In this document: in pieces, positions 1-64,000 of the stretch
Position numbering within the stretch: the stretch's first letter is position 1
Layout: every line of letters starts with the position of its first letter
Assembly (NCBI RefSeq): GCF_006861795.1
Contig: NZ_VDGH01000011.1
Location: forward strand, 70,418 to 134,417
DNA length: 64,000 nt
Direction of reading: 5' to 3'
From: Psychrobacillus lasiicapitis
Lineage (GTDB): Bacteria > Bacillota > Bacilli > Bacillales_A > Planococcaceae
The notes under the pieces: generated by a model
Databases searched by the model: none
What the model was told of the DNA's origin: nothing
The model's input: the letters and a program-made list of their open reading frames with translations, nothing else
Translations under genes and position numbers: made by a program

Positions 1-213
1 GCCAACAGGATGTTGGTTTCAAAGGCGTTGCCACACGATGTGGCGTTCTTAGCCTTTGTTCCTCTGTCAGAGCAAAATGAACCATTCCAACGACGCCCTA
101 AGCGGCGCGAATGGCTCATCGCTCACCCGGCGGAAAGCGTCCACCCTGTAGCGGAAATCCAAGCGTCCACTTCATTCAACTCACTACCGCGCAGTTTCCC
201 TATAATGCGCATT
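1..213. repeat. Right part of an interspersed structured repeat element (copy A)
   Basis: This stretch holds no credible gene. It closely matches 57437-57640 in the same orientation and is related to the inverted copies at 11.9-12.5 kb and 50.7-51.1 kb. It contains mini-hairpins (CCAAC/GTTGG at 2-16, CCAC/GTGG at 31-43), a longer stem around GCCATTCC and GAATGGCT, a GCGGAAAGCGTCC segment, and the terminal motif CTACCGCGCAGTTTCCCTAT near 184-203. The other end lies outside the window. Bases 214-340 show no further feature. Confidence 0.75.
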
Positions 214-344
214 AAGGAGCTTCTAATTAGGCATTATATGCGTTATATTTCCTTAATAGAGATTAGTCTAATAATTTGCGGACTCTAAATTTAAATAGAA
301 GCTTTTCCACTACATTCGTCGAGGAGTTTAACACTAGCAGTCTA

Positions 345-375
345 TAAAAAACGCGAAGGTGTAGAAACCTTCGCG
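345..375 (-). terminator. Rho-independent terminator of xpt-pbuX
   Basis: On the minus strand a perfect 9-bp stem (CGCGAAGGT/ACCTTCGCG, loop of 6) is followed by a run of T. It lies just after the pbuX stop codon. Confidence 0.9.
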
Positions 376-387
376 CTGTAATGTTTA

Positions 388-2246
<1,859 letters not shown>

Positions 2247-2276
2247 TTAATCCCTTCTTTTTCATTTTTTTCAAAC

Positions 2277-2337
2277 AAAAAAGCCCGATGATATTGCACC
2301 AATCCAGATTTGGAGTGGAACAATGTCATTCGAGCTT
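2277..2337 (-). terminator. Riboswitch-controlled leader terminator
   Basis: On the minus strand AAGCTCG pairs with CGGGCTT, continued by ATGACATTG against CAATATCAT, and a T-run follows at 2277-2282. It lies between the purine aptamer and xpt and is the expected expression platform. Ligand-bound aptamer should allow this hairpin to form. Confidence 0.85.
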
Positions 2338-2402
2338 ATAAATTCGAATTAAAATAAAAGAAATCATGACAGCTAAGTCATAAATTCGATTATTTCATTG
2401 CC

Positions 2403-2471
2403 ACTCATAGTCAGCTTATTTACGGTAAGCCGGTAGAAACTTGCAGGCCATATCCCTGCGATTATACGAGT
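2403..2471 (-). promoter_or_regulatory. Guanine-class purine riboswitch aptamer
   Basis: Read on the minus strand, the conserved core is visible: P1 ACTCGTA paired with TATGAGT, then TATAATC, GGATATGG, AAGTTTCTACC, and the P3 arm GGCTTACCGTAAATAAGCTG. The joining strand reads GACTATGAG. The C at the position that pairs with the ligand marks it as guanine/hypoxanthine-sensing, not adenine-sensing (which has T there). Confidence 0.95.
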
Positions 2472-2493
2472 TATTACTATTTGAATATTTTTC

Positions 2494-2521
2494 ATTATAG
2501 CACGACAATGATCTAATTCAA
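2494..2521 (-). promoter_or_regulatory. SigA promoter of xpt-pbuX
   Basis: On the minus strand: -35 TTGAAT (2516-2521), 16-bp spacer, -10 TATAAT (2494-2499). Predicted start of transcription is near 2487, a few bases before the riboswitch P1 stem. Confidence 0.75.
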
Positions 2522-2625
2522 TGAATATAAAATAAGTTCAATGATTCACAAAATTCAGTGGAAATTTAACAAATAGATTACAAAATCATTAAGAAGATGG
2601 AGGATACTTAACCCTATAATAGGTG

Positions 2626-2919
2626 CTATATTTTATTCTCTGCTTTTAATGATTTGAATGCATGTATGAAAGGTGTAGGATTATCTTGAATCTTATAAGA
2701 AAATACTCCTTGGTTTGTGTGTAGATAAAGAATACCTCCACCGAAAGAGAAAGATTTATGTGATACATCATGGACATGCCGAAGCTCAAAACGATGTCGG
2801 GCTGTGATGATACCTTCCATATTTAGCTGGAGTTCGTATTGAATTTCAATTTGTTGCATTTGATAGTAAAAATCTATTTTCCGTTCAATTTCAATATAAA
2901 CAATTGAATACTCGCTCAA
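2626..2919 (-). CDS. Hypothetical protein, 97 residues
   Basis: I do not recognise the family. The start is taken as the TTG at 2919 because a GGGAGGTG ribosome site sits 7 nt before it. The ATG at 2934 would place that site inside the coding sequence. The protein alternates short beta-like stretches (IVYIEIERKIDFYY, IEIQYELQLN, GGGILYLHTN), ends in a helical FIHAFKSLKAE, and has no signal peptide or membrane segment. It follows the FAD oxidase by about 30 bp and is probably the last gene of that operon. Confidence 0.6.
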   Translation of the reverse strand: MSEYSIVYIEIERKIDFYYQMQQIEIQYELQLNMEGIITARHRFELRHVHDVSHKSFSFGGGILYLHTNQGVFSYKIQDNPTPFIHAFKSLKAENKI

Positions 2920-2948
2920 GCATACACCTCCCAACTTGTTACCTACAT

Positions 2949-4037
2949 TTAATTTGGTGCGTACAAAGACAAATCTAGTACAGTTTTATGTCCTAACGCT
3001 AATCTGGCAAGCTCCGCGCCGACAAATGGTCCTGCAGTCAATCCAGAAGCACCTAATCCATTTGCGAAAAAGATGGAATCAAATCCAGGTACATTTCCTA
3101 TTACCGGTAAAAACTCAGGTGTAAATGGTCTGAATCCTACTCTGACTTCCTCCATTTGAGCAGTTTCTAGTGTTTTGGCAATACTAGTAGCATTCTCTAA
3201 TAATAGTCGTTTTCCTTCTTCTGTTACATGGTGATCAAATTCAGTAACCTCTTCATATGTAGAACCAGCTATTATTTTCCCCTCGTCAAATGCTAACAAA
3301 TATTGATTTGTCGGTGGCAAGACGACCGGCCATTTCCCTGTACCTTTATCTTCTATATCAAGATGCATAATTTGTGCTTTTTGAAAGCTTACTTTCATAT
3401 CTTTCCCTAATTTAGATGGAATCTCATTGCCCCAGGCTCCAGCAGTCAAGATAATCTTGTCCGCTATTAATTGCTTTCCATTTACGAACACAACACCATC
3501 TGAAAGCTGTGCATCTCCATTTATTATTTCCGCTCCTAGCTTTTTAGCTGCGCAAATCAAGGCATCTCGCATTGCCCGCCCATCCACTCTGGCAGCCCCT
3601 TCGACATATAAGGAAAAAAAGTCTTCCGAAATAAGTGGAAATAGGGATTTTGTCTCAGCTGGTGAAAGAATTTTCAATTCCCCAATTTCAGGTGCTTCTT
3701 GCCTCTTTTCTAGTGCTCGATCAAGCATCTTTTGCAACTTTTTCTCATCATTCTGTAAAGCAATTGCCCCTACTTGTTTATATCCAGTCGAGGTCTCCCC
3801 TAATTTCTCGAGTTCACTTACAAGCTGTTTATAATATTTAGCGCCATTTCGAACAAGCGCATACCATTTTTTATTTCTTCTTTGCGAAATCCAAGGGCAA
3901 ATAATACCTGCAGCTGCCGCAGATGCTTGACCCGAATCCCGTCTATCAATTAGCGTAACTTTCACATCCTGTTTTGCCAAATGATACGCCGTGGAGGCTC
4001 CTAAAATCCCGCCCCCTATAATGATAAAAGAAGCCAT
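2949..4037 (-). CDS. FAD-dependent amino-acid oxidase (DadA/glycine-oxidase-like)
   Basis: 362 residues of the DAO superfamily. The N-terminus has the Rossmann dinucleotide motif IIIGGGILGASTAYHLA followed by the acidic end of beta-2 (LIDRR). Near the C-terminus ANGLGASGLTAGPFVGAELA is the conserved FAD-closing segment. It would oxidise a D-amino acid or glycine-like amine, substrate unknown. It begins 3 bp after the LD-carboxypeptidase-like gene, so the two are co-transcribed. That pairing suggests use of D-amino acids released from peptides or cell wall, which is inference. It is not next to thiazole genes, so a ThiO role is less likely. Confidence 0.85.
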   Translation of the reverse strand: MASFIIIGGGILGASTAYHLAKQDVKVTLIDRRDSGQASAAAAGIICPWISQRRNKKWYALVRNGAKYYKQLVSELEKLGETSTGYKQVGAIALQNDEKKLQKMLDRALEKRQEAPEIGELKILSPAETKSLFPLISEDFFSLYVEGAARVDGRAMRDALICAAKKLGAEIINGDAQLSDGVVFVNGKQLIADKIILTAGAWGNEIPSKLGKDMKVSFQKAQIMHLDIEDKGTGKWPVVLPPTNQYLLAFDEGKIIAGSTYEEVTEFDHHVTEEGKRLLLENATSIAKTLETAQMEEVRVGFRPFTPEFLPVIGNVPGFDSIFFANGLGASGLTAGPFVGAELARLALGHKTVLDLSLYAPN

Positions 4038-4040
4038 TTG

Positions 4041-5075
4041 TTACTCCACTCCGCTTTCTAAAATAGAAAAAGTCATATTCTCACTATCGATTTCTGCCAA
4101 AGCACCATAAGGTAAGACAAATTTTGGCTCTGTATGACCAAAATTTATATTATAGAGAATCGGCAAATTCGTTAAATCCAATTCTTTCATTATTTTTAAT
4201 ATGGATTCTTTATACTCTTCATAGTACTTTTCTTTCAAAGGCTTTCCAAAAATAATACCTTTTGCTTTTTGTAAAATTCCTTGTGCACCATAGTTCCGTA
4301 GCCAATATTCGATATAAGTGGGTTCTGGCATCTCTTCGGATGTTTCAAAAAACAATATACTATCTTTCCAATAAGCGTCATTTGGCCAAAGAGCTGTCCC
4401 TTTCGCAAATTCTAACACTTCAATACATCCCCCGATTAATGTTCCTTGTACTACTCCTTTGCCTTGTAGTAATTCATAGCCACTGTTCGGATACATAGTT
4501 CGTTTTGTATTTTTATTTTCCACAATCCATTCTAAGCGATCACTCGTCCACTCAGCTGCTGGTTTAATTTCTCCAATTACTTCATTTGTAAATAATGTCT
4601 TTTTTAATGCCTCTACTGTGTATTCATGCATTTCTACATTTTCCGCGAAGTCCATTAAAATAGCTGGACCGTAAAAAGAGGAAATTCCTGCTTTGTGACA
4701 AAATAGATGTGTCACCGTAGTATCTGAATATCCAATGAATACTTTTGGATTTGAACGGATTATATCAAAATCAATATAGGGCAGTAAACGAATGCTCTCA
4801 CTTCCGCCAATATTTGAAATAATCCCTTTTATCGTTGGATCTTTAAAAGCATTCATCAAGTCCTCTGCACGAGCCTTTGGATTATCATATAAATAATCAG
4901 CGCCCTTTAAACTGTTCGGCATCGAAACAACTTCTAGACCAAACACTTTTTCCAGACGTTCCACTCCTTGTTCATATCTCCATTTTAAATCAGGTTCTCC
5001 TGCTCCACCCCACGATAAACTAATCGTAGCAACTTTATCTCCCGGTTGAAGCATTTTTGGTTTTATCAGCATCAT
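4041..5075 (-). CDS. S66-family peptidase (LD-carboxypeptidase / MccF-like)
   Basis: About 344 residues. Family S66 serine peptidases cleave LD-peptides of murein or, in the MccF branch, detoxify microcin C-type aminoacyl-nucleotides. The nucleophile motif is IGYSDTT, the Glu region is GGCIEVLEF, and the C-terminal His is in FGHTEPK. The insertions (ERL/EWIVENK and the long central part) and the PGDKVATISLSWGG start resemble the MccF branch more than LdcA. The start is placed at ATG 5075 (or 5072), with AAAGGATGG upstream. An in-frame extension to 5129 lacks a good site. It is the first gene of an operon with an FAD amino-acid oxidase. Confidence 0.85.
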   Translation of the reverse strand: MMLIKPKMLQPGDKVATISLSWGGAGEPDLKWRYEQGVERLEKVFGLEVVSMPNSLKGADYLYDNPKARAEDLMNAFKDPTIKGIISNIGGSESIRLLPYIDFDIIRSNPKVFIGYSDTTVTHLFCHKAGISSFYGPAILMDFAENVEMHEYTVEALKKTLFTNEVIGEIKPAAEWTSDRLEWIVENKNTKRTMYPNSGYELLQGKGVVQGTLIGGCIEVLEFAKGTALWPNDAYWKDSILFFETSEEMPEPTYIEYWLRNYGAQGILQKAKGIIFGKPLKEKYYEEYKESILKIMKELDLTNLPILYNINFGHTEPKFVLPYGALAEIDSENMTFSILESGVE

Positions 5076-5291
5076 AAACAATTCCCATCCTTTCTCTCCC
5101 GGTTTTCCAGGCTGTAATTCTCCAAACAATTTTACGGTAAACAGCTTAGATATCCCTGATTAGTTAACAACCATCACCGATGGAAGTTTCATTTTATCTA
5201 ATTATAGCGGAAACATTCCAATTATTATTGTCTAAACTTAAAGAATTTGGGTATAAGATAATTATATTAGCTTTGAATGGAAGTGAACGAG

Positions 5292-6140
5292 ATGAAATGG
5301 CAAGGCAGAAAAGGAAGTTCTAATGTAGAAGATCGACGTGGAAAAGGCGGCGGAAAAGCAATCGCTGGTGTTGGTGGCGGTCTTGGACTCATTATTGTGC
5401 TTATCGTAACCTTGCTTGGTGGAAATCCAGAGGATTTAATGGGTAATTTAGGTGTTACCGATCAATCTAACTCTGCCCCTTATGTAGAAACAGCACAAGA
5501 AAAAGAACTGGCGGAATTTGTTTCTGTTGTACTCGCAGATACGGAAACGGTTTGGTCTGAGATATTCCAGGAAAACGGCTTACAATATACAGAACCAACT
5601 CTTGTTCTTTATACAGATAGTGTAAATTCAGCATGTGGTACTGCGGGTGCATCTGTTGGTCCCTTTTATTGTCCAGGAGATCAAAAATTATATATCGATT
5701 TGAGCTTTTATCAGGAATTACAGGATAAATTCCACGCACCAGGGGATTTTGCCATGGCTTATGTTATTGCACATGAAGTAGGTCACCATGTACAAACTTT
5801 GCTAGGAACTTCTGATCAAGTAATGCCACTTCGCCAAAAGTTAAGCGAAGAGGAATTCAATAAATACCTAGTCCGATTTGAACTTCAGGCAGACTATTAC
5901 TCAGGTGTATGGGCAAAACATGCAGCTGGAATGGATTTGTTAGAAGAAGGAGATTTAGATGAAGCATTAACTGCAGCAAGCGCAGTCGGAGATGACACAT
6001 TACAAAAACAAGCAATGGGATACGTCGTCCCAGAAAGTTTTACACATGGTACATCCGAACAACGTAAAGCCTGGTTTTACAAAGGCTATGAAAATGGAAC
6101 GATACAGGGCGGAGATACCTTTAAAATTAAAACTCCTTAA
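5292..6140 (+). CDS. Neutral zinc metallopeptidase (YpfJ family)
   Basis: 282 residues of the Zn_peptidase family (YpfJ). The N-terminus has the family mark MKWQGRKGSSNVEDRRG, then one membrane segment (GVGGGLGLIIVLIVTLLGG), then an extracytoplasmic domain with AHEVGHHVQ (HExxH) and the downstream FELQADYYSGVWA, whose Glu is the expected third zinc ligand. It acts presumably on the outer face of the membrane; substrate unknown. ATG 5292 is chosen over 5277 because GGAAGTG lies 8 nt before it. Confidence 0.88.
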   Translation: MKWQGRKGSSNVEDRRGKGGGKAIAGVGGGLGLIIVLIVTLLGGNPEDLMGNLGVTDQSNSAPYVETAQEKELAEFVSVVLADTETVWSEIFQENGLQYTEPTLVLYTDSVNSACGTAGASVGPFYCPGDQKLYIDLSFYQELQDKFHAPGDFAMAYVIAHEVGHHVQTLLGTSDQVMPLRQKLSEEEFNKYLVRFELQADYYSGVWAKHAAGMDLLEEGDLDEALTAASAVGDDTLQKQAMGYVVPESFTHGTSEQRKAWFYKGYENGTIQGGDTFKIKTP

Positions 6141-6168
6141 AGCAGATCCCAAGTGGTCTGCTTTTTTC
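6138..6168 (+). terminator. Terminator after the YpfJ-like gene
   Basis: AAAGCAGATCCC pairs with GGTCTGCTTT and is followed by a T-run. Confidence 0.85.
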
Positions 6169-6241
6169 ATTGACCCGAGCGAAAGAAACTGATTATAATG
6201 AAAATAAATTGTTCCTTTTAATGGAAAAGTGAGTGTGGAAT

Positions 6242-7084
6242 ATGAATATACCTTTTACAAAAATGCATGGCTGTGGAAATGATTATATATACATTAATTG
6301 CTTTGAACAGTATATCCAACATCCTGAGAAACTAAGTAAAATAATTTCTGATCGACATTTTGGTGTCGGGGGAGATGGTATTGTACTTATATGCCCTGTG
6401 GAAAATGCAGATGCGAAAATGCGAATGTTTAATATAGATGGCAGCGAAGGAAAAATGTGTGGTAATGCGATTCGATGCGTTGCTAAATATGTATATGATA
6501 ATAATATTGCAAAGAAAGAAGTACTTAAAATTGATACACTTAGTGGAGTTAAAACGATTGAGCTAAAAGTAAAAGATGATCAAATGTATGAGGCGACTGT
6601 TGATATGGGTGGCGCTATTTTAAATCCCTCCTCTGTACCCGTATTGATCGAGGAAGAAGAAGCATTGATTGATTTTCCTATTGAAATAGATGGTGCTACT
6701 TATAATATTACGACCGTTTCTATGGGTAATCCCCATTGCGTTTTGTTCTATGATGATATAACCTCTATTAATCTACCCATAATAGGACCTAAATTTGAAC
6801 ATCATCCTCTATTTCCGGAAAGTGTGAATACGGAATTTATCCAAGTCGAAAATCGAACTACTATTCATATGCGCGTTTGGGAACGCGGAAGTGGAGAAAC
6901 GCTTGCTTGTGGTACAGGTGCATGCGCGGCGGTTGTAGCTTCTGTTTTAAATGGGTATTGCGACAAAGATACAGATATTACAGTTAAGCTGTTAGGTGGA
7001 GAACTTGTGATTCGCTATACTGACAATAGCGTTTTTATGACAGGTCCTGCTAAAAAAGTCTTCGAGGGTATCTTTCAGTGGTAA
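6242..7084 (+). CDS. dapF: Diaminopimelate epimerase
   Basis: 280 residues, normal for DapF. It converts LL- to meso-diaminopimelate for lysine and peptidoglycan synthesis. The two catalytic cysteines are in MCGNAIRC and LACGTGACAA. The start MNIPFTKMHGCGND is the family's usual N-terminus. A GTG at 6233, with GGAAAAGTGA before it, is an alternative start adding three residues. It is a single gene with its own terminator at 7111. Confidence 0.95.
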   Translation: MNIPFTKMHGCGNDYIYINCFEQYIQHPEKLSKIISDRHFGVGGDGIVLICPVENADAKMRMFNIDGSEGKMCGNAIRCVAKYVYDNNIAKKEVLKIDTLSGVKTIELKVKDDQMYEATVDMGGAILNPSSVPVLIEEEEALIDFPIEIDGATYNITTVSMGNPHCVLFYDDITSINLPIIGPKFEHHPLFPESVNTEFIQVENRTTIHMRVWERGSGETLACGTGACAAVVASVLNGYCDKDTDITVKLLGGELVIRYTDNSVFMTGPAKKVFEGIFQW

Positions 7085-7110
7085 ATAAACTATTATTTAA
7101 ATGCGTTTTG

Positions 7111-7142
7111 AAGCCCTTCAAATATCTATTTGAAGGGCTTTT
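7111..7142 (+). terminator. Terminator after dapF
   Basis: AAGCCCTTCAAAT and ATTTGAAGGGCTT form a long stem followed by TT. Confidence 0.85.
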
Positions 7143-7294
7143 ATGCATAGTCAAATAAACTAGGACATACACTTGTTTAGTATTTTGAAATATTACCTCT
7201 CTACTTTGTAACCTTATTGGTAAATTGTCGTAATATTCCTGTAATACAATACTGCTAGTATATTGATTAGACTAAATAGTAAGGGGTAGAGTAT

Positions 7295-7852
7295 TTGAGA
7301 AAAATTCTTGGGACACTCATCATCACATTAGCACTATTGGTTAGCGGAACAACAACTAGCATGGCCGCATCTTCCATGCACACTGTAAAAAAAGGTGAAA
7401 CATTATATAAGATTGCGAAATCGTATAATGTATCCATCTCTAATTTAAAATCATGGAATAATTTAAAAACGGATACTATTAAACCGAATCAAAAATTAAA
7501 AATTACAAAACAAGCTTCCAAAACGAAAAACCCATCCCGTTCTAATTCAGAGGATAATGTAGTGAAAGAAATCGTTGTATCCGCAAGTGCCTTTACTGCG
7601 AGTTGCAATGGGTGTACCGGAATTACAAGTACAGGTATTAACTTGAAAAAGAATCCGGATATCAAAGTAATAGCGGTAGATCCGAAAGTTATTAAACTAG
7701 GGACAAAAGTCCATGTGGAAGGATACGGTTATGCTATCGCTGGTGATACGGGTGGAAATATTAAAGGGAATAAAATTGATGTGTTTTTCTCCTCTAAAAG
7801 TGATGCTTATAAATGGGGGCGCAAAAACGTAACCATAAAAATATTAGAATAG
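7295..7852 (+). CDS. Secreted LysM and 3D-domain cell-wall protein (YocH-like)
   Basis: 185 residues starting at TTG 7295, with AAGGGG 9-14 nt upstream. A signal peptide (residues 1-25, cleavage near SMAAS) is followed by one LysM repeat (about 29-71, HTVKKGETLYKIAKSYNVS) and a linker rich in Lys and Ser. A C-terminal 3D domain carries the three aspartates in AVDP, AGDTGG and IDVFF. Proteins of this type bind peptidoglycan and are thought to be lytic transglycosylase-like muralytic enzymes. YocH-type genes are often under WalRK control, but I saw no clear WalR box here. Confidence 0.9.
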   Translation: MRKILGTLIITLALLVSGTTTSMAASSMHTVKKGETLYKIAKSYNVSISNLKSWNNLKTDTIKPNQKLKITKQASKTKNPSRSNSEDNVVKEIVVSASAFTASCNGCTGITSTGINLKKNPDIKVIAVDPKVIKLGTKVHVEGYGYAIAGDTGGNIKGNKIDVFFSSKSDAYKWGRKNVTIKILE

Positions 7853-7859
7853 ACTTCAA

Positions 7860-7888
7860 AATGACTCCAATGTTGGGGTCATTTTTTT
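7860..7888 (+). terminator. Terminator after the LysM-3D gene
   Basis: AATGACTCCA/TTGGGGTCATT stem followed by seven T. Confidence 0.85.
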
Positions 7889-7952
7889 ATGGTTGCAGCT
7901 ACCTTTTCAGTCCATTATGATTACAAAAAAGATTAATAAGGACGTGTATAAA

Positions 7953-8273
7953 GTGAGCAAAATAGTTAAAGAATTTCAACTACCGTATTATGCTGTTATT
8001 TTTTCTTCTCAAAGAACAGATGGTGATAAAGGCTATGCTAAAATGGCAGACAAAATGGTAGAATTGGCATCTCTACAAGAAGGATTTTTAGGTGTGGAAT
8101 CTGCACGTGATAACGAGCTAGGGATAACCGTATCATACTGGAGCTCTTTAGAGTCAATTAAGAAATGGAAAAACCATTCCGCTCATCTAATTGCACAGGA
8201 AAAAGGAAAAAAGGTATGGTATCAAAGCTTCTCACTAAGGGTTTGTAAAGTAGAAAGAGACAACTTTTTTTGA
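7953..8273 (+). CDS. Antibiotic biosynthesis monooxygenase (ABM) fold protein
   Basis: 106 residues of the dimeric alpha-beta barrel (ABM/YqjZ-like) family. Small heme-, quinone- or flavin-independent monooxygenases and some unknowns belong here. Typical parts are YYAVIFSSQR, MVELASLQEGFLGVESAR and YWSSLESIKKWKNHSAH. GTG 7953 is chosen because AAGGA lies 10 nt before it. The longer reading from 7893 overlaps the preceding terminator region and has no ribosome site. Function not determined. Confidence 0.8.
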   Translation: MSKIVKEFQLPYYAVIFSSQRTDGDKGYAKMADKMVELASLQEGFLGVESARDNELGITVSYWSSLESIKKWKNHSAHLIAQEKGKKVWYQSFSLRVCKVERDNFF

Positions 8274-8307
8274 AATGTAGTCTTTTTTATACAACAGAGC
8301 TCAATCG

Positions 8308-8349
8308 ATGCGAAGTCCCTATCAGTCAAAGTATGACAGGGACTTCGCA
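8308..8349. terminator. Bidirectional terminator between convergent genes
   Basis: A 12-bp perfect stem TGCGAAGTCCCT/AGGGACTTCGCA lies between the ABM gene (+) and the DUF3817 gene (-). T-runs are modest on both sides. Confidence 0.7.
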
Positions 8350-8646
8350 TTAATTTGCTTGCAACTTCTTCAGACGACTGTCCAACACAAAGTTACCGAA
8401 TGGAATGAATGCGGAAATAATAGCACCAATGGTAAATCTAAATGGCCATCTTACAGCAAATTGAGCATATACAATCGCGATTAAATAAACTAGAAATATG
8501 TAACCATGTAGTGTTCCAAAAACGGTTACTGCCTTCGGAATATCGAACCAATATTTTAAAGGCATCGCAATGAACAACAGGATTACTAGAGAACTACCAT
8601 CCAATAAGCCCATAAAACGGAACCGCCCTAATGCAGTTTTTAACAT
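8350..8646 (-). CDS. DUF3817 membrane protein
   Basis: 98 residues with three membrane segments, of the DUF3817 (integral membrane YdzA-like) family. Family marks are RFRFMGLLDGSSLVILLFIAMPLKY at the N-terminus and VFGTLHGYIFLVYL in the middle. The role is unknown. In other bacteria the domain also occurs fused to or near transporters. It stands alone here. Confidence 0.85.
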   Translation of the reverse strand: MLKTALGRFRFMGLLDGSSLVILLFIAMPLKYWFDIPKAVTVFGTLHGYIFLVYLIAIVYAQFAVRWPFRFTIGAIISAFIPFGNFVLDSRLKKLQAN

Positions 8647-8717
8647 TATTTAAATCCAACTTTCTTTACCTATCTTCCAACATTATAGAATGAGAATTAT
8701 GCTAAAGTCTATACAAC

Positions 8718-9344
8718 TCAGATAGATACTAATTTTTTTATGCCAAATATTATCGCTTCATAGTAGGACTGTTCATGTAGCACAAAGTTATACTTTGTTA
8801 CGGTCTTTCTAAATGAAACTCTTTCTCCTTTGTTATTTATTTCAAAGCCTTCTACCTGAATATCTTCTAGTTCCCCTAACCAAAGCTTTGAAAATTGCTC
8901 AAATTTTGCTCGAACAACTCCGGAAACTTCTTCTGCTTGAAGGGTAAAATCATCAAAACTTAAAGCAGCCTTATATACATAAACATTTGCTAGCTCTTGA
9001 TCAATAAGTTCTACAGTCGTAACTGAATAATCTATTATTCCAAGTGGCGCTAATTCCTCAAAAGAAATGTCGATACCTAGTTCTTCTTTCACTTCTCTAA
9101 CACCATCATACACTGTCTCTGAAGCTAATAAATGACCTGCTGCTGTAATGTCTAAGAGTCCAGGATAATCCTTTTTAGATTCACTTCGGATTTGCAAATA
9201 GATATAATCTATTTCCTCTTCCCTACTAATAAACCAACAATGAAACGTTTCATGCCAATGTCCTAGTCTATGCACTTCATGGCGTGGAGCTGTCCCTATA
9301 GCATTTCTATTAGTGTCAAATATTCTTAGCAATTCTTCTTCCAT
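8718..9344 (-). CDS. NUDIX hydrolase (isopentenyl-diphosphate isomerase-like subgroup)
   Basis: 208 residues. The complete Nudix box is visible as GHLLASETVYDGVREVKEEL, fitting Gx5Ex7REVxEELG. The N-terminus EELLRIFDTNRNAIGTAPRHEVH and the HRLGHWHETFHCWF stretch resemble the YfcD/IDI-type Nudix subgroup. The substrate is unknown; nucleoside diphosphate derivatives are typical. Single gene, with an Mg2+-dependent cytosolic enzyme expected. Confidence 0.85.
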   Translation of the reverse strand: MEEELLRIFDTNRNAIGTAPRHEVHRLGHWHETFHCWFISREEEIDYIYLQIRSESKKDYPGLLDITAAGHLLASETVYDGVREVKEELGIDISFEELAPLGIIDYSVTTVELIDQELANVYVYKAALSFDDFTLQAEEVSGVVRAKFEQFSKLWLGELEDIQVEGFEINNKGERVSFRKTVTKYNFVLHEQSYYEAIIFGIKKLVSI

Positions 9345-9398
9345 CTCTAATTCTTACCTCCTTTTATTACAAAGTTGTTATCGATCCCTGGCACCAAA

Positions 9399-10037
9399 TT
9401 ATGCTTTTATAAGATTTACAAAATCATTTAGTTTATCTAAAGAGATTAAATTGTGATTACATCTTTCACTGTCTTGGCAAATGTAATTGCCTCTCTTAAT
9501 ATAAGCATCTTGTGTAGTTCCTTTTACTGCAGAGGTGAACATCCCAATTTCCTCGGTGCGATTGCATAGTGCACAAATACCTTTTTTGCTGGAAAGTGTA
9601 TAGTCTCCTATGATTCCAACAAGTTTACCGTGATGTTCTACAATGAGGAATTTTTTATTGGAGCCTTTATCCAACCATCCTAAATAAGAAATCTCTCGAA
9701 AGTCTATATTTTCTAATGAAGGAGTTTTCAGCTTTTTTACTTTTGGAAACAACTTTTTAATCATTTGCTCAGTCACTGCTTTAAAAGGGATCACGAAAGG
9801 TTTGATTTGTTCCAAAAATGCTTCGGCATCTGCTTTTTCTTTAATTTCTATTATCGGGTATAGCAATTGTTTTTGTTCTTCATTTAGATTTTCGAATAAA
9901 TTGGATATTTTTTCGCTAGTAATGGATTTTAAGGCATTTAATACTCGCTGATCATTTACGGTAGAGTGAGCATTTATTAACGCTTGCCCTTGATTCTTTA
10001 TGAAATTAAATTGATCGTTTCTTATGAAATGATCCAT
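9399..10037 (-). CDS. EF-G-binding protein of the FusB/FBP family
   Basis: 212 residues, matching FusB/FusC (about 213). An N-terminal helical domain is followed by a C-terminal four-cysteine zinc domain: CALC near residues 155-158 and CQDSERC near 186-192. These proteins bind EF-G and speed its release from the ribosome. Horizontally acquired members give fusidic-acid resistance, while chromosomal FBP proteins in Bacillales may have housekeeping roles. Nothing around it suggests recent transfer. Confidence 0.88.
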   Translation of the reverse strand: MDHFIRNDQFNFIKNQGQALINAHSTVNDQRVLNALKSITSEKISNLFENLNEEQKQLLYPIIEIKEKADAEAFLEQIKPFVIPFKAVTEQMIKKLFPKVKKLKTPSLENIDFREISYLGWLDKGSNKKFLIVEHHGKLVGIIGDYTLSSKKGICALCNRTEEIGMFTSAVKGTTQDAYIKRGNYICQDSERCNHNLISLDKLNDFVNLIKA

Positions 10038-10147
10038 AATTATCTCTCCTCAACACATTTTTAACTAATGTTTTCTATTAGTTTATTGTAGCGGGAAGTT
10101 ATCTTTTTAGAAATGGAAAAGATGATTAGGAATAGTTCTCTACATAC

Positions 10148-10182
10148 AAAAAGCTGATAATCCTTATATGGACTCATCAGCT
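10148..10182 (-). terminator. Terminator after the CD3324-like gene
   Basis: On the minus strand AGCTGATGAGTCC pairs with GGATTATCAGCT, followed by TTTTTG. Confidence 0.75.
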
Positions 10183-10189
10183 CAAAAAA

Positions 10190-10453
10190 TTACTTCGTAT
10201 AAATAATCTTTTTAATCGTTTCAATGGACAGAAAAAACTCTTCAGCTAATTGCTTCATTGAAATTCCTCTTTTATACGCTTGTTTAATCGAATAATTTCT
10301 ATCATCGATTCTCTGTCTTTCTCCAGATAGCGTTCCCCACTTTTTGTAGTTTCTATCTGGTTTCGGAATATAAATAGCTTCCCCTTGTATATACTTCTGG
10401 ATTTCCTTTATAAGATCTTCGGGTAAAACAGAAGTTGCTTTTACATATGTCAT
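10190..10453 (-). CDS. CD3324-family small DNA-binding-like protein
   Basis: 87 residues. It matches the CD3324-type family of Firmicutes: LPEDLIKEIQKYIQGEAIYI near the N-terminus, a basic middle with WGTLSGERQ, and a C-terminal helix-turn-helix (MKQLAEEFFLSIETIKKIIY). It probably binds DNA, target unknown. AAGGAGCGAG-type purines lie just upstream of the ATG. Confidence 0.8.
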   Translation of the reverse strand: MTYVKATSVLPEDLIKEIQKYIQGEAIYIPKPDRNYKKWGTLSGERQRIDDRNYSIKQAYKRGISMKQLAEEFFLSIETIKKIIYTK

Positions 10454-10503
10454 TTTGCTCGCTCCTTATCTTTCTAAAGTTAAAATAAGGTGCAAAGCCG
10501 ACA

Positions 10504-10608
10504 TTATGAAATGGCGATTGAAGGTCTTCCCACGCAAAGTATCGCCTTTCTATAAGTAGGCTTTGCATGAGACGTTGCACTATCTGGCAATCTATGATTA
10601 TTTGCCAC
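10504..10608 (-). CDS. Possible small protein of 34 residues
   Basis: A GTG at 10608 is preceded by AGAGAGGTGAG with a suitable gap. The reading frame runs 34 codons to a TAA at 10504. The peptide is basic with two prolines and ends in ISIAIS-like residues; no known family. It lies just upstream of the CD3324-like gene on the same strand. Evidence is limited to the good ribosome site. Confidence 0.3.
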   Translation of the reverse strand: MANNHRLPDSATSHAKPTYRKAILCVGRPSIAIS

Positions 10609-10715
10609 TAAACTCACCTCTCTCTATTCATAGTTTATAACAAGCATACATGGATTACCAAATACATATAGTTTTATAAAAGAGATTCTAAACTATATTA
10701 GGAGTGGTCCAATTC

Positions 10716-11846
10716 ATGAGAAGATATTTAATAATATTCGTAGCTTTTATCATTTCAACTATTTTTAGCACAACCGTTGTAACAGCAGCCGAAGCAACTT
10801 TGACTCATCACGTAGCTTTCCAAGATCAATTGCTCGATTTTAGTGAGATTAAAGTGATCAATCAAGACACAAAAGTTCCGCTCGAAGAAATTGCAGCACA
10901 TCTAGATATCCCTTTTGAAATAGAAAAAGGCATTACTTACATACGAAAAAACGGTATAGAAATTAGTTATAACGAAAAGTCTCAACTAACAGCGAAAGAC
11001 AGAGTAGCACTCGAATGGTCCCCAATTGTTAAAGTCGATGGCAAACTTTTTATCAGTATGGAATATCTCGCAATTGAAATAGGATACAAAGTGAAAACCT
11101 TTGAGAAACAAAAAACACAACGTATATACAAAGAGGACTGGGCTCATATGTCGCATGCTAATTTTGAAATCTATTTAGACAAGCTTTTGAATAAAAAACA
11201 ACCTTCTCCTGAAACACCAAAAGCAAATGTCTATTTAACATTTGACGACGGTCCGAACAAATTTACAACGATCAATAATTCCATCTTAAAAAAATATAAT
11301 GCCAAAGCAACTTTCTTCTTTTTAGGCAAACATATGAAAAAGAATTCCTCCATTATTAATGCGGTAGTAAAAGATGGTCATTACATCGGAACCCATAGCA
11401 TGACACATGACAAAAGCAAAGTGTATCTTTCTTCCAAAGCTTTTATAAATGAGATGATAGAAGGAACGAAACTCATCAAAAAAATGACTGGGAAGGATGC
11501 AAAACTCGTTCGCACCCCCTATGGAAGCAAACCACATATAACAACTGCTATGAAAGATGAGCTAGTCACAAACGGCTTTAAACTATGGGATTGGGACGTC
11601 GATTCAAATGACTGGAAATACACCGATAAAGAAGCCAACAAAATTATCCAAAACGTAAAAGTAGGAGTAGAAAAAGCCTACAAATCCGGAGATCGAGACA
11701 TTATCATCCTTCTCCACGATCGTGGCCAAACAACAAAAGCACTACCCCAAATAATTGAATGGCTTCAAAAAGAAGGCTATACACTTAAAACATACGAACC
11801 AGACCATCATATCGTTCAAAACTTTCTAAGAGACACCACTCTTTAA
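10716..11846 (+). CDS. Secreted polysaccharide deacetylase with copper-amine-oxidase-like N-domain
   Basis: 376 residues. A signal peptide (1-24, ending VVTAAEA) is followed by an N-terminal domain of the copper amine oxidase N-type (about 30-135; VPLEEIAAHLDIPFE, KVDGKLFISMEYLA). A NodB esterase-4 domain (about 170-370) carries motif 1 TFDDGPN, metal His in GTHSMTHDKS, motif 3 RTPYGS, motif 4 WDWDVDSNDW and motif 5 LLHD. It should deacetylate a wall or envelope amino sugar. ATG 10716 has GGAGTGG about 9 nt upstream; GTG 10704 lies within that site. Confidence 0.9.
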   Translation: MRRYLIIFVAFIISTIFSTTVVTAAEATLTHHVAFQDQLLDFSEIKVINQDTKVPLEEIAAHLDIPFEIEKGITYIRKNGIEISYNEKSQLTAKDRVALEWSPIVKVDGKLFISMEYLAIEIGYKVKTFEKQKTQRIYKEDWAHMSHANFEIYLDKLLNKKQPSPETPKANVYLTFDDGPNKFTTINNSILKKYNAKATFFFLGKHMKKNSSIINAVVKDGHYIGTHSMTHDKSKVYLSSKAFINEMIEGTKLIKKMTGKDAKLVRTPYGSKPHITTAMKDELVTNGFKLWDWDVDSNDWKYTDKEANKIIQNVKVGVEKAYKSGDRDIIILLHDRGQTTKALPQIIEWLQKEGYTLKTYEPDHHIVQNFLRDTTL

Positions 11847-11905
11847 GACAAAAACGCTAAGCGCCTGTCACATGCCCAATCAAGCTCATGGGTTCGATAT
11901 AATAG

Positions 11906-12500
11906 AATAACGCACATAATAGGGAAACTGCGCGGTAGCGAGTTGAATGAAGTGTCCGCTGGGATTTTCGCTACAGGGTGGACGCTTTCCGCGGGGGGAG
12001 CGATAAGCCATCACCGACGCTACGCGTACGATGTGATGGCTTATCTGTCTCACTCATCCCGCTGGAGTCGCCGCCCTTCCGCTTCAATCCAATAAAGAAA
12101 GCTACTTCCTTCATGTCACTAGCTATAAGAGAAGTGTGAAATATTATGGAACAAGAGAAGATGTGATACCAATAATTAGTTGAAAAAGATGAACCGAGCT
12201 TTATCCTAATAAACGAGCTACTTATTTGGTGATAGCCTTTTCTAGTTTGGTTTAATTATTTGCAGTGGTAAACTTGATAAATTTATAACTTTGATACCTG
12301 CAGACACCAAATTAGCAACCCATCCATAATGATTGAAGCGGAAGGCGGCGACTCCTGCCGGAATAGCATGAGCTGAAAGCCCCGCAGGAGCTTTAGCGAC
12401 GAGGAGATTGAAGCCATGCCGGCGGAAAGCGTCCGCCTGAAGCGAAAATCATAGTAAACTCCTAATAGGACACCTTACCTCACAGTTTCCCTATAATGTT
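11906..12500. repeat. Inverted-pair repeat element (copies B and C)
   Basis: The left end AATAACGCACATAATAGGGAAACTGCG (split: AATAACGCACA, then TAATAGGGAAACTGCG) matches the left end at 56961 in 26 of 27 bases. The right end CACAGTTTCCCTATAATG is its inverted counterpart. Inside, two copies of a GC-rich unit face each other: GGAGTCGCCGCCC/TTCCGCTTCAAT at 12064-12090 and GATTGAAGCGGAA/GGCGGCGACTCC at 12331-12355. Both include the GCGGAAAGCGTCC segment. The middle (12120-12330) is AT-rich with no gene. Confidence 0.7.
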
Positions 12501-12551
12501 ACTCGAAAAAAATTATCCACATGCTAAGTCTTATATGGTTTCCTAACCAAC

Positions 12552-12592
12552 AAAAATACAGTTATGTTACCTGGTATCCGTAACATAACTGT
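12552..12592 (-). terminator. Terminator after the DUF3006 gene
   Basis: ACAGTTATGTTAC and GTAACATAACTGT form a 13-bp stem; ATTTTTG follows on the minus strand. Confidence 0.85.
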
Positions 12593-12605
12593 ATCAATAA
12601 AAAGT

Positions 12606-12854
12606 TTACTTTTGTTGATTCTTCAGCTTTTCTAATAAACCACGTACTTTTTCTCTTTGTTTCTCTGTGTCCGCTACTAATCTTTCCACTTTATATGTGT
12701 CATTTTCGATAGAGATAAGGACAATATCCCCCTCCTTTACTTCTTCATCAAGTTCAGAAATAGGAATGTGCAATCTTTCTGTCTCATTTGGATATTTTAA
12801 AAATACTGCAAGCTCTCCTTCTACTCGATCAAGTGTGTATTTATTTGAGTTCAC
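12606..12854 (-). CDS. DUF3006 family protein
   Basis: 82 residues. DUF3006 proteins start with a short beta-rich domain (YTLDRVEGELAVFLKYP) and often end in a charged helix, here VADTEKQREKVRGLLEKLKNQQ. They are commonly found next to ComEC/Rec2-type metallo-beta-lactamase genes, as here, where it overlaps the upstream gene by 14 bp. It is probably translated with that gene. Function unknown. Confidence 0.85.
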   Translation of the reverse strand: MNSNKYTLDRVEGELAVFLKYPNETERLHIPISELDEEVKEGDIVLISIENDTYKVERLVADTEKQREKVRGLLEKLKNQQK

Positions 12855-14031
12855 TCATCACTACCCCTTTCTCATTTAATAATTGCGCTTTATCTTCTTC
12901 GTTTCTCCACATTTGTCTATTCGTCCATTTCAGATGTATACCGTCTTCTTTCGCTTCTGGACCACTTGTTATATATAAAGTTTCACCCGCCTGAATAGAT
13001 ATATCCGGAAAGTTATATACTTGATTGCCCGCAACCGAAACCAACTGCCAACCTTCCATGTTCACTGCTACATTTCCTTGGTTTGTAATACCAACGATTT
13101 CCTCCCGAACATCTTTTTCTGATATGAAAAGCGGTGTTTCAGCTACAGTCTCCTTTTCAACAGGAAATGAATCCGCTGAAACAGAATATTCTCTTCCATC
13201 AGTTTTCACTACAATGTTTCCTAATTCTGCTGTGCTATAAATTTCTGCATTCGCTTTTTTCAATCTCGTCACGACGATAGGGGTAGGATGACCATACATA
13301 TTATTTTCTCCATAGCTTAAAATTGCTACTTCCGGTTGGACCTCACGTATAAAAGCATCTGAGCTACTTGTATCCGAACCATGATGTCCCGCTTTTAATA
13401 CAGTAGATTTCAAGTCATACTTTTTTATCATGCTTTTTTCCACAGCCGCATCAGCGTCACCAGTTAACAAGAATGACACGTCCTTATATTGCACCTTTAA
13501 AACTATTGAAGCTTCATTATTCTCGTTAGCATCCTCGCTCGTATGCAAGACAGTTATCTTTACATCTGAATCTAAAGGAATTGTATCACCTATACTTGGT
13601 ACAACAAATGGGATATGCTTGTCCAAAATAAGCTGTAGCATCTGTTCATACGTGTCTGTACTATGCTCTTTTCCTGAATCTACAAAGTTTTTAATGGAAA
13701 CAGAGTTTAATACGGAGAGCAGTCCACCAATATGGTCAGCATCTGGATGAGTTGCTACTACGTAATCTAACTTCTCCACTCCCTGTTGCCGTAAATAATT
13801 CACTACGTCCTTTCCTTTTTCTTTTTTTCCTCCGTCAATAAGCATATTCTTTCCTGCAGGCGATTGAATAAGTATAGAATCTCCTTGTCCAACATCTATA
13901 AAATGAACGCTCATTTCTTTTTCTGCATTTGTTTCTCCGTTTTTTTCTTGGCTTTCATCTTGCGTTTCCATCGTGCAGCCAAATGTTATGAAAATCAAAA
14001 AAGCACTTATGATTGATACTATATATTTCAT
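12841..14031 (-). CDS. Lipoprotein with metallo-beta-lactamase (ComEC-like) and lamin-tail domains
   Basis: 396 residues. A lipoprotein signal ends in the lipobox ITFGC (Cys 19), so it is anchored outside the cell. The MBL domain (about 40-290) has FIDVGQGDSILI, ATHPDADHIGG (the HxHxDH-type site reads HPDADH), LLTGDAD and KAGHHGSDTS, as in the C-terminal domain of ComEC. A lamin-tail domain (about 305-395; EIVGITNQGNVAVNMEGW) follows. It likely hydrolyses a phosphodiester in DNA or nucleotides; the tail may bind DNA or wall. It overlaps the DUF3006 gene. Confidence 0.88.
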   Translation of the reverse strand: MKYIVSIISAFLIFITFGCTMETQDESQEKNGETNAEKEMSVHFIDVGQGDSILIQSPAGKNMLIDGGKKEKGKDVVNYLRQQGVEKLDYVVATHPDADHIGGLLSVLNSVSIKNFVDSGKEHSTDTYEQMLQLILDKHIPFVVPSIGDTIPLDSDVKITVLHTSEDANENNEASIVLKVQYKDVSFLLTGDADAAVEKSMIKKYDLKSTVLKAGHHGSDTSSSDAFIREVQPEVAILSYGENNMYGHPTPIVVTRLKKANAEIYSTAELGNIVVKTDGREYSVSADSFPVEKETVAETPLFISEKDVREEIVGITNQGNVAVNMEGWQLVSVAGNQVYNFPDISIQAGETLYITSGPEAKEDGIHLKWTNRQMWRNEEDKAQLLNEKGVVMSELK

Positions 14032-14166
14032 TTTATACCTTCCTTTTTTTTAGCCTTACTATTTTATCATAGAGATATTCATTGTTGGAACTCGACTTAA
14101 TGAGTTTTAAAAATTCCTTGACAATTGCCCTCTGCCTGTCATAGAATTATCAATTGTGATTATAAA

Positions 14167-14205
14167 ATGTGGTTCGAGAACCTCCCACATAAAAAAACTA
14201 AGGAG
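14167..14205 (+). promoter_or_regulatory. PreQ1-I riboswitch
   Basis: The sequence shows a P1 stem ATGTGG/CCACAT, the core GGTTCGAGAACCTCCC, and the A-rich tail AAAAAAACTAAGGAG that ends in the ribosome site. This is the small class I preQ1 aptamer. Pseudoknot formation on binding preQ1 would hide the AGGAG site of queT, so control is probably at translation. Confidence 0.92.
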
Positions 14206-14214
14206 AAATGAATA

Positions 14215-14697
14215 ATGAAAACAAAAACACTAGCAATAAGTGGTATTATTGCGGCTTTGTATGTTGCTGTTTCGCTTCTAATTGCACCTTTTGCATTTGG
14301 TCCGTTACAGTTTCGTATTGCTGAAATGTTCAACCACCTAATTGTCTTTAATAAAAAATACTTTCTTGGAATAGTATTAGGTGTAATCGTAACGAATATG
14401 TTTTCCCCTATGGCTGCATATGATCTAACCTTTGGGGTAGCACATTCAGTCATTACGTTATCACTTACTATTTTTGCTTCAAAGTTTATTAATGGACATA
14501 TGGCACGCATGATATTCAATACGTTAATCTTTACGTTCACAATGTTTATCATTGCTTTTGAGTTAAAACTTGCATTTGATCTACCATTTTTCTATACCTG
14601 GTTAACAGTTGCAGCAGGTGAATTCATTGTATTGGCAGTAGGTATTCCTGTTATAGCTGCCTTAAACAAACGATTAAACTTCAAATCATTGATTTAA
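14215..14697 (+). CDS. queT: Queuosine-precursor ECF transporter substrate-binding protein QueT
   Basis: 160 residues with five to six membrane segments, of the QueT family. Family marks are ALYVAVSLLIAPFAFGPLQFRIAEMFNHL near the N-terminus and GVAHSVITL. As an ECF-type S component it would bind a queuosine precursor (such as preQ1) and work with a shared EcfAA'T module that is not in this window. The preQ1-I riboswitch overlapping its ribosome site confirms the assignment. AGGAG lies 9 nt before ATG 14215. Confidence 0.95.
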   Translation: MKTKTLAISGIIAALYVAVSLLIAPFAFGPLQFRIAEMFNHLIVFNKKYFLGIVLGVIVTNMFSPMAAYDLTFGVAHSVITLSLTIFASKFINGHMARMIFNTLIFTFTMFIIAFELKLAFDLPFFYTWLTVAAGEFIVLAVGIPVIAALNKRLNFKSLI

Positions 14698-14704
14698 ATA
14701 ATGT

Positions 14705-14736
14705 GCACCCGATTCTAACTGAACCGGGTGCTGTTT
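14705..14736 (+). terminator. Terminator after queT
   Basis: GCACCCG/CGGGTGC stem followed by TGTTTTTATTTTT. It lies between convergent queT and the osmoprotectant operon. Confidence 0.85.
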
Positions 14737-15630
14737 TTATTTTTGAATCAAACCTTTCTCCACTAAGAAATCATGCGCAACGTCTTCCGCTTTTTCTCCA
14801 TCCATATCCACTTTTGCATTCATCTTTAACATATCCTCTTCAGAGATTTGCCCTGCTAATTCATTTAACACTTTTTCGAGATCCGGAAACTTCTCTAACG
14901 CGTCTAAACGAACAACAGGTGCAGCATCATACTTAGGGAAAAATCCTAAATCATCTTGTGTTGTCTGTAATTCAAAACGTTCAATGCGCCCATCTGTTGT
15001 AAATGCCGGAATCACATCGACTTCCCCATTTTTTACAGCCTCATACATAAGATTTGGATCGAGACTTTTCGTTTCCGTGAATGTGAAAGGATAAGAATTG
15101 ATCAAATCATCAAAACCGTCACCTTGTCTTTCATAGAATGCATGAGGCGCTCCAAACACCATATCCCCAAATCTCGAAACTTCCACAAGATCCGAATAAG
15201 TCTTTGCGTCATAATCTTTGTCTTTTGCATAAGCTAAAGTATACGTATTTTCAAATCCTAGTGGGCTTAACCAAGTTGCTTGAAATTTTTCTTCATACCC
15301 TTTTTTTACTCGTTCCAACACACTTTCAGAGCTTTCTCCAACCTCCGATTCTTCTTTTAGAACGTCCTTTAAACCTGTACCTGTATATTCTACATATAAG
15401 TCTATATCGCCCTTCTCAAGAGCTGGTGTCATAATCGCCACTTCTCCAAGTCCTTCTTTATACTCTACTTGATAATCTGTATGCTCTTCAATATATTGAC
15501 CTAAAATTTGTGGCAGTATATATTGTTCTGTCCATGGCTTTCCCCCAATAACTAGTGTTTCCTCTGCATTCGTACAGGCACCTAATAATAGAGTCGATGC
15601 AATCCCTATCGTAACGAACATTTTCTTCAT
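14737..15630 (-). CDS. Osmoprotectant ABC transporter substrate-binding lipoprotein (OpuCC/ProX-like)
   Basis: 297 residues. The lipobox LLLGACTN anchors Cys 19. The mature protein is an OpuAC/ProX-type domain with VIGGKPWTEQYILPQILGQY, DIDLYVEYTGTG and the late VDVIPAFTTDGRI, typical of the glycine-betaine/choline/carnitine binding proteins. It would deliver a compatible solute to the permease. It is the third gene of an ATPase-permease-binding protein operon; the gap to the permease gene is 6 bp. Confidence 0.9.
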   Translation of the reverse strand: MKKMFVTIGIASTLLLGACTNAEETLVIGGKPWTEQYILPQILGQYIEEHTDYQVEYKEGLGEVAIMTPALEKGDIDLYVEYTGTGLKDVLKEESEVGESSESVLERVKKGYEEKFQATWLSPLGFENTYTLAYAKDKDYDAKTYSDLVEVSRFGDMVFGAPHAFYERQGDGFDDLINSYPFTFTETKSLDPNLMYEAVKNGEVDVIPAFTTDGRIERFELQTTQDDLGFFPKYDAAPVVRLDALEKFPDLEKVLNELAGQISEEDMLKMNAKVDMDGEKAEDVAHDFLVEKGLIQK

Positions 15631-15636
15631 ACGTCA

Positions 15637-16281
15637 TCATCTCCCAGTCTTTAATCCTTTTGGTGTCGCTTTTTTCTCAATCCATTTCAAAACAAGGTCA
15701 AACAAAATGGCTAATATTGCAACAGGTAAGGCCCCTGCTAAGACGAGCGCATTATTATATGATTGCAAACCTCTATAAATAACATCACCTAATCCACCTG
15801 CCCCAACAAAAGTCGCAAGTGTCGCAATACCCACCGTCAAAACGGTAGCTGTTCGAATACCTGCCATGATGAACGGCAAAGCTAACGGGAACTCAATCTG
15901 ACGCAACAATTGACCTGTCGTCATTCCCATTCCACGACCTGCTTCAATAATAGAATCATCGATTGTTGTAATGCCTGTATATGTATTTCGTAAAATAGGT
16001 AAAAGTGCATAAATGATTAAAGCAATCAGTGCAGTCATCGTGCCTATTCCAATGAGGGGCACTAGAAAACCAAACAACGCCAGACTAGGAATGGTTTGAA
16101 AAACGGCTGTCACTCCTATAATCGGCTCCGCAAATTTTCGATACCTAGCTACGAAAATTCCTAGCGGTAATGCGATACCAATACCTATCGCTAAAGCAAT
16201 AAAAGATAAATAAATATGTTGTAAAAATGCTTCTTGTATTAAATCAGATCTACTTAAAAAAGTGTCTAAAAAAGTTTGCAT
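15637..16281 (-). CDS. Osmoprotectant ABC transporter permease (OpuCB-like)
   Basis: 214 residues, five to six membrane segments, BPD_transp_1 domain. The EAA loop is seen as IIEAGRGMGMTTGQLLRQIEFPLALP. The first residues (DTFLSRSDLIQEAFLQHIYLS) match OpuCB/OpuCD permeases. Its start directly follows the stop of the ATPase gene. Only one permease is present, whereas classic OpuC has two, so it may form a homodimer. Confidence 0.9.
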   Translation of the reverse strand: MQTFLDTFLSRSDLIQEAFLQHIYLSFIALAIGIGIALPLGIFVARYRKFAEPIIGVTAVFQTIPSLALFGFLVPLIGIGTMTALIALIIYALLPILRNTYTGITTIDDSIIEAGRGMGMTTGQLLRQIEFPLALPFIMAGIRTATVLTVGIATLATFVGAGGLGDVIYRGLQSYNNALVLAGALPVAILAILFDLVLKWIEKKATPKGLKTGR

Positions 16282-17244
16282 TTACGACACCTCTTCCTTG
16301 GTGAGCATTGCACGTAGAAGAGTGGATTGGTTCACAAAGCCTAATTCTTCAATTCCTTTTTTTACAAGTAAACTTTCGATTCCTTCGTTTTCTAATAAAT
16401 TGATCGCTTCTTCTACTAATATATTTGCTTCTACCGTTAAATAGGAGGATTGTTCGCTTCGTTTAAATGAAGGGATTAAATCTTGTAGCTCACGCTTTCC
16501 AACTGATCTTTTTCGATTGATACGCTCAATACCTATGAAGTCTTGAACAAATTGATTGATGGGGCTTTCTATTAGTTCGGTAGGTGTACCTATTTGCTCG
16601 ATTTGACCGTTTCTCATAATGACAATTGTATCTGCTATTTTTAATGCTTCATCCATGTCATGTGTAACAAATACGATTGTTTTCTTCAGTTTCTTCTGTA
16701 TATTTTTCATTTCCATTTGTAATTGTTCGCGACTAATAGGATCTAATGCGCTAAACGGCTCATCCATCAAGACGATAGCAGGATTTCCAGCTAATGCTCT
16801 TACTACTCCTATTCGTTGCTGTTGTCCTCCACTCAGCTCTAGTGGATATTTAGATAAATATTCCTGCGGATCGAGGCCAACCATTTGCATTAATTCATAA
16901 ACCCGTTCCGTTGTTTTTGCTTTTGTCCATCCTTTTAGATTTGGTACAAGCGATGCATTTCTTTCAATCGACATATGTGGAAACAAACCAATTCTTTGAA
17001 TAACGTAGCCAATTGTTTTTCTAAGCTCCACTGCGTCCACTGAAGAAACGGCTTTACCATCTACATATACTTCTCCAGAGGTTGGAACTTCTAACCGATT
17101 AATCATTTTCATCAATGTGGTCTTTCCGCAACCACTTGGACCAATAAGGACCACTAACGATTCTGCGGGGATTGTTAGTGAGATATCCTTTAAAGCTTCT
17201 GTCCCATCCTTAAACACTTTCGTTACCTTGTCAAATTGGATCAA
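16282..17244 (-). CDS. Osmoprotectant ABC transporter ATPase (OpuCA-like)
   Basis: 320 residues. ABC ATPase with Walker A GPSGCGKTT (about 37-45), Q-loop IQRIGLFPHM, signature LSGGQQQR, Walker B IVLMDEPFSALDP and the H-loop VTHD. The C-terminal 60-70 residues (TVEANILVEEAINLLENE...) look like a single CBS-type region, shorter than the two CBS modules of OpuCA. It is the first gene of the three-gene importer operon. Confidence 0.92.
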   Translation of the reverse strand: MIQFDKVTKVFKDGTEALKDISLTIPAESLVVLIGPSGCGKTTLMKMINRLEVPTSGEVYVDGKAVSSVDAVELRKTIGYVIQRIGLFPHMSIERNASLVPNLKGWTKAKTTERVYELMQMVGLDPQEYLSKYPLELSGGQQQRIGVVRALAGNPAIVLMDEPFSALDPISREQLQMEMKNIQKKLKKTIVFVTHDMDEALKIADTIVIMRNGQIEQIGTPTELIESPINQFVQDFIGIERINRKRSVGKRELQDLIPSFKRSEQSSYLTVEANILVEEAINLLENEGIESLLVKKGIEELGFVNQSTLLRAMLTKEEVS

Positions 17245-17315
17245 CTAATCTTTCCCCCTTATTACACTATATTTAACTGTTATTATATATACCCTTAAAA
17301 TGTCTGTTTGAAGCA

Positions 17316-17354
17316 TAAAAAAAACCAGATTCTTAATGTTATAGAATCTGGTTT
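17316..17354 (-). terminator. Terminator after the LLM oxidoreductase gene
   Basis: AAACCAGATTCT/AGAATCTGGTTT stem, followed on the minus strand by a long T-run. Confidence 0.9.
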
Positions 17355-17362
17355 GGACCTTA

Positions 17363-18376
17363 TTATTTCATCCCTGTTACTTCAGCTACAATTTCATAGG
17401 ATCTTAAGCGAGCTTTATGGTCGTATATCGTTGAGTTAATAATTATTTCATCTGCTTCAGTTTCCTCTAAAAATGCTTGCAGCTTCTCTTTTACTTCCTC
17501 TGGATTCCCAATGATCGTCGATTTCAATTGATGAAGAATACTTTCTTTTTCGAGCGGATTCCAAATCCCCTCCATAGTTTCTACAGGCGGTTGTATTTGA
17601 CTAGGCGTATTTCGAATAAGACTTAAAAACTGTTGTTGATGGGTTGTAGAAAGTATTTTTGCTTCTTCTGTTGTATCCGCTGCAATGACATTAACACCAA
17701 CCATTGCATATGGTTTATCTAAGACTCCTGATGGCTCAAAATAATGACGATATCTCTCAAGCGCTGGCAATGTATTTTCCGGTGAAAAATGGCTAGCAAA
17801 TGAAAAAGGTAAGCCTAACTGACCAGCTAAAGTCGCACTAAAGCCACTCGATCCAAGAAGCCAAATTGGTATCTCCTGTCCTTCTCCCGGGATAGCTCTT
17901 ACTCTATTGTGTTTAGAGTTTGCATCTAAATAACCTCGAAGCTCCTCTAATTGCTGAGGAAACTCATGTCCGCTGCTTCTGGAATCACGTCGCAGAGCCA
18001 TCGCAGTTAACTGATCCGTTCCTGGTGCTCTACCTAATCCTAAATCTATTCTACCTGGGTACATAGCTTCAAGCGTTCCAAATTGCTCTGCAATAACAAG
18101 AGGTGCATGGTTCGGTAGCATAATACCACCTGATCCGACACGAATTTTTTTTGTGGCTGCCGCTACATATCCCATTACGACAGAGGTTGCTGAACTTGCA
18201 ATACCTGGCATACTATGATGTTCTGCAAGCCATACACGATTATATCCCCACTTCTCTGCATGTTGCGCTAAATCTTTCGTATTTTGAAAAGCTTCAGCTG
18301 GAGTAGCTCCTTGAATAATGGGCGCTAAATCTAATACGGAATATTTGATTTGATCTAATGTTTTTGTTGCACTCAA
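17363..18376 (-). CDS. LLM-class flavin-dependent monooxygenase (MsnO8-like)
   Basis: 337 residues of the bacterial luciferase-like family. Marks include [40 protein letters not shown], the FMN-region [21 protein letters not shown] and [13 protein letters not shown]. It should use FMNH2 and oxygen on an unknown substrate. It is a single gene with its own terminator and no nearby flavin reductase. Confidence 0.85.
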
Positions 18377-18456
18377 TTATCTCGTCTCCTTACTTCTAAT
18401 TCATCATACTGTATTAACGATAGCGTACAACGAGGTAAAAACAAAATAATTGAACT

Positions 18457-18503
18457 TAAAAAGAGCAGATTCATACACCCCATCCTCGTGTAAAAAATCT
18501 GCT
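18457..18503 (-). terminator. Terminator after the MCP gene
   Basis: On the minus strand AGCAGATT pairs with AATCTGCT across a loop, followed by CTTTTTAAG. Confidence 0.75.
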
Positions 18504-18512
18504 GCTTTTTGC

Positions 18513-20246
18513 TTAATTCAATTTAAAATCGGAGACTACATCTTGAAGTCTCTCCGACATTTCCGCTAAAGAACGGGATGCTGCTGTCATTTCAATCATG
18601 GATGCATATTGTTCTTCCGCAGCTGCAACAACATTTTGTGTGTAATCCGTAGATTTTTCTATTACATCTTTTGTATTGTTCACTTGTGTTACAAGAACTT
18701 CAGCATTACTATTAATTTCCTGAATTTCTGATGAAACAATAGATAATTTATTATTTATAGTGTCTATGTCTTCGGCTATTTTTTCGAACGTTTCACCTGC
18801 GTTTGAAACGTAATTCATACCATTTTCAATTGTTATTTTTCCTTCGTTAACGGTTTGGACAGTATGAGTTGTATCTATTTGAATTTCACTAATAAGCGAG
18901 GATATATTTTTTGCTGCATTTCCTGATTCCTCTGCTAACTTTCTTACTTCATCAGCTACTACTGCAAAACCTTTACCATGCTCGCCTGCTCGAGCAGCTT
19001 CAATTGCAGCGTTTAGCGCTAGTAAATTCGTTTGCTCTGCAATGCTTGTGATGACATTAATAATTTCTCCAATTTCTTGAGATTTCCGTTCTAATACAAG
19101 CATCGCTTCTGTTGTTACCGTACTTTGATTGTTAATTTGATTCATTTGTTCCACAGTTTGTTTAATCACTTCATTACCAGAGAGAGAAATTTTAGAAGTC
19201 TCAATGGATAGGTCATTTAACTCTTTAATATTGGTTGTTATTTCTGTAATGCTAGATGAAATTTGAGAAACAGAGTTTTTCGCTTCCTGCACTCCAAATA
19301 ACTGACTTTCTTGACCGGAAGAAATTTGTTGGATAGACTCCGTGATTTCTTCTGATGCCCTACTAGTTTGTTCACTGCTGGCAGTCAGTTCTTCAGATGT
19401 GGCTGCCACTTGCTGTGCCGACATAGATACAGATTCAATTACTTCTCTTAAATTTGTGGTCATTGTATTTATTCCATTAGCTAGATTACCTAATTCATCC
19501 TTATTTTTAACCTTTATATGCTCAATTGCTAAGTCTTGATGTGCAATCAAATTTACACTATCAGCGATTAATTTAATAGGGTTACCCAGATGTCTTGAGA
19601 ACAATAGGATGACGATTAAACCAACTATTGTACTTAGAACTAGTGTAGTCACAATAGTCATAAGGATCGAATTAATCCCTTTATTAAAATCTTCCATATA
19701 TGTTCCTGCGCTTATGACCCATCCCCAGTTTGGATCTATTGTATTATAGGTGATTTTCGTTGCCGCAGTTCCAGGCTGATTTGGCAAGTCCCATTTATAG
19801 TTATAATAACCTCCTCCTGCTTCTGCCGTTTTAATCATATCCTGCACAATGTATTTTCCATCAATATCTTTCGTTTCCCATGCATTGGTTCCTTCTATGG
19901 TAGGATGGGCAATTTCTTCTCCGTTCTTTCCATAAATCACAAAGTAACCATTTGCTCCTAGGTCTACTTTGCTCGTTATGGCCCGCTTACCATCACTTTG
20001 TAATTCACCAATTAAATATTGCTTAACTTGTTCTTGCGCTTCTTCTAGCGTTAGATCACCGTTTTCAACTGCCTCATTTTTAGAATCAATTAGTAAAAGT
20101 GCCATTTCTACGCCATTCTTAAGTGTTTTTTCTCCTAGCTCATCAAGATTTTTTTTAGCTGACATATAACTACTAACCCCTATTATTAAACTAGGTATCA
20201 ATAATAGACATATAGAAATGATAAAAAGCTTGGAACGTATTTTCAT
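18513..20246 (-). CDS. Methyl-accepting chemotaxis protein with Cache sensor
   Basis: 577 residues. TM1 (about 6-28), an extracellular single-Cache (sCache_2-like) domain (about 35-185; [31 protein letters not shown]), TM2 (about 193-216), a HAMP linker (to about 270), and a cytoplasmic signalling domain. The hairpin tip reads [20 protein letters not shown], which binds CheA/CheW. Cache domains of this type often sense small carboxylates, but the ligand is not known. A SigD-type promoter lies upstream, so it is likely co-regulated with flagella. Confidence 0.93.
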
Positions 20247-20344
20247 TTATTTTTCCCCTTTGATAAAATTATAAGTAACTCATGGTAGTCCTTCTATTGC
20301 ATCAAAATCTCAACAATTGTATGTATTTTTCGACTACAAGTAAT

Positions 20345-20370
20345 TTATCGACAAAAAAATATAATCTTTA
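20345..20370 (-). promoter_or_regulatory. Candidate SigD (flagellar sigma) promoter of the MCP gene
   Basis: On the minus strand TAAA (20367-20370), 14-bp spacer, GTCGATAA (20345-20352), close to the consensus TAAA-N15-GCCGATAT. Transcription would start near 20338, about 90 bp before the MCP start. Confidence 0.65.
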
Positions 20371-20431
20371 ATACCTAACTCATAGTAAATGTAGGCTATA
20401 TATCTTTCCTAGTGATTTACAAGTTTCATAC

Positions 20432-20470
20432 AAAAAGAGATCATTCCGATTAAAGGAAATGATCTCTTTT
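20432..20470 (-). terminator. Terminator after the ring-cleaving dioxygenase gene
   Basis: AGAGATCATT/AATGATCTCT stem with T-runs on both strands (AAAAAG side and CTTTTTTT side). Confidence 0.85.
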
Positions 20471-20476
20471 TTTATT

Positions 20477-21454
20477 TTATTCTTTTACAAAATCGATCGT
20501 ACTTCTTACCGTATCGATTGGACGAACTAAGCTTTCTATTTGTGCACGCTTTGGTTCTAAAAACGGTGGTAAAGATAATTTTTCTCCAAGCGTTTCATAT
20601 GGTTCGTCTCCCATAAATCCTGGACCATCTGTTGCAAACTCAAACAAAATACCATTTGCAACTCTTGCGTATAAACTTTGGAAGAAGAAACGATCCACAA
20701 AACCAGATGTTTGGAATCCAAAGCTCTCCATTCGATTCGTCCATTCATCTAAAACAGAACGATCTTCTACACGGAATGCTGCATGATGGACTGTTCCAAA
20801 ACCTTGTCTACCAGGAGGGAGAATAATATTTTTCTCCACAATTACTTGAGCACCGTTTCCACCTTCTCCAACTTCAAATAAATGCAACGATCCTTCCTGT
20901 GCAATTTCTTTAAATAGCATTACTTTTTCTAACACTTCTTTCATATAATCGAACTCTGCAATTCGAATATGAATTGGTCCAAGTCCCGTAATAGCATACT
21001 CCAAAGGAATTGGGCCCTTTTGCCAAGGTGTTCCGGATGCAATTCCTTCATTATTTTCATCTGATATTAATTGATATTGTTGGTCATCAAAGTCTACAAA
21101 AGACAGAACTTTTACACCGAATTGCTCTTGAATTCCAGTATGCTTCACTTGTAAACGATCAAAACGTTTTACCCAGTAGTCTAGTGCAGCATCACTTGGC
21201 ACGCGGAAACCTGTTTTATATATTTCATTTGTTCCGTGAGTTCCTTTTGGGATACCTGGGAAATCGAAAAATGTCATATCTGTTCCTGCTCCACCTACAT
21301 CATCGGCAAAAAACAGGTGGTATGTTTGAATATCATCTTGATTTACTGTTTTTTTAACTAAACGCATACCTAATGTATATGTGAAAAATTTATAGTTTTC
21401 TTCTGCACTACTTGTAATTGCAGTTACATGGTGCATACCTTTTAAATGATTCAT
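20477..21454 (-). CDS. Ring-cleaving dioxygenase, glyoxalase/VOC fold (MhqO-like)
   Basis: 325 residues with two VOC (extradiol dioxygenase) modules: KGMHHVTAITSSAEENYKFF at the start and FGTVHHAAFRVEDRS in the second half. The histidines in HHVTAI and HHAAFRV and the late LFEFATDGPGF glutamate fit the metal site of the MhqA/MhqE/MhqO hydroquinone dioxygenases. These enzymes open hydroquinone-type rings during quinone stress. The start is ATG 21454, with GGAGG 8 nt before it. No MarR/MhqR-type regulator is next to it. Confidence 0.88.
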   Translation of the reverse strand: MNHLKGMHHVTAITSSAEENYKFFTYTLGMRLVKKTVNQDDIQTYHLFFADDVGGAGTDMTFFDFPGIPKGTHGTNEIYKTGFRVPSDAALDYWVKRFDRLQVKHTGIQEQFGVKVLSFVDFDDQQYQLISDENNEGIASGTPWQKGPIPLEYAITGLGPIHIRIAEFDYMKEVLEKVMLFKEIAQEGSLHLFEVGEGGNGAQVIVEKNIILPPGRQGFGTVHHAAFRVEDRSVLDEWTNRMESFGFQTSGFVDRFFFQSLYARVANGILFEFATDGPGFMGDEPYETLGEKLSLPPFLEPKRAQIESLVRPIDTVRSTIDFVKE

Positions 21455-21540
21455 GTTAAATTCCTCCATTTTATATTACCTTTAATTAAAACATCTTCAA
21501 TTCAAAGTAATTTTAACATGATAAAAAAGCCATGTCAAAC

Positions 21541-21585
21541 AAATAGAAACTGTCCTCAAAACTTTAAAGCATTGGGACAGTTTCT
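21541..21585 (-). terminator. Hairpin terminator after the cyclodeaminase-like gene
   Basis: AGAAACTGTCC/GGACAGTTTCT, 11-bp stem. The minus-strand T-run is weak (ATTTGTTTG). Confidence 0.6.
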
Positions 21586-21616
21586 ACTGTTATTATGGTC
21601 ATTTTTATTAGAAACA

Positions 21617-22600
21617 TTACACGTCTATTTCTGTTCCTATTTGTTGTTCTTTCGCTTTTGCATATACACCTTTTGCAACTGCCAAATCAAAATAAGCAGC
21701 ACCTACTGATTTGAAAAAGGTGATTTCTTCCTTATTTTCTCTACCATTTATAACACCAACGACAAGCTGACCAATTTCTCCATAGACTTGTTCAAAAGAC
21801 CATTTTCCTCGTTCTTCTGCATCTATAAGCTCTCCTGCTTCCTCTTTAACACCCGCTAAGTCATCCACAACAATTTTAGCTGCACGAGTTATAGTTGTGA
21901 GATCCACTTCGTGCATATGTGGTAAATAGGAACCAACACCATTCACATGTGCGCCAGCTTTCAAATCAGCTCCATCAAAAACAGGTTCATTGGCACGAGT
22001 CGCACAGTTAATAATATCAGCTTGGCGAACAGCAGCTGCTACATTTTCTATAAGCTCATAGGCTGTTTGCACTCCAAACGCTTTGAGTTTTTCGCCAAAT
22101 GCTTTTGCTTTTTCTAAGTTTCGGTTAACGAGTAGAATGCGTTCGATTGGACGGACAGCAAGTACACCAAGCACCTGTTCAAATGCCATAGCACCTGTAC
22201 CAATTACCGCCAGCACTTTTGCATCTTGTTTCGCTAAATAATTTGTTGCGATTCCACTTAATGCCCCTGTCCGAAGTCTTGTTAAATAGGAGGCACTTAA
22301 CATAGCTAAATGTTCTCCATTGGAGGCATCTGAGAGTAAGATGACTCCTTGGGTTGTCGCTTTTCCGTTCGCTGGATTATGCGGAAAAATAGTGACAACC
22401 TTCACCGCCGCTACTTCTCCCACTAAGTCAGCACTTGGCATATATAAGGCGGAGGCTTCATAATGGGGAAATTCGATCACTGTACGATGAGGGCTTGCAA
22501 TCTTTTTGGCTTCCTTCCCTTTTAATACTTCCGTTACATCTTGAATGGCATCTTTCATAAGATATGTATTGATAATTTGTTGTTCATTTACTATTAACAT
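21617..22600 (-). CDS. Ornithine cyclodeaminase / mu-crystallin family protein
   Basis: 327 residues. The start is ATG 22600, with GGAGG 7 nt upstream. A longer open frame to 22882 runs into a repeat and is not coding. Family features: RTGALSGIATNYLA, the NAD(P)-binding VIGTGAMAFEQV, INCATRANEPVFDG and HVNGVGSYLPHMHEV. Members deaminate ornithine to proline or act as alanine dehydrogenase or ketimine reductase; the substrate here is open. It lies next to an MHS transporter of the same strand, separated by a repeat element. Confidence 0.87.
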   Translation of the reverse strand: MLIVNEQQIINTYLMKDAIQDVTEVLKGKEAKKIASPHRTVIEFPHYEASALYMPSADLVGEVAAVKVVTIFPHNPANGKATTQGVILLSDASNGEHLAMLSASYLTRLRTGALSGIATNYLAKQDAKVLAVIGTGAMAFEQVLGVLAVRPIERILLVNRNLEKAKAFGEKLKAFGVQTAYELIENVAAAVRQADIINCATRANEPVFDGADLKAGAHVNGVGSYLPHMHEVDLTTITRAAKIVVDDLAGVKEEAGELIDAEERGKWSFEQVYGEIGQLVVGVINGRENKEEITFFKSVGAAYFDLAVAKGVYAKAKEQQIGTEIDV

Positions 22601-22620
22601 GCAAAAACCTCCATTAATAA

Positions 22621-22898
22621 GAAAAGCGCAAGCGCCTATGTTAGAGGAATACAGTCTAAGTTCGCGACATCGTGTCGCAACGACTGCATGACCTGCCTCG
22701 TGCAGGCCTCCGACAGGCAAATGGGGATGGGGTAGGTCTGCAAGTGCGCCACTTCCTATGGCAAAGCAGACATAACCCGCATAGTGCGGGCCAAGGAGGC
22801 AGCTCCTCAGCCACCACAAGCGATTTTGTTTGCGACGAGCTTGCGCTGGAGCAGCTTTTTCCCATTTGACCCCGAGGGGCAAGGCGCTGGAGCTAGAT
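22621..22898. repeat. GC-rich interspersed repeat element F (Bacillaceae GCGCAAGCGCC...GGCGCTGGAGC type)
   Basis: About 280 bp much richer in GC than its surroundings, bounded by GAAAAGCGCAAGCGCC and AAGGCGCTGGAGCTAGATCG, whose GGCGCTTGCGC/GGCGCTGGAGC ends are partly complementary. I recall this boundary pair as a widespread Bacillaceae repeat. Inside are three mini-hairpins: GCGAC/GTCGC at 22664, CCTGC/GCAGG at 22692, CCCGC/GCGGG at 22776, each with a 5-nt loop. It accounts for the false extension of the neighbouring gene. Confidence 0.75.
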
Positions 22899-22934
22899 CG
22901 TTACTGAGTAAAAAGTATATAATTTCTTATCATT

Positions 22935-22972
22935 AAAAAACCTCGTCTTTCATTAACACGAGCGAAAGACGA
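22935..22972 (-). terminator. Terminator after the MHS transporter gene
   Basis: CTCGTCTTTC/GAAAGACGAG stem; on the minus strand GGTTTTTTAATG follows. Confidence 0.88.
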
Positions 22973-22998
22973 GATATTTTCTATTATCGCTTTATTTA

Positions 22999-24342
22999 TT
23001 ATGCTTTGCCCAATGTATTAGAAACCTTAGACTGTTCTTTTGTGCTTTCTGTATCTACTTTGCTAATGTCATCTAAATGCTCTTGACTACGATCTTTTAC
23101 TGCCCATATTGCTAACAATGAAATAACAGCAGTGAATATAATGTAGCAAGCAACTGGAATATATGAATCATTAAACTTCAACAGTAAACTTGCCGCAACG
23201 AGCGGCGCAGTACCACCAGCAACCGCTGCGCCAATTTGATACCCCAGCGTAATTCCTGTATATCGCACTTTTGCATCGAAAATTTCGGAAAACATCGTCC
23301 CTAATACTGCAGTAATCGGTGACCAAATGATACCTAATCCAATAATCGTCGCAATAACTAATAATGCAACAGATTCCTGATGTAACATCCAGAAGTATGG
23401 GAAAGCAAAAACAATCATCCCAATAGTTCCAGTGACGTAAAGCTTTTTACGACCTATTTTATCAGAAAGACTTCCCATAATCGGTATTAAAATCGTAGTA
23501 ACTATTGTAGCTATCATAACGGAATTTAACACGGCTGTTCTTGAGAATCCTAGATTTGTTGTCGCGTAAGATACGACAAACGTACCGAAGATATAAAATG
23601 GTGCTGTTTCTACTACTTTTGCCCCGATTGCGATTAGTACTTCGCGCCAATGATACTTTAACGTATCTACTATTGGCAGTTTAGGAATTTCGCCTGATTT
23701 TTGTACCTTTTTGAATGATGGTGTTTCGTCAATTCCTTTCCGAATCCATAATCCAAAAACAACTAATAATGCACTAAAGATGAATGGAATACGCCAACCC
23801 CAAGTCATAAATGAACCTTCAGGCAACAAGGTCATGATCGATAATGCAACAGTCCCTAGAACCATCCCTATTGTTACACCCATTTGAGGAATAGCGCCGT
23901 ATAATCCGCGTTTTTCTTTGGGCGCATACTCAACTGCAAGAAGTAAAGCTCCTCCCCATTCTCCTCCAATACCTAAGCCTTGAACGAGACGTAGCGTTAT
24001 TAATAGAATGGGAGCCCAAACACCTATCGCTTGATAAGTAGGAAGTAATCCCATACCAAATGTTGCAACCCCCATTAAACTTAACGTAAGAACAAGCGTC
24101 TTCTTCCGTCCAATTCTATCGCCAATATGACTAAAGATAACTCCCCCAAATGGACGAATAAAGAAAGCAAGTGCAAATGATGCATAAGCAAGAATAGTTC
24201 CAACTGATGGATCTTCCGTAACAAAGAATAATTGGTTAAATACAAGAGCTGCTACCGTTCCATACAAAAAGTAATCGAACCATTCAATCGAACTTCCTAC
24301 TAAACTAGCAATCCATACTTTCCGCATTTGTTTTGAATCCAT
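22999..24342 (-). CDS. MFS metabolite:H+ symporter (MHS family, ProP/ShiA-like)
   Basis: 447 residues, 12 membrane segments. MHS family marks are WIASLVGSSIEWFDYFLYGT at the start, the loop motif GDRIGRKKTLV after TM2, and RLVQGLGIGGEWGGALLL. It would import a carboxylated solute (shikimate, proline/betaine, alpha-ketoglutarate or similar) with protons. The start is ATG 24342, with GGGGAGAGG 4-12 nt before it. It diverges from an XRE-cupin regulator gene, which may control it. Confidence 0.9.
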   Translation of the reverse strand: MDSKQMRKVWIASLVGSSIEWFDYFLYGTVAALVFNQLFFVTEDPSVGTILAYASFALAFFIRPFGGVIFSHIGDRIGRKKTLVLTLSLMGVATFGMGLLPTYQAIGVWAPILLITLRLVQGLGIGGEWGGALLLAVEYAPKEKRGLYGAIPQMGVTIGMVLGTVALSIMTLLPEGSFMTWGWRIPFIFSALLVVFGLWIRKGIDETPSFKKVQKSGEIPKLPIVDTLKYHWREVLIAIGAKVVETAPFYIFGTFVVSYATTNLGFSRTAVLNSVMIATIVTTILIPIMGSLSDKIGRKKLYVTGTIGMIVFAFPYFWMLHQESVALLVIATIIGLGIIWSPITAVLGTMFSEIFDAKVRYTGITLGYQIGAAVAGGTAPLVAASLLLKFNDSYIPVACYIIFTAVISLLAIWAVKDRSQEHLDDISKVDTESTKEQSKVSNTLGKA

Positions 24343-24505
24343 TTTACCTCTCCCCTTTATAAAAAATTGAAGTGACACTTTAATTCTCCCATTTTCATTG
24401 TAATTAGTTTGAAATTTTCTGTCAATATACCTTACAAATTATTTGCATTGGGCGTCCTATAAAAATAATGTATGATTTACTTAAGAGTATAATAAAGTGA
24501 AACAT

Positions 24506-24814
24506 CAATCATTGGGGGTTTTCCGACGCACAGGACGTTCTAGTGCGGACGTTGCGACATGGACGTCGCGCTTTTAGTCCTCGTCCTCCCCCAATGATTG
24601 TAAGTTGAGGCCCACACGATGTGGGTCACGCAGACATTGCAAACGCTCTTTTATTTTGCGACGAGCTTTGCGCAGGAACAACACGATTGTTGCGTACTTA
24701 GTCTGCGATCATTCAATCGGGCTTTTACGGGCAGTTGATCGCCCACTTAACTTTTCGCTTTTCTTAAATCTTGAAGTGGGAGTCTTACTGCCCGTTAAGG
24801 CGGGATAAAAGGAG
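24506..24814. repeat. Multi-hairpin element G in the leader of the XRE-cupin gene
   Basis: About 310 bp. A perfect 13-bp inverted repeat, CAATCATTGGGGG (24506-24518) and CCCCCAATGATTG (24588-24600), encloses two hairpins, GCAC/GTGC at 24529 and GCGAC/GTCGC at 24554. Then come CCCAC/GTGGG (24611), CAAC/GTTG (24679) and a long final hairpin (24727-24796; ACGGGCAGT paired with ACTGCCCGT and CCCACTT with AAGTGGG). It ends at the AAAGGAG site of the next gene. It looks like a cloverleaf-like structured RNA or mobile palindromic element. Identity not determined. Confidence 0.6.
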
Positions 24815-24822
24815 TATTCAAT

Positions 24823-25335
24823 ATGTCTTCACATTCAATAGGGCAGATATTAAAACAATTACGAAAAGAAAGGAAGCTTACTTTAAAAAGTCTAGCTGAA
24901 CTAACAGATGTCTCTATTAGTTTCTTATCCCAAGTAGAGCGTGGTAAATCGAGCGTCACTTTAGAATCCTTGAAAAAAATAGCAGATGCGCTAAAAGTAA
25001 ACCCAACTGTATTTTTTTCCGATCATTCACAGACTGATGACCTAAATTCCATCAGACAGCAATTTTATTACCAAGATTTATCAAATGGAATACCCGATGC
25101 TTCTTACATACCTATCTTAGTCACACTGCAACCAGGGGAAAATGAGGGAAATGCCTTTTCTCATAGTGGGCATGAATTTTTATATGTTATTGAAGGCACT
25201 TTAACTGTAGTAGTTGATGAGAAAGAAGAAGAATTAGGGGAGCAACAATCTACCATGTTTGATGCAAATAAAACGCACTATTGGTATAACTTGACGAACA
25301 AACCAGTACGATTTTTAGTCATATCCTCAAAATAA
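24823..25335 (+). CDS. XRE-family regulator with C-terminal cupin domain
   Basis: 170 residues. The N-terminal lambda-repressor-like HTH (about 6-62) reads IGQILKQLRKERKLTLKSLAELTDVS. The C-terminal cupin (about 95-168) has LQPGENEGNAFSHSGHEFLYVIEG and HYWYNLTNKPVRFLVISS. Such regulators sense a small molecule with the cupin and usually control an adjacent transporter or amino-acid/polyamine gene; the divergent MHS transporter is the natural candidate. AAAGGAG lies just upstream, directly after the structured leader element. Confidence 0.9.
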   Translation: MSSHSIGQILKQLRKERKLTLKSLAELTDVSISFLSQVERGKSSVTLESLKKIADALKVNPTVFFSDHSQTDDLNSIRQQFYYQDLSNGIPDASYIPILVTLQPGENEGNAFSHSGHEFLYVIEGTLTVVVDEKEEELGEQQSTMFDANKTHYWYNLTNKPVRFLVISSK

Positions 25336-25345
25336 TATACATGCA

Positions 25346-25378
25346 AAAGGAGTGAGAACAAGAAACTCACTCCTTTTT
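25346..25378 (+). terminator. Terminator between convergent regulator and acyl-CoA ligase genes
   Basis: AAAGGAGTGAG/CTCACTCCTTT stem followed by TT. It may serve both directions. Confidence 0.85.
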
Positions 25379-25424
25379 AACATTTCAATTTAACTAAGTT
25401 TTTAACTCTAGGCAGTACTCTTTT

Positions 25425-27020
25425 TCAATTTACTTTTTTAGCCCCACTCCAGTACATTTCTCGTAATAAGAACTTTTGGAGTTTCCCAGTTGCTGTTTTT
25501 GGTAAGCTATCTACGAACTCAAATGATTTTGGAACTTTGAAATGGGCCATAACGGACCTGCAATAGTCGATCATCTCTTGCTCCGTCACATTCTTTTCTT
25601 CACGAAGCACAACAATCGCTTTAGGAACCTCTCCCCATTTTTCATCTGGTACAGCAATAACAGCTGTCTCTAAAACATCTGGATGCTTATACAATACCCC
25701 TTCAATTTCCGTAGAAGAGATATTCTCCCCACCAGAAATAATCATGTCTTTTATACGGTCTTGAATTTCAATATACCCATCTGGATGTGTTACTGCCAAA
25801 TCCCCCGTATGGAACCATCCGTCTACGATTGCTTCTGCTGTTTTTTCCGGATCTTTGTAATAGCCTTCCATAACGACATTCCCACGCGTGATTATTTCAC
25901 CAATTTCCTTACCATTCCAAGCAACTTCTTTTCCATCTTCCTGACTGACCACTTTTGTCTCCCCATTAAACGCTAGTTCAATACCTTGTCTAGCTTTTAT
26001 CGTTGCTTGTTCATCCGATGATTTATCATCGAATTCTTTTTTCCATTCGCTATATAGAATGAATGGAGATGTTTCAGTCAGTCCATAAACATGCATCATA
26101 TTTAGTCCAAGAATCTCTTGCGCTTTGCCTATTAGTGCAGCTGCGGGTGGTGCTCCTGCTGTACCCATTCGAGGATTCGTAGTAATCTTTACTTCTTTTG
26201 CCTTTGGTTCATTCACTAACATATTTACAACTGTAGGTGCACCACATAGCAGGCTGATTTTATGTTTTTCAAACAGATCCAAAATAAGCGGTGGATCTAC
26301 CTTACGTAAGCACACATGCGTTGCTCCAGTGGCGGTAATTGCCCACACCCCTCCCCAACCATTCGCATGGAACATCGGCAATGTATGAAGATACACATCA
26401 TCATGCTGTACACTTAGATGATACATAAAGTTAGCTGCATTTAAGTAATTACCTCGATGCGTTAGCATAACCCCTTTTGGTTTGGAAGTCGTACCGCTTG
26501 TATAATTTAATGTGAGTAATTGATTTTCATCTATATCCACTTTTGGAATTGAAGCATCACCAAAGTCCTGATTGATAAATTCTTCATAATAGATACCTTC
26601 CAATAAATTCGTATGCCCTTCCACTGCAACGACTATTATTTGTTCTAATGACAAGCTATGTCGGATTCCCTCTATTAAATGACTATATTCTTCATCCACA
26701 ATGAGCATTTTAGAATCACTATGTTTAATAATATATTCCAAGTCTTCTGCATTTAATCGATAATTTAAAGGGACATGTACCGCGCCAAGCTGGCAAATCC
26801 CATAAAAACTTTCTAACATATAATGGGTATTTGGCAGCATGACCGCAATATGATCTCCTTTTTGTACTCCAGCCTTCGCTAAAGCAAGAGAGAGTCTATC
26901 CGCTCGTTCCCCAAACTCTTCATATGTAAACTGTTTTTCTCCATCGATTACCGCAGTTTTTTTCGGATAATATTTAATCGCTCTTCTTTTCCAATCTAAT
27001 GGTGTTAATGCAGCAAACAT
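25425..27020 (-). CDS. Fatty/carboxylic acid CoA ligase (AMP-binding)
   Basis: 531 residues of the acyl-adenylate superfamily. The phosphate loop is LNYTSGTTSKPKG, with MHVYGLTETSPF for the adenine site, GWFHTGDLAV and DRIKDMIISGGENI for the hinge, and the catalytic Lys in PKTATGKLQKF. It activates a medium- or long-chain acid to acyl-CoA. The start is ATG 27020, with GGAG 9 nt before it. It lies 17 bp after a CaiB-type CoA transferase gene, so the pair probably handles one acid substrate. Confidence 0.92.
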   Translation of the reverse strand: MFAALTPLDWKRRAIKYYPKKTAVIDGEKQFTYEEFGERADRLSLALAKAGVQKGDHIAVMLPNTHYMLESFYGICQLGAVHVPLNYRLNAEDLEYIIKHSDSKMLIVDEEYSHLIEGIRHSLSLEQIIVVAVEGHTNLLEGIYYEEFINQDFGDASIPKVDIDENQLLTLNYTSGTTSKPKGVMLTHRGNYLNAANFMYHLSVQHDDVYLHTLPMFHANGWGGVWAITATGATHVCLRKVDPPLILDLFEKHKISLLCGAPTVVNMLVNEPKAKEVKITTNPRMGTAGAPPAAALIGKAQEILGLNMMHVYGLTETSPFILYSEWKKEFDDKSSDEQATIKARQGIELAFNGETKVVSQEDGKEVAWNGKEIGEIITRGNVVMEGYYKDPEKTAEAIVDGWFHTGDLAVTHPDGYIEIQDRIKDMIISGGENISSTEIEGVLYKHPDVLETAVIAVPDEKWGEVPKAIVVLREEKNVTEQEMIDYCRSVMAHFKVPKSFEFVDSLPKTATGKLQKFLLREMYWSGAKKVN

Positions 27021-27037
27021 TCCAACCAACTCCTCTT

Positions 27038-28246
27038 TTAAAATGAAGTTTCTTTTTGTTCGATTGATCTATAAACCCCTTTTTGCTTGAGTGTATTTAT
27101 CGTCTCTTTGCTATGACCCATTTCTTTTAAAATTTCTTCCGAGTCATTTCCAGTGTTCACCCCTGCAAAACGGTAGTTTGCTTGTTGCGTGGAAAACTTA
27201 ATCGGAAAAGCAATTTGACTCTGTGTACCTCCTTCTTTCTTCGGTACAGAAACTACCATTTCTCTAGCTTTTAATTGTGGATGTTTTACAGCTTCTGAGA
27301 AACTCAATACGGGTTCAATACACCCGTCAAAGCCCTCTTCAAGAATACTTACCCATTCATATAAAGTTTTTTGCTTAATAGCTTTTACCAAAATTTCTTT
27401 AAAAGCCTGCTGTTCTTCCTTACATTCACTACTACTTAGTTTTATTAAATTTGGGTCGCCGATTAACTCACACAGCATCGCTTGAAACGGTGGTTCTAAA
27501 CTACCAATAGAAAGATAGCGATTATCCTTCGTTTCATAATAATCATAGAAAGAGCCTCCATTTAATAATAAGGATTCAGGCTCCGGCTCTTCTTTTCCTA
27601 CTAGATATCCAGGACCATACATTGCATTCAATGAAAAAGATACATCTGTAATGCTTATATCAATCTGCTGACCTTCTCCAGTTTTTTCACGGTGATAAAC
27701 AGCCGCTAAAATTCCTATTACAGCAGGCATGGAACCCCCTGCAATGTCAGCTACTTGTACACCTGAAGGTACAGGAAGTTGATCTTTCCTAAAGGAATAA
27801 CTTGAAATACCGGCCAATGATAAATAGTTAATATCATGTCCTGCACGATTACGTAGAGGACCTGTTTGTCCGTATCCGGTAATGGAGCAAAAAATAATTT
27901 TAGGATTGATTTCTTTTAACTTTTCATACCCTATTCCCAATTTGTCCATTACTCCCGGACGAAATTGTTCGATAACAATATCGTATTCTTGTATCAGTTG
28001 ATAGATGATTTCTTTGGCTTCACACTGTTTTAGATCCAATGCTATAGAACGTTTAGAACGATTTAAATGTCCAAAAGTAGCGGATACTTCTCCATCGATT
28101 GGACCCAAATATTTTACTAAGTCCTCCCGATTTGGAGCTTCCACTTTCAACACCTCTGCTCCCATATCTGCTAACATCATAGTGGCAAATGGTCCAGGCA
28201 GTAAGGTCGAAAAGTCTAAAACTTTCAAACCATTTAAGATTCCCAA
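27038..28246 (-). CDS. Family III CoA transferase (CaiB/BaiF)
   Basis: 402 residues. Family III CoA transferases move CoA between acids through a glutamyl/aspartyl anhydride. The catalytic Asp is in RAGHDINYLSLAG (about residue 168). Other family parts are LKVLDFSTLLPGPFATMMLADMGAEV near the N-terminus and HLNRSKRSIALDLK. It is followed by an AMP-binding CoA ligase gene. The substrate is not known. Confidence 0.92.
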   Translation of the reverse strand: MGILNGLKVLDFSTLLPGPFATMMLADMGAEVLKVEAPNREDLVKYLGPIDGEVSATFGHLNRSKRSIALDLKQCEAKEIIYQLIQEYDIVIEQFRPGVMDKLGIGYEKLKEINPKIIFCSITGYGQTGPLRNRAGHDINYLSLAGISSYSFRKDQLPVPSGVQVADIAGGSMPAVIGILAAVYHREKTGEGQQIDISITDVSFSLNAMYGPGYLVGKEEPEPESLLLNGGSFYDYYETKDNRYLSIGSLEPPFQAMLCELIGDPNLIKLSSSECKEEQQAFKEILVKAIKQKTLYEWVSILEEGFDGCIEPVLSFSEAVKHPQLKAREMVVSVPKKEGGTQSQIAFPIKFSTQQANYRFAGVNTGNDSEEILKEMGHSKETINTLKQKGVYRSIEQKETSF

Positions 28247-28307
28247 GTACTCACACCTCCGTAATATTTAATTTTTAGAAATCTACGAATTTTCTTTCTA
28301 TTATTAT

Positions 28308-28336
28308 ATTGTAGTGATTATTGTATCCGTTTTCAA
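28308..28336 (-). promoter_or_regulatory. SigA promoter of the CoA transferase-ligase operon
   Basis: On the minus strand -35 TTGAAA (28331-28336), 17-bp spacer, -10 TACAAT (28308-28313), ending about 60 bp before the start of the CaiB-type gene. Confidence 0.65.
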
Positions 28337-28426
28337 TAGTCGTTATATTAAAATTCTCTGATTGTTTTCTTTCTCTTATTCTCGGGAATATATATGTGGA
28401 AATGATGCAAGTAGGAGGAAACAAAG

Positions 28427-29863
28427 ATGGTTAAAAAGCAAAAGAAGCGGATATTTATCGGATTTCTCTGTCTGTTCGCTCTTATCTATATAACAGTTAT
28501 TTTATGGCACACGTATAAACCTCTTCCAGAAGGAGTTTCATTTGAAGGGAATATACATAAAACGAATCATGTAGAATTTATAACAGACCTTACTTATGCA
28601 CAAGATCAAGAAGGAACTGGAATGATACATGAAAATCATATTTTTGAGGAAGTAAATACAATGATTACCGAGGCAGAAGAATTTGTCGTCGTCGACTTTT
28701 TCTTATTTGATGGTTATTATGATGAAGATGAAGACTTCCCCAAAATTGCAGACAACTTATCTAATACCCTCGCGAATAAGAAAAAAGAGAATCCTAATAT
28801 GCCAGTAGTATTCATAACAGATCCACTCAATCGTGGATACGGCTCTTATGAAAATGAATGGTTCCAAAAAATGAGAGACGCTGGTGTAGAAATAGTCTAT
28901 ACCGACTTAGATCAATTGAGAGACTCTACTCCAATCTACTCAGGCATTTATCGAATATTTTTTCAGTGGTTTGATATCGGAGGAAAGGGCTGGATAGCAA
29001 ATGCGATGGCAAGTGATGCACCTAAAATGACAATTGCCTCGTATATGACATTGCTGAATGTGAAAGCAAACCATCGAAAAGCAGTCATAACAGAAAAGGA
29101 AGCAATGGTGACTTCTTCCAACCCACATGATGCGAGTGGTTTTCACGGTAATATTGCATTAACAGTAAATGGTCCTATCATTAATGATATTCTAAAGTCA
29201 GAAGAGGCAGTATCCTTGTTCTCTGGTGGTCCTAAACTTCCGCGCATCCAAGCAGAAGAAGTAGAGGGAGAGTATGAAGTGCAGTATTTAACAGAGAAAA
29301 AGATTTTAAATAAGTTACTTGCAGATTTAGCAGTTACCAAAAAAGGAGACAAGATTTGGCTTGGTATGTTTTTTGTAGCAAAGCGGGATATTGTCAATGC
29401 ATTAATCGATGCAGCAAACCGCGGAGTAGAAGTAAATCTAATACTGGATCCAAATGAGAACTCCTTTGGTCAAGAAAAATCTGGCTTACCAAATCGCCCG
29501 GTTGTCCAAGAAATGGTGGAAGATACAAAAGAGAAAATGAACATCAGGTGGTATAACACCGTTATCGGCCAATATCATACAAAAGCAATTTGGATTCAAA
29601 CGAAGGATCATACAATCATTTCAAGCGGTTCTGCTAACTACACAGAACGCACATTGGACAATTATAATTTAGAAAATAACCTGCGAGTTATCGCACCAAA
29701 TGATAGTGAGCTTGCCTTACAAATGGAAGCTTATTTTGAACGTCTTTGGAATAATGAAGATGCTATGTATACAGTAGATCTAGAAAAATTTCAGGATAGT
29801 TTTACTTGGTGGCAAAGATGGATATACTCACTTCAAAAGTTACTAAAAATTACAACCTATTAA
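28427..29863 (+). CDS. Membrane-anchored phospholipase D-family protein
   Basis: 478 residues. One N-terminal membrane segment (about 8-27) is followed by two PLD domains. The first HKD-type motif is NHRKAVI (about 208) with TSSNPHDASG. The second is YHTKAIWIQTKDHTIISSGSAN (about 385, motif HTK...GSAN). Cardiolipin synthases and PLD-type enzymes share this layout, but the N-terminus lacks the two membrane segments of Cls. It probably acts on phospholipid or another phosphodiester at the outer face. GGAGG lies upstream of ATG 28427. Confidence 0.88.
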   Translation: MVKKQKKRIFIGFLCLFALIYITVILWHTYKPLPEGVSFEGNIHKTNHVEFITDLTYAQDQEGTGMIHENHIFEEVNTMITEAEEFVVVDFFLFDGYYDEDEDFPKIADNLSNTLANKKKENPNMPVVFITDPLNRGYGSYENEWFQKMRDAGVEIVYTDLDQLRDSTPIYSGIYRIFFQWFDIGGKGWIANAMASDAPKMTIASYMTLLNVKANHRKAVITEKEAMVTSSNPHDASGFHGNIALTVNGPIINDILKSEEAVSLFSGGPKLPRIQAEEVEGEYEVQYLTEKKILNKLLADLAVTKKGDKIWLGMFFVAKRDIVNALIDAANRGVEVNLILDPNENSFGQEKSGLPNRPVVQEMVEDTKEKMNIRWYNTVIGQYHTKAIWIQTKDHTIISSGSANYTERTLDNYNLENNLRVIAPNDSELALQMEAYFERLWNNEDAMYTVDLEKFQDSFTWWQRWIYSLQKLLKITTY

Positions 29864-29871
29864 TGGAATAA

Positions 29872-29916
29872 CCCCGAATCTAGTTTTTATCATTGAGCCT
29901 AAGATTCGGGGCTTTC
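29872..29916 (+). terminator. Terminator after the PLD gene
   Basis: CCCCGAATCT/AGATTCGGGG stem followed by CTTTCTTT. Confidence 0.85.
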
Positions 29917-29938
29917 TTTATTAGTCCTTCAGTTTTGT

Positions 29939-30097
29939 TCAATTACATAGTTCTAAATAAAAAAAGTCTCCATCATGTAAATAAACGACTGGAAAAATGC
30001 GTTCAGCATCCAACTTGTATTCGATAGGAAAGTACATAATAATTTTACGTTTGGTTACTTCTAACTTGATAAACCCTCCTTCAACCTTTGTCATCAT
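29939..30097 (-). pseudogene. N-terminal fragment of a second alpha/beta-hydrolase (IroE/BesA-like esterase)
   Basis: Only 52 codons remain, from ATG 30097 to TGA 29939. The peptide reads like the start of a siderophore-esterase family protein: VEGGFIKLEVTKRKIIMYFP and RIFPVVYLHDGDFF, the latter being the family's oxyanion-strand region. The catalytic Ser and His parts are absent. It begins 12 bp after the full esterase gene, on the same strand, so it is the stump of a downstream paralogue. Confidence 0.6.
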
Positions 30098-30109
30098 TAG
30101 CATTCACTC

Positions 30110-30904
30110 TTATTTATTCATAAAGCGAAAGGCTCTACTCATAATGGTTGGAACAACAGATGCATGGTTTTCACCTTCCGCAATATACAGCTCAACTTCT
30201 AATTGTTCTGTTTTGTGCTCGCTCATATTCGCATACAACTGCTTGGCATCATCGACCATAAAGTCCTCTTCACCACCAACCAACATTAACAACTTTCTAT
30301 AGGCATGCAGCGCGGTCTTTTGAAAATATTGTTCTGCATGGATGAATAGCTCATACTCATTCCACCAAATAGAAGGACTAGTTGCTACATAATATGGAAA
30401 TAACTCTGGACGTTTAAATAAAGCCCAAACTACAAACAGTCCACTTAATGAATGACCAAATAGTGTCTGTTTTTCCTTATTAACTGCATATTTTTCATTA
30501 ATAACTGGCATCAATTCCTGCTCGATAAAATCCAGAAACTTTTCTGCTCCGCCATGATTCCAAATTTGTGTTCCTTTGAAACCTTCTGGGTATTTATATT
30601 GTTCTGCAAAAGGCGTAAACTCATAAAATCTTCGTTTTCCCACTTCTTCTTTCGTACCTTTATGTCCGATTCCTACAACAATTGCAGGAGAGATAAGTGT
30701 TTTTGGTCCATTTCCTGATTGCAACCTTACAATGTCACGACCAAACTGGAAATACCAATTCCCATCTAAAATATAATAGATTGGAAACCCTTTTCCCGGC
30801 ACTTCTTCCAAGGGAATGGCCACTTTTATGTCATACGTATAATCCATTATGCTAGATTTTATTTCCCAAAACTCTGTATCTTCTAGCCACACTTTATCTA
30901 TCAT
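30110..30904 (-). CDS. Alpha/beta-hydrolase esterase (siderophore trilactone hydrolase-like)
   Basis: 264 residues of the putative esterase family (IroE/BesA-like). The early strand is FPIYYILDGNWYF, the nucleophile elbow is LFGHSLSGLFV, and the late His lies in EGENHASVVP. In related loci the enzyme opens a ferric siderophore after uptake to release iron. The start is ATG 30904, with GGAGG 8 nt upstream. A Fur box and a remnant of a siderophore ABC ATPase gene lie upstream, which supports an iron role. No intact siderophore transporter is in the window. Confidence 0.85.
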   Translation of the reverse strand: MIDKVWLEDTEFWEIKSSIMDYTYDIKVAIPLEEVPGKGFPIYYILDGNWYFQFGRDIVRLQSGNGPKTLISPAIVVGIGHKGTKEEVGKRRFYEFTPFAEQYKYPEGFKGTQIWNHGGAEKFLDFIEQELMPVINEKYAVNKEKQTLFGHSLSGLFVVWALFKRPELFPYYVATSPSIWWNEYELFIHAEQYFQKTALHAYRKLLMLVGGEEDFMVDDAKQLYANMSEHKTEQLEVELYIAEGENHASVVPTIMSRAFRFMNK

Positions 30905-30981
30905 TTCTTTATCCTCCATTTTATCCCGGATTAAAGGGCAATAAGACGTCTTGTCCGTCGGAATCCCTACTGATTGAAGTA

Positions 30982-31119
30982 TCACTTTATATAGCCATAG
31001 CAAACAGGCGAGCCGTTCTCTACATCTATCATAATTTTGGCTTCAATTTGAAAGACGCGCTTCATTACTTCCTTCGTTAAAATTTCTGACGATCTTCCAA
31101 CTGTAGTAATTTCCCTGTC
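30982..31119 (-). pseudogene. C-terminal remnant of an iron-siderophore ABC transporter ATPase (FecE-like)
   Basis: The minus-strand frame reads about 45 codons: TTVGRSSEILTKEVMKRVFQ then IEAKIMIDVENGSPVCYGYI and a stop. This matches the usual tail of FecE/YusV ATPases (vG.peEilT.e.m..VF.IeA.I..D...G.P.C). A stop codon precedes it and no Walker motifs are present. So the rest of the gene has been deleted, leaving its 3' end between the Fur box and the esterase gene. Confidence 0.6.
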
Positions 31120-31167
31120 TTAACTAACTCCTTCTAATATTTATTAAACTAGGTCAAGTTTAATTGA

Positions 31168-31188
31168 TAACGATTATCATTATCATGA
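31168..31188. promoter_or_regulatory. Fur box
   Basis: TGATAACGATTATCATTATCA fits the Fur consensus (inverted TGATAAT repeats) closely, in the order 7-1-7 with extra overlap. It lies upstream of the ATPase remnant and esterase genes on the minus strand, so iron should repress them. Confidence 0.85.
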
Positions 31189-31295
31189 TACGGCATTAAA
31201 AATAGAATTACAATACTATTTCTCAAAAAATTAGTACCTTAAAAATAAATACTTTATATCAAATATATAAAGTTGTCCCTCTATTCTACTAATTA

Positions 31296-31345
31296 TAAAA
31301 ACACCTAGCTCTGACACAATTTAAAATTGTATCTAACTAGGTGTT
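31296..31345 (-). terminator. Terminator after the AAC(6')-like gene
   Basis: AACACCTAG/CTAGGTGTT stem, T-rich on the minus strand (TTTTTATAATT). Confidence 0.75.
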
Positions 31346-31360
31346 CAAAAATATTACTTA

Positions 31361-31912
31361 TCAATCAGTAAGCTCTCTTTTAGTATATTCGATTAACCAG
31401 CAATCCCGATATTCACCCTCATGCAGTTCGTTTTTAGGCAAGAGCTTAACTTTCTTAAATCCACTTTTTTCATAACAGCGTATTGCTCTTTCATTCCATG
31501 TTTGAGGATCCATTACCACTCTGTCTGCTTTTTTTTGTTCAAGTAGAAACTTCACAGTAGAGTTCACTAAGAGTGTTCCAATACCTTTATTCCAATAGGC
31601 AACTTCTCCAATGAATTGATCCATACCATATAAAACTTCAGTGATATCTGCATAACCATATAATTTTCGCTCATCAAGATCCACTGGGTAAAATTGAATA
31701 TATCCAATCGGAGTATTGTCAAACTCGACAATACACCTGTCCACCCCATTTTCGCGGTTATAAAATTTCTCCTGTACTTTATTGTCATCAAATGGATTGT
31801 CTCTTCCTTCATAAAACTCTAGTACAGCTGGATTGGAAAGCCATTTGGCTAATAAAGAACTATCTTGTTGCCCTAATAAACGTACAGATAGCTTGTCATT
31901 TTGAAATAACAT
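31361..31912 (-). CDS. GNAT acetyltransferase resembling aminoglycoside 6'-N-acetyltransferase AAC(6')
   Basis: 183 residues. The C-terminal half closely follows the AAC(6')-Ib/Ie-type pattern: YGMDQFIGEVAYWNKGIGT (acetyl-CoA loop), MDPQTWNERAIRCYEKSGF and EGEYRDCWLIEY. The N-terminal LSNPAVLEFYEGRD also fits. It would transfer acetyl to the 6'-amine of an aminoglycoside or a natural analogue. The start is ATG 31912 rather than GTG 31921, because GGGGG lies 10 nt before it. Neighbours are small housekeeping-like genes, so it is probably intrinsic and not recently mobilised. Confidence 0.82.
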   Translation of the reverse strand: MLFQNDKLSVRLLGQQDSSLLAKWLSNPAVLEFYEGRDNPFDDNKVQEKFYNRENGVDRCIVEFDNTPIGYIQFYPVDLDERKLYGYADITEVLYGMDQFIGEVAYWNKGIGTLLVNSTVKFLLEQKKADRVVMDPQTWNERAIRCYEKSGFKKVKLLPKNELHEGEYRDCWLIEYTKRELTD

Positions 31913-31933
31913 CTTCCACACTTCCCCCTTTTT

Positions 31934-32260
31934 TTAACTACGAGGTGCCAACAACATAACAGACACGCCAATTAAGCATATGAGAGCCCCAATCCAATCA
32001 TATGTATCTGGTACTTTTTTATCGACACCCCAGCCCCAAAGAACTGATAAAACAATAAATACACCACCATAGGCCGCATACACTCTACCGAAAGAAGGAA
32101 ACATTTGAAATGTAGCGATAACACCATAAAGAGCCAATGCAATCCCACCAATAAGCCCTAAATATGCAGACTTGCCTTCTCTCAGCCATTGCCAAATAAG
32201 ATAGCCACCTCCTATTTCAGCTAAACCAGCAATCAAAAATAGTGCAATTACGGAAAACAA
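31934..32260 (-). CDS. ynfA: YnfA family small membrane protein (UPF0060)
   Basis: About 108 residues with four membrane segments. Conserved family parts are [34 protein letters not shown] and [13 protein letters not shown]. YnfA proteins resemble SMR-type multidrug exporters. The family alignment begins near a TTG at 32260 with AGAGGATGAG before it. An ATG at 32293, directly after the stop of the Nudix gene, has no ribosome site, but coupling cannot be excluded. Confidence 0.88.
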
Positions 32261-32293
32261 AATATACTCATCCTCTCGAACTAATACATACAA

Positions 32294-32770
32294 TTATTTC
32301 GTTTCTACAATATGACCTACACTCGTTGGTAACTCTAATATTCTCTCTTTTAGAAATAGCGGATATAAGTTCATTTCCTTTAATTCCTCTATGGCAACCC
32401 AGTAATATGTATGTATTTTCCCATTTTCATTCTCGGTAAATTCATTTCCTTTGCTTAATAATTCCTGGTTTTTCAACTCTACTAAATAGAAAAAACAAAT
32501 TTCATGAAATTTCTCCCTCAACGTAGCTTCTATAAAAAAGTTTTCATTTACCCATAACAGACGTTTTACATTCACTTCTATGGATAGCTCTTCTTCCATT
32601 TCACGTGTTATTGCCCTTTCACTTGTTTCGTTCAGCATAACTCGGCCACCTGGAACATAATAATACGATTGGTTTTGATCTTTCATGATGAGTAATTTAC
32701 CGTCATGTATTAATAACCCTGCTACCCGGTAATTGAATCTGCCTTCGACTGTTTGAAATGAGATATCCAT
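32294..32770 (-). CDS. NUDIX hydrolase
   Basis: 158 residues. The Nudix box reads GGRVMLNETSERAITREMEE followed by ELSIE, fitting Gx5Ex7REMEEEL. FNYRVAGLLIHDGKLLIMKD precedes it, as in ADP-ribose or nucleotide pyrophosphatases of Bacilli. The substrate is not known. ATG 32770 lies 2 nt after the stop of the YbaK gene, in a compact run with YbaK upstream and YnfA downstream. Confidence 0.87.
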   Translation of the reverse strand: MDISFQTVEGRFNYRVAGLLIHDGKLLIMKDQNQSYYYVPGGRVMLNETSERAITREMEEELSIEVNVKRLLWVNENFFIEATLREKFHEICFFYLVELKNQELLSKGNEFTENENGKIHTYYWVAIEELKEMNLYPLFLKERILELPTSVGHIVETK

Positions 32771-32772
32771 AT

Positions 32773-33243
32773 TTATTCCCACCCTTTGCAAACGTCTACC
32801 CATTCCCGTCCGTTTGCATATGTAAATAACTCTTCACAGGTAAGTTCTATAGCACTATTACTACTTCCACAAGCAGGAAAAACAGTATCAAAACGTTTTA
32901 ATGATTCATCTAAGTACACAACCACATCATCTGGAACACCAAACGGGCATACGCCACCTACTGCATGTCCTACATGTTCGAGTACTTCATCTGGCGTTAG
33001 CATTTTTGCCTTTACTCCAAAAGTTGCTTTGAATTTAGCGTTATCGATTTTAGCGTCGCCTGCAGATACTACCAAAATACATTTATCTTCTTTTATAAAT
33101 GATAATGTTTTGGCTATTCGTGCTCCTTCTACATTTAGAGCTTGAGCAGCTAACTCGACCGTTGCACTAGACGCCTCGTATTCCAATATTCTTTCTTCGA
33201 TTCCAAACTCTTTAAAATAATCTCTTACTACCTCAATTGCCAC
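32773..33243 (-). CDS. YbaK/ProX-type aminoacyl-tRNA deacylase
   Basis: 156 residues of the YbaK/EbsC family, which hydrolyses mischarged tRNA such as Cys-tRNA-Pro. Family marks are GARIAKTLSFI, the HAVGGVCPFGVP motif (GGxxP-like) and PACGSSNSAIELTCEEL. The catalytic Lys is expected in KTLSF. GTG 33243 is taken as the start because CGAGGTG lies 6 nt before it. Confidence 0.87.
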   Translation of the reverse strand: MAIEVVRDYFKEFGIEERILEYEASSATVELAAQALNVEGARIAKTLSFIKEDKCILVVSAGDAKIDNAKFKATFGVKAKMLTPDEVLEHVGHAVGGVCPFGVPDDVVVYLDESLKRFDTVFPACGSSNSAIELTCEELFTYANGREWVDVCKGWE

Positions 33244-33298
33244 TAGATACACCTCGTTTTTTTAATAGTGAAACTTCTTCTCTAATAGTACCATTAAT

Positions 33299-33328
33299 TA
33301 AAAGGACAACCAAAAAGATGGTTGTCCT
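33299..33328 (-). terminator. Terminator after the DUF1540 gene
   Basis: AGGACAACCA/TGGTTGTCCT stem, followed on the minus strand by TTTTAATTAATG. Confidence 0.8.
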
Positions 33329-33335
33329 AGGTGTA

Positions 33336-33491
33336 CTACGCTTCTGGTTCAAATGTTTTACAATCTGTTTCTTCACTATTGGAAGCTTGTTTCCCTTTAT
33401 TACTTACAACATAAATAGCAGTAGCATTACACTTGTTTCCAGATCCCCAATACGTACAGTTGTTTACTTCACAAAGAACATCTTGAGCCAT
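33336..33491 (-). CDS. DUF1540 cysteine-rich protein
   Basis: 51 residues. Cysteines are arranged as VLCEVNNCTYWGSGNKCNA...TDCKTF, the DUF1540 pattern, probably a metal site. Such proteins are common in spore formers; some are made during sporulation. GAGGAGGTG lies just before ATG 33491. The longer frame to 33524 has no ribosome site. Confidence 0.88.
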   Translation of the reverse strand: MAQDVLCEVNNCTYWGSGNKCNATAIYVVSNKGKQASNSEETDCKTFEPEA

Positions 33492-33610
33492 AGTTTCACA
33501 CCTCCTCATTGCTAGCATGAACAATTGGATTATGATTAATACTAGTACAAACGAAGTGCGTATTAGTAGATGTGTTAAAATGAAATTATTTATATTGGGG
33601 GAATGAGTTA

Positions 33611-33988
33611 ATGCAAAAGCTTATATTTGAATCAGCATGGGATAAAACGATATCCGATAAGGACCGCAAAGAAATTGAAGCAATCTTTCTCGAAACAAGC
33701 CAATCCGGCAATCAAGGTATTCAACTTACACCATTATGGCAAGCTATTAACCATAATGGTGAATTATTAGTAACCGTACTTATCCATAACTTCACCATGC
33801 ATGCTTTTTCCTTTCAAAACACAAAACTTAGATATACGGAAGCAAATGAAATTCTCATCGAACATTTCTTCACAATACCTTCGTTTAGCATGCAAGCGAA
33901 AACCAGTATGCCATGGACGTTTATTTTTCCAAATGAAAACTTGGACAAAAAAATTACGCTTGAAAATGGTCATTTAGAAATAATTTAA
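33611..33988 (+). CDS. SLAP-domain protein
   Basis: 125 residues. It matches the stand-alone SLAP domain proteins of Bacillales: LIFESAWDKTISDKDRKEIE at the start, PLWQAINHNGELLVTVLIHN in the middle and SMPWTFIFPNE near the end. There is no signal peptide. The role is unknown; the related SecA2-linked Slap proteins suggest an accessory secretion link in some species. GGGGGAATGAG is the ribosome site. Confidence 0.85.
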   Translation: MQKLIFESAWDKTISDKDRKEIEAIFLETSQSGNQGIQLTPLWQAINHNGELLVTVLIHNFTMHAFSFQNTKLRYTEANEILIEHFFTIPSFSMQAKTSMPWTFIFPNENLDKKITLENGHLEII

Positions 33989-34302
33989 GTTTTTTTATTC
34001 TTAAATGTGATGCTTTACTTTTCACAAGATAATATGCGTCATTCACAACAATTTCATTTAATAATCTGAAGAGGTTTGTCGTGGTCGAGATCTTATGTTG
34101 TACTACTTTTAATCGTACAATTCCCACTGTAAACGTTACTTGTTTACTTAAATAATTTCCTTGAATCGATTTACAATGCAGCTTTGGAGGATGTCGATTT
34201 TATTTTTCATTATCCAGAAACTATTAGGTAGTAGTTTATACATATGCGTGGTTTATTGAATAGCCTATAAGAGCAGAAAAATAATCCAAGGAGGTTATAA
34301 AA
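33989..34302. other. Intergenic stretch with no recognised feature
   Basis: 314 bp, AT-rich. I see no reading frame with a ribosome site, no clear terminator and no repeat of the families listed elsewhere. The last 20 bp hold the AAGGAGG ribosome site of the phospholipase-like gene, whose promoter must lie in this stretch. A sporulation sigma promoter was looked for but not convincingly found. Confidence 0.6.
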
Positions 34303-34587
34303 TTGTCACGTAGAAGAAATCCTCGTTTTTGTATATTTCCAGGATATAATTGGTGTGGACCTGGTTGTAGCGGACCCGGTGCACCTATAAATGAGGTAGA
34401 TGCAGCATGTAAAGCACATGATGAATGTTACAACAAAGGTAGAAATCGATGTGAATGTGATCGCGAGTTTGTCGAGCGGCTACGTCCAAATATAAACCCT
34501 TATACACAACAAGGAAGACATGCTCGACTTCTTTATAATTATATGAAATTGCAATCAAGCTTTACGTGTAACTCTTTTAGAATATAA
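34303..34587 (+). CDS. Small phospholipase A2-like protein (parvovirus VP1 type)
   Basis: 94 residues starting at TTG 34303, with AAGGAGG about 9 nt upstream. The calcium-loop and catalytic regions of the parvoviral VP1-type PLA2 are clear: PGYNWCGPGCSGPGAPINEV (YxGPG-like loop) and DAACKAHDECY, with the His-Asp pair of the active site. CECDREFVERL follows as the second Asp helix. No signal peptide is seen. In Bacilli such short proteins occur in spore formers; cell-lysis or coat roles are guesses. It is flanked by 300 bp without genes upstream. Confidence 0.83.
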   Translation: MSRRRNPRFCIFPGYNWCGPGCSGPGAPINEVDAACKAHDECYNKGRNRCECDREFVERLRPNINPYTQQGRHARLLYNYMKLQSSFTCNSFRI

Positions 34588-34608
34588 GGTTAATCAAAAT
34601 CACTATAG

Positions 34609-34650
34609 AAAAAATCTGAAAGCCATAGAAAACCGGCATTCAGTTTTTTT
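34609..34650. terminator. Bidirectional terminator between the PLA2-like and CWC genes
   Basis: CTGAAAGCC/GGCATTCAG stem with A-run on the left and T-run on the right. The stop codon of the CWC gene lies inside the stem. Confidence 0.75.
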
Positions 34651-34837
34651 GCATTTCCTCTTTATATTTCGTTACACAATTTTGGCAAATACAATGCTTT
34701 CTTATACTTTCTTCCGGGATTAATTCAAAAATCCCTTTTGGAAATTCCTCTATCGTACACCAACATCCACTTGGCTCTGTTTTGTCTACCATGCATTTGT
34801 TTTCTTCTCCGCAAAGCGGACAATGGGTATTAGCCAT
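34640..34837 (-). CDS. Cysteine-rich CWC family protein
   Basis: 65 residues with three cysteine pairs: CPLCGEENKC, the family-naming CWC (GCWCTIEEF) and CICQNC near the C-terminus. It probably binds zinc. Function unknown. Single gene in a run of small accessory genes. Confidence 0.85.
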   Translation of the reverse strand: MANTHCPLCGEENKCMVDKTEPSGCWCTIEEFPKGIFELIPEESIRKHCICQNCVTKYKEEMQKN

Positions 34838-34847
34838 TTCAATCCTC

Positions 34848-35441
34848 CTATTTTACGTAAATCGTTACTTGGTTCTTTCCATTTATTTTTGATTTATTTA
34901 ATTCTTTGCATGCAATTGTATTCATGTCATCCATGCTATCAAACTGTTTGCACTGGCCCAATACTCCACCTACACTAATCGTTAAAGCGTAAGCATGTTG
35001 TTCCGAACAGTAGAGTAAAGACATTTCCTCCACAGAAGTTCTCAATTCTTCTGCGATTTTCTTTAATTCACTTTGACTAATATGCTTCAAAAAAGCAACG
35101 AATTCATCTCCACCGAATTTTCCTGCTACTCCTCCATACTTTTCAATAACTTTTTTCAGGCAATCCCCTATTTTCTGTATAGCACGGTTCCCTTCTATAG
35201 GACCATGAAAATCATTATATCTTCTTAAATAATCAACATCGATGATTAATAAAGCCACCCAAATATCTGCATTGCCTTCATCATTCCTAAATTGTGAAAG
35301 AGATTCGGTAAAGTATTTACGATTTGCTAACTTTGTCAAATCATCGTAGAACTCTTCTGTACTTAAATTTACATTCATTTGGTCAAAATTCTCTACTATT
35401 TTCTTTTGCTTAGTAAACTCTTTTTTCAAGTGGTCACTCAT
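34848..35441 (-). CDS. Stand-alone GGDEF diguanylate cyclase
   Basis: 197 residues. A short helical lead (about 1-30) is followed by a complete GGDEF domain: DDLTKLANRKYF, LLIIDVDYLRRYNDFHG (metal Asp) and the active loop KFGGDEFVAF. It should make cyclic-di-GMP. The usual RxxD inhibitory site upstream of GGDEF is absent (KYGG in that place), so product inhibition is unlikely. There is no membrane or sensor domain, so its input must come from expression or a partner. Confidence 0.9.
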   Translation of the reverse strand: MSDHLKKEFTKQKKIVENFDQMNVNLSTEEFYDDLTKLANRKYFTESLSQFRNDEGNADIWVALLIIDVDYLRRYNDFHGPIEGNRAIQKIGDCLKKVIEKYGGVAGKFGGDEFVAFLKHISQSELKKIAEELRTSVEEMSLLYCSEQHAYALTISVGGVLGQCKQFDSMDDMNTIACKELNKSKINGKNQVTIYVK

Positions 35442-35520
35442 TCTACCTATTCCCTCACTTCTTTCTTAATTAAAATCAGTTATCTTAATTGTATAACACT
35501 ATATTCAGACTATTCCACAA

Positions 35521-35567
35521 AAAAAGAAAGGTACCAGATTCTGATAGATTTCAGAATCTGATACCTT
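35521..35567 (-). terminator. Terminator after the HhH gene
   Basis: AAGGTACCAGATTCTGA/TCAGAATCTGATACCTT, a 17-bp stem with one mismatch, followed on the minus strand by CTTTTTTTG. Confidence 0.9.
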
Positions 35568-35576
35568 TTAAATACG

Positions 35577-35870
35577 TCATTTTTTAAATGTTAAGCCTTC
35601 CGTGTCTAGCGCAGCTCTTAGCTTCGGTAAAGATGCAGGCCCCATACCGTGAAACTTTAAAATGTCTTTTTCACTAAAGCTTGATAGCTGCTCCAAAGAA
35701 GTGATTCCACTGTTTTCTAATGCACGTCTTGCAGGTGCAGAAAGTAGAGAGAGAAACCCAGTTTCAGGTTTTCGTTCCTGTTCACAAGTAGGACACGTAG
35801 GACAATCGCTGCTTTTATAATATTCATGTCCTTTTTCGCATTTTCTTAAAGTTTTTGGGCTAGTATTGAT
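35577..35870 (-). CDS. Zinc-finger and helix-hairpin-helix protein (RNA polymerase alpha-CTD-like), non-standard start
   Basis: About 97 residues. An N-terminal KCEKGHEYYKSSDCPTCPTC zinc site is followed by a helix-hairpin-helix domain with LLSAPARRALENSGITSLEQL and ILKFHGMGPASLPKLRAAL, like small proteins annotated as RNA polymerase alpha C-terminal-like. No ATG, GTG or TTG occurs in frame upstream before the domain. The best ribosome site, AAGGAG (35880-35885), sits 9 nt before an ATC codon at 35870. So either ATC is the start or the ATG has mutated. The frame stays open upstream through a 21-bp repeat array to 35999. Confidence 0.65.
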   Translation of the reverse strand: MNTSPKTLRKCEKGHEYYKSSDCPTCPTCEQERKPETGFLSLLSAPARRALENSGITSLEQLSSFSEKDILKFHGMGPASLPKLRAALDTEGLTFKK

Positions 35871-35917
35871 GGCTGATTTCTCCTTTTCTAAATAGTTTTT
35901 CCGTAATAAAACTATTA

Positions 35918-35967
35918 CAACTATTCCCTCATATTTTACAACTAACTTTCCCTTTACGCCAACTAAA
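35918..35967. repeat. 21-bp-period repeat array, three units
   Basis: CAACTA cores start at 35918, 35939 and 35960, exactly 21 bp apart. On the minus strand each unit is a conserved part like TTTAGTTGGCGTA, GTTAGTTGTAAAA, AATAGTTGTAATA followed by 8 variable bases (AAGGGAAA, TATGAGGG). It lies between the GNAT gene and the HhH gene and is in frame with the latter. Confidence 0.75.
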
Positions 35968-35971
35968 ATCC

Positions 35972-36012
35972 ACCAGTAACAATGACCTTTAAGTCGTTGT
36001 TACTGGTTCTTT
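35972..36012. terminator. Hairpin downstream of the GNAT gene
   Basis: ACCAGTAACAATGAC/GTCGTTGTTACTGGT stem. The plus-strand side has TTCTTTT after it, but the minus-strand side lacks a T-run, so its strength as terminator for the minus-strand gene is doubtful. Confidence 0.5.
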
Positions 36013-36024
36013 TGATAATATTCT

Positions 36025-36528
36025 CTAAAAACGAATACGAAATGCTTTTACGATAATTCCATCATTTGCTGGTTCGAAGTCAAACTGAGGCAACCGTTCA
36101 AAACCTAGATGTTCATACAATTTGATGGCATTTTCCATAAAATCTGCAGTATGAAGACCCATTTCCGAGAAACCATTCTCCTTTGCACGTTTAATACATT
36201 CATTAATGAGCAATGTTGCCACACCTTTTCCTCTAGTTTTAGAAGAGGTAGCAAGCATTCGTAACTCTGGATATCCAAGTTCGTCTTCCAAGAGACCATC
36301 ATATGCTTTTATAGCAGGAGAAAACAAAGCAACACTTCCTAATATTTCTCCATCGTCTTCTACTACTATTCGTTCCACACCAGTTTCAATATCTCCATCC
36401 GATAAGATGGATTTTTTTAAAGCCTGAAAGTGGTCTTCTGGAATTTTTGTTGCATGTTCTTCATATGCAGCTAATCTTAGCTCTCTAATTGTAGAGAGCT
36501 CTGCTGGTACAGCGTCTCGGATAATCAT
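36025..36528 (-). CDS. GNAT family N-acetyltransferase
   Basis: 167 residues. The acetyl-CoA region reads MLATSSKTRGKGVATLLINECIKRAKENGF, and the late LYEHLGFERLPQFDF is typical of GNAT proteins. The N-terminus MIIRDAVPAELSTIRELRLAAYEE is also typical. The acceptor is unknown. It starts 22 bp after the stop of the upstream GST-like gene, so the two may be transcribed together. Confidence 0.88.
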   Translation of the reverse strand: MIIRDAVPAELSTIRELRLAAYEEHATKIPEDHFQALKKSILSDGDIETGVERIVVEDDGEILGSVALFSPAIKAYDGLLEDELGYPELRMLATSSKTRGKGVATLLINECIKRAKENGFSEMGLHTADFMENAIKLYEHLGFERLPQFDFEPANDGIIVKAFRIRF

Positions 36529-36550
36529 AATTTCTCCATCTCCTTACTTC

Positions 36551-37555
36551 TTATTTACTTTCGTGAATGAGAAACTTTTCTTTATTTCCACTTAATTCTT
36601 CGCGGTTATGTACAGAATGGAAGTTAGAAGTATCCGGACCTTTCGGTAAAATATTGAGGCTTTTTTGATCATCGCTCGCGATATGATTAGATAAATGATA
36701 ATGTATTTTAATCGCGTCAAAATCTGTCGTATCCCCAAAACCAGGTGTTTGATATAAATCTCTTAAATACCCCCATAAGTTCGGATAATCCACGATACGA
36801 TTACGATTCGCTTTAAAAGCAGAATAATACGCAACATCAAAGCGGACAAGCGTAGCATACAATCGAACATCGGTATCAGTTATAAAGTCTCCAAATAAGA
36901 AGCGCTTCGTGGCTAAACGTTGTTCCAATTCATCTAATCGTTCAAATAACACATCATACGCTTCTTCATAAGCTTCTTGTGAACGTGCAAATCCACATTT
37001 GTATACACCATTATTCACATCATGGAAGATAACATCACTTAATGCATCGATTTCTTCCCGTAAATGTTTCGGATATAAATCAGGTGCATTTTCTTTATGA
37101 AATGGAGCCCAAGCCGTTTCCAAATGATTAGTTAATCTAAAATAATCGTTATTCACTGCTATTCCTTCTTTAATATCCACCATAACAGGCACAGTTGGTC
37201 TACCCGCATACTCTGGGTCTGCCTTTTTATACACTTCGCTTATATATTGAATACCTAAAACAGGATCTACCCCGTCTATATCTAAAGAAAATTCCCAGTC
37301 TACGCGGTCGATATTAGGACGCATTGGACTGGCTGTACCTAAACTAATGGCATCCTCTAAACCTAGTAAACTTCGAACAATTACCGAGCGATGCGCCCAT
37401 GGACAAACGGCAGCCCATAGAAGACGATAGCGTCCTGCTTCTATCAGAAGTTCATCTGGATTATTTCCAAAGGGGGTATTAAAGTGATTTTTTTGGCGAT
37501 TAAATTTTCCTTTTTCATCCACTTCAGTTGGTGCTTGTTTCTGCGACTTTTCCAT
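36551..37555 (-). CDS. Glutathione S-transferase family protein (Xi/Omega type, YqjG/Ecm4-like)
   Basis: 334 residues. The thioredoxin-fold active site is LLWAAVCPWAHRSVIVRSLLG (Cys in VCPWAH, about residue 51), as in glutathionyl-hydroquinone reductases. The C-terminal helical domain has CGFARSQEAYEEAYDVLFERL and FLFGDFITDTDVRLYATLVRFD. Bacilli usually lack glutathione and use bacillithiol, so the thiol partner is open. ATG 37555 has GAGG 9 nt before it. Confidence 0.88.
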   Translation of the reverse strand: MEKSQKQAPTEVDEKGKFNRQKNHFNTPFGNNPDELLIEAGRYRLLWAAVCPWAHRSVIVRSLLGLEDAISLGTASPMRPNIDRVDWEFSLDIDGVDPVLGIQYISEVYKKADPEYAGRPTVPVMVDIKEGIAVNNDYFRLTNHLETAWAPFHKENAPDLYPKHLREEIDALSDVIFHDVNNGVYKCGFARSQEAYEEAYDVLFERLDELEQRLATKRFLFGDFITDTDVRLYATLVRFDVAYYSAFKANRNRIVDYPNLWGYLRDLYQTPGFGDTTDFDAIKIHYHLSNHIASDDQKSLNILPKGPDTSNFHSVHNREELSGNKEKFLIHESK

Positions 37556-37564
37556 TTTTATCAT

Positions 37565-37913
37565 CCTCTTCTATTTGATATTTTACAAATCCATAGTTTT
37601 CTTCTTGGTTTAATTAAGTTTATGATTTTATTATTTCGAAGTCAAGGTAAAAGAAGTAGTAATTCTCTGCCAACTTCAATGAAAAATTTTAAAGGTAGCT
37701 GTATTTTTCAATCAAATTTCACGACCATTTTATAAAATGAGATTCGGGACGGAAAATAAATATGGGGGAAGTAATTTGAAGATATAAAAAGCGTCTTTAA
37801 ACCATTTTTTTGAGGGTTTTAGTGTAGGAAAAGTAATTGCTTTGAATGATGATTACAATACAAGATTACTATGACCGGGACCGGTATCGAAGGTGTTCAA
37901 AAATCAGCCTAGT
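37565..37913. other. Intergenic stretch beside a broken gene
   Basis: About 350 bp between the GST gene and the Hen1 remnant. I see no gene or repeat. A short open stretch on the plus strand near 37818-37878 (GKVIALNDDYNTRLL then stop) has no ribosome site and no known match. It may be debris from the deletions that damaged hen1. Confidence 0.4.
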
Positions 37914-38548
37914 TTAACAGATACCTTTCCTTCTCCCGAACCAAAACGGTAATTGCTTCGCAAGAATCGGCTGTTGGGTTTCTTCTTGGTGTTCAAAGTG
38001 ATCGTATAATTCCTTGAATCTTAATTCCTTGGGGTGGACATTTCTGAAAGTTTAATATAGCAGGCTGAGCTTTTCTCTTTTATTTGAAATGAATAGTCCG
38101 TTTCTCCAAACTCGATGGCAACCTCATAGCCTAACGGTTCAAAAAGATTGCGAATCTCCTGTTCACTTAACTCCGTTGCCACAGGACCAAAACTAAAATG
38201 GAAAGAAAAAGAGTGCTCTACCCATTTTTCATAAGCTTCTTTTGGCTTGCCATTTAATGCAGTACTCAAAGCAGAACGAATAAGCGAAGTGAAAATACTA
38301 CTCACCGCAAATTCCCTGTCATTTATGTAGTTTGTAATGTCATAAGCACCAGAAGACTGATTGATAAGTGAAAGAGAATCAGTCGTAACAAAGATTGTCA
38401 TCTCCATCTGTTTATCTGTAAATGTAGAAAAAAAGAGCCGTATCGCATGATCTTTTTGGGTTCGCTCGTATAAATTACTTGGAATTTTAGCAAGCAGATG
38501 GGAGAGAACTTGTACATTTTCACCTGTCGCTCTAATCGTTAGTTGCAC
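37914..38548 (-). pseudogene. hen1: Truncated bacterial Hen1 (RNA-repair 3'-terminal 2'-O-methyltransferase)
   Basis: The first 170 or so residues from GTG 38548 match the bacterial Hen1 N-terminal domain: QLTIRATGENVQVLSHLLAK, NLYERTQKDH, YDITNYINDREFAVSSIFTS, STALNGKPKEAYEKWVEH and LFEPLGYEV. The frame then stops at 38021 after KLSEMSTPRN. In the neighbouring frame, the sequence continues as PKELRFKELYDHFEHQEETQ, which belongs about 60-70 residues later in Hen1, and ends at 37914. The methyltransferase domain is missing. So this is an internal deletion plus truncation. No pnkp gene is nearby. Confidence 0.75.
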
Positions 38549-38570
38549 TATATCCACCCTTTCCTGTTTT

Positions 38571-39275
38571 TCATTGTCTATCTAAATGAGAAGGCGTATC
38601 GCGAAGAAGTTGGACAAAAAGCCCATCTCCTTCTAACCATTCAGCGATGAGAATATCTTTATCGCTTGTAATCCCTTTTGCATGAAGCTGACCGGTTAAC
38701 CACACCTCATCAAAACCTAAGTCTTCTATTTCATCCCATAAAACTTTGCCATCTCTTATTAAAGTTACTGGCGCATAAACTGTTTTAGAAACTAGATTGA
38801 GATCCTCTTGAGTTGTTTTTTGATACTTGGATTTCTTTAAAATACTTAACGATCCATTTGCTTCTAAATAACAATATGCGACCTCTCGAATAGAAAAGGT
38901 TTCACTTTGTCTAAGTAAGCTTTGAAGCTGATTCAAATTCATTCGGTTTTTCTTTAATTGTTCTCGGTCCACCACGCCATTTTTTATCAATGCGGATGGT
39001 TTTCCTTCAAATATTCCACGTATAGCTAAAAACTTTTGCCCAAGAAATTCAACGATGAAAAGTAAAATACTCCATAGTGCCATCGTATAAATAATATAAA
39101 ATAACCCTACATCATTATGATACAATCCATTACCAAGTAATTCACCTAATACTATCGCAGCAATGAAAGTAAAAGGGCTTATTTGCTTAATGATTTTCTT
39201 CCCTACAAATTTAACGATTAAAAAAAGAAGAAAAAAACCGACAATCAATTCTATAGTAATATTTAATATGTGCAC
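38571..39275 (-). CDS. DUF421 membrane protein (YetF-like)
   Basis: 234 residues. Three membrane segments at the N-terminus (ELIVGFFLLFLIVKFVGKK, FTFIAAIVLGELLGNG, ALWSILLFIVEFLG) are followed by the cytoplasmic DUF421/YetF domain with KNRMNLNQLQSLLRQSETFS and LIRDGKVLWDEIEDLGFDEVWL. Spore-associated paralogues of this family are common in Bacilli. GTG 39275 gives an N-terminus aligned with YetF, although AAGGA sits only 3 nt before it. A GTG at 39347 would add 24 unlikely residues. Confidence 0.85.
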   Translation of the reverse strand: MHILNITIELIVGFFLLFLIVKFVGKKIIKQISPFTFIAAIVLGELLGNGLYHNDVGLFYIIYTMALWSILLFIVEFLGQKFLAIRGIFEGKPSALIKNGVVDREQLKKNRMNLNQLQSLLRQSETFSIREVAYCYLEANGSLSILKKSKYQKTTQEDLNLVSKTVYAPVTLIRDGKVLWDEIEDLGFDEVWLTGQLHAKGITSDKDILIAEWLEGDGLFVQLLRDTPSHLDRQ

Positions 39276-39313
39276 TTTCCTTACAACCCCGTTCCAGCTA
39301 TTCTTTCGACTAG

Positions 39314-39466
39314 TTATCTCCCAATTGCCGAAGATATAAAACTCCACTGAAGAAACTCAGCGTTACTGGATTGTTTGTCACGAATCCACTTCCATAAAAT
39401 TACTATTACAACTAAACCGGTGATTATTACAACTAAAAGCTCCAGTTTTCCAACTAAACCTTCCAT
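39314..39466 (-). CDS. Possible 50-residue membrane peptide running out of the repeat array
   Basis: An ATG at 39466, inside the 21-bp array, opens a 50-codon frame. It begins MEGLVGKLELLVVIITGLVV, continues as a hydrophobic helix with a basic flank (ILWKWIRDKQ), and stops at 39314, overlapping the upstream part of the DUF421 frame. The ribosome site is poor (AGAGGG 11 nt away). It may be fortuitous. Confidence 0.2.
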   Translation of the reverse strand: MEGLVGKLELLVVIITGLVVIVILWKWIRDKQSSNAEFLQWSFISSAIGR

Positions 39467-39500
39467 TTTTCCAACTAAACCCTCTTGTTTTCCAACTAAA
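39409..39500. repeat. 21-bp-period repeat array, five units
   Basis: CAACTAAA cores start at 39409, 39430, 39451, 39472 and 39493, exactly 21 bp apart. On the minus strand each unit is TTTAGTTGGAAAA (three copies identical) or TTTAGTTGTAATA (two copies), followed by 8 variable bases: CAAGAGGG, ATGGAAGG, CTGGAGCT, ATCACCGG. It lies between the gntP terminator and the DUF421 gene. Confidence 0.9.
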
Positions 39501-39506
39501 AATTTT

Positions 39507-39547
39507 AGAAAAAAATAACCGCCATCCCAAAAGGATAGCGGTTATTT
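39507..39547 (-). terminator. Terminator after the GntP permease gene
   Basis: AAATAACCGCCATCC/GGATAGCGGTTATTT stem, followed on the minus strand by TTTTTCTAAAATTTTT. Confidence 0.88.
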
Positions 39548-39560
39548 CTAAATATGATTC

Positions 39561-41018
39561 TTAAACAAGTCCAGTCAATAGATACACACCAATGACAAAG
39601 AAACATGCTAATGTCTTAATAATCGTAATCGCAAATATATCTTTATATGATTGGCGATGAGTGAGTCCACAAACCATTAGTAATGTAAGAACTGCTCCAT
39701 TATGTGGTAAAGTATCCATCCCACCCGCTGCCATCGCAATGACACGGTGCATAACTTCTAAAGGAATACCGGCAGCATTTGCAGCCTCCACATACTTTTC
39801 TGCCATAATACCTAGACTAAAACTTAATCCACCGGAGCCGGATCCTGTAATACCGGCTAGCGCATTCGTTAACACAGCACCATTGACTAAAGGATGCGTA
39901 AAAGTTGTAGCTAAGAAATTCTGAACGACAGCAAAACCTGGTAAAGCTGAAATAATCCCTCCGAAACCAAACTCGGAAGCGGTATTCATTGTAGCAAGTA
40001 AAGCACCACTTATACCGACACTTAAACTATCCTTGAAACTCAATTTAACTGCATCGAAGTTTAAAGCGATAGCAGTAAAAATCCCTACAAGAAGAGCAAG
40101 CTCCACCGACCAAAGTCCGAGTTGCTGATTGATATTTACAGTTCCATATTGTGCTTGATTAATGCTAGCAAAATCAAATCCATCTGGATACCATTTCGGA
40201 ATATAAGTAGTGAACAACTTATTCATTACTCCGACTAATAGCAGCGGAAGAAAAGCTAACCAATCTTTCACATCTATTTTTGCATTTAACATAGTAGAAC
40301 TAGGGGCTGCCATCGCTTCACTTGTAGCAGCCATTTCGCTAGCAGCCGGTGACTCGGTAATCGCATTTTTTCCAATACCATAATAACCTTCACCGTTCTT
40401 AGCTGCTTTTCGTCGACGACTTTCTAAATAAAACATACCAACTACAAAAATAAACAGTGCACCGATTCCCCCTAGATATGGAGCTGCATAAACGTTCGTA
40501 TCAAAAAAGGTGGTTGGAATAACATTTTGAATCTGTGGCGATCCAGGAATTGCATCCATCGAAAAAGTAAAAGCACTAAATGCAATAGTAGCTGGAATTA
40601 GTCGTTTCGGAATATTCGCTTCACGGAACAACTGATTAGCAAATGGATAAATCGCAAATACGGCTACGAATAAACTTACTCCACTATAAGTTAGAATAGC
40701 TCCCAATATGACGACAGTAAGAATAGCTTGTCTAACTCCAATGAATCGAATAATTACTTTTGCTATTCTTGCCGCGATACCAGACATCTCAATTACTTTA
40801 CCGAAAATCGCCCCAAGTAAGAATACTGGAAAATAGGATTTTACGAAGCCGACCATTTTTTCCATAAAGATATTCGAAAAGAACGGTAAGACATGACTCG
40901 GATCTGTTAAAAACACGGCAAGTAAAGCACATATTGGAGCAATAATAATGACTGAAAATCCACGATAAGCTAAAAACATGAGTAGTCCTAGAGCTAATAG
41001 AATAATAATTAGATCCAT
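39561..41018 (-). CDS. GntP-family organic acid:H+ symporter
   Basis: 485 residues with about 12 membrane segments, GntP/CitMHS-like. Typical parts are ALGLLMFLAYRGFSVIIIAPI at the start, FGKVIEMSGIAARIAK, and GITGSGSGGLSFSLG. Members carry gluconate or other hydroxy/keto acids such as 3-hydroxybutyrate. It lies downstream of the MaoC and carboxylase genes on the same strand, 157 bp from them. Transport of a branched or short acid that feeds the catabolic operon is possible, but this is inference. Confidence 0.87.
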   Translation of the reverse strand: MDLIIILLALGLLMFLAYRGFSVIIIAPICALLAVFLTDPSHVLPFFSNIFMEKMVGFVKSYFPVFLLGAIFGKVIEMSGIAARIAKVIIRFIGVRQAILTVVILGAILTYSGVSLFVAVFAIYPFANQLFREANIPKRLIPATIAFSAFTFSMDAIPGSPQIQNVIPTTFFDTNVYAAPYLGGIGALFIFVVGMFYLESRRRKAAKNGEGYYGIGKNAITESPAASEMAATSEAMAAPSSTMLNAKIDVKDWLAFLPLLLVGVMNKLFTTYIPKWYPDGFDFASINQAQYGTVNINQQLGLWSVELALLVGIFTAIALNFDAVKLSFKDSLSVGISGALLATMNTASEFGFGGIISALPGFAVVQNFLATTFTHPLVNGAVLTNALAGITGSGSGGLSFSLGIMAEKYVEAANAAGIPLEVMHRVIAMAAGGMDTLPHNGAVLTLLMVCGLTHRQSYKDIFAITIIKTLACFFVIGVYLLTGLV

Positions 41019-41175
41019 AAATGTTCTCCTTCTATAGATAAATTTAATAGCAAAGAAAGCGTTAGGAAGGTTTATGAATCTAGAGATAACTCACAGTAAA
41101 TCATATTCCTCTTCAGTTGGAAGCTATTTTCTATTCACCGCTCTGTTATTCTGTCTTCATCCCCTTTTCACTCAT

Positions 41176-41616
41176 TCACTCTATCGTTTTTTGATTCACT
41201 AATAACTTCATTTCAAAAACTGCCACTATTTCGTCCGTTTGTTTCCTAACTTCTTGTAATACCGTCAAAACCCCTTGGTTCGGTCCTTTACTCTTCAAAT
41301 CAATTACTTTCCCTGTAAGATTAATCGTATCTCCAATGAAAGTCGGTGCTGTAAATCTTACGTTATCCATTCCATAGAATGCCACGACAACCCCCGGTTC
41401 AAAATGTACCAATCCCGTTGTAATGGAAAGCACTAGCATTCCATGGGCAATTCGCTGTTTATATTGAGTTTCTTTTGCATATTCAATATTCGTGTGCAAA
41501 GGGAACCAGTCTCCGCTTAAAGCGGAGAACATTACGATATCTGCTTCTGTTATCGTTCTTCCTTTCGACTCCCAAACATCCCCAAGTTGGTAATCTTCAA
41601 AGTATTTATCGAACAT
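41176..41616 (-). CDS. MaoC-like (R)-enoyl-CoA hydratase
   Basis: 146 residues, one hot-dog fold. The hydratase-2 motif appears as ITEADIVMFSALSGDWFPLHTNIEYA (Asp and His of the active site) with RIAHGMLVLSITTGLV. It would hydrate a trans-2-enoyl-CoA. It is the last gene of the catabolic operon, about 75 bp after the carboxyltransferase gene. Confidence 0.88.
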   Translation of the reverse strand: MFDKYFEDYQLGDVWESKGRTITEADIVMFSALSGDWFPLHTNIEYAKETQYKQRIAHGMLVLSITTGLVHFEPGVVVAFYGMDNVRFTAPTFIGDTINLTGKVIDLKSKGPNQGVLTVLQEVRKQTDEIVAVFEMKLLVNQKTIE

Positions 41617-41691
41617 TTCAATCTCCCCTTTGTTTATAAATACTACTTGAATAATTATGGCTCAGCAGAATGTTTTATCTGCTCGGCCAAC

Positions 41692-43230
41692 TTAAACTGG
41701 ATACACCCCATGCTTACGATCAGTGAAAACTAAATACTTAGACATGTAAACGTCCAAACGTGATGCAAGTTCCTCGCGCAAACGATTCGGTTCAACCACA
41801 TCATCAATAATTAAATCTGAAGCTAGACGATAAATATCAATGTCCTCACGATATTCTTCACGCTTTTCAGCAATGAACGAAGCTCTCTCTTCTTCGGGAA
41901 GGGAAGCAATTTTATTTGCATATACTGCATTCACTGCAGCTTCAGGTCCCATTACCGCAATGGAAGCGGTTGGAAGTGCAATACAGCAATCTGGTTCAAA
42001 TGCTGGGCCTGCCATCGCATATAACCCAGCGCCATAAGCTTTGCGTACGATTACTGTCATTTTAGGAACCGTAGCTTCACTCATTGCTGAAATCATCTTA
42101 GCACCATGTCTAATAATGCCCGCTCGTTCTACATTTGTCCCAATCATAAAGCCTGGCACGTCCGCAAGGAACAATAAAGGAATATGATAAGCATCACAAA
42201 GATTAATGAATTTCGCAGCTTTATCTGCACTATCATGGAATAGGACTCCGCCTTTAACACGCGGTTGATTTGCAATTATTCCAACTGGTTGTCCATTGAT
42301 ACGTCCAAGACAAGTAATAAGTTCAGGTGCAAAAAGCTTCTTGATTTCACAAATAGAATCTTCGTCAATAAGACGTTCGATCAGTTGATACATATCAAAT
42401 GGTGCGTTTTGATTTTTCGGTATTAACTGCTCAATGCTTTTTTCAAAGAAAGCTGGTTCTTTCACTTCTGCTTTAGCTGGCTTTTCCGTATAGTTTTCTG
42501 GGAAATACGTTAAGTATTTTCGAGCGTACGCGATCGCTTCTTCTTCACTTGGAACGAGGACGTCTCCACAGCCAGAAACGGAACAATGCATTTTCGCTCC
42601 ACCCATTTCTTCAAGAGACACTTTTTCACCGATAACCATTTCCGCCATACGAGGTGAGCCTAAATACATGGAAGCATTGCCGTCCACCATTACAACGACG
42701 TCACAGAATGCAGGAATATATGCTCCGCCAGCCGCTGATGGTCCAAATAGAAGACAAATTTGCGGTACTTTTCCTGACATTTTAACTTGGTTATAGAAAA
42801 TTCGTCCTGCTCCTCTACGACCAGGGAACATTTCTAGTTGGTCTGTTATGCGAGCACCTGCAGAGTCAACAAGATACAACATTGGACAGCGTAGCTTTTC
42901 AGCTGTTTCCTGAATGCGGATAATTTTTTCTACAGTACGTTGTCCCCAAGAACCTGCCTTAATAGTAGAATCATTAGCCATCACACAAACCGTACGACCA
43001 TGAATTTTACCAATCCCGGTAACTACTCCATCCGCTGGAAGATCACCCGCTAATACATTCGCAAACATACCATCTTCTGCTTTTAAACCATCATCAAACA
43101 GTAAGTTCAATCTATCCCGAACAAACATTTTCGCTTGCTCTTGGTTTTTCTTATGATACTTTTCCTGTCCACCTTGCAAGATGGCATCTTTTTTGATCTG
43201 ATAATCTGTTTGTGAAACTGTCGACGTCAT
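41692..43230 (-). CDS. yngE: Acyl-CoA carboxylase carboxyltransferase subunit (methylcrotonyl-CoA type)
   Basis: 512 residues. Two crotonase-like halves: the N-terminal half has LVDSAGARITDQLEMFPGRR and GPSAAGGAYIPAFCD, the C-terminal half LFLADVPGFMIGTNVERAGI and KAYGAGLYAMAGPAFEPD. These are typical of MccB/PccB. With a biotin carboxylase, a separate biotin carrier and HMG-CoA lyase in the same operon, 3-methylcrotonyl-CoA is the likely substrate (leucine degradation). It ends 12 bp... before the next gene in the run begins downstream at MaoC. Confidence 0.93.
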   Translation of the reverse strand: MTSTVSQTDYQIKKDAILQGGQEKYHKKNQEQAKMFVRDRLNLLFDDGLKAEDGMFANVLAGDLPADGVVTGIGKIHGRTVCVMANDSTIKAGSWGQRTVEKIIRIQETAEKLRCPMLYLVDSAGARITDQLEMFPGRRGAGRIFYNQVKMSGKVPQICLLFGPSAAGGAYIPAFCDVVVMVDGNASMYLGSPRMAEMVIGEKVSLEEMGGAKMHCSVSGCGDVLVPSEEEAIAYARKYLTYFPENYTEKPAKAEVKEPAFFEKSIEQLIPKNQNAPFDMYQLIERLIDEDSICEIKKLFAPELITCLGRINGQPVGIIANQPRVKGGVLFHDSADKAAKFINLCDAYHIPLLFLADVPGFMIGTNVERAGIIRHGAKMISAMSEATVPKMTVIVRKAYGAGLYAMAGPAFEPDCCIALPTASIAVMGPEAAVNAVYANKIASLPEEERASFIAEKREEYREDIDIYRLASDLIIDDVVEPNRLREELASRLDVYMSKYLVFTDRKHGVYPV

Positions 43231-43242
43231 GTTGTTGCCTCC

Positions 43243-44037
43243 TTATTTACCCGTATATTGTGGTGCACGTTTTTCTGCAAATGCACGTAAACCTTCTAAT
43301 CTATCTTCTGTTGGTAACAATTCGTTGTATGCAAGTTCTTCTATTTTCAGTCCGGTATTTAAGTCAACTTCAATCCCATTATTAATGGCTGCTTTTGCTT
43401 GAACTAAGGCAAGCGGGGCATTCTTCGCCATGGATGTAGCAATTTCTAGCGCTTTGTCTAGTAGATTTTCACGAGGGACTACATATTCTAGTATCCCAAG
43501 TGCTCCTGCTTCCTCAGCTGTCAGTCGCTTGGCGCTATAAATGAGTTCTTTTGCCTTTCCAAGTCCGATTAAACGAGGTAAACGCTGTGTTCCTCCAGCT
43601 CCTGGGATAATACCTAAGGAAGTTTCCGTTAAGCCTACTTTTGTCTCTTGCGCTCCAATACGGATATCGCATGCTAGAGCCAACTCCAGCCCACCTCCAA
43701 ACGCCACTCCATTCAAAGCTGCGATAACCGGTTGTGGAAGTGCAGCAACTTCGTTTACAACAGCTCCTATTGATCGAACAGCTTGTCTAACTTCATTTTC
43801 TGACATTGTTTTTCGCTCTTTTAAATCAGCACCTGCACAAAAAGCTTTTTCTCCGGCACCTGTTAAAATAATGACACGGACTTCTCGATTATTTTTTAGC
43901 TCATTAGCAGCCGCCTTTAAATCGTGAAGCATCTGCTTAGATAAAGCATTTGCTGCTTCTGTTCGATTTAAAGTGATGACCGCAATTCCATCGCTGCGCT
44001 TTTCTACTTGTACATTAGTTAATACGTTTTCAACCAT
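43243..44037 (-). CDS. yngF: Enoyl-CoA hydratase (methylglutaconyl-CoA hydratase-like)
   Basis: 264 residues of the crotonase family. The oxyanion-hole segments are AFCAGADLKERKTM and NGVAFGGGLELALACDIRI, and catalytic Glu is expected in LTETSLGIIPGAGGTQRLPR. Its place between HMG-CoA lyase and the carboxyltransferase matches YngF, which hydrates 3-methylglutaconyl-CoA to HMG-CoA. ATG 44037 overlaps the stop of the lyase gene by 8 bp, so the two are translationally coupled. Confidence 0.92.
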   Translation of the reverse strand: MVENVLTNVQVEKRSDGIAVITLNRTEAANALSKQMLHDLKAAANELKNNREVRVIILTGAGEKAFCAGADLKERKTMSENEVRQAVRSIGAVVNEVAALPQPVIAALNGVAFGGGLELALACDIRIGAQETKVGLTETSLGIIPGAGGTQRLPRLIGLGKAKELIYSAKRLTAEEAGALGILEYVVPRENLLDKALEIATSMAKNAPLALVQAKAAINNGIEVDLNTGLKIEELAYNELLPTEDRLEGLRAFAEKRAPQYTGK

Positions 44038-44950
44038 TACAAACAGCCCCTTCTTCTGCATTCAAAATATCCATCTGGCGACTATTCAGCTTTTTCCCTC
44101 TTACTTTTTCAATAAGCTTGGCAGATTTCATTACTGCATTTATATCGATACCAGTTTCAATCCCCATCTCATGAAGCATATACAATAAATCCTCGGTAGC
44201 CACATTTCCAGATGCTCCTTTGGCATAAGGACAGCCTCCTAATCCACCAAGTGCGCTATCAAAAATAGTGATTCCCATTTCAAGTGATTTCACAATGTTT
44301 GCGAGTGCAGTACCTCTTGTATCATGGAAATGCATAGCTAGCTTGCTAGCTTCAAAATGTGGGAGTAGTTCCTCTAGCAAACGTTCTACTTGATTTGGCA
44401 CGCCAACGCCGATTGTGTCGCCTAACGAAAGTTCATCTATTCCCATGGAAAATAAATAATCGCTCACTTTCCTTACTTGTGAAGCCGCTACTGGTCCTTC
44501 ATACGGACAACCTATCACTGTGGATACATAACCTCTGACTGTTTTTCCAGCTGCTTTCGCTTCCTTAACGACTTCGCTTAAAATTGGGTATGTTTCTTCG
44601 ATCGATTTATTAATATTATTTTTATTATGCGCTTCACTTGCTGACATGAAGACGCTCACTTCATCTACATTTGCTTCTAGTGCCCGCTCAAGTCCTCTTA
44701 TGTTAGGAACAAGGGCAGCATATGTGACCCCTTGTTCCCGCCCTATTTTCCCAAGTACTTCCGATGCGTCTGCTAACTGCGGAATCCATTTCGGATGGAC
44801 AAAGGAGCTCACTTCAATATAAGACAGACCTGTTTTAGAAAGTGAGTCGATCCAAGTAATTTTATCTTCTGTTGAAATAGTTTGTTTTTCATTTTGTAAC
44901 CCGTCTCTCGGTCCAACTTCTTTAATCGTTACACTTTTTGGTAGTTTCAA
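44030..44950 (-). CDS. yngG: Hydroxymethylglutaryl-CoA lyase
   Basis: 306 residues, TIM-barrel of the HMGL-like family. The early KEVGPRDGLQNEKQTI has the catalytic Asp and Arg. EVSSFVHPKWIPQLADA follows, and MHFHDTRGTALANI carries metal His residues. The signature cysteine is in GGLGGCPYAKGASGN. It splits HMG-CoA to acetoacetate and acetyl-CoA, the last step of leucine degradation. Confidence 0.95.
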   Translation of the reverse strand: MKLPKSVTIKEVGPRDGLQNEKQTISTEDKITWIDSLSKTGLSYIEVSSFVHPKWIPQLADASEVLGKIGREQGVTYAALVPNIRGLERALEANVDEVSVFMSASEAHNKNNINKSIEETYPILSEVVKEAKAAGKTVRGYVSTVIGCPYEGPVAASQVRKVSDYLFSMGIDELSLGDTIGVGVPNQVERLLEELLPHFEASKLAMHFHDTRGTALANIVKSLEMGITIFDSALGGLGGCPYAKGASGNVATEDLLYMLHEMGIETGIDINAVMKSAKLIEKVRGKKLNSRQMDILNAEEGAVCNG

Positions 44951-44962
44951 AACTTCAACCTC

Positions 44963-45175
44963 CTATTCAACCTCAATGAGTACATCTTCATCATTAACGA
45001 AGTCACCTTCATTAATATGAATTTTCTTTACAACGCCAGTTGTCTCAGCTGTAATCGGAATTTCCATTTTCATTGATTCAAGAATCACTACATCTTGCCC
45101 TTCTTTTACTTCTTCCCCTTCTTTTACTAATACTTTCCATACACTACCTGCCATGCTTGCTACGATGTTTGTCAT
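44963..45175 (-). CDS. yngHB: Biotin carboxyl carrier (single biotinyl domain)
   Basis: 70 residues, a free-standing biotinyl domain. The biotinylated Lys is in ILESMKMEIPI. It carries CO2 between the biotin carboxylase and carboxyltransferase of the same operon. Its 13-bp gaps on both sides show tight operon packing. The stand-alone carrier is the YngHB arrangement, whereas many methylcrotonyl-CoA carboxylases have it fused to the carboxylase subunit. Confidence 0.93.
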   Translation of the reverse strand: MTNIVASMAGSVWKVLVKEGEEVKEGQDVVILESMKMEIPITAETTGVVKKIHINEGDFVNDEDVLIEVE

Positions 45176-45188
45176 ATTAATGCCCTCC

Positions 45189-46544
45189 TTAGTTAGTTGC
45201 TTTTTCAGCTAAATAATATTTATTTACAAAATCAGTTGTTGTATAACCGCTTAAAAATTGTTCGTGGCTGACTGTTTCAATAAGCATTGGGATATTCGTT
45301 TTAATACCTTCTACTTTGTAATTTTCAAGTGCTTCTTTCATTCTTGCGCAAGCCTCACTACGAGTCTCTCCCCAAGTGATCAGTTTGCCGATCATTGGAT
45401 CATAGAATGGCGTCACTTGTGAGCCAGCTTCTATCGCACATTCGTTGCGGACACCTTCTCCTTGCGGCAGTTGAAACGCTGTTATCTTCCCAGGTGAAGG
45501 GAAAAATGTTTTAGGATCTTCTGCATAAATGCGCACTTCAATCGCGTGTCCTTTTCGCCCGACATCTTCCCGCTTAAGAGACAAACGTTCTCCGTAAGCC
45601 ACCTTCAACTGTTGCTCTACTAGATCAAGTCCAGTAATTTCTTCTGTAACTGGATGCTCCACTTGTAGTCTTGTATTCATTTCTAAGAAGTAGAAGTTTT
45701 GCTCACGATCCACTAAAAATTCAATCGTCCCTGCATTGGAATATCCAATATGTTTTGCTGCTTGGACAGCTGCATCGAGCATTTTTTGTCGTGTTTCTTC
45801 ACTAATAAATGGAGAAGGTGCTTCTTCCACCACTTTTTGGTTTCGACGTTGGATAGAGCATTCTCTCTCCCAAAGTGGAATGACATTGCCATGCGTGTCG
45901 GCTAAAATTTGCACTTCAATATGATGCGGTTCTGCGATATATTTTTCTAAGAACATTGTTCCATCACCGAAAAATGATTCTGCTCGTTTTTTATTTCCTT
46001 CGAAAGCTTTCACTAACTCTTCCTCAGAATTAACGAGTTGCATTCCGATCCCACCGCCTCCAGCAGATGCCTTCAGCATAAGTGGATAGCCAATTTTTTT
46101 TCCTGCTTCTTTTGCTTGCTCTTCATTGTCTAAAGCAGTATCAATTCCTTCAACAACCGGTACACCAGCTTCTTTCATCATTTTACGTGCTTCGATTTTA
46201 CTTCCCATGGAAGCGATAATATCTGACGATGGCCCGATAAATACAAGCCCTGCTTCTACACATTTTCTAGCAAATCCAGCATTCTCTGATAAAAGTCCGT
46301 AGCCTGGATGTACAGCCTCTGCTCCACTTTCTTTTGCTACACGAATGATTTCGTCGATATTCAAATAACTTTGATTGACCGGTGGCTTTCCTACGCAGTA
46401 TGCTTCATCAGCATTTCTAACGAACAGAGAGTCAGCATCTGCCTCTGAATAGATGGCAACTGTTTGAATACCAAGGTTTTTACAAGTTCGGATAACCCTT
46501 AATGCAATTTCTCCACGATTGGCAATAATTATTTTAGAAAACAT
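45189..46544 (-). CDS. yngH: Biotin carboxylase subunit
   Basis: 451 residues, AccC-like. Start KIIIANRGEIALRVIRTCKNLG, the ATP-grasp glycine loop MLKASAGGGGIGM, catalytic-region NFYFLEMNTRLQVEHPVTEE and GHAIEVRIYAEDP. It carboxylates the biotin of the small carrier gene that follows it 13 bp downstream. The operon context points to methylcrotonyl-CoA carboxylase rather than the fatty-acid enzyme. Confidence 0.94.
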   Translation of the reverse strand: MFSKIIIANRGEIALRVIRTCKNLGIQTVAIYSEADADSLFVRNADEAYCVGKPPVNQSYLNIDEIIRVAKESGAEAVHPGYGLLSENAGFARKCVEAGLVFIGPSSDIIASMGSKIEARKMMKEAGVPVVEGIDTALDNEEQAKEAGKKIGYPLMLKASAGGGGIGMQLVNSEEELVKAFEGNKKRAESFFGDGTMFLEKYIAEPHHIEVQILADTHGNVIPLWERECSIQRRNQKVVEEAPSPFISEETRQKMLDAAVQAAKHIGYSNAGTIEFLVDREQNFYFLEMNTRLQVEHPVTEEITGLDLVEQQLKVAYGERLSLKREDVGRKGHAIEVRIYAEDPKTFFPSPGKITAFQLPQGEGVRNECAIEAGSQVTPFYDPMIGKLITWGETRSEACARMKEALENYKVEGIKTNIPMLIETVSHEQFLSGYTTTDFVNKYYLAEKATN

Positions 46545-46582
46545 ATATCTCGCTCCTTTTTAAACAATCTTTATAAACTCTA

Positions 46583-47374
46583 TTATTGATCTTGAAAATT
46601 AGGTTTCCGTTTTTGAATAAAAGCTTCCACGCCTTCTTGAACATCTTCCGTTTGAAAAACATGACCAAAATAACTAGCTTCGGTTACTAGACCTTCATTG
46701 AGTGGTTGTTCATATCCCTCATCAATCGAGTGCTTCGCGAAAGAAACTGGAATAGAAGAATGGTTACAAATTTTACTTGCAATCTCCATCGCTTTCTCTA
46801 AAGATTTGCCCTTTGGAACAACATGATTTACAAGTCCGATTCGCTCTGCTTCTACTGCTGATAAAGGCTCGCCAGTAAAAATCATTTCTTTCGCTCTTGC
46901 TTTACCTATTAAGCGTGGGAGTCTTTGCGTTCCACCAGCACCAGGGAATAATCCCAATTTCACTTCTGGAAGACCGATCTCTACATGTTCCTCCGCAATG
47001 CGGATATCACAGCTTAGCGCTAGTTCGCAGCCTCCACCTAACGCTAGACCATTAATGGCTACAATAGTCGGATGAGTTAGCTTTTCAATCATATTCAGCG
47101 GTTCTTGAAGCCAAAGTGATTTTTGCTTTGCTACTTCGACTCCTTTTCCAATCCATTCTGGAAATCCTTTAATATCCCCACCAGCTACAAATGCTTTTTC
47201 GCCTGCACCTGTTAAAACTACTACCTTTACTTTAGAATCTTTTTCGATTTCTTCCACGGCTGTGTTCAATTGTTCAATAACATCTGCACTTAAGACATTC
47301 ACAGGTGGATTGTCGATGACAATTTGTGCAATATTCTGTTGTAACGACCATGAAACTACTTGAACCTTTTGCAT
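46583..47374 (-). CDS. Second enoyl-CoA hydratase/isomerase
   Basis: 263 residues, crotonase family. AFVAGGDIKGFPEWIGKGVE and NGLALGGGCELALSCDIRI form the oxyanion hole, and IGLPEVKLGLFPGAGGTQRL holds the Glu position. It lies between the acyl-CoA ligase and biotin carboxylase genes. With YngF-type and MaoC-type hydratases also present, the operon has three hydratases, so it may serve a second acid besides isovalerate. Confidence 0.9.
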   Translation of the reverse strand: MQKVQVVSWSLQQNIAQIVIDNPPVNVLSADVIEQLNTAVEEIEKDSKVKVVVLTGAGEKAFVAGGDIKGFPEWIGKGVEVAKQKSLWLQEPLNMIEKLTHPTIVAINGLALGGGCELALSCDIRIAEEHVEIGLPEVKLGLFPGAGGTQRLPRLIGKARAKEMIFTGEPLSAVEAERIGLVNHVVPKGKSLEKAMEIASKICNHSSIPVSFAKHSIDEGYEQPLNEGLVTEASYFGHVFQTEDVQEGVEAFIQKRKPNFQDQ

Positions 47375-47391
47375 CCTTTCCGCCTCCCGCC

Positions 47392-48948
47392 TTATATTTT
47401 CACTTCACTATAATCTTGTCTTAGAACAAATTTTTGTATTTTACCGGAAGGTGTTCTTGGTAATTCATCAACAAAAATAACTTTTCTAGGTTTTTTATAG
47501 CTTGCTAGATTATTTACACAATGATTAATTACGTCCTCTTCTGTTAAGTTCGATCCTTCTTTTTTTACAACCACAGCACAAACAGCTTCGATGAATCTTG
47601 CATCCGGTATACCAATGATGGAAACTTCCTTTATCTCCTCATGTCGATATAAAACATCTTCAATTTCAGCGGAGTAAATATTTTCCCCACCACTTCGAAT
47701 CATGTCTTTCTTTCTACCTGCAATCTTTAAGTAACCGTCTTGATCGAAAACGCCTAAATCGCCAGTTTTACACCAACCGTTTACAAATGTCTCCATCGTC
47801 GCTTCTGGTTTTCGCCAATACCCTACTGAAACAGCAGGACTTTTAATAGCAATTTCTCCTATTTCACCTACTGGTAGTGGAAGGCCATCATCATCCAAAA
47901 TGCTGATTTCGGTAAGTGGCATTGGTTTTCCGACTGTCTGTCCTTTCGTAAAAGCATCCTGTGGATCGAGGGACGCGGCGATTGGCGTGCCTTCTGTCAA
48001 TCCATATACTTGAACAACGCCAACATTCGGGTATTTCTTCTTTAATTGCTCTAGTGCAGATGGCAATAATGGATCGCCCCCTGTATAAATAGTTTTTAAG
48101 TTTTTCAATTGATAGGAATCTAAGTCATTGTAATTCAACATTTCGTAGATCATAAATGGGAATAAGAAACAATCGGTCACATTTTCCTGTTCAATGACCG
48201 ATAGGATTCTTCCAATTTGGAATCCTTGGCTTTTTGTGATGATAAGTGTTCCACCCATCAAAAGTATTGGAAGCCCTATGTCTTCCATCGCACCTACATG
48301 ATAAAGGGGACCTGTCGTCATGCCAATTTCCTGTCCCGTAAAATTCCATTTCAACGATTGCATAGAGGAAAACCAAAGGGTCATGTCATGTGTCCAAATA
48401 GCGCCTTTTGGTCTACCAGTTGTACCTGACGTATACATTAGCATAACTGGATCACTCAATTTAATATTATTATCTGGTACTTCATCCACAGCGCCACTTG
48501 TCAATAGACTCCAAGGTTTAGACCAATCTGGAATTATAGCTTCCTCATTTTCCAGGCATATGTACTGTTCAACGGAAACACGTGGGCGAACCTCCTCCAG
48601 TTCACTTGCCAAATTGGCATGGAAGCATAATATTTTCGTTTCGGAATCCTTTAATGCATATTCCAGTTCTGCACTCGAAAGTCGGAAATTAAGACGCACT
48701 GCAATTGCCCCGATTTTCGCAACAGCAAAATATACAGCGAAATATTCTAGGCAATTGTATAGCAATACGCCAACTCGATCTCCTTTTTGGACTCCTAATT
48801 CAAGAAGCTTATTTGCATATGCATTTGATATCGTATGAAGCTCTTTATACGTCCAAGCTTTTCCCATTTCTTCTTGTATTGCTATTTTTTCTTGATGATT
48901 GTCATTTAACACATTTGCCATTTTCCTAGTAATAAGTCCAACGTCCAA
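47392..48948 (-). CDS. AMP-binding acyl-CoA ligase, first gene of the catabolic operon
   Basis: 518 residues. The phosphate loop is MLMYTSGTTGRPKGAIW, with VVQVYGLTEGTPI, GWCKTGDLGVF, GRKKDMIRSGGENIYS and the catalytic Lys in RTPSGKIQKF. It activates a short or branched acid. The start is TTG 48948, with AAAGGAGG 7 nt before it, just downstream of the sigma-54 promoter. An upstream ATG frame to 49056 would have to begin before that promoter, so it is not used. Confidence 0.92.
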   Translation of the reverse strand: MDVGLITRKMANVLNDNHQEKIAIQEEMGKAWTYKELHTISNAYANKLLELGVQKGDRVGVLLYNCLEYFAVYFAVAKIGAIAVRLNFRLSSAELEYALKDSETKILCFHANLASELEEVRPRVSVEQYICLENEEAIIPDWSKPWSLLTSGAVDEVPDNNIKLSDPVMLMYTSGTTGRPKGAIWTHDMTLWFSSMQSLKWNFTGQEIGMTTGPLYHVGAMEDIGLPILLMGGTLIITKSQGFQIGRILSVIEQENVTDCFLFPFMIYEMLNYNDLDSYQLKNLKTIYTGGDPLLPSALEQLKKKYPNVGVVQVYGLTEGTPIAASLDPQDAFTKGQTVGKPMPLTEISILDDDGLPLPVGEIGEIAIKSPAVSVGYWRKPEATMETFVNGWCKTGDLGVFDQDGYLKIAGRKKDMIRSGGENIYSAEIEDVLYRHEEIKEVSIIGIPDARFIEAVCAVVVKKEGSNLTEEDVINHCVNNLASYKKPRKVIFVDELPRTPSGKIQKFVLRQDYSEVKI

Positions 48949-48982
48949 TGAAAATTCCTCCTTTCGTTTCTCCTCTATATAT

Positions 48983-49000
48983 AAGCAAGATTCATGCCAA
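48983..49000 (-). promoter_or_regulatory. Sigma-54 (-24/-12) promoter of the catabolic operon
   Basis: On the minus strand TTGGCATGAATCTTGCTT fits YTGGCACGNNNNTTGCW. GG and GC are separated by exactly 10 bases. Transcription should start near 48973, giving a short leader with AAAGGAGG before TTG 48948. The gene of a sigma-54 activator lies directly upstream. Confidence 0.88.
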
Positions 49001-49063
49001 GTTTGAAAATCAAGAACTTTCAACGTTTTACTCTCTATTAATAAACTTGTCACCATCTATTTT

Positions 49064-49079
49064 TTCCGAAATCTCGGAA
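49064..49079. promoter_or_regulatory. Candidate upstream activator site of the enhancer-binding protein
   Basis: TTCCGAAATCTCGGAA is a 6-4-6 perfect inverted repeat about 65 bp upstream of the -24 element, a usual distance for a sigma-54 activator site. Assignment to the adjacent regulator is inference. Confidence 0.6.
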
Positions 49080-49124
49080 GACACCTTTTTCTTTTGACTG
49101 TTAAAGGACAATATAAGGTAAAAG

Positions 49125-49166
49125 AAAAAAATCCAGGATATCGGAGGCTATTCCGATATCCTGGAT
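49125..49166 (-). terminator. Terminator after the sigma-54 activator gene
   Basis: ATCCAGGATATCGGA/TCCGATATCCTGGAT, a 15-bp perfect stem followed on the minus strand by TTTTTTTCTTTT. It insulates the regulator gene from the operon. Confidence 0.9.
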
Positions 49167-49175
49167 TTTATATAT

Positions 49176-50537
49176 TTAAATAATATTATATTTTTTAATC
49201 TTCTCGTATATGGTCGAATTGCTAATCCCAAGTGCTTCTGCCGCCATGTTTTTATCGAATTTACAGTTCATTAGCATTTTTTCTATTTCTTTTTTTTCCG
49301 TTTCTTCTATTATTTCTTTTAACGTTCTGTTTTTATTTTTACCCAGATCTCTTATAATATATTCCGGCAGGTCTTCGATTTCCAATATATTCTCGTTTGC
49401 TAAATGCACACCTGCATCTATTACATTCTCCAATTCTCTTATGTTTCCAGGCCATTCATATTTGTTTAGAAGAGCGTAGACATCATCATGTATGGAATTG
49501 ACTCGTTTGCCAATCCGTGCTTTCGACCTTTCAAAAAAATGGTGGATTAGAAGCAAGATATCCTCTGTTCTTTCCCTTAAAGGAGGACTCACTAATTGAA
49601 TTGCGTTTATCCTATAATATAGGTCTTCTCGAAATTCCCTGTTTTCTATCATTTTTTCTAATGGTCGATTAGTTGCCGCAATTACACGAACATTCACCTT
49701 TTTTGGTTGGGCCGCCCCTACAGGTTCATATTCTCTCTCCTGCAAGACTCTTAGTAATTTGACTTGCATATGCTGGGGCATGTCACCAATTTCATCTAGA
49801 AAAATAGTTCCACCTTCTGCACTTTGAAACTTTCCTACTTTCCCACCTTTTTTAGCACCCGTAAAAGCTCCCTCTTCATAGCCGAACAGTTCAGACTCGA
49901 TTAGATGCTCCGGTATCGACCCACAATTCACGCTAACAAATGGTTTAGTACTACGGGGACTCAGTTGATGAATACTTTGTGCGATTATTTCCTTCCCAGT
50001 TCCACTTTCACCCCTTATTAATACAGAAATATCTCCGCCGGCCACTCTTTTCACACGCTCTTTTAACTCATTCATCGCATGCGAGTTGCCAATCAAGTCA
50101 TGTAAAGAATATCTTGCTCCATTTCCTTGATCACCCTCTGGTGTATACAAATTGTTCCGTGCTAACAGGTCTTTAATATGGCTATTCATTTTCTTCCAAT
50201 CATCTAAATCTCTAAAAATAATCGTTCCTATTGCACCGATGATTTCTTTGTCATCGAAAATGGGGATACGATTTGTAATGACAAAGCTCCCTCTTAGAAA
50301 CTGTAGATCTCCCATCTCTGATTTTCCTGTTTGAACAACAAGGTGCAATCTTGTATTTTCAATATAATCAACAATATATCCCCCGATTAAGTCTTCTCTT
50401 TTCACTTCCAAAAACTCGCAATACTTGTTGCTAATATATTGTATTTTTCCATTATTATCGATAATGATTGTCCCATAGTTTGCATTTTCAAATACGACAT
50501 CGAGTAATTTATGATTGAACAATTGTCCAGATACCAT
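49176..50537 (-). CDS. Sigma-54-dependent enhancer-binding regulator with PAS domain
   Basis: 453 residues. An N-terminal PAS domain (about 10-110; NYGTIIIDNNGKIQYIS) is followed by the AAA+ domain (about 145-375) with Walker A RGESGTGKEI, the sigma-54 contact loop EGAFTGAKKGG, Walker B GTIFLDEIGDM and the arginine region REDLYYRINAI. A Fis-type HTH lies at the end (MAAEALGISNSTIYEKIKKY). It should activate the leucine/acyl-CoA operon from its sigma-54 promoter in response to a ligand or metabolite. ATG 50537 has GGGGAAA upstream. The gene has its own strong terminator. Confidence 0.93.
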   Translation of the reverse strand: MVSGQLFNHKLLDVVFENANYGTIIIDNNGKIQYISNKYCEFLEVKREDLIGGYIVDYIENTRLHLVVQTGKSEMGDLQFLRGSFVITNRIPIFDDKEIIGAIGTIIFRDLDDWKKMNSHIKDLLARNNLYTPEGDQGNGARYSLHDLIGNSHAMNELKERVKRVAGGDISVLIRGESGTGKEIIAQSIHQLSPRSTKPFVSVNCGSIPEHLIESELFGYEEGAFTGAKKGGKVGKFQSAEGGTIFLDEIGDMPQHMQVKLLRVLQEREYEPVGAAQPKKVNVRVIAATNRPLEKMIENREFREDLYYRINAIQLVSPPLRERTEDILLLIHHFFERSKARIGKRVNSIHDDVYALLNKYEWPGNIRELENVIDAGVHLANENILEIEDLPEYIIRDLGKNKNRTLKEIIEETEKKEIEKMLMNCKFDKNMAAEALGISNSTIYEKIKKYNII

Positions 50538-50680
50538 ATTTATTTCCCCTTTCTCCCTCATATCCCCTTACATACCCCTACCTTATATGATAACGGAATT
50601 TTCAAGAAACAGGTGTTTCATTTTTAGTTTGGAGAAACTTTAATAAAAAAACTGCCATTGTAAACGGAGAGTTCATACAA

Positions 50681-51098
50681 TATAGGGATACTGCGCGGTA
50701 GATAAAATTGCTCTGTTAGTGTCTGCTATGATTCTCACTGTAGTCGTACGCTTTCCGCCGGGTGAGCGATGAGCCATCCCCACCGCTTAGGGCGTCGTTG
50801 GAATGTCTCATTAGCCCACTCATCCGGCAGGAGTCGACGCCAGCAGTGAATATCAATAGATATATCTTATTTATTCAGTATCGACTTGTTAAAAACAAAA
50901 TCATAAACAGTTTTTGTACTGTATAAAACCAATAAATGGCTAAGGGCAATCAATCAGTCATTGTAAGCAACCAATACTACTCTAAAAGCAACTAAATCTG
51001 TATAAGAGCAATCAATTTACTAGTGAAAGCAACCATTTATTAAAATAACAAGTTTCCTTAGAGTGAGAAACTGATATTTACCACACAGTTTCCCTATA
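50681..51098. repeat. Repeat element D with inverted ends and internal 21-bp array
   Basis: Left end TATAGGGATACTGCGCGGTA and right end TTACCACACAGTTTCCCTATA are inverted copies of the family end. The left half carries the GTACGCTTTCCGCCGGGTGAGCG unit (cut: GTACGCTTTCCGCC, GGGTGAGCGATGAGCC) and the GGCAGGAGTCGACGCCAGC stretch. The right half holds the five-unit 21-bp array. There is no open frame worth calling. Bases 50538-50680 and 51099-51186 hold nothing else recognised. Confidence 0.7.
50946..51036. repeat. 21-bp-period array inside element D, five units
   Basis: GCAATCAA, GCAACCAA, GCAACTAA, GCAATCAA and GCAACCAT start at 50946, 50967, 50988, 51008 and 51029 (spacings 21, 21, 20, 21). 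On the minus strand the pattern is TTGGTTGCTTTNA plus about 8 variable bases, the same plan as the arrays at 35.9 and 39.4 kb. Confidence 0.88.
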
Positions 51099-51186
51099 CA
51101 GTGAAGTATTTGACTGGAACACATTATTCCTATAATGCGCTCGTACAAGCAAAACAATTTAAACTTTTTCTTCCATAGAACATAAA

Positions 51187-51221
51187 AAAACAGGATAAAG
51201 ATTATTAATCTTACCTGTTTT
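51187..51221 (-). terminator. Terminator after the DUF1456 gene
   Basis: AACAGGATAAAGATT pairs with AATCTTACCTGTT with small mismatches; on the minus strand TTTTTTTATG follows. Confidence 0.75.
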
Positions 51222-51230
51222 TCCGCTTGC

Positions 51231-51737
51231 TTATTCTCGATGTTTCACAGCTAAACCTCTTAAAAATTTTCGCGCAAAATTATCACCGCATACTTTATAA
51301 TTTCGATGTCCTTCTTTACGTAAAATAGCTCCTAACTCACCCTTTGAAACGACAATGCCACCTTCATCTAATATTGCTATCATATCTTCGGTTGTTAATT
51401 GAAGCGCTACTTTCAATTTCTTAAGTAGCATGTTATTAGCGTTTCTTTCGGGAGGTGCGGGATTTTCAGGTTGACCGGGTTTTGGATCTTGTTTACCTCG
51501 TTTAAAAGTAATAAAACCATTTAAAAAGGAATCCAACATCTTATGTGTACATTTTATTTGATCATCGGTTTCTTCCACATCTATGTCATCATAGAATTCA
51601 TCTTTTGATTTTGTCAGTATTTTTGATAGTTCCTCTTTCGATACTTCTATACCACCAAGATTAAATATCTCCATCATATCTTTGTCTTTTATATCTAATG
51701 CATACCTTAGTCGAATTAATATATCGTTGTTATCCAT
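51231..51737 (-). CDS. DUF1456 family protein (YehS-like)
   Basis: 168 residues made of two related modules of about 65 residues: NDILIRLRYALDIKDKDMMEIF...GGIEVSKEELSKIL and NMLLKKLKVALQLTTEDMIAIL...GGIVVSKGELGAIL, joined by a proline-rich linker (PKPGQPENPAPPE). The C-terminal NYKVCGDNFARKFLRGL is typical of the family. Function is unknown. Single gene. Confidence 0.88.
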   Translation of the reverse strand: MDNNDILIRLRYALDIKDKDMMEIFNLGGIEVSKEELSKILTKSKDEFYDDIDVEETDDQIKCTHKMLDSFLNGFITFKRGKQDPKPGQPENPAPPERNANNMLLKKLKVALQLTTEDMIAILDEGGIVVSKGELGAILRKEGHRNYKVCGDNFARKFLRGLAVKHRE

Positions 51738-51959
51738 TTAAAAGCCTCCTACTATTATGACCAGTCATCTCATGTTGTGTTGCTTGCTGAGTTGTTAGTT
51801 AATAAATTATAGCAGAGAAACTGTAAATACAGCTATTAAAACAGCTGAAACATGAATACTGCAATCAGCGAGTAGTTCTTCCAACCTCTACGGATGAAGC
51901 ACTTTTGATAATTAGCATATACTGTATTACTTCAACAAAATATAACGGAGGTGTTTATT

Positions 51960-52454
51960 CTGATTCATACTGTTCAACGAGGTGAAACACTGAGTCAAAT
52001 AGCCAGAGACTATCGTGCACCTCTATCCAAAATCATTAGTGCTAATCAATCCATTAATCCGAATGTACTTTTCATTGGTCAATCCATTGTTATACCTGGC
52101 TATCCAGACCCGAATACGCTTCCATATCGTATGGAGGTTTCCATAAACAATCGTCGACTACGCTTACTAAGAGACGGTATTTTACAAAAAGAGTACCCAA
52201 TTGCTGTTGGAAGAATAGTGTACAATACACCTGTAGGAGATTTTATCATTATAAATAAAGCGCCTAATCCTGGTGGACCATTCGGCACAATGTGGATGAG
52301 TTTATCAAAAGAGCACTACGGGATCCACGGCACCAATGATCCCAGTTCCATTGGTAAAGCAGTCTCACGTGGTTGTATTCGCATGCACAATAAAGACGTG
52401 GAGGAATTAGCACGTATTATTCCAATAGGAACTCCGGTTTCTATCCGGCCATAA
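51960..52454 (+). CDS. ykuD: L,D-transpeptidase with LysM domain (YkuD-like), probable CTG start
   Basis: 165 residues. LysM (about 1-45; [20 protein letters not shown]) then a YkuD catalytic domain with [20 protein letters not shown] and the Cys-containing SRGCIRMHN. It cross-links or trims peptidoglycan, as YkuD does in spores. Alignment with YkuD puts the start at CTG 51960, 8 nt after GGAGG. The nearest ordinary start, GTG 51951, contains the last G of that ribosome site and would be too close to it. ATT 51963 is another possibility. Confidence 0.85.
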
Positions 52455-52458
52455 TATA

Positions 52459-52504
52459 AAAAAACTGGAGGAGAAAATTATTCATCTTCTCCTCCAGTTT
52501 TTTA
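52459..52504. terminator. Bidirectional terminator between ykuD-like gene and phoU
   Basis: AAACTGGAGGAGAA/TTCTCCTCCAGTTT perfect 14-bp stem flanked by A-run and T-run. Confidence 0.9.
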
Positions 52505-52520
52505 TTTAGTTTCCTAAGTG

Positions 52521-53180
52521 TTAGGAGTTGAAATCGTATATTTGACCTTTTATCAAATATGCTGTACTTTCAGCGATATTCGTTATATGGTCTGCTGTTC
52601 TTTCAAGAAAACGATTTACAAATAATAATTGTACAAGCTGATTGGTCTCTTCTGGATGTTCACTTAAATAAGCTGTCAGTTTCTTATATGTTTCGCCACT
52701 ATATTGATCCACTTCCTCCTCTAAGTCACCAACTTCTTTTGCAAAGAGGATATTTTCCTCTAAAAAAGATTGTAGTGCTTTTCGGAGCATCTCAATTGAT
52801 ATTTCTTTCATCTTCTCTAGATGCGTAATCTCCAGTAAAGATGTAGTATTACCAATCTTAATAGTTGCTTTTGCAATGTTCACTGCAAAATCCGCAACTC
52901 GTTCAATTTCGGATGAAATTTTAAGTACCCCGATAATTTCCCTTAAATCTCTTGAAACAGGTGCTTCTTTAGCCATAAGCCATATGGCGAACTGGTTAAT
53001 ATCCATTTCAAGATTATCAATAGCAGTATCTCCCTCAATAACTTTTAATGCAATCTCCACATCTTGTGTTTTTAAAGCAGTAAAAGCTCTTTCTAGAGCA
53101 ACAACTGATAGTTCAGCCATTTCAGTGATTTTACTTTTTAATTCCTCTAAATTATTCTCGAAGTTTACACGGACTCCCAT
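52521..53180 (-). CDS. phoU: Phosphate signalling regulator PhoU
   Basis: 219 residues, two three-helix PhoU repeats. Marks: ELKSKITEMAELSVVALERAF, DLREIIGVLKISSEIERVADFAVNIAK and NRFLERTADHITNIAEST. It tunes PstSCAB uptake and Pho signalling. It follows pstB by 12 bp and closes the operon. Many Bacillus pst operons have two pstB genes and lack phoU, so this layout differs from B. subtilis. Confidence 0.93.
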   Translation of the reverse strand: MGVRVNFENNLEELKSKITEMAELSVVALERAFTALKTQDVEIALKVIEGDTAIDNLEMDINQFAIWLMAKEAPVSRDLREIIGVLKISSEIERVADFAVNIAKATIKIGNTTSLLEITHLEKMKEISIEMLRKALQSFLEENILFAKEVGDLEEEVDQYSGETYKKLTAYLSEHPEETNQLVQLLFVNRFLERTADHITNIAESTAYLIKGQIYDFNS

Positions 53181-53192
53181 TTGCTACCTCCA

Positions 53193-53963
53193 TTATCCAA
53201 ATCGGCCTGTTACATAATCTTCTGTTCGTTGATCTTGTGGTGTAGAGAAAATATTATCGGTATCATCATATTCCACAACTTCTCCATTTAAGAAAAAGGC
53301 TGTTTTATCAGATACTCTTGCAGCTTGTTGCATGTTATGTGTAACAATGACAATTGTGTAATCTTTTTTCATGTTGGTTATTAGTTCTTCTATTTTTAAC
53401 GTAGAAATTGGGTCTAATGCAGATGTAGGCTCGTCCATTAGTATAATATCCGGCTTCATCGCAATAGCACGAGCAATACACACACGTTGTTGCTGGCCGC
53501 CAGACAAACCTAGTGCTGATGTTTTAAGACGATCTTGTACTTCATCCCAAATTGCTGCGCTGCGTAGACTCTCTTCCACAATTTTATTTAATTCTTTTTT
53601 ATTTTTAATGCCTTGCATTCTTGGTCCGTAGGCAACATTGTCATAAATACTCATTGGGAATAAATTTGGTTTCTGAAATACCATTCCTACTTTTGTTCTT
53701 AGTTTGATCACATCATTCGTTTTATAAATGTCTTCATGATCAATGACTATATCACCTGTAATTTTCACTCCGTCTATTAAATCATTCATCCGATTTAATG
53801 TTCGTAAAAAAGTCGATTTACCACAGCCTGAAGGGCCGATTAAAGCAGTTACCTCTTTTTCAAGGATAGCAAGATCGACTCCGAATAAAGCTTGTTTCTC
53901 TCCATAAAATAAATTCAAATCTCTTACATTAATGATCGATGTACCTTCTTTACGTTGCTCCAT
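53193..53963 (-). CDS. pstB: Phosphate ABC transporter ATPase PstB
   Basis: 256 residues. Walker [14 protein letters not shown]-loop [20 protein letters not shown], signature [12 protein letters not shown], Walker [15 protein letters not shown] and H-loop VTHNMQQA. It powers high-affinity phosphate uptake with PstCA. The C-terminal [21 protein letters not shown] is typical of PstB. A gap of 82 bp separates it from pstA. Confidence 0.95.
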
Positions 53964-54045
53964 CTGCTAAAATACCTTCCCTACTTGATTTTTTTTGGTC
54001 ACTAGCTCAATAAAATCTAAGACTCCATCACTCTTTAACATACAT

Positions 54046-54873
54046 TTATTTATTGGTTGCTTTGTTAAATTTTTTCGAGATATAAGTCGCTGAAAGATTG
54101 ATCGCTAAAATAATTACTATTAAGACAATACCAACTGCTGCCGCAAGCTCAATGTCACCTGACTCTTGTGTTACTAAATAAGAGTGAACAGTTAAAGTCC
54201 TAGCTGATGATAGAATACTCTCTGGCATCGCTGCTACAGTCCCAGCAGTTAAGAATATGGCAGCTGATTCTCCCACAATTCGGCCAACGGAAAGGATAAT
54301 ACCAGATAAAATTCCCGGCATGGAACTCGGTAAAATTACTTTATATAATGTTTGTAGCTTTGTTGTTCCAAGGGCTAAAGAACCTTCACGATACGAACGT
54401 GGTACTGTTTTTAATGCTTCCTCTGTTGTTCGTATGATTACAGGCAATACGATAATCGTTAAGGTTAAGGAAGCAGCTAATATCGACATACCTAATTTTA
54501 ATGTTGTTACAAAGAATACCGCTCCAAACAAACCATAAATGATAGAAGGAATTCCTGTTAAACTTTCTGTTGCAAAGCGTATTAGTCTAACTAACCGTCC
54601 TTGTTTAGCATATTCTTGCAAATAAACAGCTGCTAATATTCCAATAGGTGTTGCAATAACCAATGAGATGAGCACTGTATATATAGTTGTGATAATCATT
54701 GGCCAAATACCGCCATCACCAGTTGGAGAATAATCTCCAAAGATGAAATTAAAGCTTATTAAACCAATTCCTTTGTAAAAGATAAATCCAACGATCATCA
54801 CGAGGATGGCAACCGATAAGAATGCTGATAACCATAATAGAGCACGTAACAAGCTATCTTTAAAATGTCTCAT
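54046..54873 (-). CDS. pstA: Phosphate ABC transporter permease PstA
   Basis: 275 residues, six membrane segments. EAA loop TVPRSYREGSLALGTTKLQTLYKV, and the PstA-typical IGILAAVYLQEYAKQGRLVRLIRF. ATG 54873 follows the pstC stop by 1 bp, and its GGGAGG ribosome site lies in the end of pstC, so translation is coupled. Confidence 0.93.
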   Translation of the reverse strand: MRHFKDSLLRALLWLSAFLSVAILVMIVGFIFYKGIGLISFNFIFGDYSPTGDGGIWPMIITTIYTVLISLVIATPIGILAAVYLQEYAKQGRLVRLIRFATESLTGIPSIIYGLFGAVFFVTTLKLGMSILAASLTLTIIVLPVIIRTTEEALKTVPRSYREGSLALGTTKLQTLYKVILPSSMPGILSGIILSVGRIVGESAAIFLTAGTVAAMPESILSSARTLTVHSYLVTQESGDIELAAAVGIVLIVIILAINLSATYISKKFNKATNK

Positions 54874-54874
54874 C

Positions 54875-55789
54875 TTAGTTACCTCCCTTCGCACTTATTT
54901 TTGCCAGCACAAAATTCAAAATTAATATAAATGAGAATAAAACAATTCCTGTAGCAAATAACATTTCTTGATGTGTACCAAACGCATAACCCATTTCTAA
55001 TGCGATGTTTGTCGTTAGTGGACGAACACTATCCGTTAGGCTAGTTGGAACGATTAAACTATTTCCAGCTACCAATATTACTGCCATCGTCTCCCCTATT
55101 GCTCGTCCTAAACCTAATACGATTGCCGTCATAATACCTGATTTAGCCGCTGGTACAATAACTTTAAAGATGGTACCAATTTGTGATACTCCTAAAGCAT
55201 ATGAGCCTTCACGATATGTTTGGGGTACTGCTCGAATTGCCGTCTCTGCCACAGTGACAATAGTTGGTAACATCATGATCGCCAACACAAGAATCACAGC
55301 TATCAAGCTTTGTCCTTTAACTAAACCAAACGTATTTTGTAAAAATGGAACGATAATTGCAAGTCCAAACACACCATATAATACGGACGGTATACCTGCT
55401 AGCAACTGAATTGCCGGTGAAATAATTTTAGCTAACCTTTTAGAGGCAATTTCCGCCAAGAAAATAGCTGTAAATAAGCCAATAGGAACACCAATGATTA
55501 ATGCTCCAATTGTTGCAAAAATAGATGCAACAATCATTGGGAATATACCAAATTTATCTTCACTAGGTACCCAATCAGTACCAAAAATAAAGTTTATAAA
55601 ACTATAGCCTTCAGCTACAAAGGGATGAGCTCCTTTATAAAATACAAATCCAATTATTAACAATAAAGTTATGACGGAGAGAAGTGCACAAATCAAGAAA
55701 ATTCTTGAAGATAGCTTCTCTAGCATATACTTCCTTTTATTTGCTTTACCGATTTCTACGGTTTGCTTGTTAGTTGTTGGGATAGACAC
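54875..55789 (-). CDS. pstC: Phosphate ABC transporter permease PstC
   Basis: 304 residues, six membrane segments. GIFPMIVASIFATIGALIIG, the EAA loop AVPQTYREGSYALGVSQIGTIFKVI and GRAIGETMAVILVAGN are typical of PstC. It is the partner of PstA in the phosphate channel and lies 56 bp after pstS. Confidence 0.94.
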   Translation of the reverse strand: MSIPTTNKQTVEIGKANKRKYMLEKLSSRIFLICALLSVITLLLIIGFVFYKGAHPFVAEGYSFINFIFGTDWVPSEDKFGIFPMIVASIFATIGALIIGVPIGLFTAIFLAEIASKRLAKIISPAIQLLAGIPSVLYGVFGLAIIVPFLQNTFGLVKGQSLIAVILVLAIMMLPTIVTVAETAIRAVPQTYREGSYALGVSQIGTIFKVIVPAAKSGIMTAIVLGLGRAIGETMAVILVAGNSLIVPTSLTDSVRPLTTNIALEMGYAFGTHQEMLFATGIVLFSFILILNFVLAKISAKGGN

Positions 55790-55845
55790 CTTATACCTCC
55801 AAAATTAAGTCAAAATTATGTTGTTGTCTTCCTTTTAATGGTTAT

Positions 55846-56685
55846 TTATTTTACTCGGATAGCTCCTGCTTCTTCCGCAATGAGCTGTCCGTCTTCACTT
55901 AAAATAAAATCTATAAATCGTTGTCCAGCATCTGTTAATTGTCCTTCTTTATAGACAAACAAGAAAGGTCTAGATAAGCTGTATTTTTCTTGCAAAACAT
56001 TCGCTGCATTCGCCTCTACACCATTAATATCAATGGTTGAAATCGTTTCATCTATATATTCAAATGATATAAAACCAACAGCATGTTTATTGTTCGCAAC
56101 GGTTGTTTTAATATTCCCATTACCACTTGCGATAATTGCGTTTCTTATTAACTCACCCGAGCTGTAGTCAACAATTTCTTGGAATGCATCACGCGAACCC
56201 GACCCATCCTCACGAGAGACAACTACGATTTCCATGTCATCTCCACCTAGTTCACTCCAGTTCGTTACTTCACCTGTAAAAATCTGTTTAACTTGCTCCA
56301 TCGTAAGATCTTTTACTTTGTTAGTTGGATGAGTCACTACTACAATGCCATCGTAAGCAATAACAACCTCATTCAAACCACTCGCTATTTCCTCTTCTTT
56401 TAAATCCCGGGAGGACATCCCAATCTCCGACACACCGCTAATTGCATTAGTAATTCCAGCAGAAGAACCAATTTGATTTATCTCAATATTTGTATTATCT
56501 GTCTCTGAGTATTTCGCTGCTAACTTCTCCGCTAGTGGTCCTACAGATGTAGATCCTGAAATAGATACTGTAGCACCACTTCCACCGTCTGCCCCTGTTG
56601 AATCATTATTATCTGAACATGCTGATAGGATTGTGAGTATAGCAACTATTGATAACGCCAATTTTGTATGTTTCCACTTGATCAT
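55846..56685 (-). CDS. pstS: Phosphate-binding lipoprotein PstS
   Basis: 279 residues. Lipobox TILSACSD, Cys 23. Phosphate-binding segments are ISGSTSVGPLAEKLAAKY, VVTHPTN and SREDGSGSRDAFQEI. It captures phosphate outside the membrane. It is the first gene of the operon, behind a PHO box. Confidence 0.95.
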   Translation of the reverse strand: MIKWKHTKLALSIVAILTILSACSDNNDSTGADGGSGATVSISGSTSVGPLAEKLAAKYSETDNTNIEINQIGSSAGITNAISGVSEIGMSSRDLKEEEIASGLNEVVIAYDGIVVVTHPTNKVKDLTMEQVKQIFTGEVTNWSELGGDDMEIVVVSREDGSGSRDAFQEIVDYSSGELIRNAIIASGNGNIKTTVANNKHAVGFISFEYIDETISTIDINGVEANAANVLQEKYSLSRPFLFVYKEGQLTDAGQRFIDFILSEDGQLIAEEAGAIRVK

Positions 56686-56756
56686 TTCATACCTCCAAGA
56701 AATAGGTTAAAAACTTTCTATGTCGTAATTTGTCTAATAGTAGAATAAATGCACAG

Positions 56757-56795
56757 TGTAAATTTTGTTCATGTTATTTGTAAAGGTTTTGTAAA
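56757..56795 (-). promoter_or_regulatory. PHO box (PhoP-binding repeats) upstream of pstS
   Basis: On the minus strand the units TTTACA, TTTACA, CATGAA and TTTACA occur at a strict 11-bp spacing (56790, 56779, 56768, 56757 on the plus strand). Three fit TTHACA exactly. The spacing and location, about 75 bp before the pstS start, fit PhoP~P activation under phosphate starvation. Confidence 0.82.
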
Positions 56796-56960
56796 TATTA
56801 TTAAAAACAACTTGTTTAATGTTAAGTATTTTTAAAATATTGTGAACGATAGATATATTAGGATGAGTTTAAATCTTTCATATATGAATTACCATTTATT
56901 GACAAAAGCCTTCTAACTATTAAGCTCAACAAGAACAAAAGTGCTAAATACGATAAAATG

Positions 56961-57640
56961 AATAACGCACATTATAGGGAAACTGCGACGTAAGAAATTT
57001 TATTAGGTGACCAATAGGAATTTGGCACGGCGCGCTTCGCTTTCTGAGGGCGAGCAACGAGCCGCACTAAATCCCTCCAATTAAGTAGTTGCAGAATAAG
57101 AATTTCCAGAAATAGATAAGGGCAACCAAACAGCAGTGAAAGCAACCAAATTACCCCTGAGAGCAACCAATTATTCATAAAACAAGTTAACTTGGAGTGA
57201 GACGCAAAGAATAATGGCGCATTATTGGGGATTGCTTTACAAAAAGCATCTACTTTGTCGGCTTTGTCGTGTTCAGGGGCTAGTTTATCGCAGTCACAGT
57301 GGATATTGTCGCAGTACACCATTTATTGGATTTACCCAGTTGAGAAACTGTTTAATAGTTGGTTTTTAGCAAGCCGATAATGAAAAAACAAGCAGTTATA
57401 ATTGATTTTCGCTCCTAGCGTCGACTCCTATGTAGGCCAACAGGACGTTGGTTTCAAAGGCGTTGCCACACGATGTGGTGCTCGTAGCCTTTGTTCCTTG
57501 GGCTAATGAGCCATTCCAACGACGCCCAAAGCGGCGGGAATGGCTCATCGCTCACCCCACGGAAAGCGTACGACTGCAGTGAAAATCATAGCGGTCACCT
57601 AATAGAACTTTCTACGCTGTATTTTCCCTATACCACGATT
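56961..57640. repeat. Repeat element E with inverted ends, mini-hairpins and 21-bp array
   Basis: Left end AATAACGCACATTATAGGG then AAACTGCG; right end TACGCTGTATTTTCCCTATA is a diverged inverted copy. The left part has the 21-bp array. The right part (57437-57640) closely matches copy A at 1-213, including CCAAC/GTTGG and CCAC/GTGG mini-hairpins. A second end-like motif GCGCATTATTGGGGA at 57216 suggests two elements joined or one rearranged. The long minus-strand frame at 56972-57322 is not considered a gene. Confidence 0.7.
57122..57170. repeat. 21-bp-period array inside element E, three units
   Basis: GCAACCAA starts at 57122, 57142 and 57163 (spacings 20 and 21). Minus-strand units are TTGGTTGCTCTCA, TTGGTTGCTTTCA and TTGGTTGCCCTTA with 7-8 variable bases between (GGGGTAAT, CTGCTGT). 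Confidence 0.85.
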
Positions 57641-57707
57641 AAATTAAAACATGCCGTTCCTTATGCTACTTGAAAAAAGTAATCCACCTGTCTAGTCTCC
57701 CAACCAA

Positions 57708-57750
57708 TAAAAAAACTCGAAAATTCAAAGTTGAATTTTCGAGTTTTTAA
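57708..57750 (-). terminator. Terminator after the isoprenoid synthase fusion gene
   Basis: AACTCGAAAATTCAA/TTGAATTTTCGAGTT perfect 15-bp stem, followed on the minus strand by a T-run. Confidence 0.9.
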
Positions 57751-57754
57751 CGCT

Positions 57755-60112
57755 TTAATGATCCCGGTTTATAATATAATCCAGTAAATGCTTTAAGAAT
57801 GGTGCATTACGAGGTACTTCTTGCAAAGCTTCCATAGCTAGACAATAATTTTCCCACATCTCTTTTTCTGCATCTTCTTGCCCAAGTATCGATACGAAAG
57901 TGGAACTATTGTTTTCCGCATCCTGGCCAATAGGTTTACCGAGTAAGCTAGTATCGCCTTCCACATCTAGTAAATCATCCTTTATCTGAAAAGCAATACC
58001 TGCATGACGGGCAAATTTTTTCAGAGCATCCATTTCTCCTTCATTTACCTTTGCAAGAATTGCAGGCATGATTAAGGAAGCTTCGAAGCCTATGCCAGTC
58101 TTATAAAAGCACATCACATTCAACTGCTCCAGTGTCAGTTGCATCCTTTTGGATTCCAAGTCCATCGTTTGTCCTCTACACATATTCGCAGTTGTTTGGG
58201 CTGAATATTTTATTAGCTTTAGTATAGTATCCGAATCGAACTGTTGAAGAGATGTCTGCTCCTCCACAGCCTTTTGGGTAAGAAATAGACCGGTTAATTC
58301 GGCCACCGCAATGCTTTGCATCTCATGTAGCGTTCGACGTCCTCTACGTGTGGAAGCATTATCCTGGGATGGCAGATCGTCAAATATTAAAGATGCAGTA
58401 TGCATATATTCTAGTGATTTTAATAGCGGCTCGATTGCTGATCTATTTAATCCATAGGCGTTTACACCCATTAACCAAGCTAGTATTGGTCTTAAGCGTT
58501 TCCCTTCACCCTCTAGACTATAATTTGCAGCATTTATAATTTGGTCTTCTGCTAAAAATATGTTTTCCGTTTTAGGAATGTTTAGCATGTCATTGATTTG
58601 ATGGCGTAAGCTTTTGATCATATTCATAAATTCTTCTTTTTCTATTCGTTCATTTTTCAAAATGGTAATCATATGATCGCGTAGTAGTTTATCGAAGAAA
58701 TCTACATCATCTGCTTTTCGAACTATATTTTGAATAAGCTTATTGAATGCTGGATCTCCGCTAGCAAATATCCCCATCACTTCGTTGTATCTTTTAGTCC
58801 CTACTCGTTCTTTATAACGTTTTAGTCCATTTATAGCTCGATCCAATATAATCTCACAAGTCTTTCTATCTGAGTTATACACATTATGAATTAAATTAGA
58901 AATTACCGTCCAATACAGTTCAAATGGATTGATAAGGTCCGGACGTGACTCGTGATATTTCAAATAATAGGTATAGGGAGTTACCGCACCATCCTTCAAA
59001 TCATCAAACATATCAGCAAAATCATCCGCAAGCTGATTATAAATGCCATAAAAGAACGTTCGATTGTCCAATTCCTTATCTTCAGAAGCACCGATTACTG
59101 AACGAACAATTAATCTGGAAGAGGAAGATTTTAATATGACAGGTATATAAAGCCCTTCATTCGTATAATTTGCGTTAGATAGACTTTTTACTCGGTCCAC
59201 TTCCTGGGAATTAAAAAACACATAGGATTGCTCAAAAAAACCTATTTTTGTCTCTTGGTGCTGATTGGCGCTTATATAATCAAAGGCTTCTCGAAGTTCC
59301 GAATGAATATATCTCATCAATTCCACATTGTTCCCAATCCACTCACCAAATTCTGGGACCACCCCAGTTGTAAGAGCGGTACGTATTAGATCCGTATATT
59401 GTTTTTCCTCATTATCTGATAAAATTTTCGCATCGAGAAGATCATCGATAAATGGATAAGTTAGTCCATAAGAGTAGCCAAGTCTAATAGCCTTATCAAG
59501 TCTCCTAGTACGTTCTTCAGAGGTTGTCTCCTCGTTCATCTCTTCTATTTCTTGCATAATTACACCAGCAATTATTTTAATGAGCTTTCTCTGAGCCTGC
59601 TCAGCATCCATCCCTTTAGGAATGCTCTCAGATACAGTCTTTAACTTGTTTAGTACCCAAATTAAGCCCGATTCAACTCCTTCTTTCTGAGCAAGACGGT
59701 ACAACCCTGCCATACTAAATGCCTTGTTTTTATTTTCTTTAGTGAGGTCAATTTTTAAATTTTCTACTACGCTTTTAATTCTGTTTAATGTATCAGGTGA
59801 ATCAAGCGATTTGCCTAAATCACGCATAAAAATATAGGAGATGCTTCGATTGAGATAGTTATCAAGTTTGCCTGTGTAATTCAGCCATTGGATATAAGGA
59901 TGATATTGACGAGGATCAGGCTTTCTTTTTCCACGTGAAAACAAGGAATAATTATGAATATGATTGCGTTTCCACAATCGAATATCTTCCGTTAAGGTCG
60001 AGATATACGTCTTTTGCTCCACTTGTTCATAAAGTGATTTAAAATAGTGTTCAGCCTTTTGCTCCGCTTGCCGATAGCAGGAATCAGCATTTATTAATAA
60101 CTCCTTGATCAT
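57755..60112 (-). CDS. Two-domain isoprenoid enzyme: class I isoprenoid-synthase-like domain fused to polyprenyl diphosphate synthase
   Basis: 785 residues from ATG 60112 (AAGGTG about 10 nt before it). The C-terminal 270 residues are a classic trans-prenyl diphosphate synthase: GEGKRLRPILAW, first Asp motif IFDDLPSQDNASTRRG, KTGIGFEAS, GQTMDLE and second Asp motif IKDDLLDVEGD. The N-terminal 500 residues lack GKRxRP but are helical and carry their own Asp clusters, PFIDDLLDAK and QLADDFADMFDD, about 140 residues apart, the spacing expected in a class I fold. Known prenyl synthases have about 300 residues, so this is a fusion. It may make a chain and then cyclise or transfer it. The product is unknown. 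Confidence 0.85.
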   Translation of the reverse strand: MIKELLINADSCYRQAEQKAEHYFKSLYEQVEQKTYISTLTEDIRLWKRNHIHNYSLFSRGKRKPDPRQYHPYIQWLNYTGKLDNYLNRSISYIFMRDLGKSLDSPDTLNRIKSVVENLKIDLTKENKNKAFSMAGLYRLAQKEGVESGLIWVLNKLKTVSESIPKGMDAEQAQRKLIKIIAGVIMQEIEEMNEETTSEERTRRLDKAIRLGYSYGLTYPFIDDLLDAKILSDNEEKQYTDLIRTALTTGVVPEFGEWIGNNVELMRYIHSELREAFDYISANQHQETKIGFFEQSYVFFNSQEVDRVKSLSNANYTNEGLYIPVILKSSSSRLIVRSVIGASEDKELDNRTFFYGIYNQLADDFADMFDDLKDGAVTPYTYYLKYHESRPDLINPFELYWTVISNLIHNVYNSDRKTCEIILDRAINGLKRYKERVGTKRYNEVMGIFASGDPAFNKLIQNIVRKADDVDFFDKLLRDHMITILKNERIEKEEFMNMIKSLRHQINDMLNIPKTENIFLAEDQIINAANYSLEGEGKRLRPILAWLMGVNAYGLNRSAIEPLLKSLEYMHTASLIFDDLPSQDNASTRRGRRTLHEMQSIAVAELTGLFLTQKAVEEQTSLQQFDSDTILKLIKYSAQTTANMCRGQTMDLESKRMQLTLEQLNVMCFYKTGIGFEASLIMPAILAKVNEGEMDALKKFARHAGIAFQIKDDLLDVEGDTSLLGKPIGQDAENNSSTFVSILGQEDAEKEMWENYCLAMEALQEVPRNAPFLKHLLDYIINRDH

Positions 60113-60219
60113 TCCACAACACACCTTCACTTTATGTTCTCTCTTAACCGTCTGGAAAAACAATAGTTGCTAATTAACAATCTATTCTTATAAGAATCTC
60201 AGAATTCCTTTTTATATGT

Positions 60220-60262
60220 AAAAATGTAAGGCTTGACTCCATTTCTATAGAATCAAGCCTTT
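60220..60262 (-). terminator. Terminator after the second LLM gene
   Basis: AGGCTTGA/TCAAGCCT stem with loop, followed on the minus strand by TACATTTTTACA. Confidence 0.65.
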
Positions 60263-60289
60263 ATCATTTATTATTTCAACTTAAAACTC

Positions 60290-61342
60290 TCATTGCTCTT
60301 CTGCTTCCCACCGCTCTATTTCACTTCGAACTAATGGTGCCACTTCTTTCCCAAGAAGTTCGATTGCTCTTAAAACTTCATGATGAGGCATTGATCCAAC
60401 CGGTACGTGAAGCATAAAGCGTGTGATACCCACGTTCTTACGGAGAAAAATAATTTTTTCAGCGACCGTTTGCGCATCCCCTACATATAAAGCTCCTTCT
60501 AGGCTACGGGCATGATCAAACGTTGCACGAGTATAAGGCCCCCATCCACGTTCTCTACCTAAAACATTCATAGCAGCTTGGGTAGATGGGAAAAATTTAT
60601 CTGCTGCACTTTCGGTATTTTCACCAACGAATCCGTGTGAGTGCGACGCAACCGTCAGCTTCGAAACGTCGTGTCCTGCCTGCTCTGCAGCATTCTTATA
60701 AAGTTGTACAAGTGGTGCAAACTGGAGTGGACTACCACCTATAATAGCTAAAACTAGCGGTAATCCAAGAACACCTGCACGAGCAACAGATTGTGGAGTT
60801 CCACCACTAGCAATCCAAACCGGTAGAGGATGTTGAACAGGACGTGGATATACGCCTCGATTATGAATTGCTGCTCGATGCTCTCCGCTCCAAGTAATCA
60901 TTTCTGACTCTCGTATTTTCAATAATAAATCTAGCTTCTCATTGTATAATTCATCGTAATCTTTTAAATCATATCCAAACAGAGGAAATGATTCGATAAA
61001 AGAGCCTCGTCCAGCCATAATCTCTGCACGGCCATTTGAAATCGCATCTAACGTCGCAAATTCTTGGAATACTCGTACTGGATCGTCTGAGGATAAAACT
61101 GTTACCGCACTTGTTAATCTAATACGGCTTGTTTGAGATGCTGCTGCAGCTAGTATAACCGCAGGTGCAGAAGCAGCATAATCTTTCCGATGATGTTCGC
61201 CTACACCAAATACATCTAATCCAACTTGATCCGCCAATACAATTTCCTCTACTACTTCGCGAATACGCTCTGCATGACTAGTTACTTTTCCTGTTTCCAC
61301 ATCTGGCGTCGTTTCTACAAATGTTGTAATTCCGATTTCCAT
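60290..61342 (-). CDS. LLM-class flavin-dependent oxidoreductase
   Basis: 350 residues, luciferase-like. Marks: [67 protein letters not shown] and [21 protein letters not shown]. It should use reduced flavin on an unknown substrate. It begins 23 bp after the TetR gene on the same strand and is probably controlled by it. Confidence 0.88.
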
Positions 61343-61365
61343 ATGACTTCTCTCCCTTTTACTTA

Positions 61366-61956
61366 CTAATCTTTCACATAAAAAATATCGGTTCCAGTAA
61401 TCATCAAAGCAATTATCTGCTCTGCCATAAATACTGGGGATTCTTGAAAACCATCTTCAATCCAACGTAAAATAACTGCTGCTACCCCATTGGCTCTATA
61501 AACATACAACCATTTTTGTTCCAATTTAGTCTCTTCCGAAAACTCATATTGATATTCTGCTAAAAATAACTTTTCAATTTGTTTAGCTAGCTTATAACGA
61601 AAATCTAAATGGATATTTTCACTAAGCAGCGTATAAAAGAGTTCTTGATTGTTCTTAAAATAATGAAACAACGTAATATTCTCTGCCTGCATTTCTCTCA
61701 TATTCACTTTATCATGATTCTTATATGGTTTACGAATATGCCGTGTCATTTCTTCTAAAGTATCTTCAATAATCTCATCAAGTAATTCTTCCTTAGAGGC
61801 ATAATGTGAATAAAAGGTTCCTCGATTGTAATTAGCAGCTTTTACAATTTCCGAGATGGTAATTTGAAGAAAATCTTTATCCTTTAATAATTTCAATAAC
61901 GTTTCTTTCAGAGCTGTTTTGGAACGTTGTACACGCTTATCTACGTATTCATGCAT
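61366..61956 (-). CDS. TetR-family regulator
   Basis: 196 residues. N-terminal HTH (about 12-58; [40 protein letters not shown]). The C-terminal ligand domain is TetR_C-like. It is divergent from an SDR gene and co-directional with an LLM oxidoreductase gene, so it likely represses both in response to a small molecule. Confidence 0.9.
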
Positions 61957-62110
61957 ACCTTTTACTCCTAATGATTATTTAAATTTTATCGTACAAATTC
62001 AGACAGTTTGTTCAATATCGCACAATACGATAACTGCTGTTTATTGTTTATTCTATTCTAAGATATACAATGAACTTATAACACAAATATGTATTATAGG
62101 AGGAATCAAT
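61957..62110. promoter_or_regulatory. Divergent control region between TetR and SDR genes
   Basis: An imperfect inverted repeat, TTATCGTACAAATTC at 61986-62000 and ACAATACGATAA at 62022-62033, could hold the TetR operator. The AGGAGG ribosome site of the SDR gene is at 62099-62104. Exact promoters were not resolved. Confidence 0.35.
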
Positions 62111-62881
62111 ATGCCATTTCCAGTATTAGAAGGTAAAGTTGCTATTATCACAGGTGCTGCAATGGGAATGGGGAAAGCAACTGCTAAATTGTTTGCAGAA
62201 GCAAAGGCAAAAGTAGTTGTTGCCGACTTTAACGAAGAAAAAGGTCGCGAAGTTGTAGAAGAGATTAAAGCAAATGGTGGAGAAGCTACCTTCGTTAAAG
62301 TAGATATTTCAAACTCTGAATTAGTACAAAATATGATTAAAGAAACAGTTGCTACATATGGACGTCTAGATGTAGCTGTAAACAACGCTGCACTTACACC
62401 CGATGACAAATTAGCAGCTGAATTCGACGAAGATTACTTCAATAGATTAATTTCAATCGATTTAACAGGTACTGCACTCTGCTTAAAATATGAGCTACAG
62501 CAAATGCTTACACAAGGTGAAGGCGGCTCTATTATCAATATTTCATCTGTGAGCGGCTTCCGCCCGCAACCTAAAAACATTGCATATGTTGCAGCGAAAC
62601 ATGCAGTAGTTGGTATGACCAAAGTAGCTGCAATGGAAAATGGTCCACATAAGATCCGTGTTAACTCAGTTGCTCCAGGTGCAATTGATACACCAATGCT
62701 TAGAGGAGCATTAGAACAATTTGGTTTTACGGAAGAAGAATATGCTCCACAACTTAGCTTATTAAATCGTTTTGGACAACCAGAGGAAATTGCGCAAGCG
62801 TCCCTATGGTTGGCTTCCGATGCATCTAGTTATGTGACAGGTACAACTATTCACGCAGATGCTGGATATACATCTCGCTAA
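62111..62881 (+). CDS. Short-chain dehydrogenase/reductase
   Basis: 256 residues, classical SDR. Cofactor motif TGAAMGMGKATAK, NNAA motif VNNAALT, catalytic Ser in INISSVSG and the YxxxK pair in IAYVAAKHAVV. PGAIDTPM follows. Asp at the end of beta-2 (VVADFNEEK) suggests NAD(H) preference. The start is ATG 62111 with AGGAGG 7 nt before it. Earlier in-frame codons back to 61919 are not supported. Confidence 0.92.
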   Translation: MPFPVLEGKVAIITGAAMGMGKATAKLFAEAKAKVVVADFNEEKGREVVEEIKANGGEATFVKVDISNSELVQNMIKETVATYGRLDVAVNNAALTPDDKLAAEFDEDYFNRLISIDLTGTALCLKYELQQMLTQGEGGSIINISSVSGFRPQPKNIAYVAAKHAVVGMTKVAAMENGPHKIRVNSVAPGAIDTPMLRGALEQFGFTEEEYAPQLSLLNRFGQPEEIAQASLWLASDASSYVTGTTIHADAGYTSR

Positions 62882-62903
62882 AATACTCTACTTAAACAAT
62901 CAC

Positions 62904-62947
62904 AACCCCAATTGTTAGTTTCACGACTACCAATTGGGGTTATTTTA
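62904..62947. terminator. Terminator between SDR and glycosyltransferase genes
   Basis: AACCCCAATTG/CAATTGGGGTT stem, followed by ATTTTAG on the plus strand. Confidence 0.75.
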
Positions 62948-63002
62948 GATAAATATTTAATTACCACTTTAAATGGATAACTCATTGAATTAATCGTATC
63001 TA

Positions 63003-64000
63003 TTATCGTACTTCATCAATGGATTTTACTACTGTGTGAGCGATTGGTTTCCATTCAACTTTCTTAAAAAGAGCAACGATCGAAATTGGAATATACGTAA
63101 ACATAAATAACGGAAAAGTGAATGTATAAGCAATCTTTTTCCACGCAGGACAATGAATCTTTTTCCATTCCGTCACAGTTGTAATGAATCCAAGTGTAAA
63201 CAGTATGCCATAATACCAAACAAAGGAGTTCAAGAAAACCATAGTAGTTGTATGGATTATCTCTTTCCCATCAAATAATCCGAGTATACCAGCTAAGTAA
63301 AAAGATCCATTCACCATCATACTGATACTGGAAATGAGCATGGCAGGCATAATCGTCATTGTCATATCGAAACAGGAAAACTTGTTAAGCCTCCCAAGAA
63401 AAATATTCCGGATCAAGCCACTGCCATATTTAGCAAAAACCTGGTAAAACCCTTTCGCCCATCGTAATCTCTGATGCCACGACTGTTCAAAAGTGACAGG
63501 TTGCTCATCATAGAACATAGCGTTTCTACAGTATCCAAACTTTTCGCCTTTAATAATCTGAGAAACAGAAAACTCGATATCCTCTGTCAGAAGATGGTGA
63601 ATCCACCCTCCATTTTCTTTGATCAAGTTTGCATGTACTAGAAATCCAGTTCCAGAAACCGCACAACTGGAGTTAAGAACCATCCTAGGGAGGTTCAGGT
63701 ATTCAGCTTCATGTATGAACCATAGTCCATATCCTGCAGAAATCCAGTTTTGATCATAGTTTTTGGAGTTTCTATAGCTGGTAATTACTCTGTATCCTTT
63801 ATTGAAAGTTTTATTCATCTCATTTATATAGTTCTCATCTAGGAGATTGTCGGCATCAAACACAAAATATCCTTTATATTCTTTAGCTGAATATTCGCTT
63901 TCGATAACTTTAATCATATAGTTGAGAGCATATCCTTTTCCAACATGAACGTTATTGAAGCGTTCTCTGACGATTGCCCCGGCTCTTTCTGCAACCTTGG
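63003..64000 (-). CDS. Family 2 glycosyltransferase, partial at the window end
   Basis: The 3' part (about 332 codons) of a membrane GT2 enzyme. The frame stays open to the end of the window (VAERAGAIVRERF, VGKGYALNYMIKV), so the N-terminus lies outside. Visible motifs are FVFDADNLL (DxD), LLTEDIEFS (TED) and the QQRLRW-type HQRLRWAKGFYQ (QxxRW), then three to four membrane segments. This layout fits processive beta-glycosyltransferases that make an extracellular polysaccharide. The acceptor is unknown. Confidence 0.88.
   Translation of the reverse strand, partial: KVAERAGAIVRERFNNVHVGKGYALNYMIKVIESEYSAKEYKGYFVFDADNLLDENYINEMNKTFNKGYRVITSYRNSKNYDQNWISAGYGLWFIHEAEYLNLPRMVLNSSCAVSGTGFLVHANLIKENGGWIHHLLTEDIEFSVSQIIKGEKFGYCRNAMFYDEQPVTFEQSWHQRLRWAKGFYQVFAKYGSGLIRNIFLGRLNKFSCFDMTMTIMPAMLISSISMMVNGSFYLAGILGLFDGKEIIHTTTMVFLNSFVWYYGILFTLGFITTVTEWKKIHCPAWKKIAYTFTFPLFMFTYIPISIVALFKKVEWKPIAHTVVKSIDEVR

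Follow-up and report, generated by a model that had tools for sequence, protein, structure and literature searches.

What are the short, evenly spaced repeats that recur between the genes in this stretch of the Psychrobacillus lasiicapitis genome? The window (the whole stretch of DNA that was analysed, 64,000 nucleotides) was said in an earlier note to hold four arrays with a common 21-bp period. All four were present at the places given there, all on the minus strand, two of them belonging to what we call family A and two to family B. A fifth array, of a further family (C), was absent from that note. The arrays and their neighbours are as follows.

35915..35966, minus strand: family A array, 3 units, gaps 21 and 21, core TTTAGTTGKAAWW
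35973..36006, minus strand: terminator-like hairpin of the upstream GNAT gene, immediately before the 3-unit A array (sequence reading)
36025-36528: GNAT gene upstream of the 3-unit A array (Pfam)
39406..39499, minus strand: family A array, 5 units, each of the four gaps 21 (periodicity z of 9.9 for 21 bp)
39513..39547, minus strand: terminator-like hairpin of the upstream GntP-like gene, immediately before the 5-unit A array (sequence reading)
39561-41018: GntP-like gene upstream of the 5-unit A array (Pfam, under the curated cut-off)
50929..50939, minus strand: tail of the 5-unit B array, CCATTTATTGG on the minus strand (sequence reading and tail enrichment)
50943..51036, minus strand: family B array, 5 units, gaps 21, 20, 21 and 21, core AWTTGGTTGCTYTCA
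51184..51222, minus strand: terminator-like hairpin of the upstream DUF1456 gene, near the 5-unit B array (sequence reading)
51231-51737: DUF1456 gene upstream of the 5-unit B array (Pfam)
57119..57170, minus strand: family B array, 3 units, gaps 21 and 20
about 57263..57329, plus strand: family C array, 3 units, core TTTGTCGTGTTC, with CCATTTATTGG at its end (identified by eye)
57437..57503, minus strand: Bacillaceae-1 RNA (RF01690, E 4.8e-9), outside any array, in the same mosaic stretch

Layout of the repeat unit

A family A unit consists of TTTAGTTGKAAWW and 8 spacer bases, and a family B unit of AWTTGGTTGCTYTCA and about 7 spacer bases. The proposed layout of 13 conserved and 8 variable bases describes family A (in 29 arrays with 122 units, TTTAGTTGKAAWW was conserved and the remaining positions held at most 0.30 bit), but family B is nearer to 14 + 7 (40 arrays, 163 units). 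The strict 21-bp period also held for A, in which 1 of 93 gaps was of 20 bp, and not for B, in which 19 of 123 were. When core-to-core distances of up to 90 bp were considered, those of family A were exactly 21 in 90 of 99 cases in its own genome; in stretches from other species, 162 of 170 were also 21. Arrays have about 3-6 units overall, mostly 3-5, with cores of 11-14 bp and spacers of 7-10 bp, and the core logos of A and B are directional.

Spacers were no more similar inside an array than between arrays (identity 0.337 within and 0.355 between for A, 0.314 and 0.329 for B), and the claim that the variable bases differ in every unit is correct for this reason. The low identity within arrays also rules out a young tandem duplication as the origin of the units. 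The earlier note had regarded shared variable 8-mers as evidence against its reading, and some sharing was indeed found, weakly, in that spacers with the same unit index were in excess similar. B spacers are partly common in this respect (identity 0.392 for the same index versus 0.311 for different ones), and those of A more weakly in kind (0.404 versus 0.341).

The arrays do not appear to be RNA elements. None of the four folded better than its shuffles by more than one standard deviation (z of -1.0, 0.4, 1.3 and 2.2), and none matched an Rfam covariance model in a search of window positions 35000-58000, where the sole match above the gathering score was the Bacillaceae-1 RNA beside the arrays. 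The suggestion of a 7-codon element, with the arrays encoding heptapeptide repeats (LVGKxxx, LVAFxxx), is disfavoured. The LV frame was open in 22 of 29 A arrays, compared to 12.7 expected with shuffled spacers, and in 19 of 40 B arrays, compared to 14.2. However, all other openable A frames were raised as well (16, 22 and 18 versus 10.8, 16.0 and 11.5), one sister-genus array has a period of 20, and variation at the ambiguous positions of the core (K in A and Y in B) alters the amino acid in the LV frame. Because of the 20-bp gaps of family B and this non-synonymous core variation, we consider coding heptads extremely unlikely despite the mild excess of open LV frames.

Abundance and position of the arrays

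Dozens of short arrays sit between the genes of Psychrobacillus. The genome-wide search that had been proposed gave 91 two-unit matches to A in the own genome versus 1 for the reversed pattern, and 69 to B versus 2. Occurrence at the rate expected in shuffled DNA, which would have spoken against a signal, was not observed, as three shuffles of 33 regions yielded 0 matches with a period of 21 and 16 with a different period. In the noncoding period spectrum of the 33 regions, seven hits had period 21 and one had period 20 at z of at least 5.5, with no other periods between 15 and 33 at that level. The observation of two sequence families with one layout extends to at least 10 core families, nearly all of period 21; the additional families came from an unbiased periodicity scan (from which the G022 region was omitted and in which two regions were short) and were found both within the genus and in sister genera. 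Family C was also flagged by periodicity scans in three regions (L122, L138 and L155). A loose A pattern matched 41 of 61 genomes, but beyond the genus its counts mostly did not rise above those of its control, and a stricter pattern was used instead for the A counts by genome.

Family A arrays usually lie after a terminator, typically 40-80 bp past the stop codon. In counts that took gene calls from ORF length alone and ignored small ORFs overlapping arrays, a same-strand gene was upstream of 20 of the 22 classifiable A arrays, with 14 of these 20 at 40-79 bp past the gene end; A and B arrays together were over-represented in convergent gaps (20/57 versus a background of 16/109) and were in divergent gaps in 2 of 57 cases (background 22/109); and polarity in tandem gaps was clear for A (10/11) and unclear for B (14/24).

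Such positions past terminators, where positive supercoils collect, and the two-turn phase would also suit sites at which a topological or nucleoid enzyme, gyrase-like as with REP/BIME, docks or wraps the DNA, for which phased bendability alone would matter, and the replacement of the core with the phase kept, described below, would fit as well. We regard this reading as improbable, however, as the cores are sequence-constrained and common genome-wide within a lineage, and some are G+C-rich with no A-tracts.

Lineage dialects, shared junctions and core constraint

Genome-wide counts of families A, B, G and L, which are of two-unit matches rather than arrays and include local tandem copies, varied by lineage in a dialect-like manner. 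Those of B ranged from 0 to 257 among 19 genomes, and one genome (G015) had zero for all four families tested. Several families can coexist within one genome. At the valS junction an array was present in 13 of 19 genomes, with four cores (A, K, L and M) in different lineages (the assignments for G016, G006 and G007, and the decayed array of G003, were made by eye), and none was seen in G002, G011, G015 and G017. The leuS and DUF1456 junctions were without an array in 12 and 16 of 19 genomes, respectively; B was absent at the DUF1456 junction of G016 even though the DUF1456 of that genome is 99% identical. Since arrays have been lost in some species, no array is needed at a given place. Overall, A arrays hold the same places across species, and an entirely different core may occupy the same junction.

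Lineage-specific spelling would be expected if the arrays were words read in DNA exchange, i.e., a species-recognition or DNA-uptake-like watermark. The spelling is lineage-specific on the species tree, the copies are dispersed near gene ends, and the Neisseriaceae uptake word offers a precedent, being dispersed and reportedly having dialects that differ by lineage (PMC3630211). Against this reading, several families occur in one Psychrobacillus genome, and we know of no uptake-word system in Bacillota. Uptake sequences are single, short words, far more numerous and not phased arrays, and a watermark of this kind is in our opinion quite unlikely.

Comparison of orthologous A arrays indicated where the constraint lies. 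When the second genome was not required to carry an array, the core changed least (7.6%, 27/354), the spacer most (30%, 62/204) and the flanks at an intermediate level (20%, 341/1678), in 7 of 8 pairs, this total leaving out valS of G011, where the array was lost (core 7/24 different, 31 gapped). In a set of pairs with both members chosen as array carriers, of which 22 of 24 were above the 0.7 cut, the differing positions were 48/1016 in the core, 156/561 in the spacer and 709/3865 in the flank. The conservation of the core could stem from gene conversion between arrays instead of selection.

The claim that two of the arrays lie in mobile-like elements fits family B: its copies have a leader and tail in common, and one B array lies inside the mosaic stretch that also contains the Bacillaceae-1 RNA. 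Perfect inverted repeats of at least 5 bp were found in 13 of 40 B tails versus 4 of 40 leaders; in A, tails (14/29) and leaders (12/29) were not separated, and the only repeat types to separate the two were CCA/TGG and GGAT/ATCC. The arrays might be intergenic repeats of a selfish or mobile kind (BOX- or MITE-like) that have a 21-bp structure inside them, are spread through transposition or gene conversion, and are tolerated past terminators with no function for the host. Together with the common leader and tail, the partly unit-specific spacers of B, its widely varying counts, its absence from the G016 DUF1456 junction, the location of some copies within 300 bp of a Bacillaceae-1 RNA (L112, L121, L128 and L137) and the existence of local tandem copies of whole arrays all favour this explanation. 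We nevertheless consider it unlikely. The spacers of different A arrays are unrelated, which means that these arrays were not copied recently; spacers and flanks have changed far more than the cores; A stays at its places across species; and a wholly different core is possible at one junction.

Proposed mechanism and comparison with known systems

We propose that each phased array is a row of sites at the end of a transcription unit, recognised by DNA-binding proteins that act cooperatively and are specific to the lineage, a reading to which we give a probability of about 45%. An array would present a single short directional core some 3-6 times at intervals of two helical turns (21 bp), which would place every site on the same side of the DNA. 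A sequence-specific protein would bind cooperatively along the head-to-tail cores, and the bound complex would mark or seal the transcription-unit end, e.g., by blocking read-through or convergent transcription; alternatively, it may serve as a nucleoid-organising point. Of the functions suggested in the earlier note, the one in best agreement with the two-turn phase, the core-only constraint and the lack of an RNA fold is a protein laid along one DNA face, the protein itself being what we infer. The spacing of A is tighter than helical phase by itself requires, which counts against this reading, as do the unclear polarity of B, its mobile-repeat features, the loss of arrays in some species and the lack of all four tested families in G015.

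As lineages differ in core spelling over dozens of sites, the reader and its sites would have to change together. That the arrays can keep their place, at the junctions compared, while lineages respell the core suggests an undescribed DNA signal with a fast-changing partner. More tentatively, and as a possibility rather than an expectation, the arrays may constitute an undescribed Planococcaceae signal class at transcription-unit ends, whose readers would be cooperative DNA-binding proteins of one family with rapidly changing specificity; arrays would be rewritten in concert when specificity shifts, giving lineage dialects at partly the same places, several of which can coexist in a genome. 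No description of such arrays was found in the open-access literature, among the matches listed. The keeping of place and phase while the sequence is rewritten by lineage would imply that a genome-wide signal and its reader evolve together, as is known for uptake words; here, the signal takes the form of several phased sites at gene ends. The reader should be findable as a gene that changes along with the dialect, and with the arrays one could test directly how the space between convergent genes is sealed or organised in bacteria.

Plasmid iterons of the Rep3 type are likewise direct repeats arranged head to tail, with 3-6 units at 21-22 bp, and 30 Rep3 plasmid loci gave 15 periods of 21 and 13 of 22 among 35, in a detection that was unmasked and included some matches in coding DNA. 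Could the arrays be remnants of, or decoys for, the initiators of plasmid replication? We think this very unlikely. Iterons adjoin a rep gene and have units that are near-identical over their whole length, whereas the arrays are many per chromosome, have random spacers and occur in a genus with no Rep3 (21 of 151 genomes had it, none of them of the genus, for which 17 genomes were at zero; this concerns the Rep3 family only). No Rep gene was detected by Pfam among ten window genes tested, most of them adjoining arrays, and a window array gave one weak partial match in a plasmid collection (E 0.5). A plasmid origin was rejected based on that match and the absence of Rep3 from the genus. A viral origin of A and G was also rejected, as nothing in the viral collection matched their three-unit patterns; for B, a less strict two-unit pattern matched 38 stretches there, by pattern only.

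CRISPR repeats are identical and about 24-40 bp long, as are roughly the spacers between them in length, well beyond the cores and spacers seen here, and in minisatellites (VNTRs) whole units are near-identical by tandem duplication, unlike the dissimilar spacers within our arrays. MITEs have terminal inverted repeats with target duplication; a search around one B array (one region) gave no inverted repeat of at least 14 bp, and short inverted repeats occur in tails. The BOX elements of pneumococcus are likewise intergenic and modular, with a middle module that is repeated, but their modules are longer and tandem-identical, compared to units of 21 bp whose spacers vary freely. In LytTR (AgrA-type) double sites, two short direct repeats centred on GTT lie about 21 bp from each other at promoters; their spacing and centre resemble those here, whereas the arrays have 3-6 units at gene ends and several cores are without GTT. 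REP/BIME elements are also intergenic and located at the ends of transcription units, but REP units are palindromic, in contrast to the directional, phased cores of these arrays.

Layout and period of the arrays

The earlier note described four dispersed arrays with a shared 21-bp period in the window, and all four were recovered, two belonging to what we call family A and two to family B. In each array a directional core is repeated head to tail once per 21 bp, or two helical turns, with variable spacers between. A fifth array in the window, of family C, adjoins the last B array. The features are as follows:

35915-35966, minus strand, family A array
38021-38557, minus strand, 178-aa open reading frame matching Hen1_L (PF12623, an RNA-repair protein's ligase-Pnkp-associating region)
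39406-39499, minus strand, family A array
50943-51036, minus strand, family B array
57119-57170, minus strand, family B array
57437-57503, minus strand, Bacillaceae-1 RNA (RF01690), in the same mosaic stretch as B and C arrays

Arrays of at least three units in the window and 56 fetched regions numbered 29 for A (122 units) and 40 for B (163 units); 68 of these 69 had three to five units and the remaining one had six, and two-unit arrays occur too. For cores no more than 90 bp apart, 90 of 99 core-to-core distances in A measured exactly 21 bp; in B (n = 93), 55 were 21 bp, 17 were 20 bp and 13 were 42 bp. The A logo is TTTAGTTGKAAWW and the B logo AWTTGGTTGCTYTCA, the other positions of both being low in information. 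The source genome (4.49 Mb, 28 contigs) held 91 matches to the A pattern versus 1 for the reversed pattern, and 69 to the B pattern versus 2, although by reading a few of the B matches resemble coding DNA. A three-unit A pattern matched 46 stretches in a named genome collection, which may omit records very near the window's genome, and every title was Psychrobacillus.

Arrays were also sought with a motif-free detector (noncoding DNA, four units, periods 15-33) in the window, in 13 regions of four species that lack A, and in 19 from other genera. At z ≥ 5.5 it returned period 21 seven times, period 20 once and nothing at other periods; at z ≥ 5 it returned period 21 eight times and periods 18, 20 and 24 once each. 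In shuffled sequence (three rounds, unmasked, z ≥ 5), period 21 was never returned and other periods 16 times. The detector found no period 21 in the scanned regions of genomes G007, G012 and G015. Four proteins were used to fetch 67 ortholog loci, in which the detector returned period 21 28 times, period 33 twice and no other. Outside the genus but within its family, 20 regions were scanned, with period 21 in L230 (two matches), L237 and L252, and period 20 in L238; 19 regions of other Bacilli families gave zero at period 21 and one at period 17. The L238 array (at 14689, sister-genus genome G029) has almost identical units. In L155 (G011), a 33-bp minisatellite of near-identical units, unlike the 21-bp arrays, begins at ~1069, upstream of DUF1456.

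The scans yielded further cores, among them CAAGTAAA, TCTCTCTCGTATA and CACATAACCC in G004, GTCGCTAA in G019 and AATAATCGCCA in G027. The window's own genome also holds C, E and F cores, E and F coming from a looser column count. The number of core families is a lower bound, since the motif-free scan covered regions of the genomes. By reading, the main difference between the B core TTGGTTGCTYTCA and the G core TTTACTTGCTCTC is GG to AC, and the centre [CG][TG][TC]G is common to most cores, the M core and CACATAACCC showing no clear fit to it.

Gene context, constraint and possible mobility

Context was classified with neighbours merged and small overlapping ORFs ignored (22 of 23 A and 35 of 37 B arrays classifiable). 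The upstream gene lay on the same strand in 20 of 22 A arrays, and 14 of these 20 began 40–79 bp past its stop codon, many of them directly after a terminator hairpin. Between tandem genes, the array read along transcription in 10/11 cases for A and 14/24 for B. Divergent gaps held 2 of 57 A and B arrays versus 22 of 109 in the background, and convergent gaps 20 of 57 versus 16 of 109. Short CCA/TGG or GGAT/ATCC inverted repeats occurred in array tails (A 8/29, B 17/40; shuffled tails 0.5 and 0.7, leaders 1 and 0, respectively). These gene-end positions suggest that the arrays have a boundary role.

In L055 (2667-3694), ~1 kb of additional DNA separates gene from A array compared with the close relative L088, exactly at the terminator/array junction, with flanks 96–97% identical. 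In L093, L094, L096, L076 and L197, complete A arrays with flanks form local tandem copies with periods of roughly 140–225 bp.

Spacers in A were no more alike within arrays (identity 0.337) than between them (0.355). Between orthologous arrays of different species (22 of 24 pairs, kept above 0.7 identity), differing positions were 48/1016 in cores, 156/561 in spacers and 709/3865 in flanks. When an array in the second genome was not required (7 of 8 pairs, omitting the valS comparison with G011, which has lost its array there), they were 27/354, 62/204 and 341/1678. Spacers diverge faster than flanks, which contain terminators and gene ends. Array phase is kept while entire units are gained or lost.

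Family B behaves in part like a mobile mosaic repeat. B copies have a common leader and tail, Bacillaceae-1 RNA lies within 300 bp of a B array in 4 of 35 B loci (L112, L121, L128 and L137), and in G016 the array is missing next to a DUF1456 that is 99% identical. An RNA-family search of 18 of 21 A loci gave two Bacillaceae-1 RNAs, in both cases >1.5 kb away from the array. This RNA shares mosaic stretches with some B and C arrays, at distances up to ~300 bp.

Core spellings across the genus

Arrays at junctions shared among 19 genomes
valS, A: G000, G016, G013
valS, K: G004, G005, G006, G007, G008, G014
valS, L: G001, G012, G018
valS, M: G010
valS, array decayed: G003
valS, no array seen: G002, G011, G015, G017
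valS, too close to contig end for reading: G009
leuS, A: G000, G009, G011, G013, G016
leuS, G: G008
leuS, L-like: G001
DUF1456, B: G000; C: G011; D: G014

The valS junction carries an array in 13 of 19 genomes. Ten valS loci were flagged at period 21, and G016, G006 and G007 were assigned by eye; in G012 the flagged array is a different one further on, the L array being known from the L pattern list. A, K and L share one strand there (M is not orientable), and the leuS arrays (7/19 genomes) all lie on the pabA strand. The DUF1456 junction carries arrays in 3/19. At a GntP-like gene, present in 5/19, G016 and G009 retain the A array, G011 has a decayed one and G007 has none.

Two-unit matches were counted on both strands of the 19 genomes (reversed controls, 0 to 4). 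A gave 8–82 in 11 genomes and 0 in eight; G gave 211 in G008, 78 in G004, 42 in G006, 40 in G007, 2 in G014 and 0 in 14; L gave 72 in G012, 60 in G018, 11 in G001, 8 in G002, 1–4 in four more and 0 in 11. B gave 257, 196, 58, 52, 19, 9 and 6 in seven genomes, all of which also hold A, and 0 in 12. Only G015 was without any of A, G, L and B. Beyond the genus, A matched in 13 other genomes among the 250 searched, four of one genus with 5–7 matches and the remainder with 1 or 2. At the listed places, A is spelled TAGTTGTAA in 16 of 16 in G013 and TAGTTGGAA in most in G014.

In a leuS+valS tree, G001, G012 and G018 group together (100/100), joined by G002 at 85/80, and the six K species are monophyletic (100/100); support is weak at 7 of its 16 inner forks. 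That the same junction is spelled differently between lineages suggests that the sites follow a changing, putative reader, a DNA-binding protein recognizing the cores, though one array kind may instead have been replaced by another at favoured places. No RNA fold was found in the four arrays folded, and this, together with the two-turn phase and the constraint confined to cores, leads us to favour the arrays as putative sites of a cooperative DNA-binding protein.
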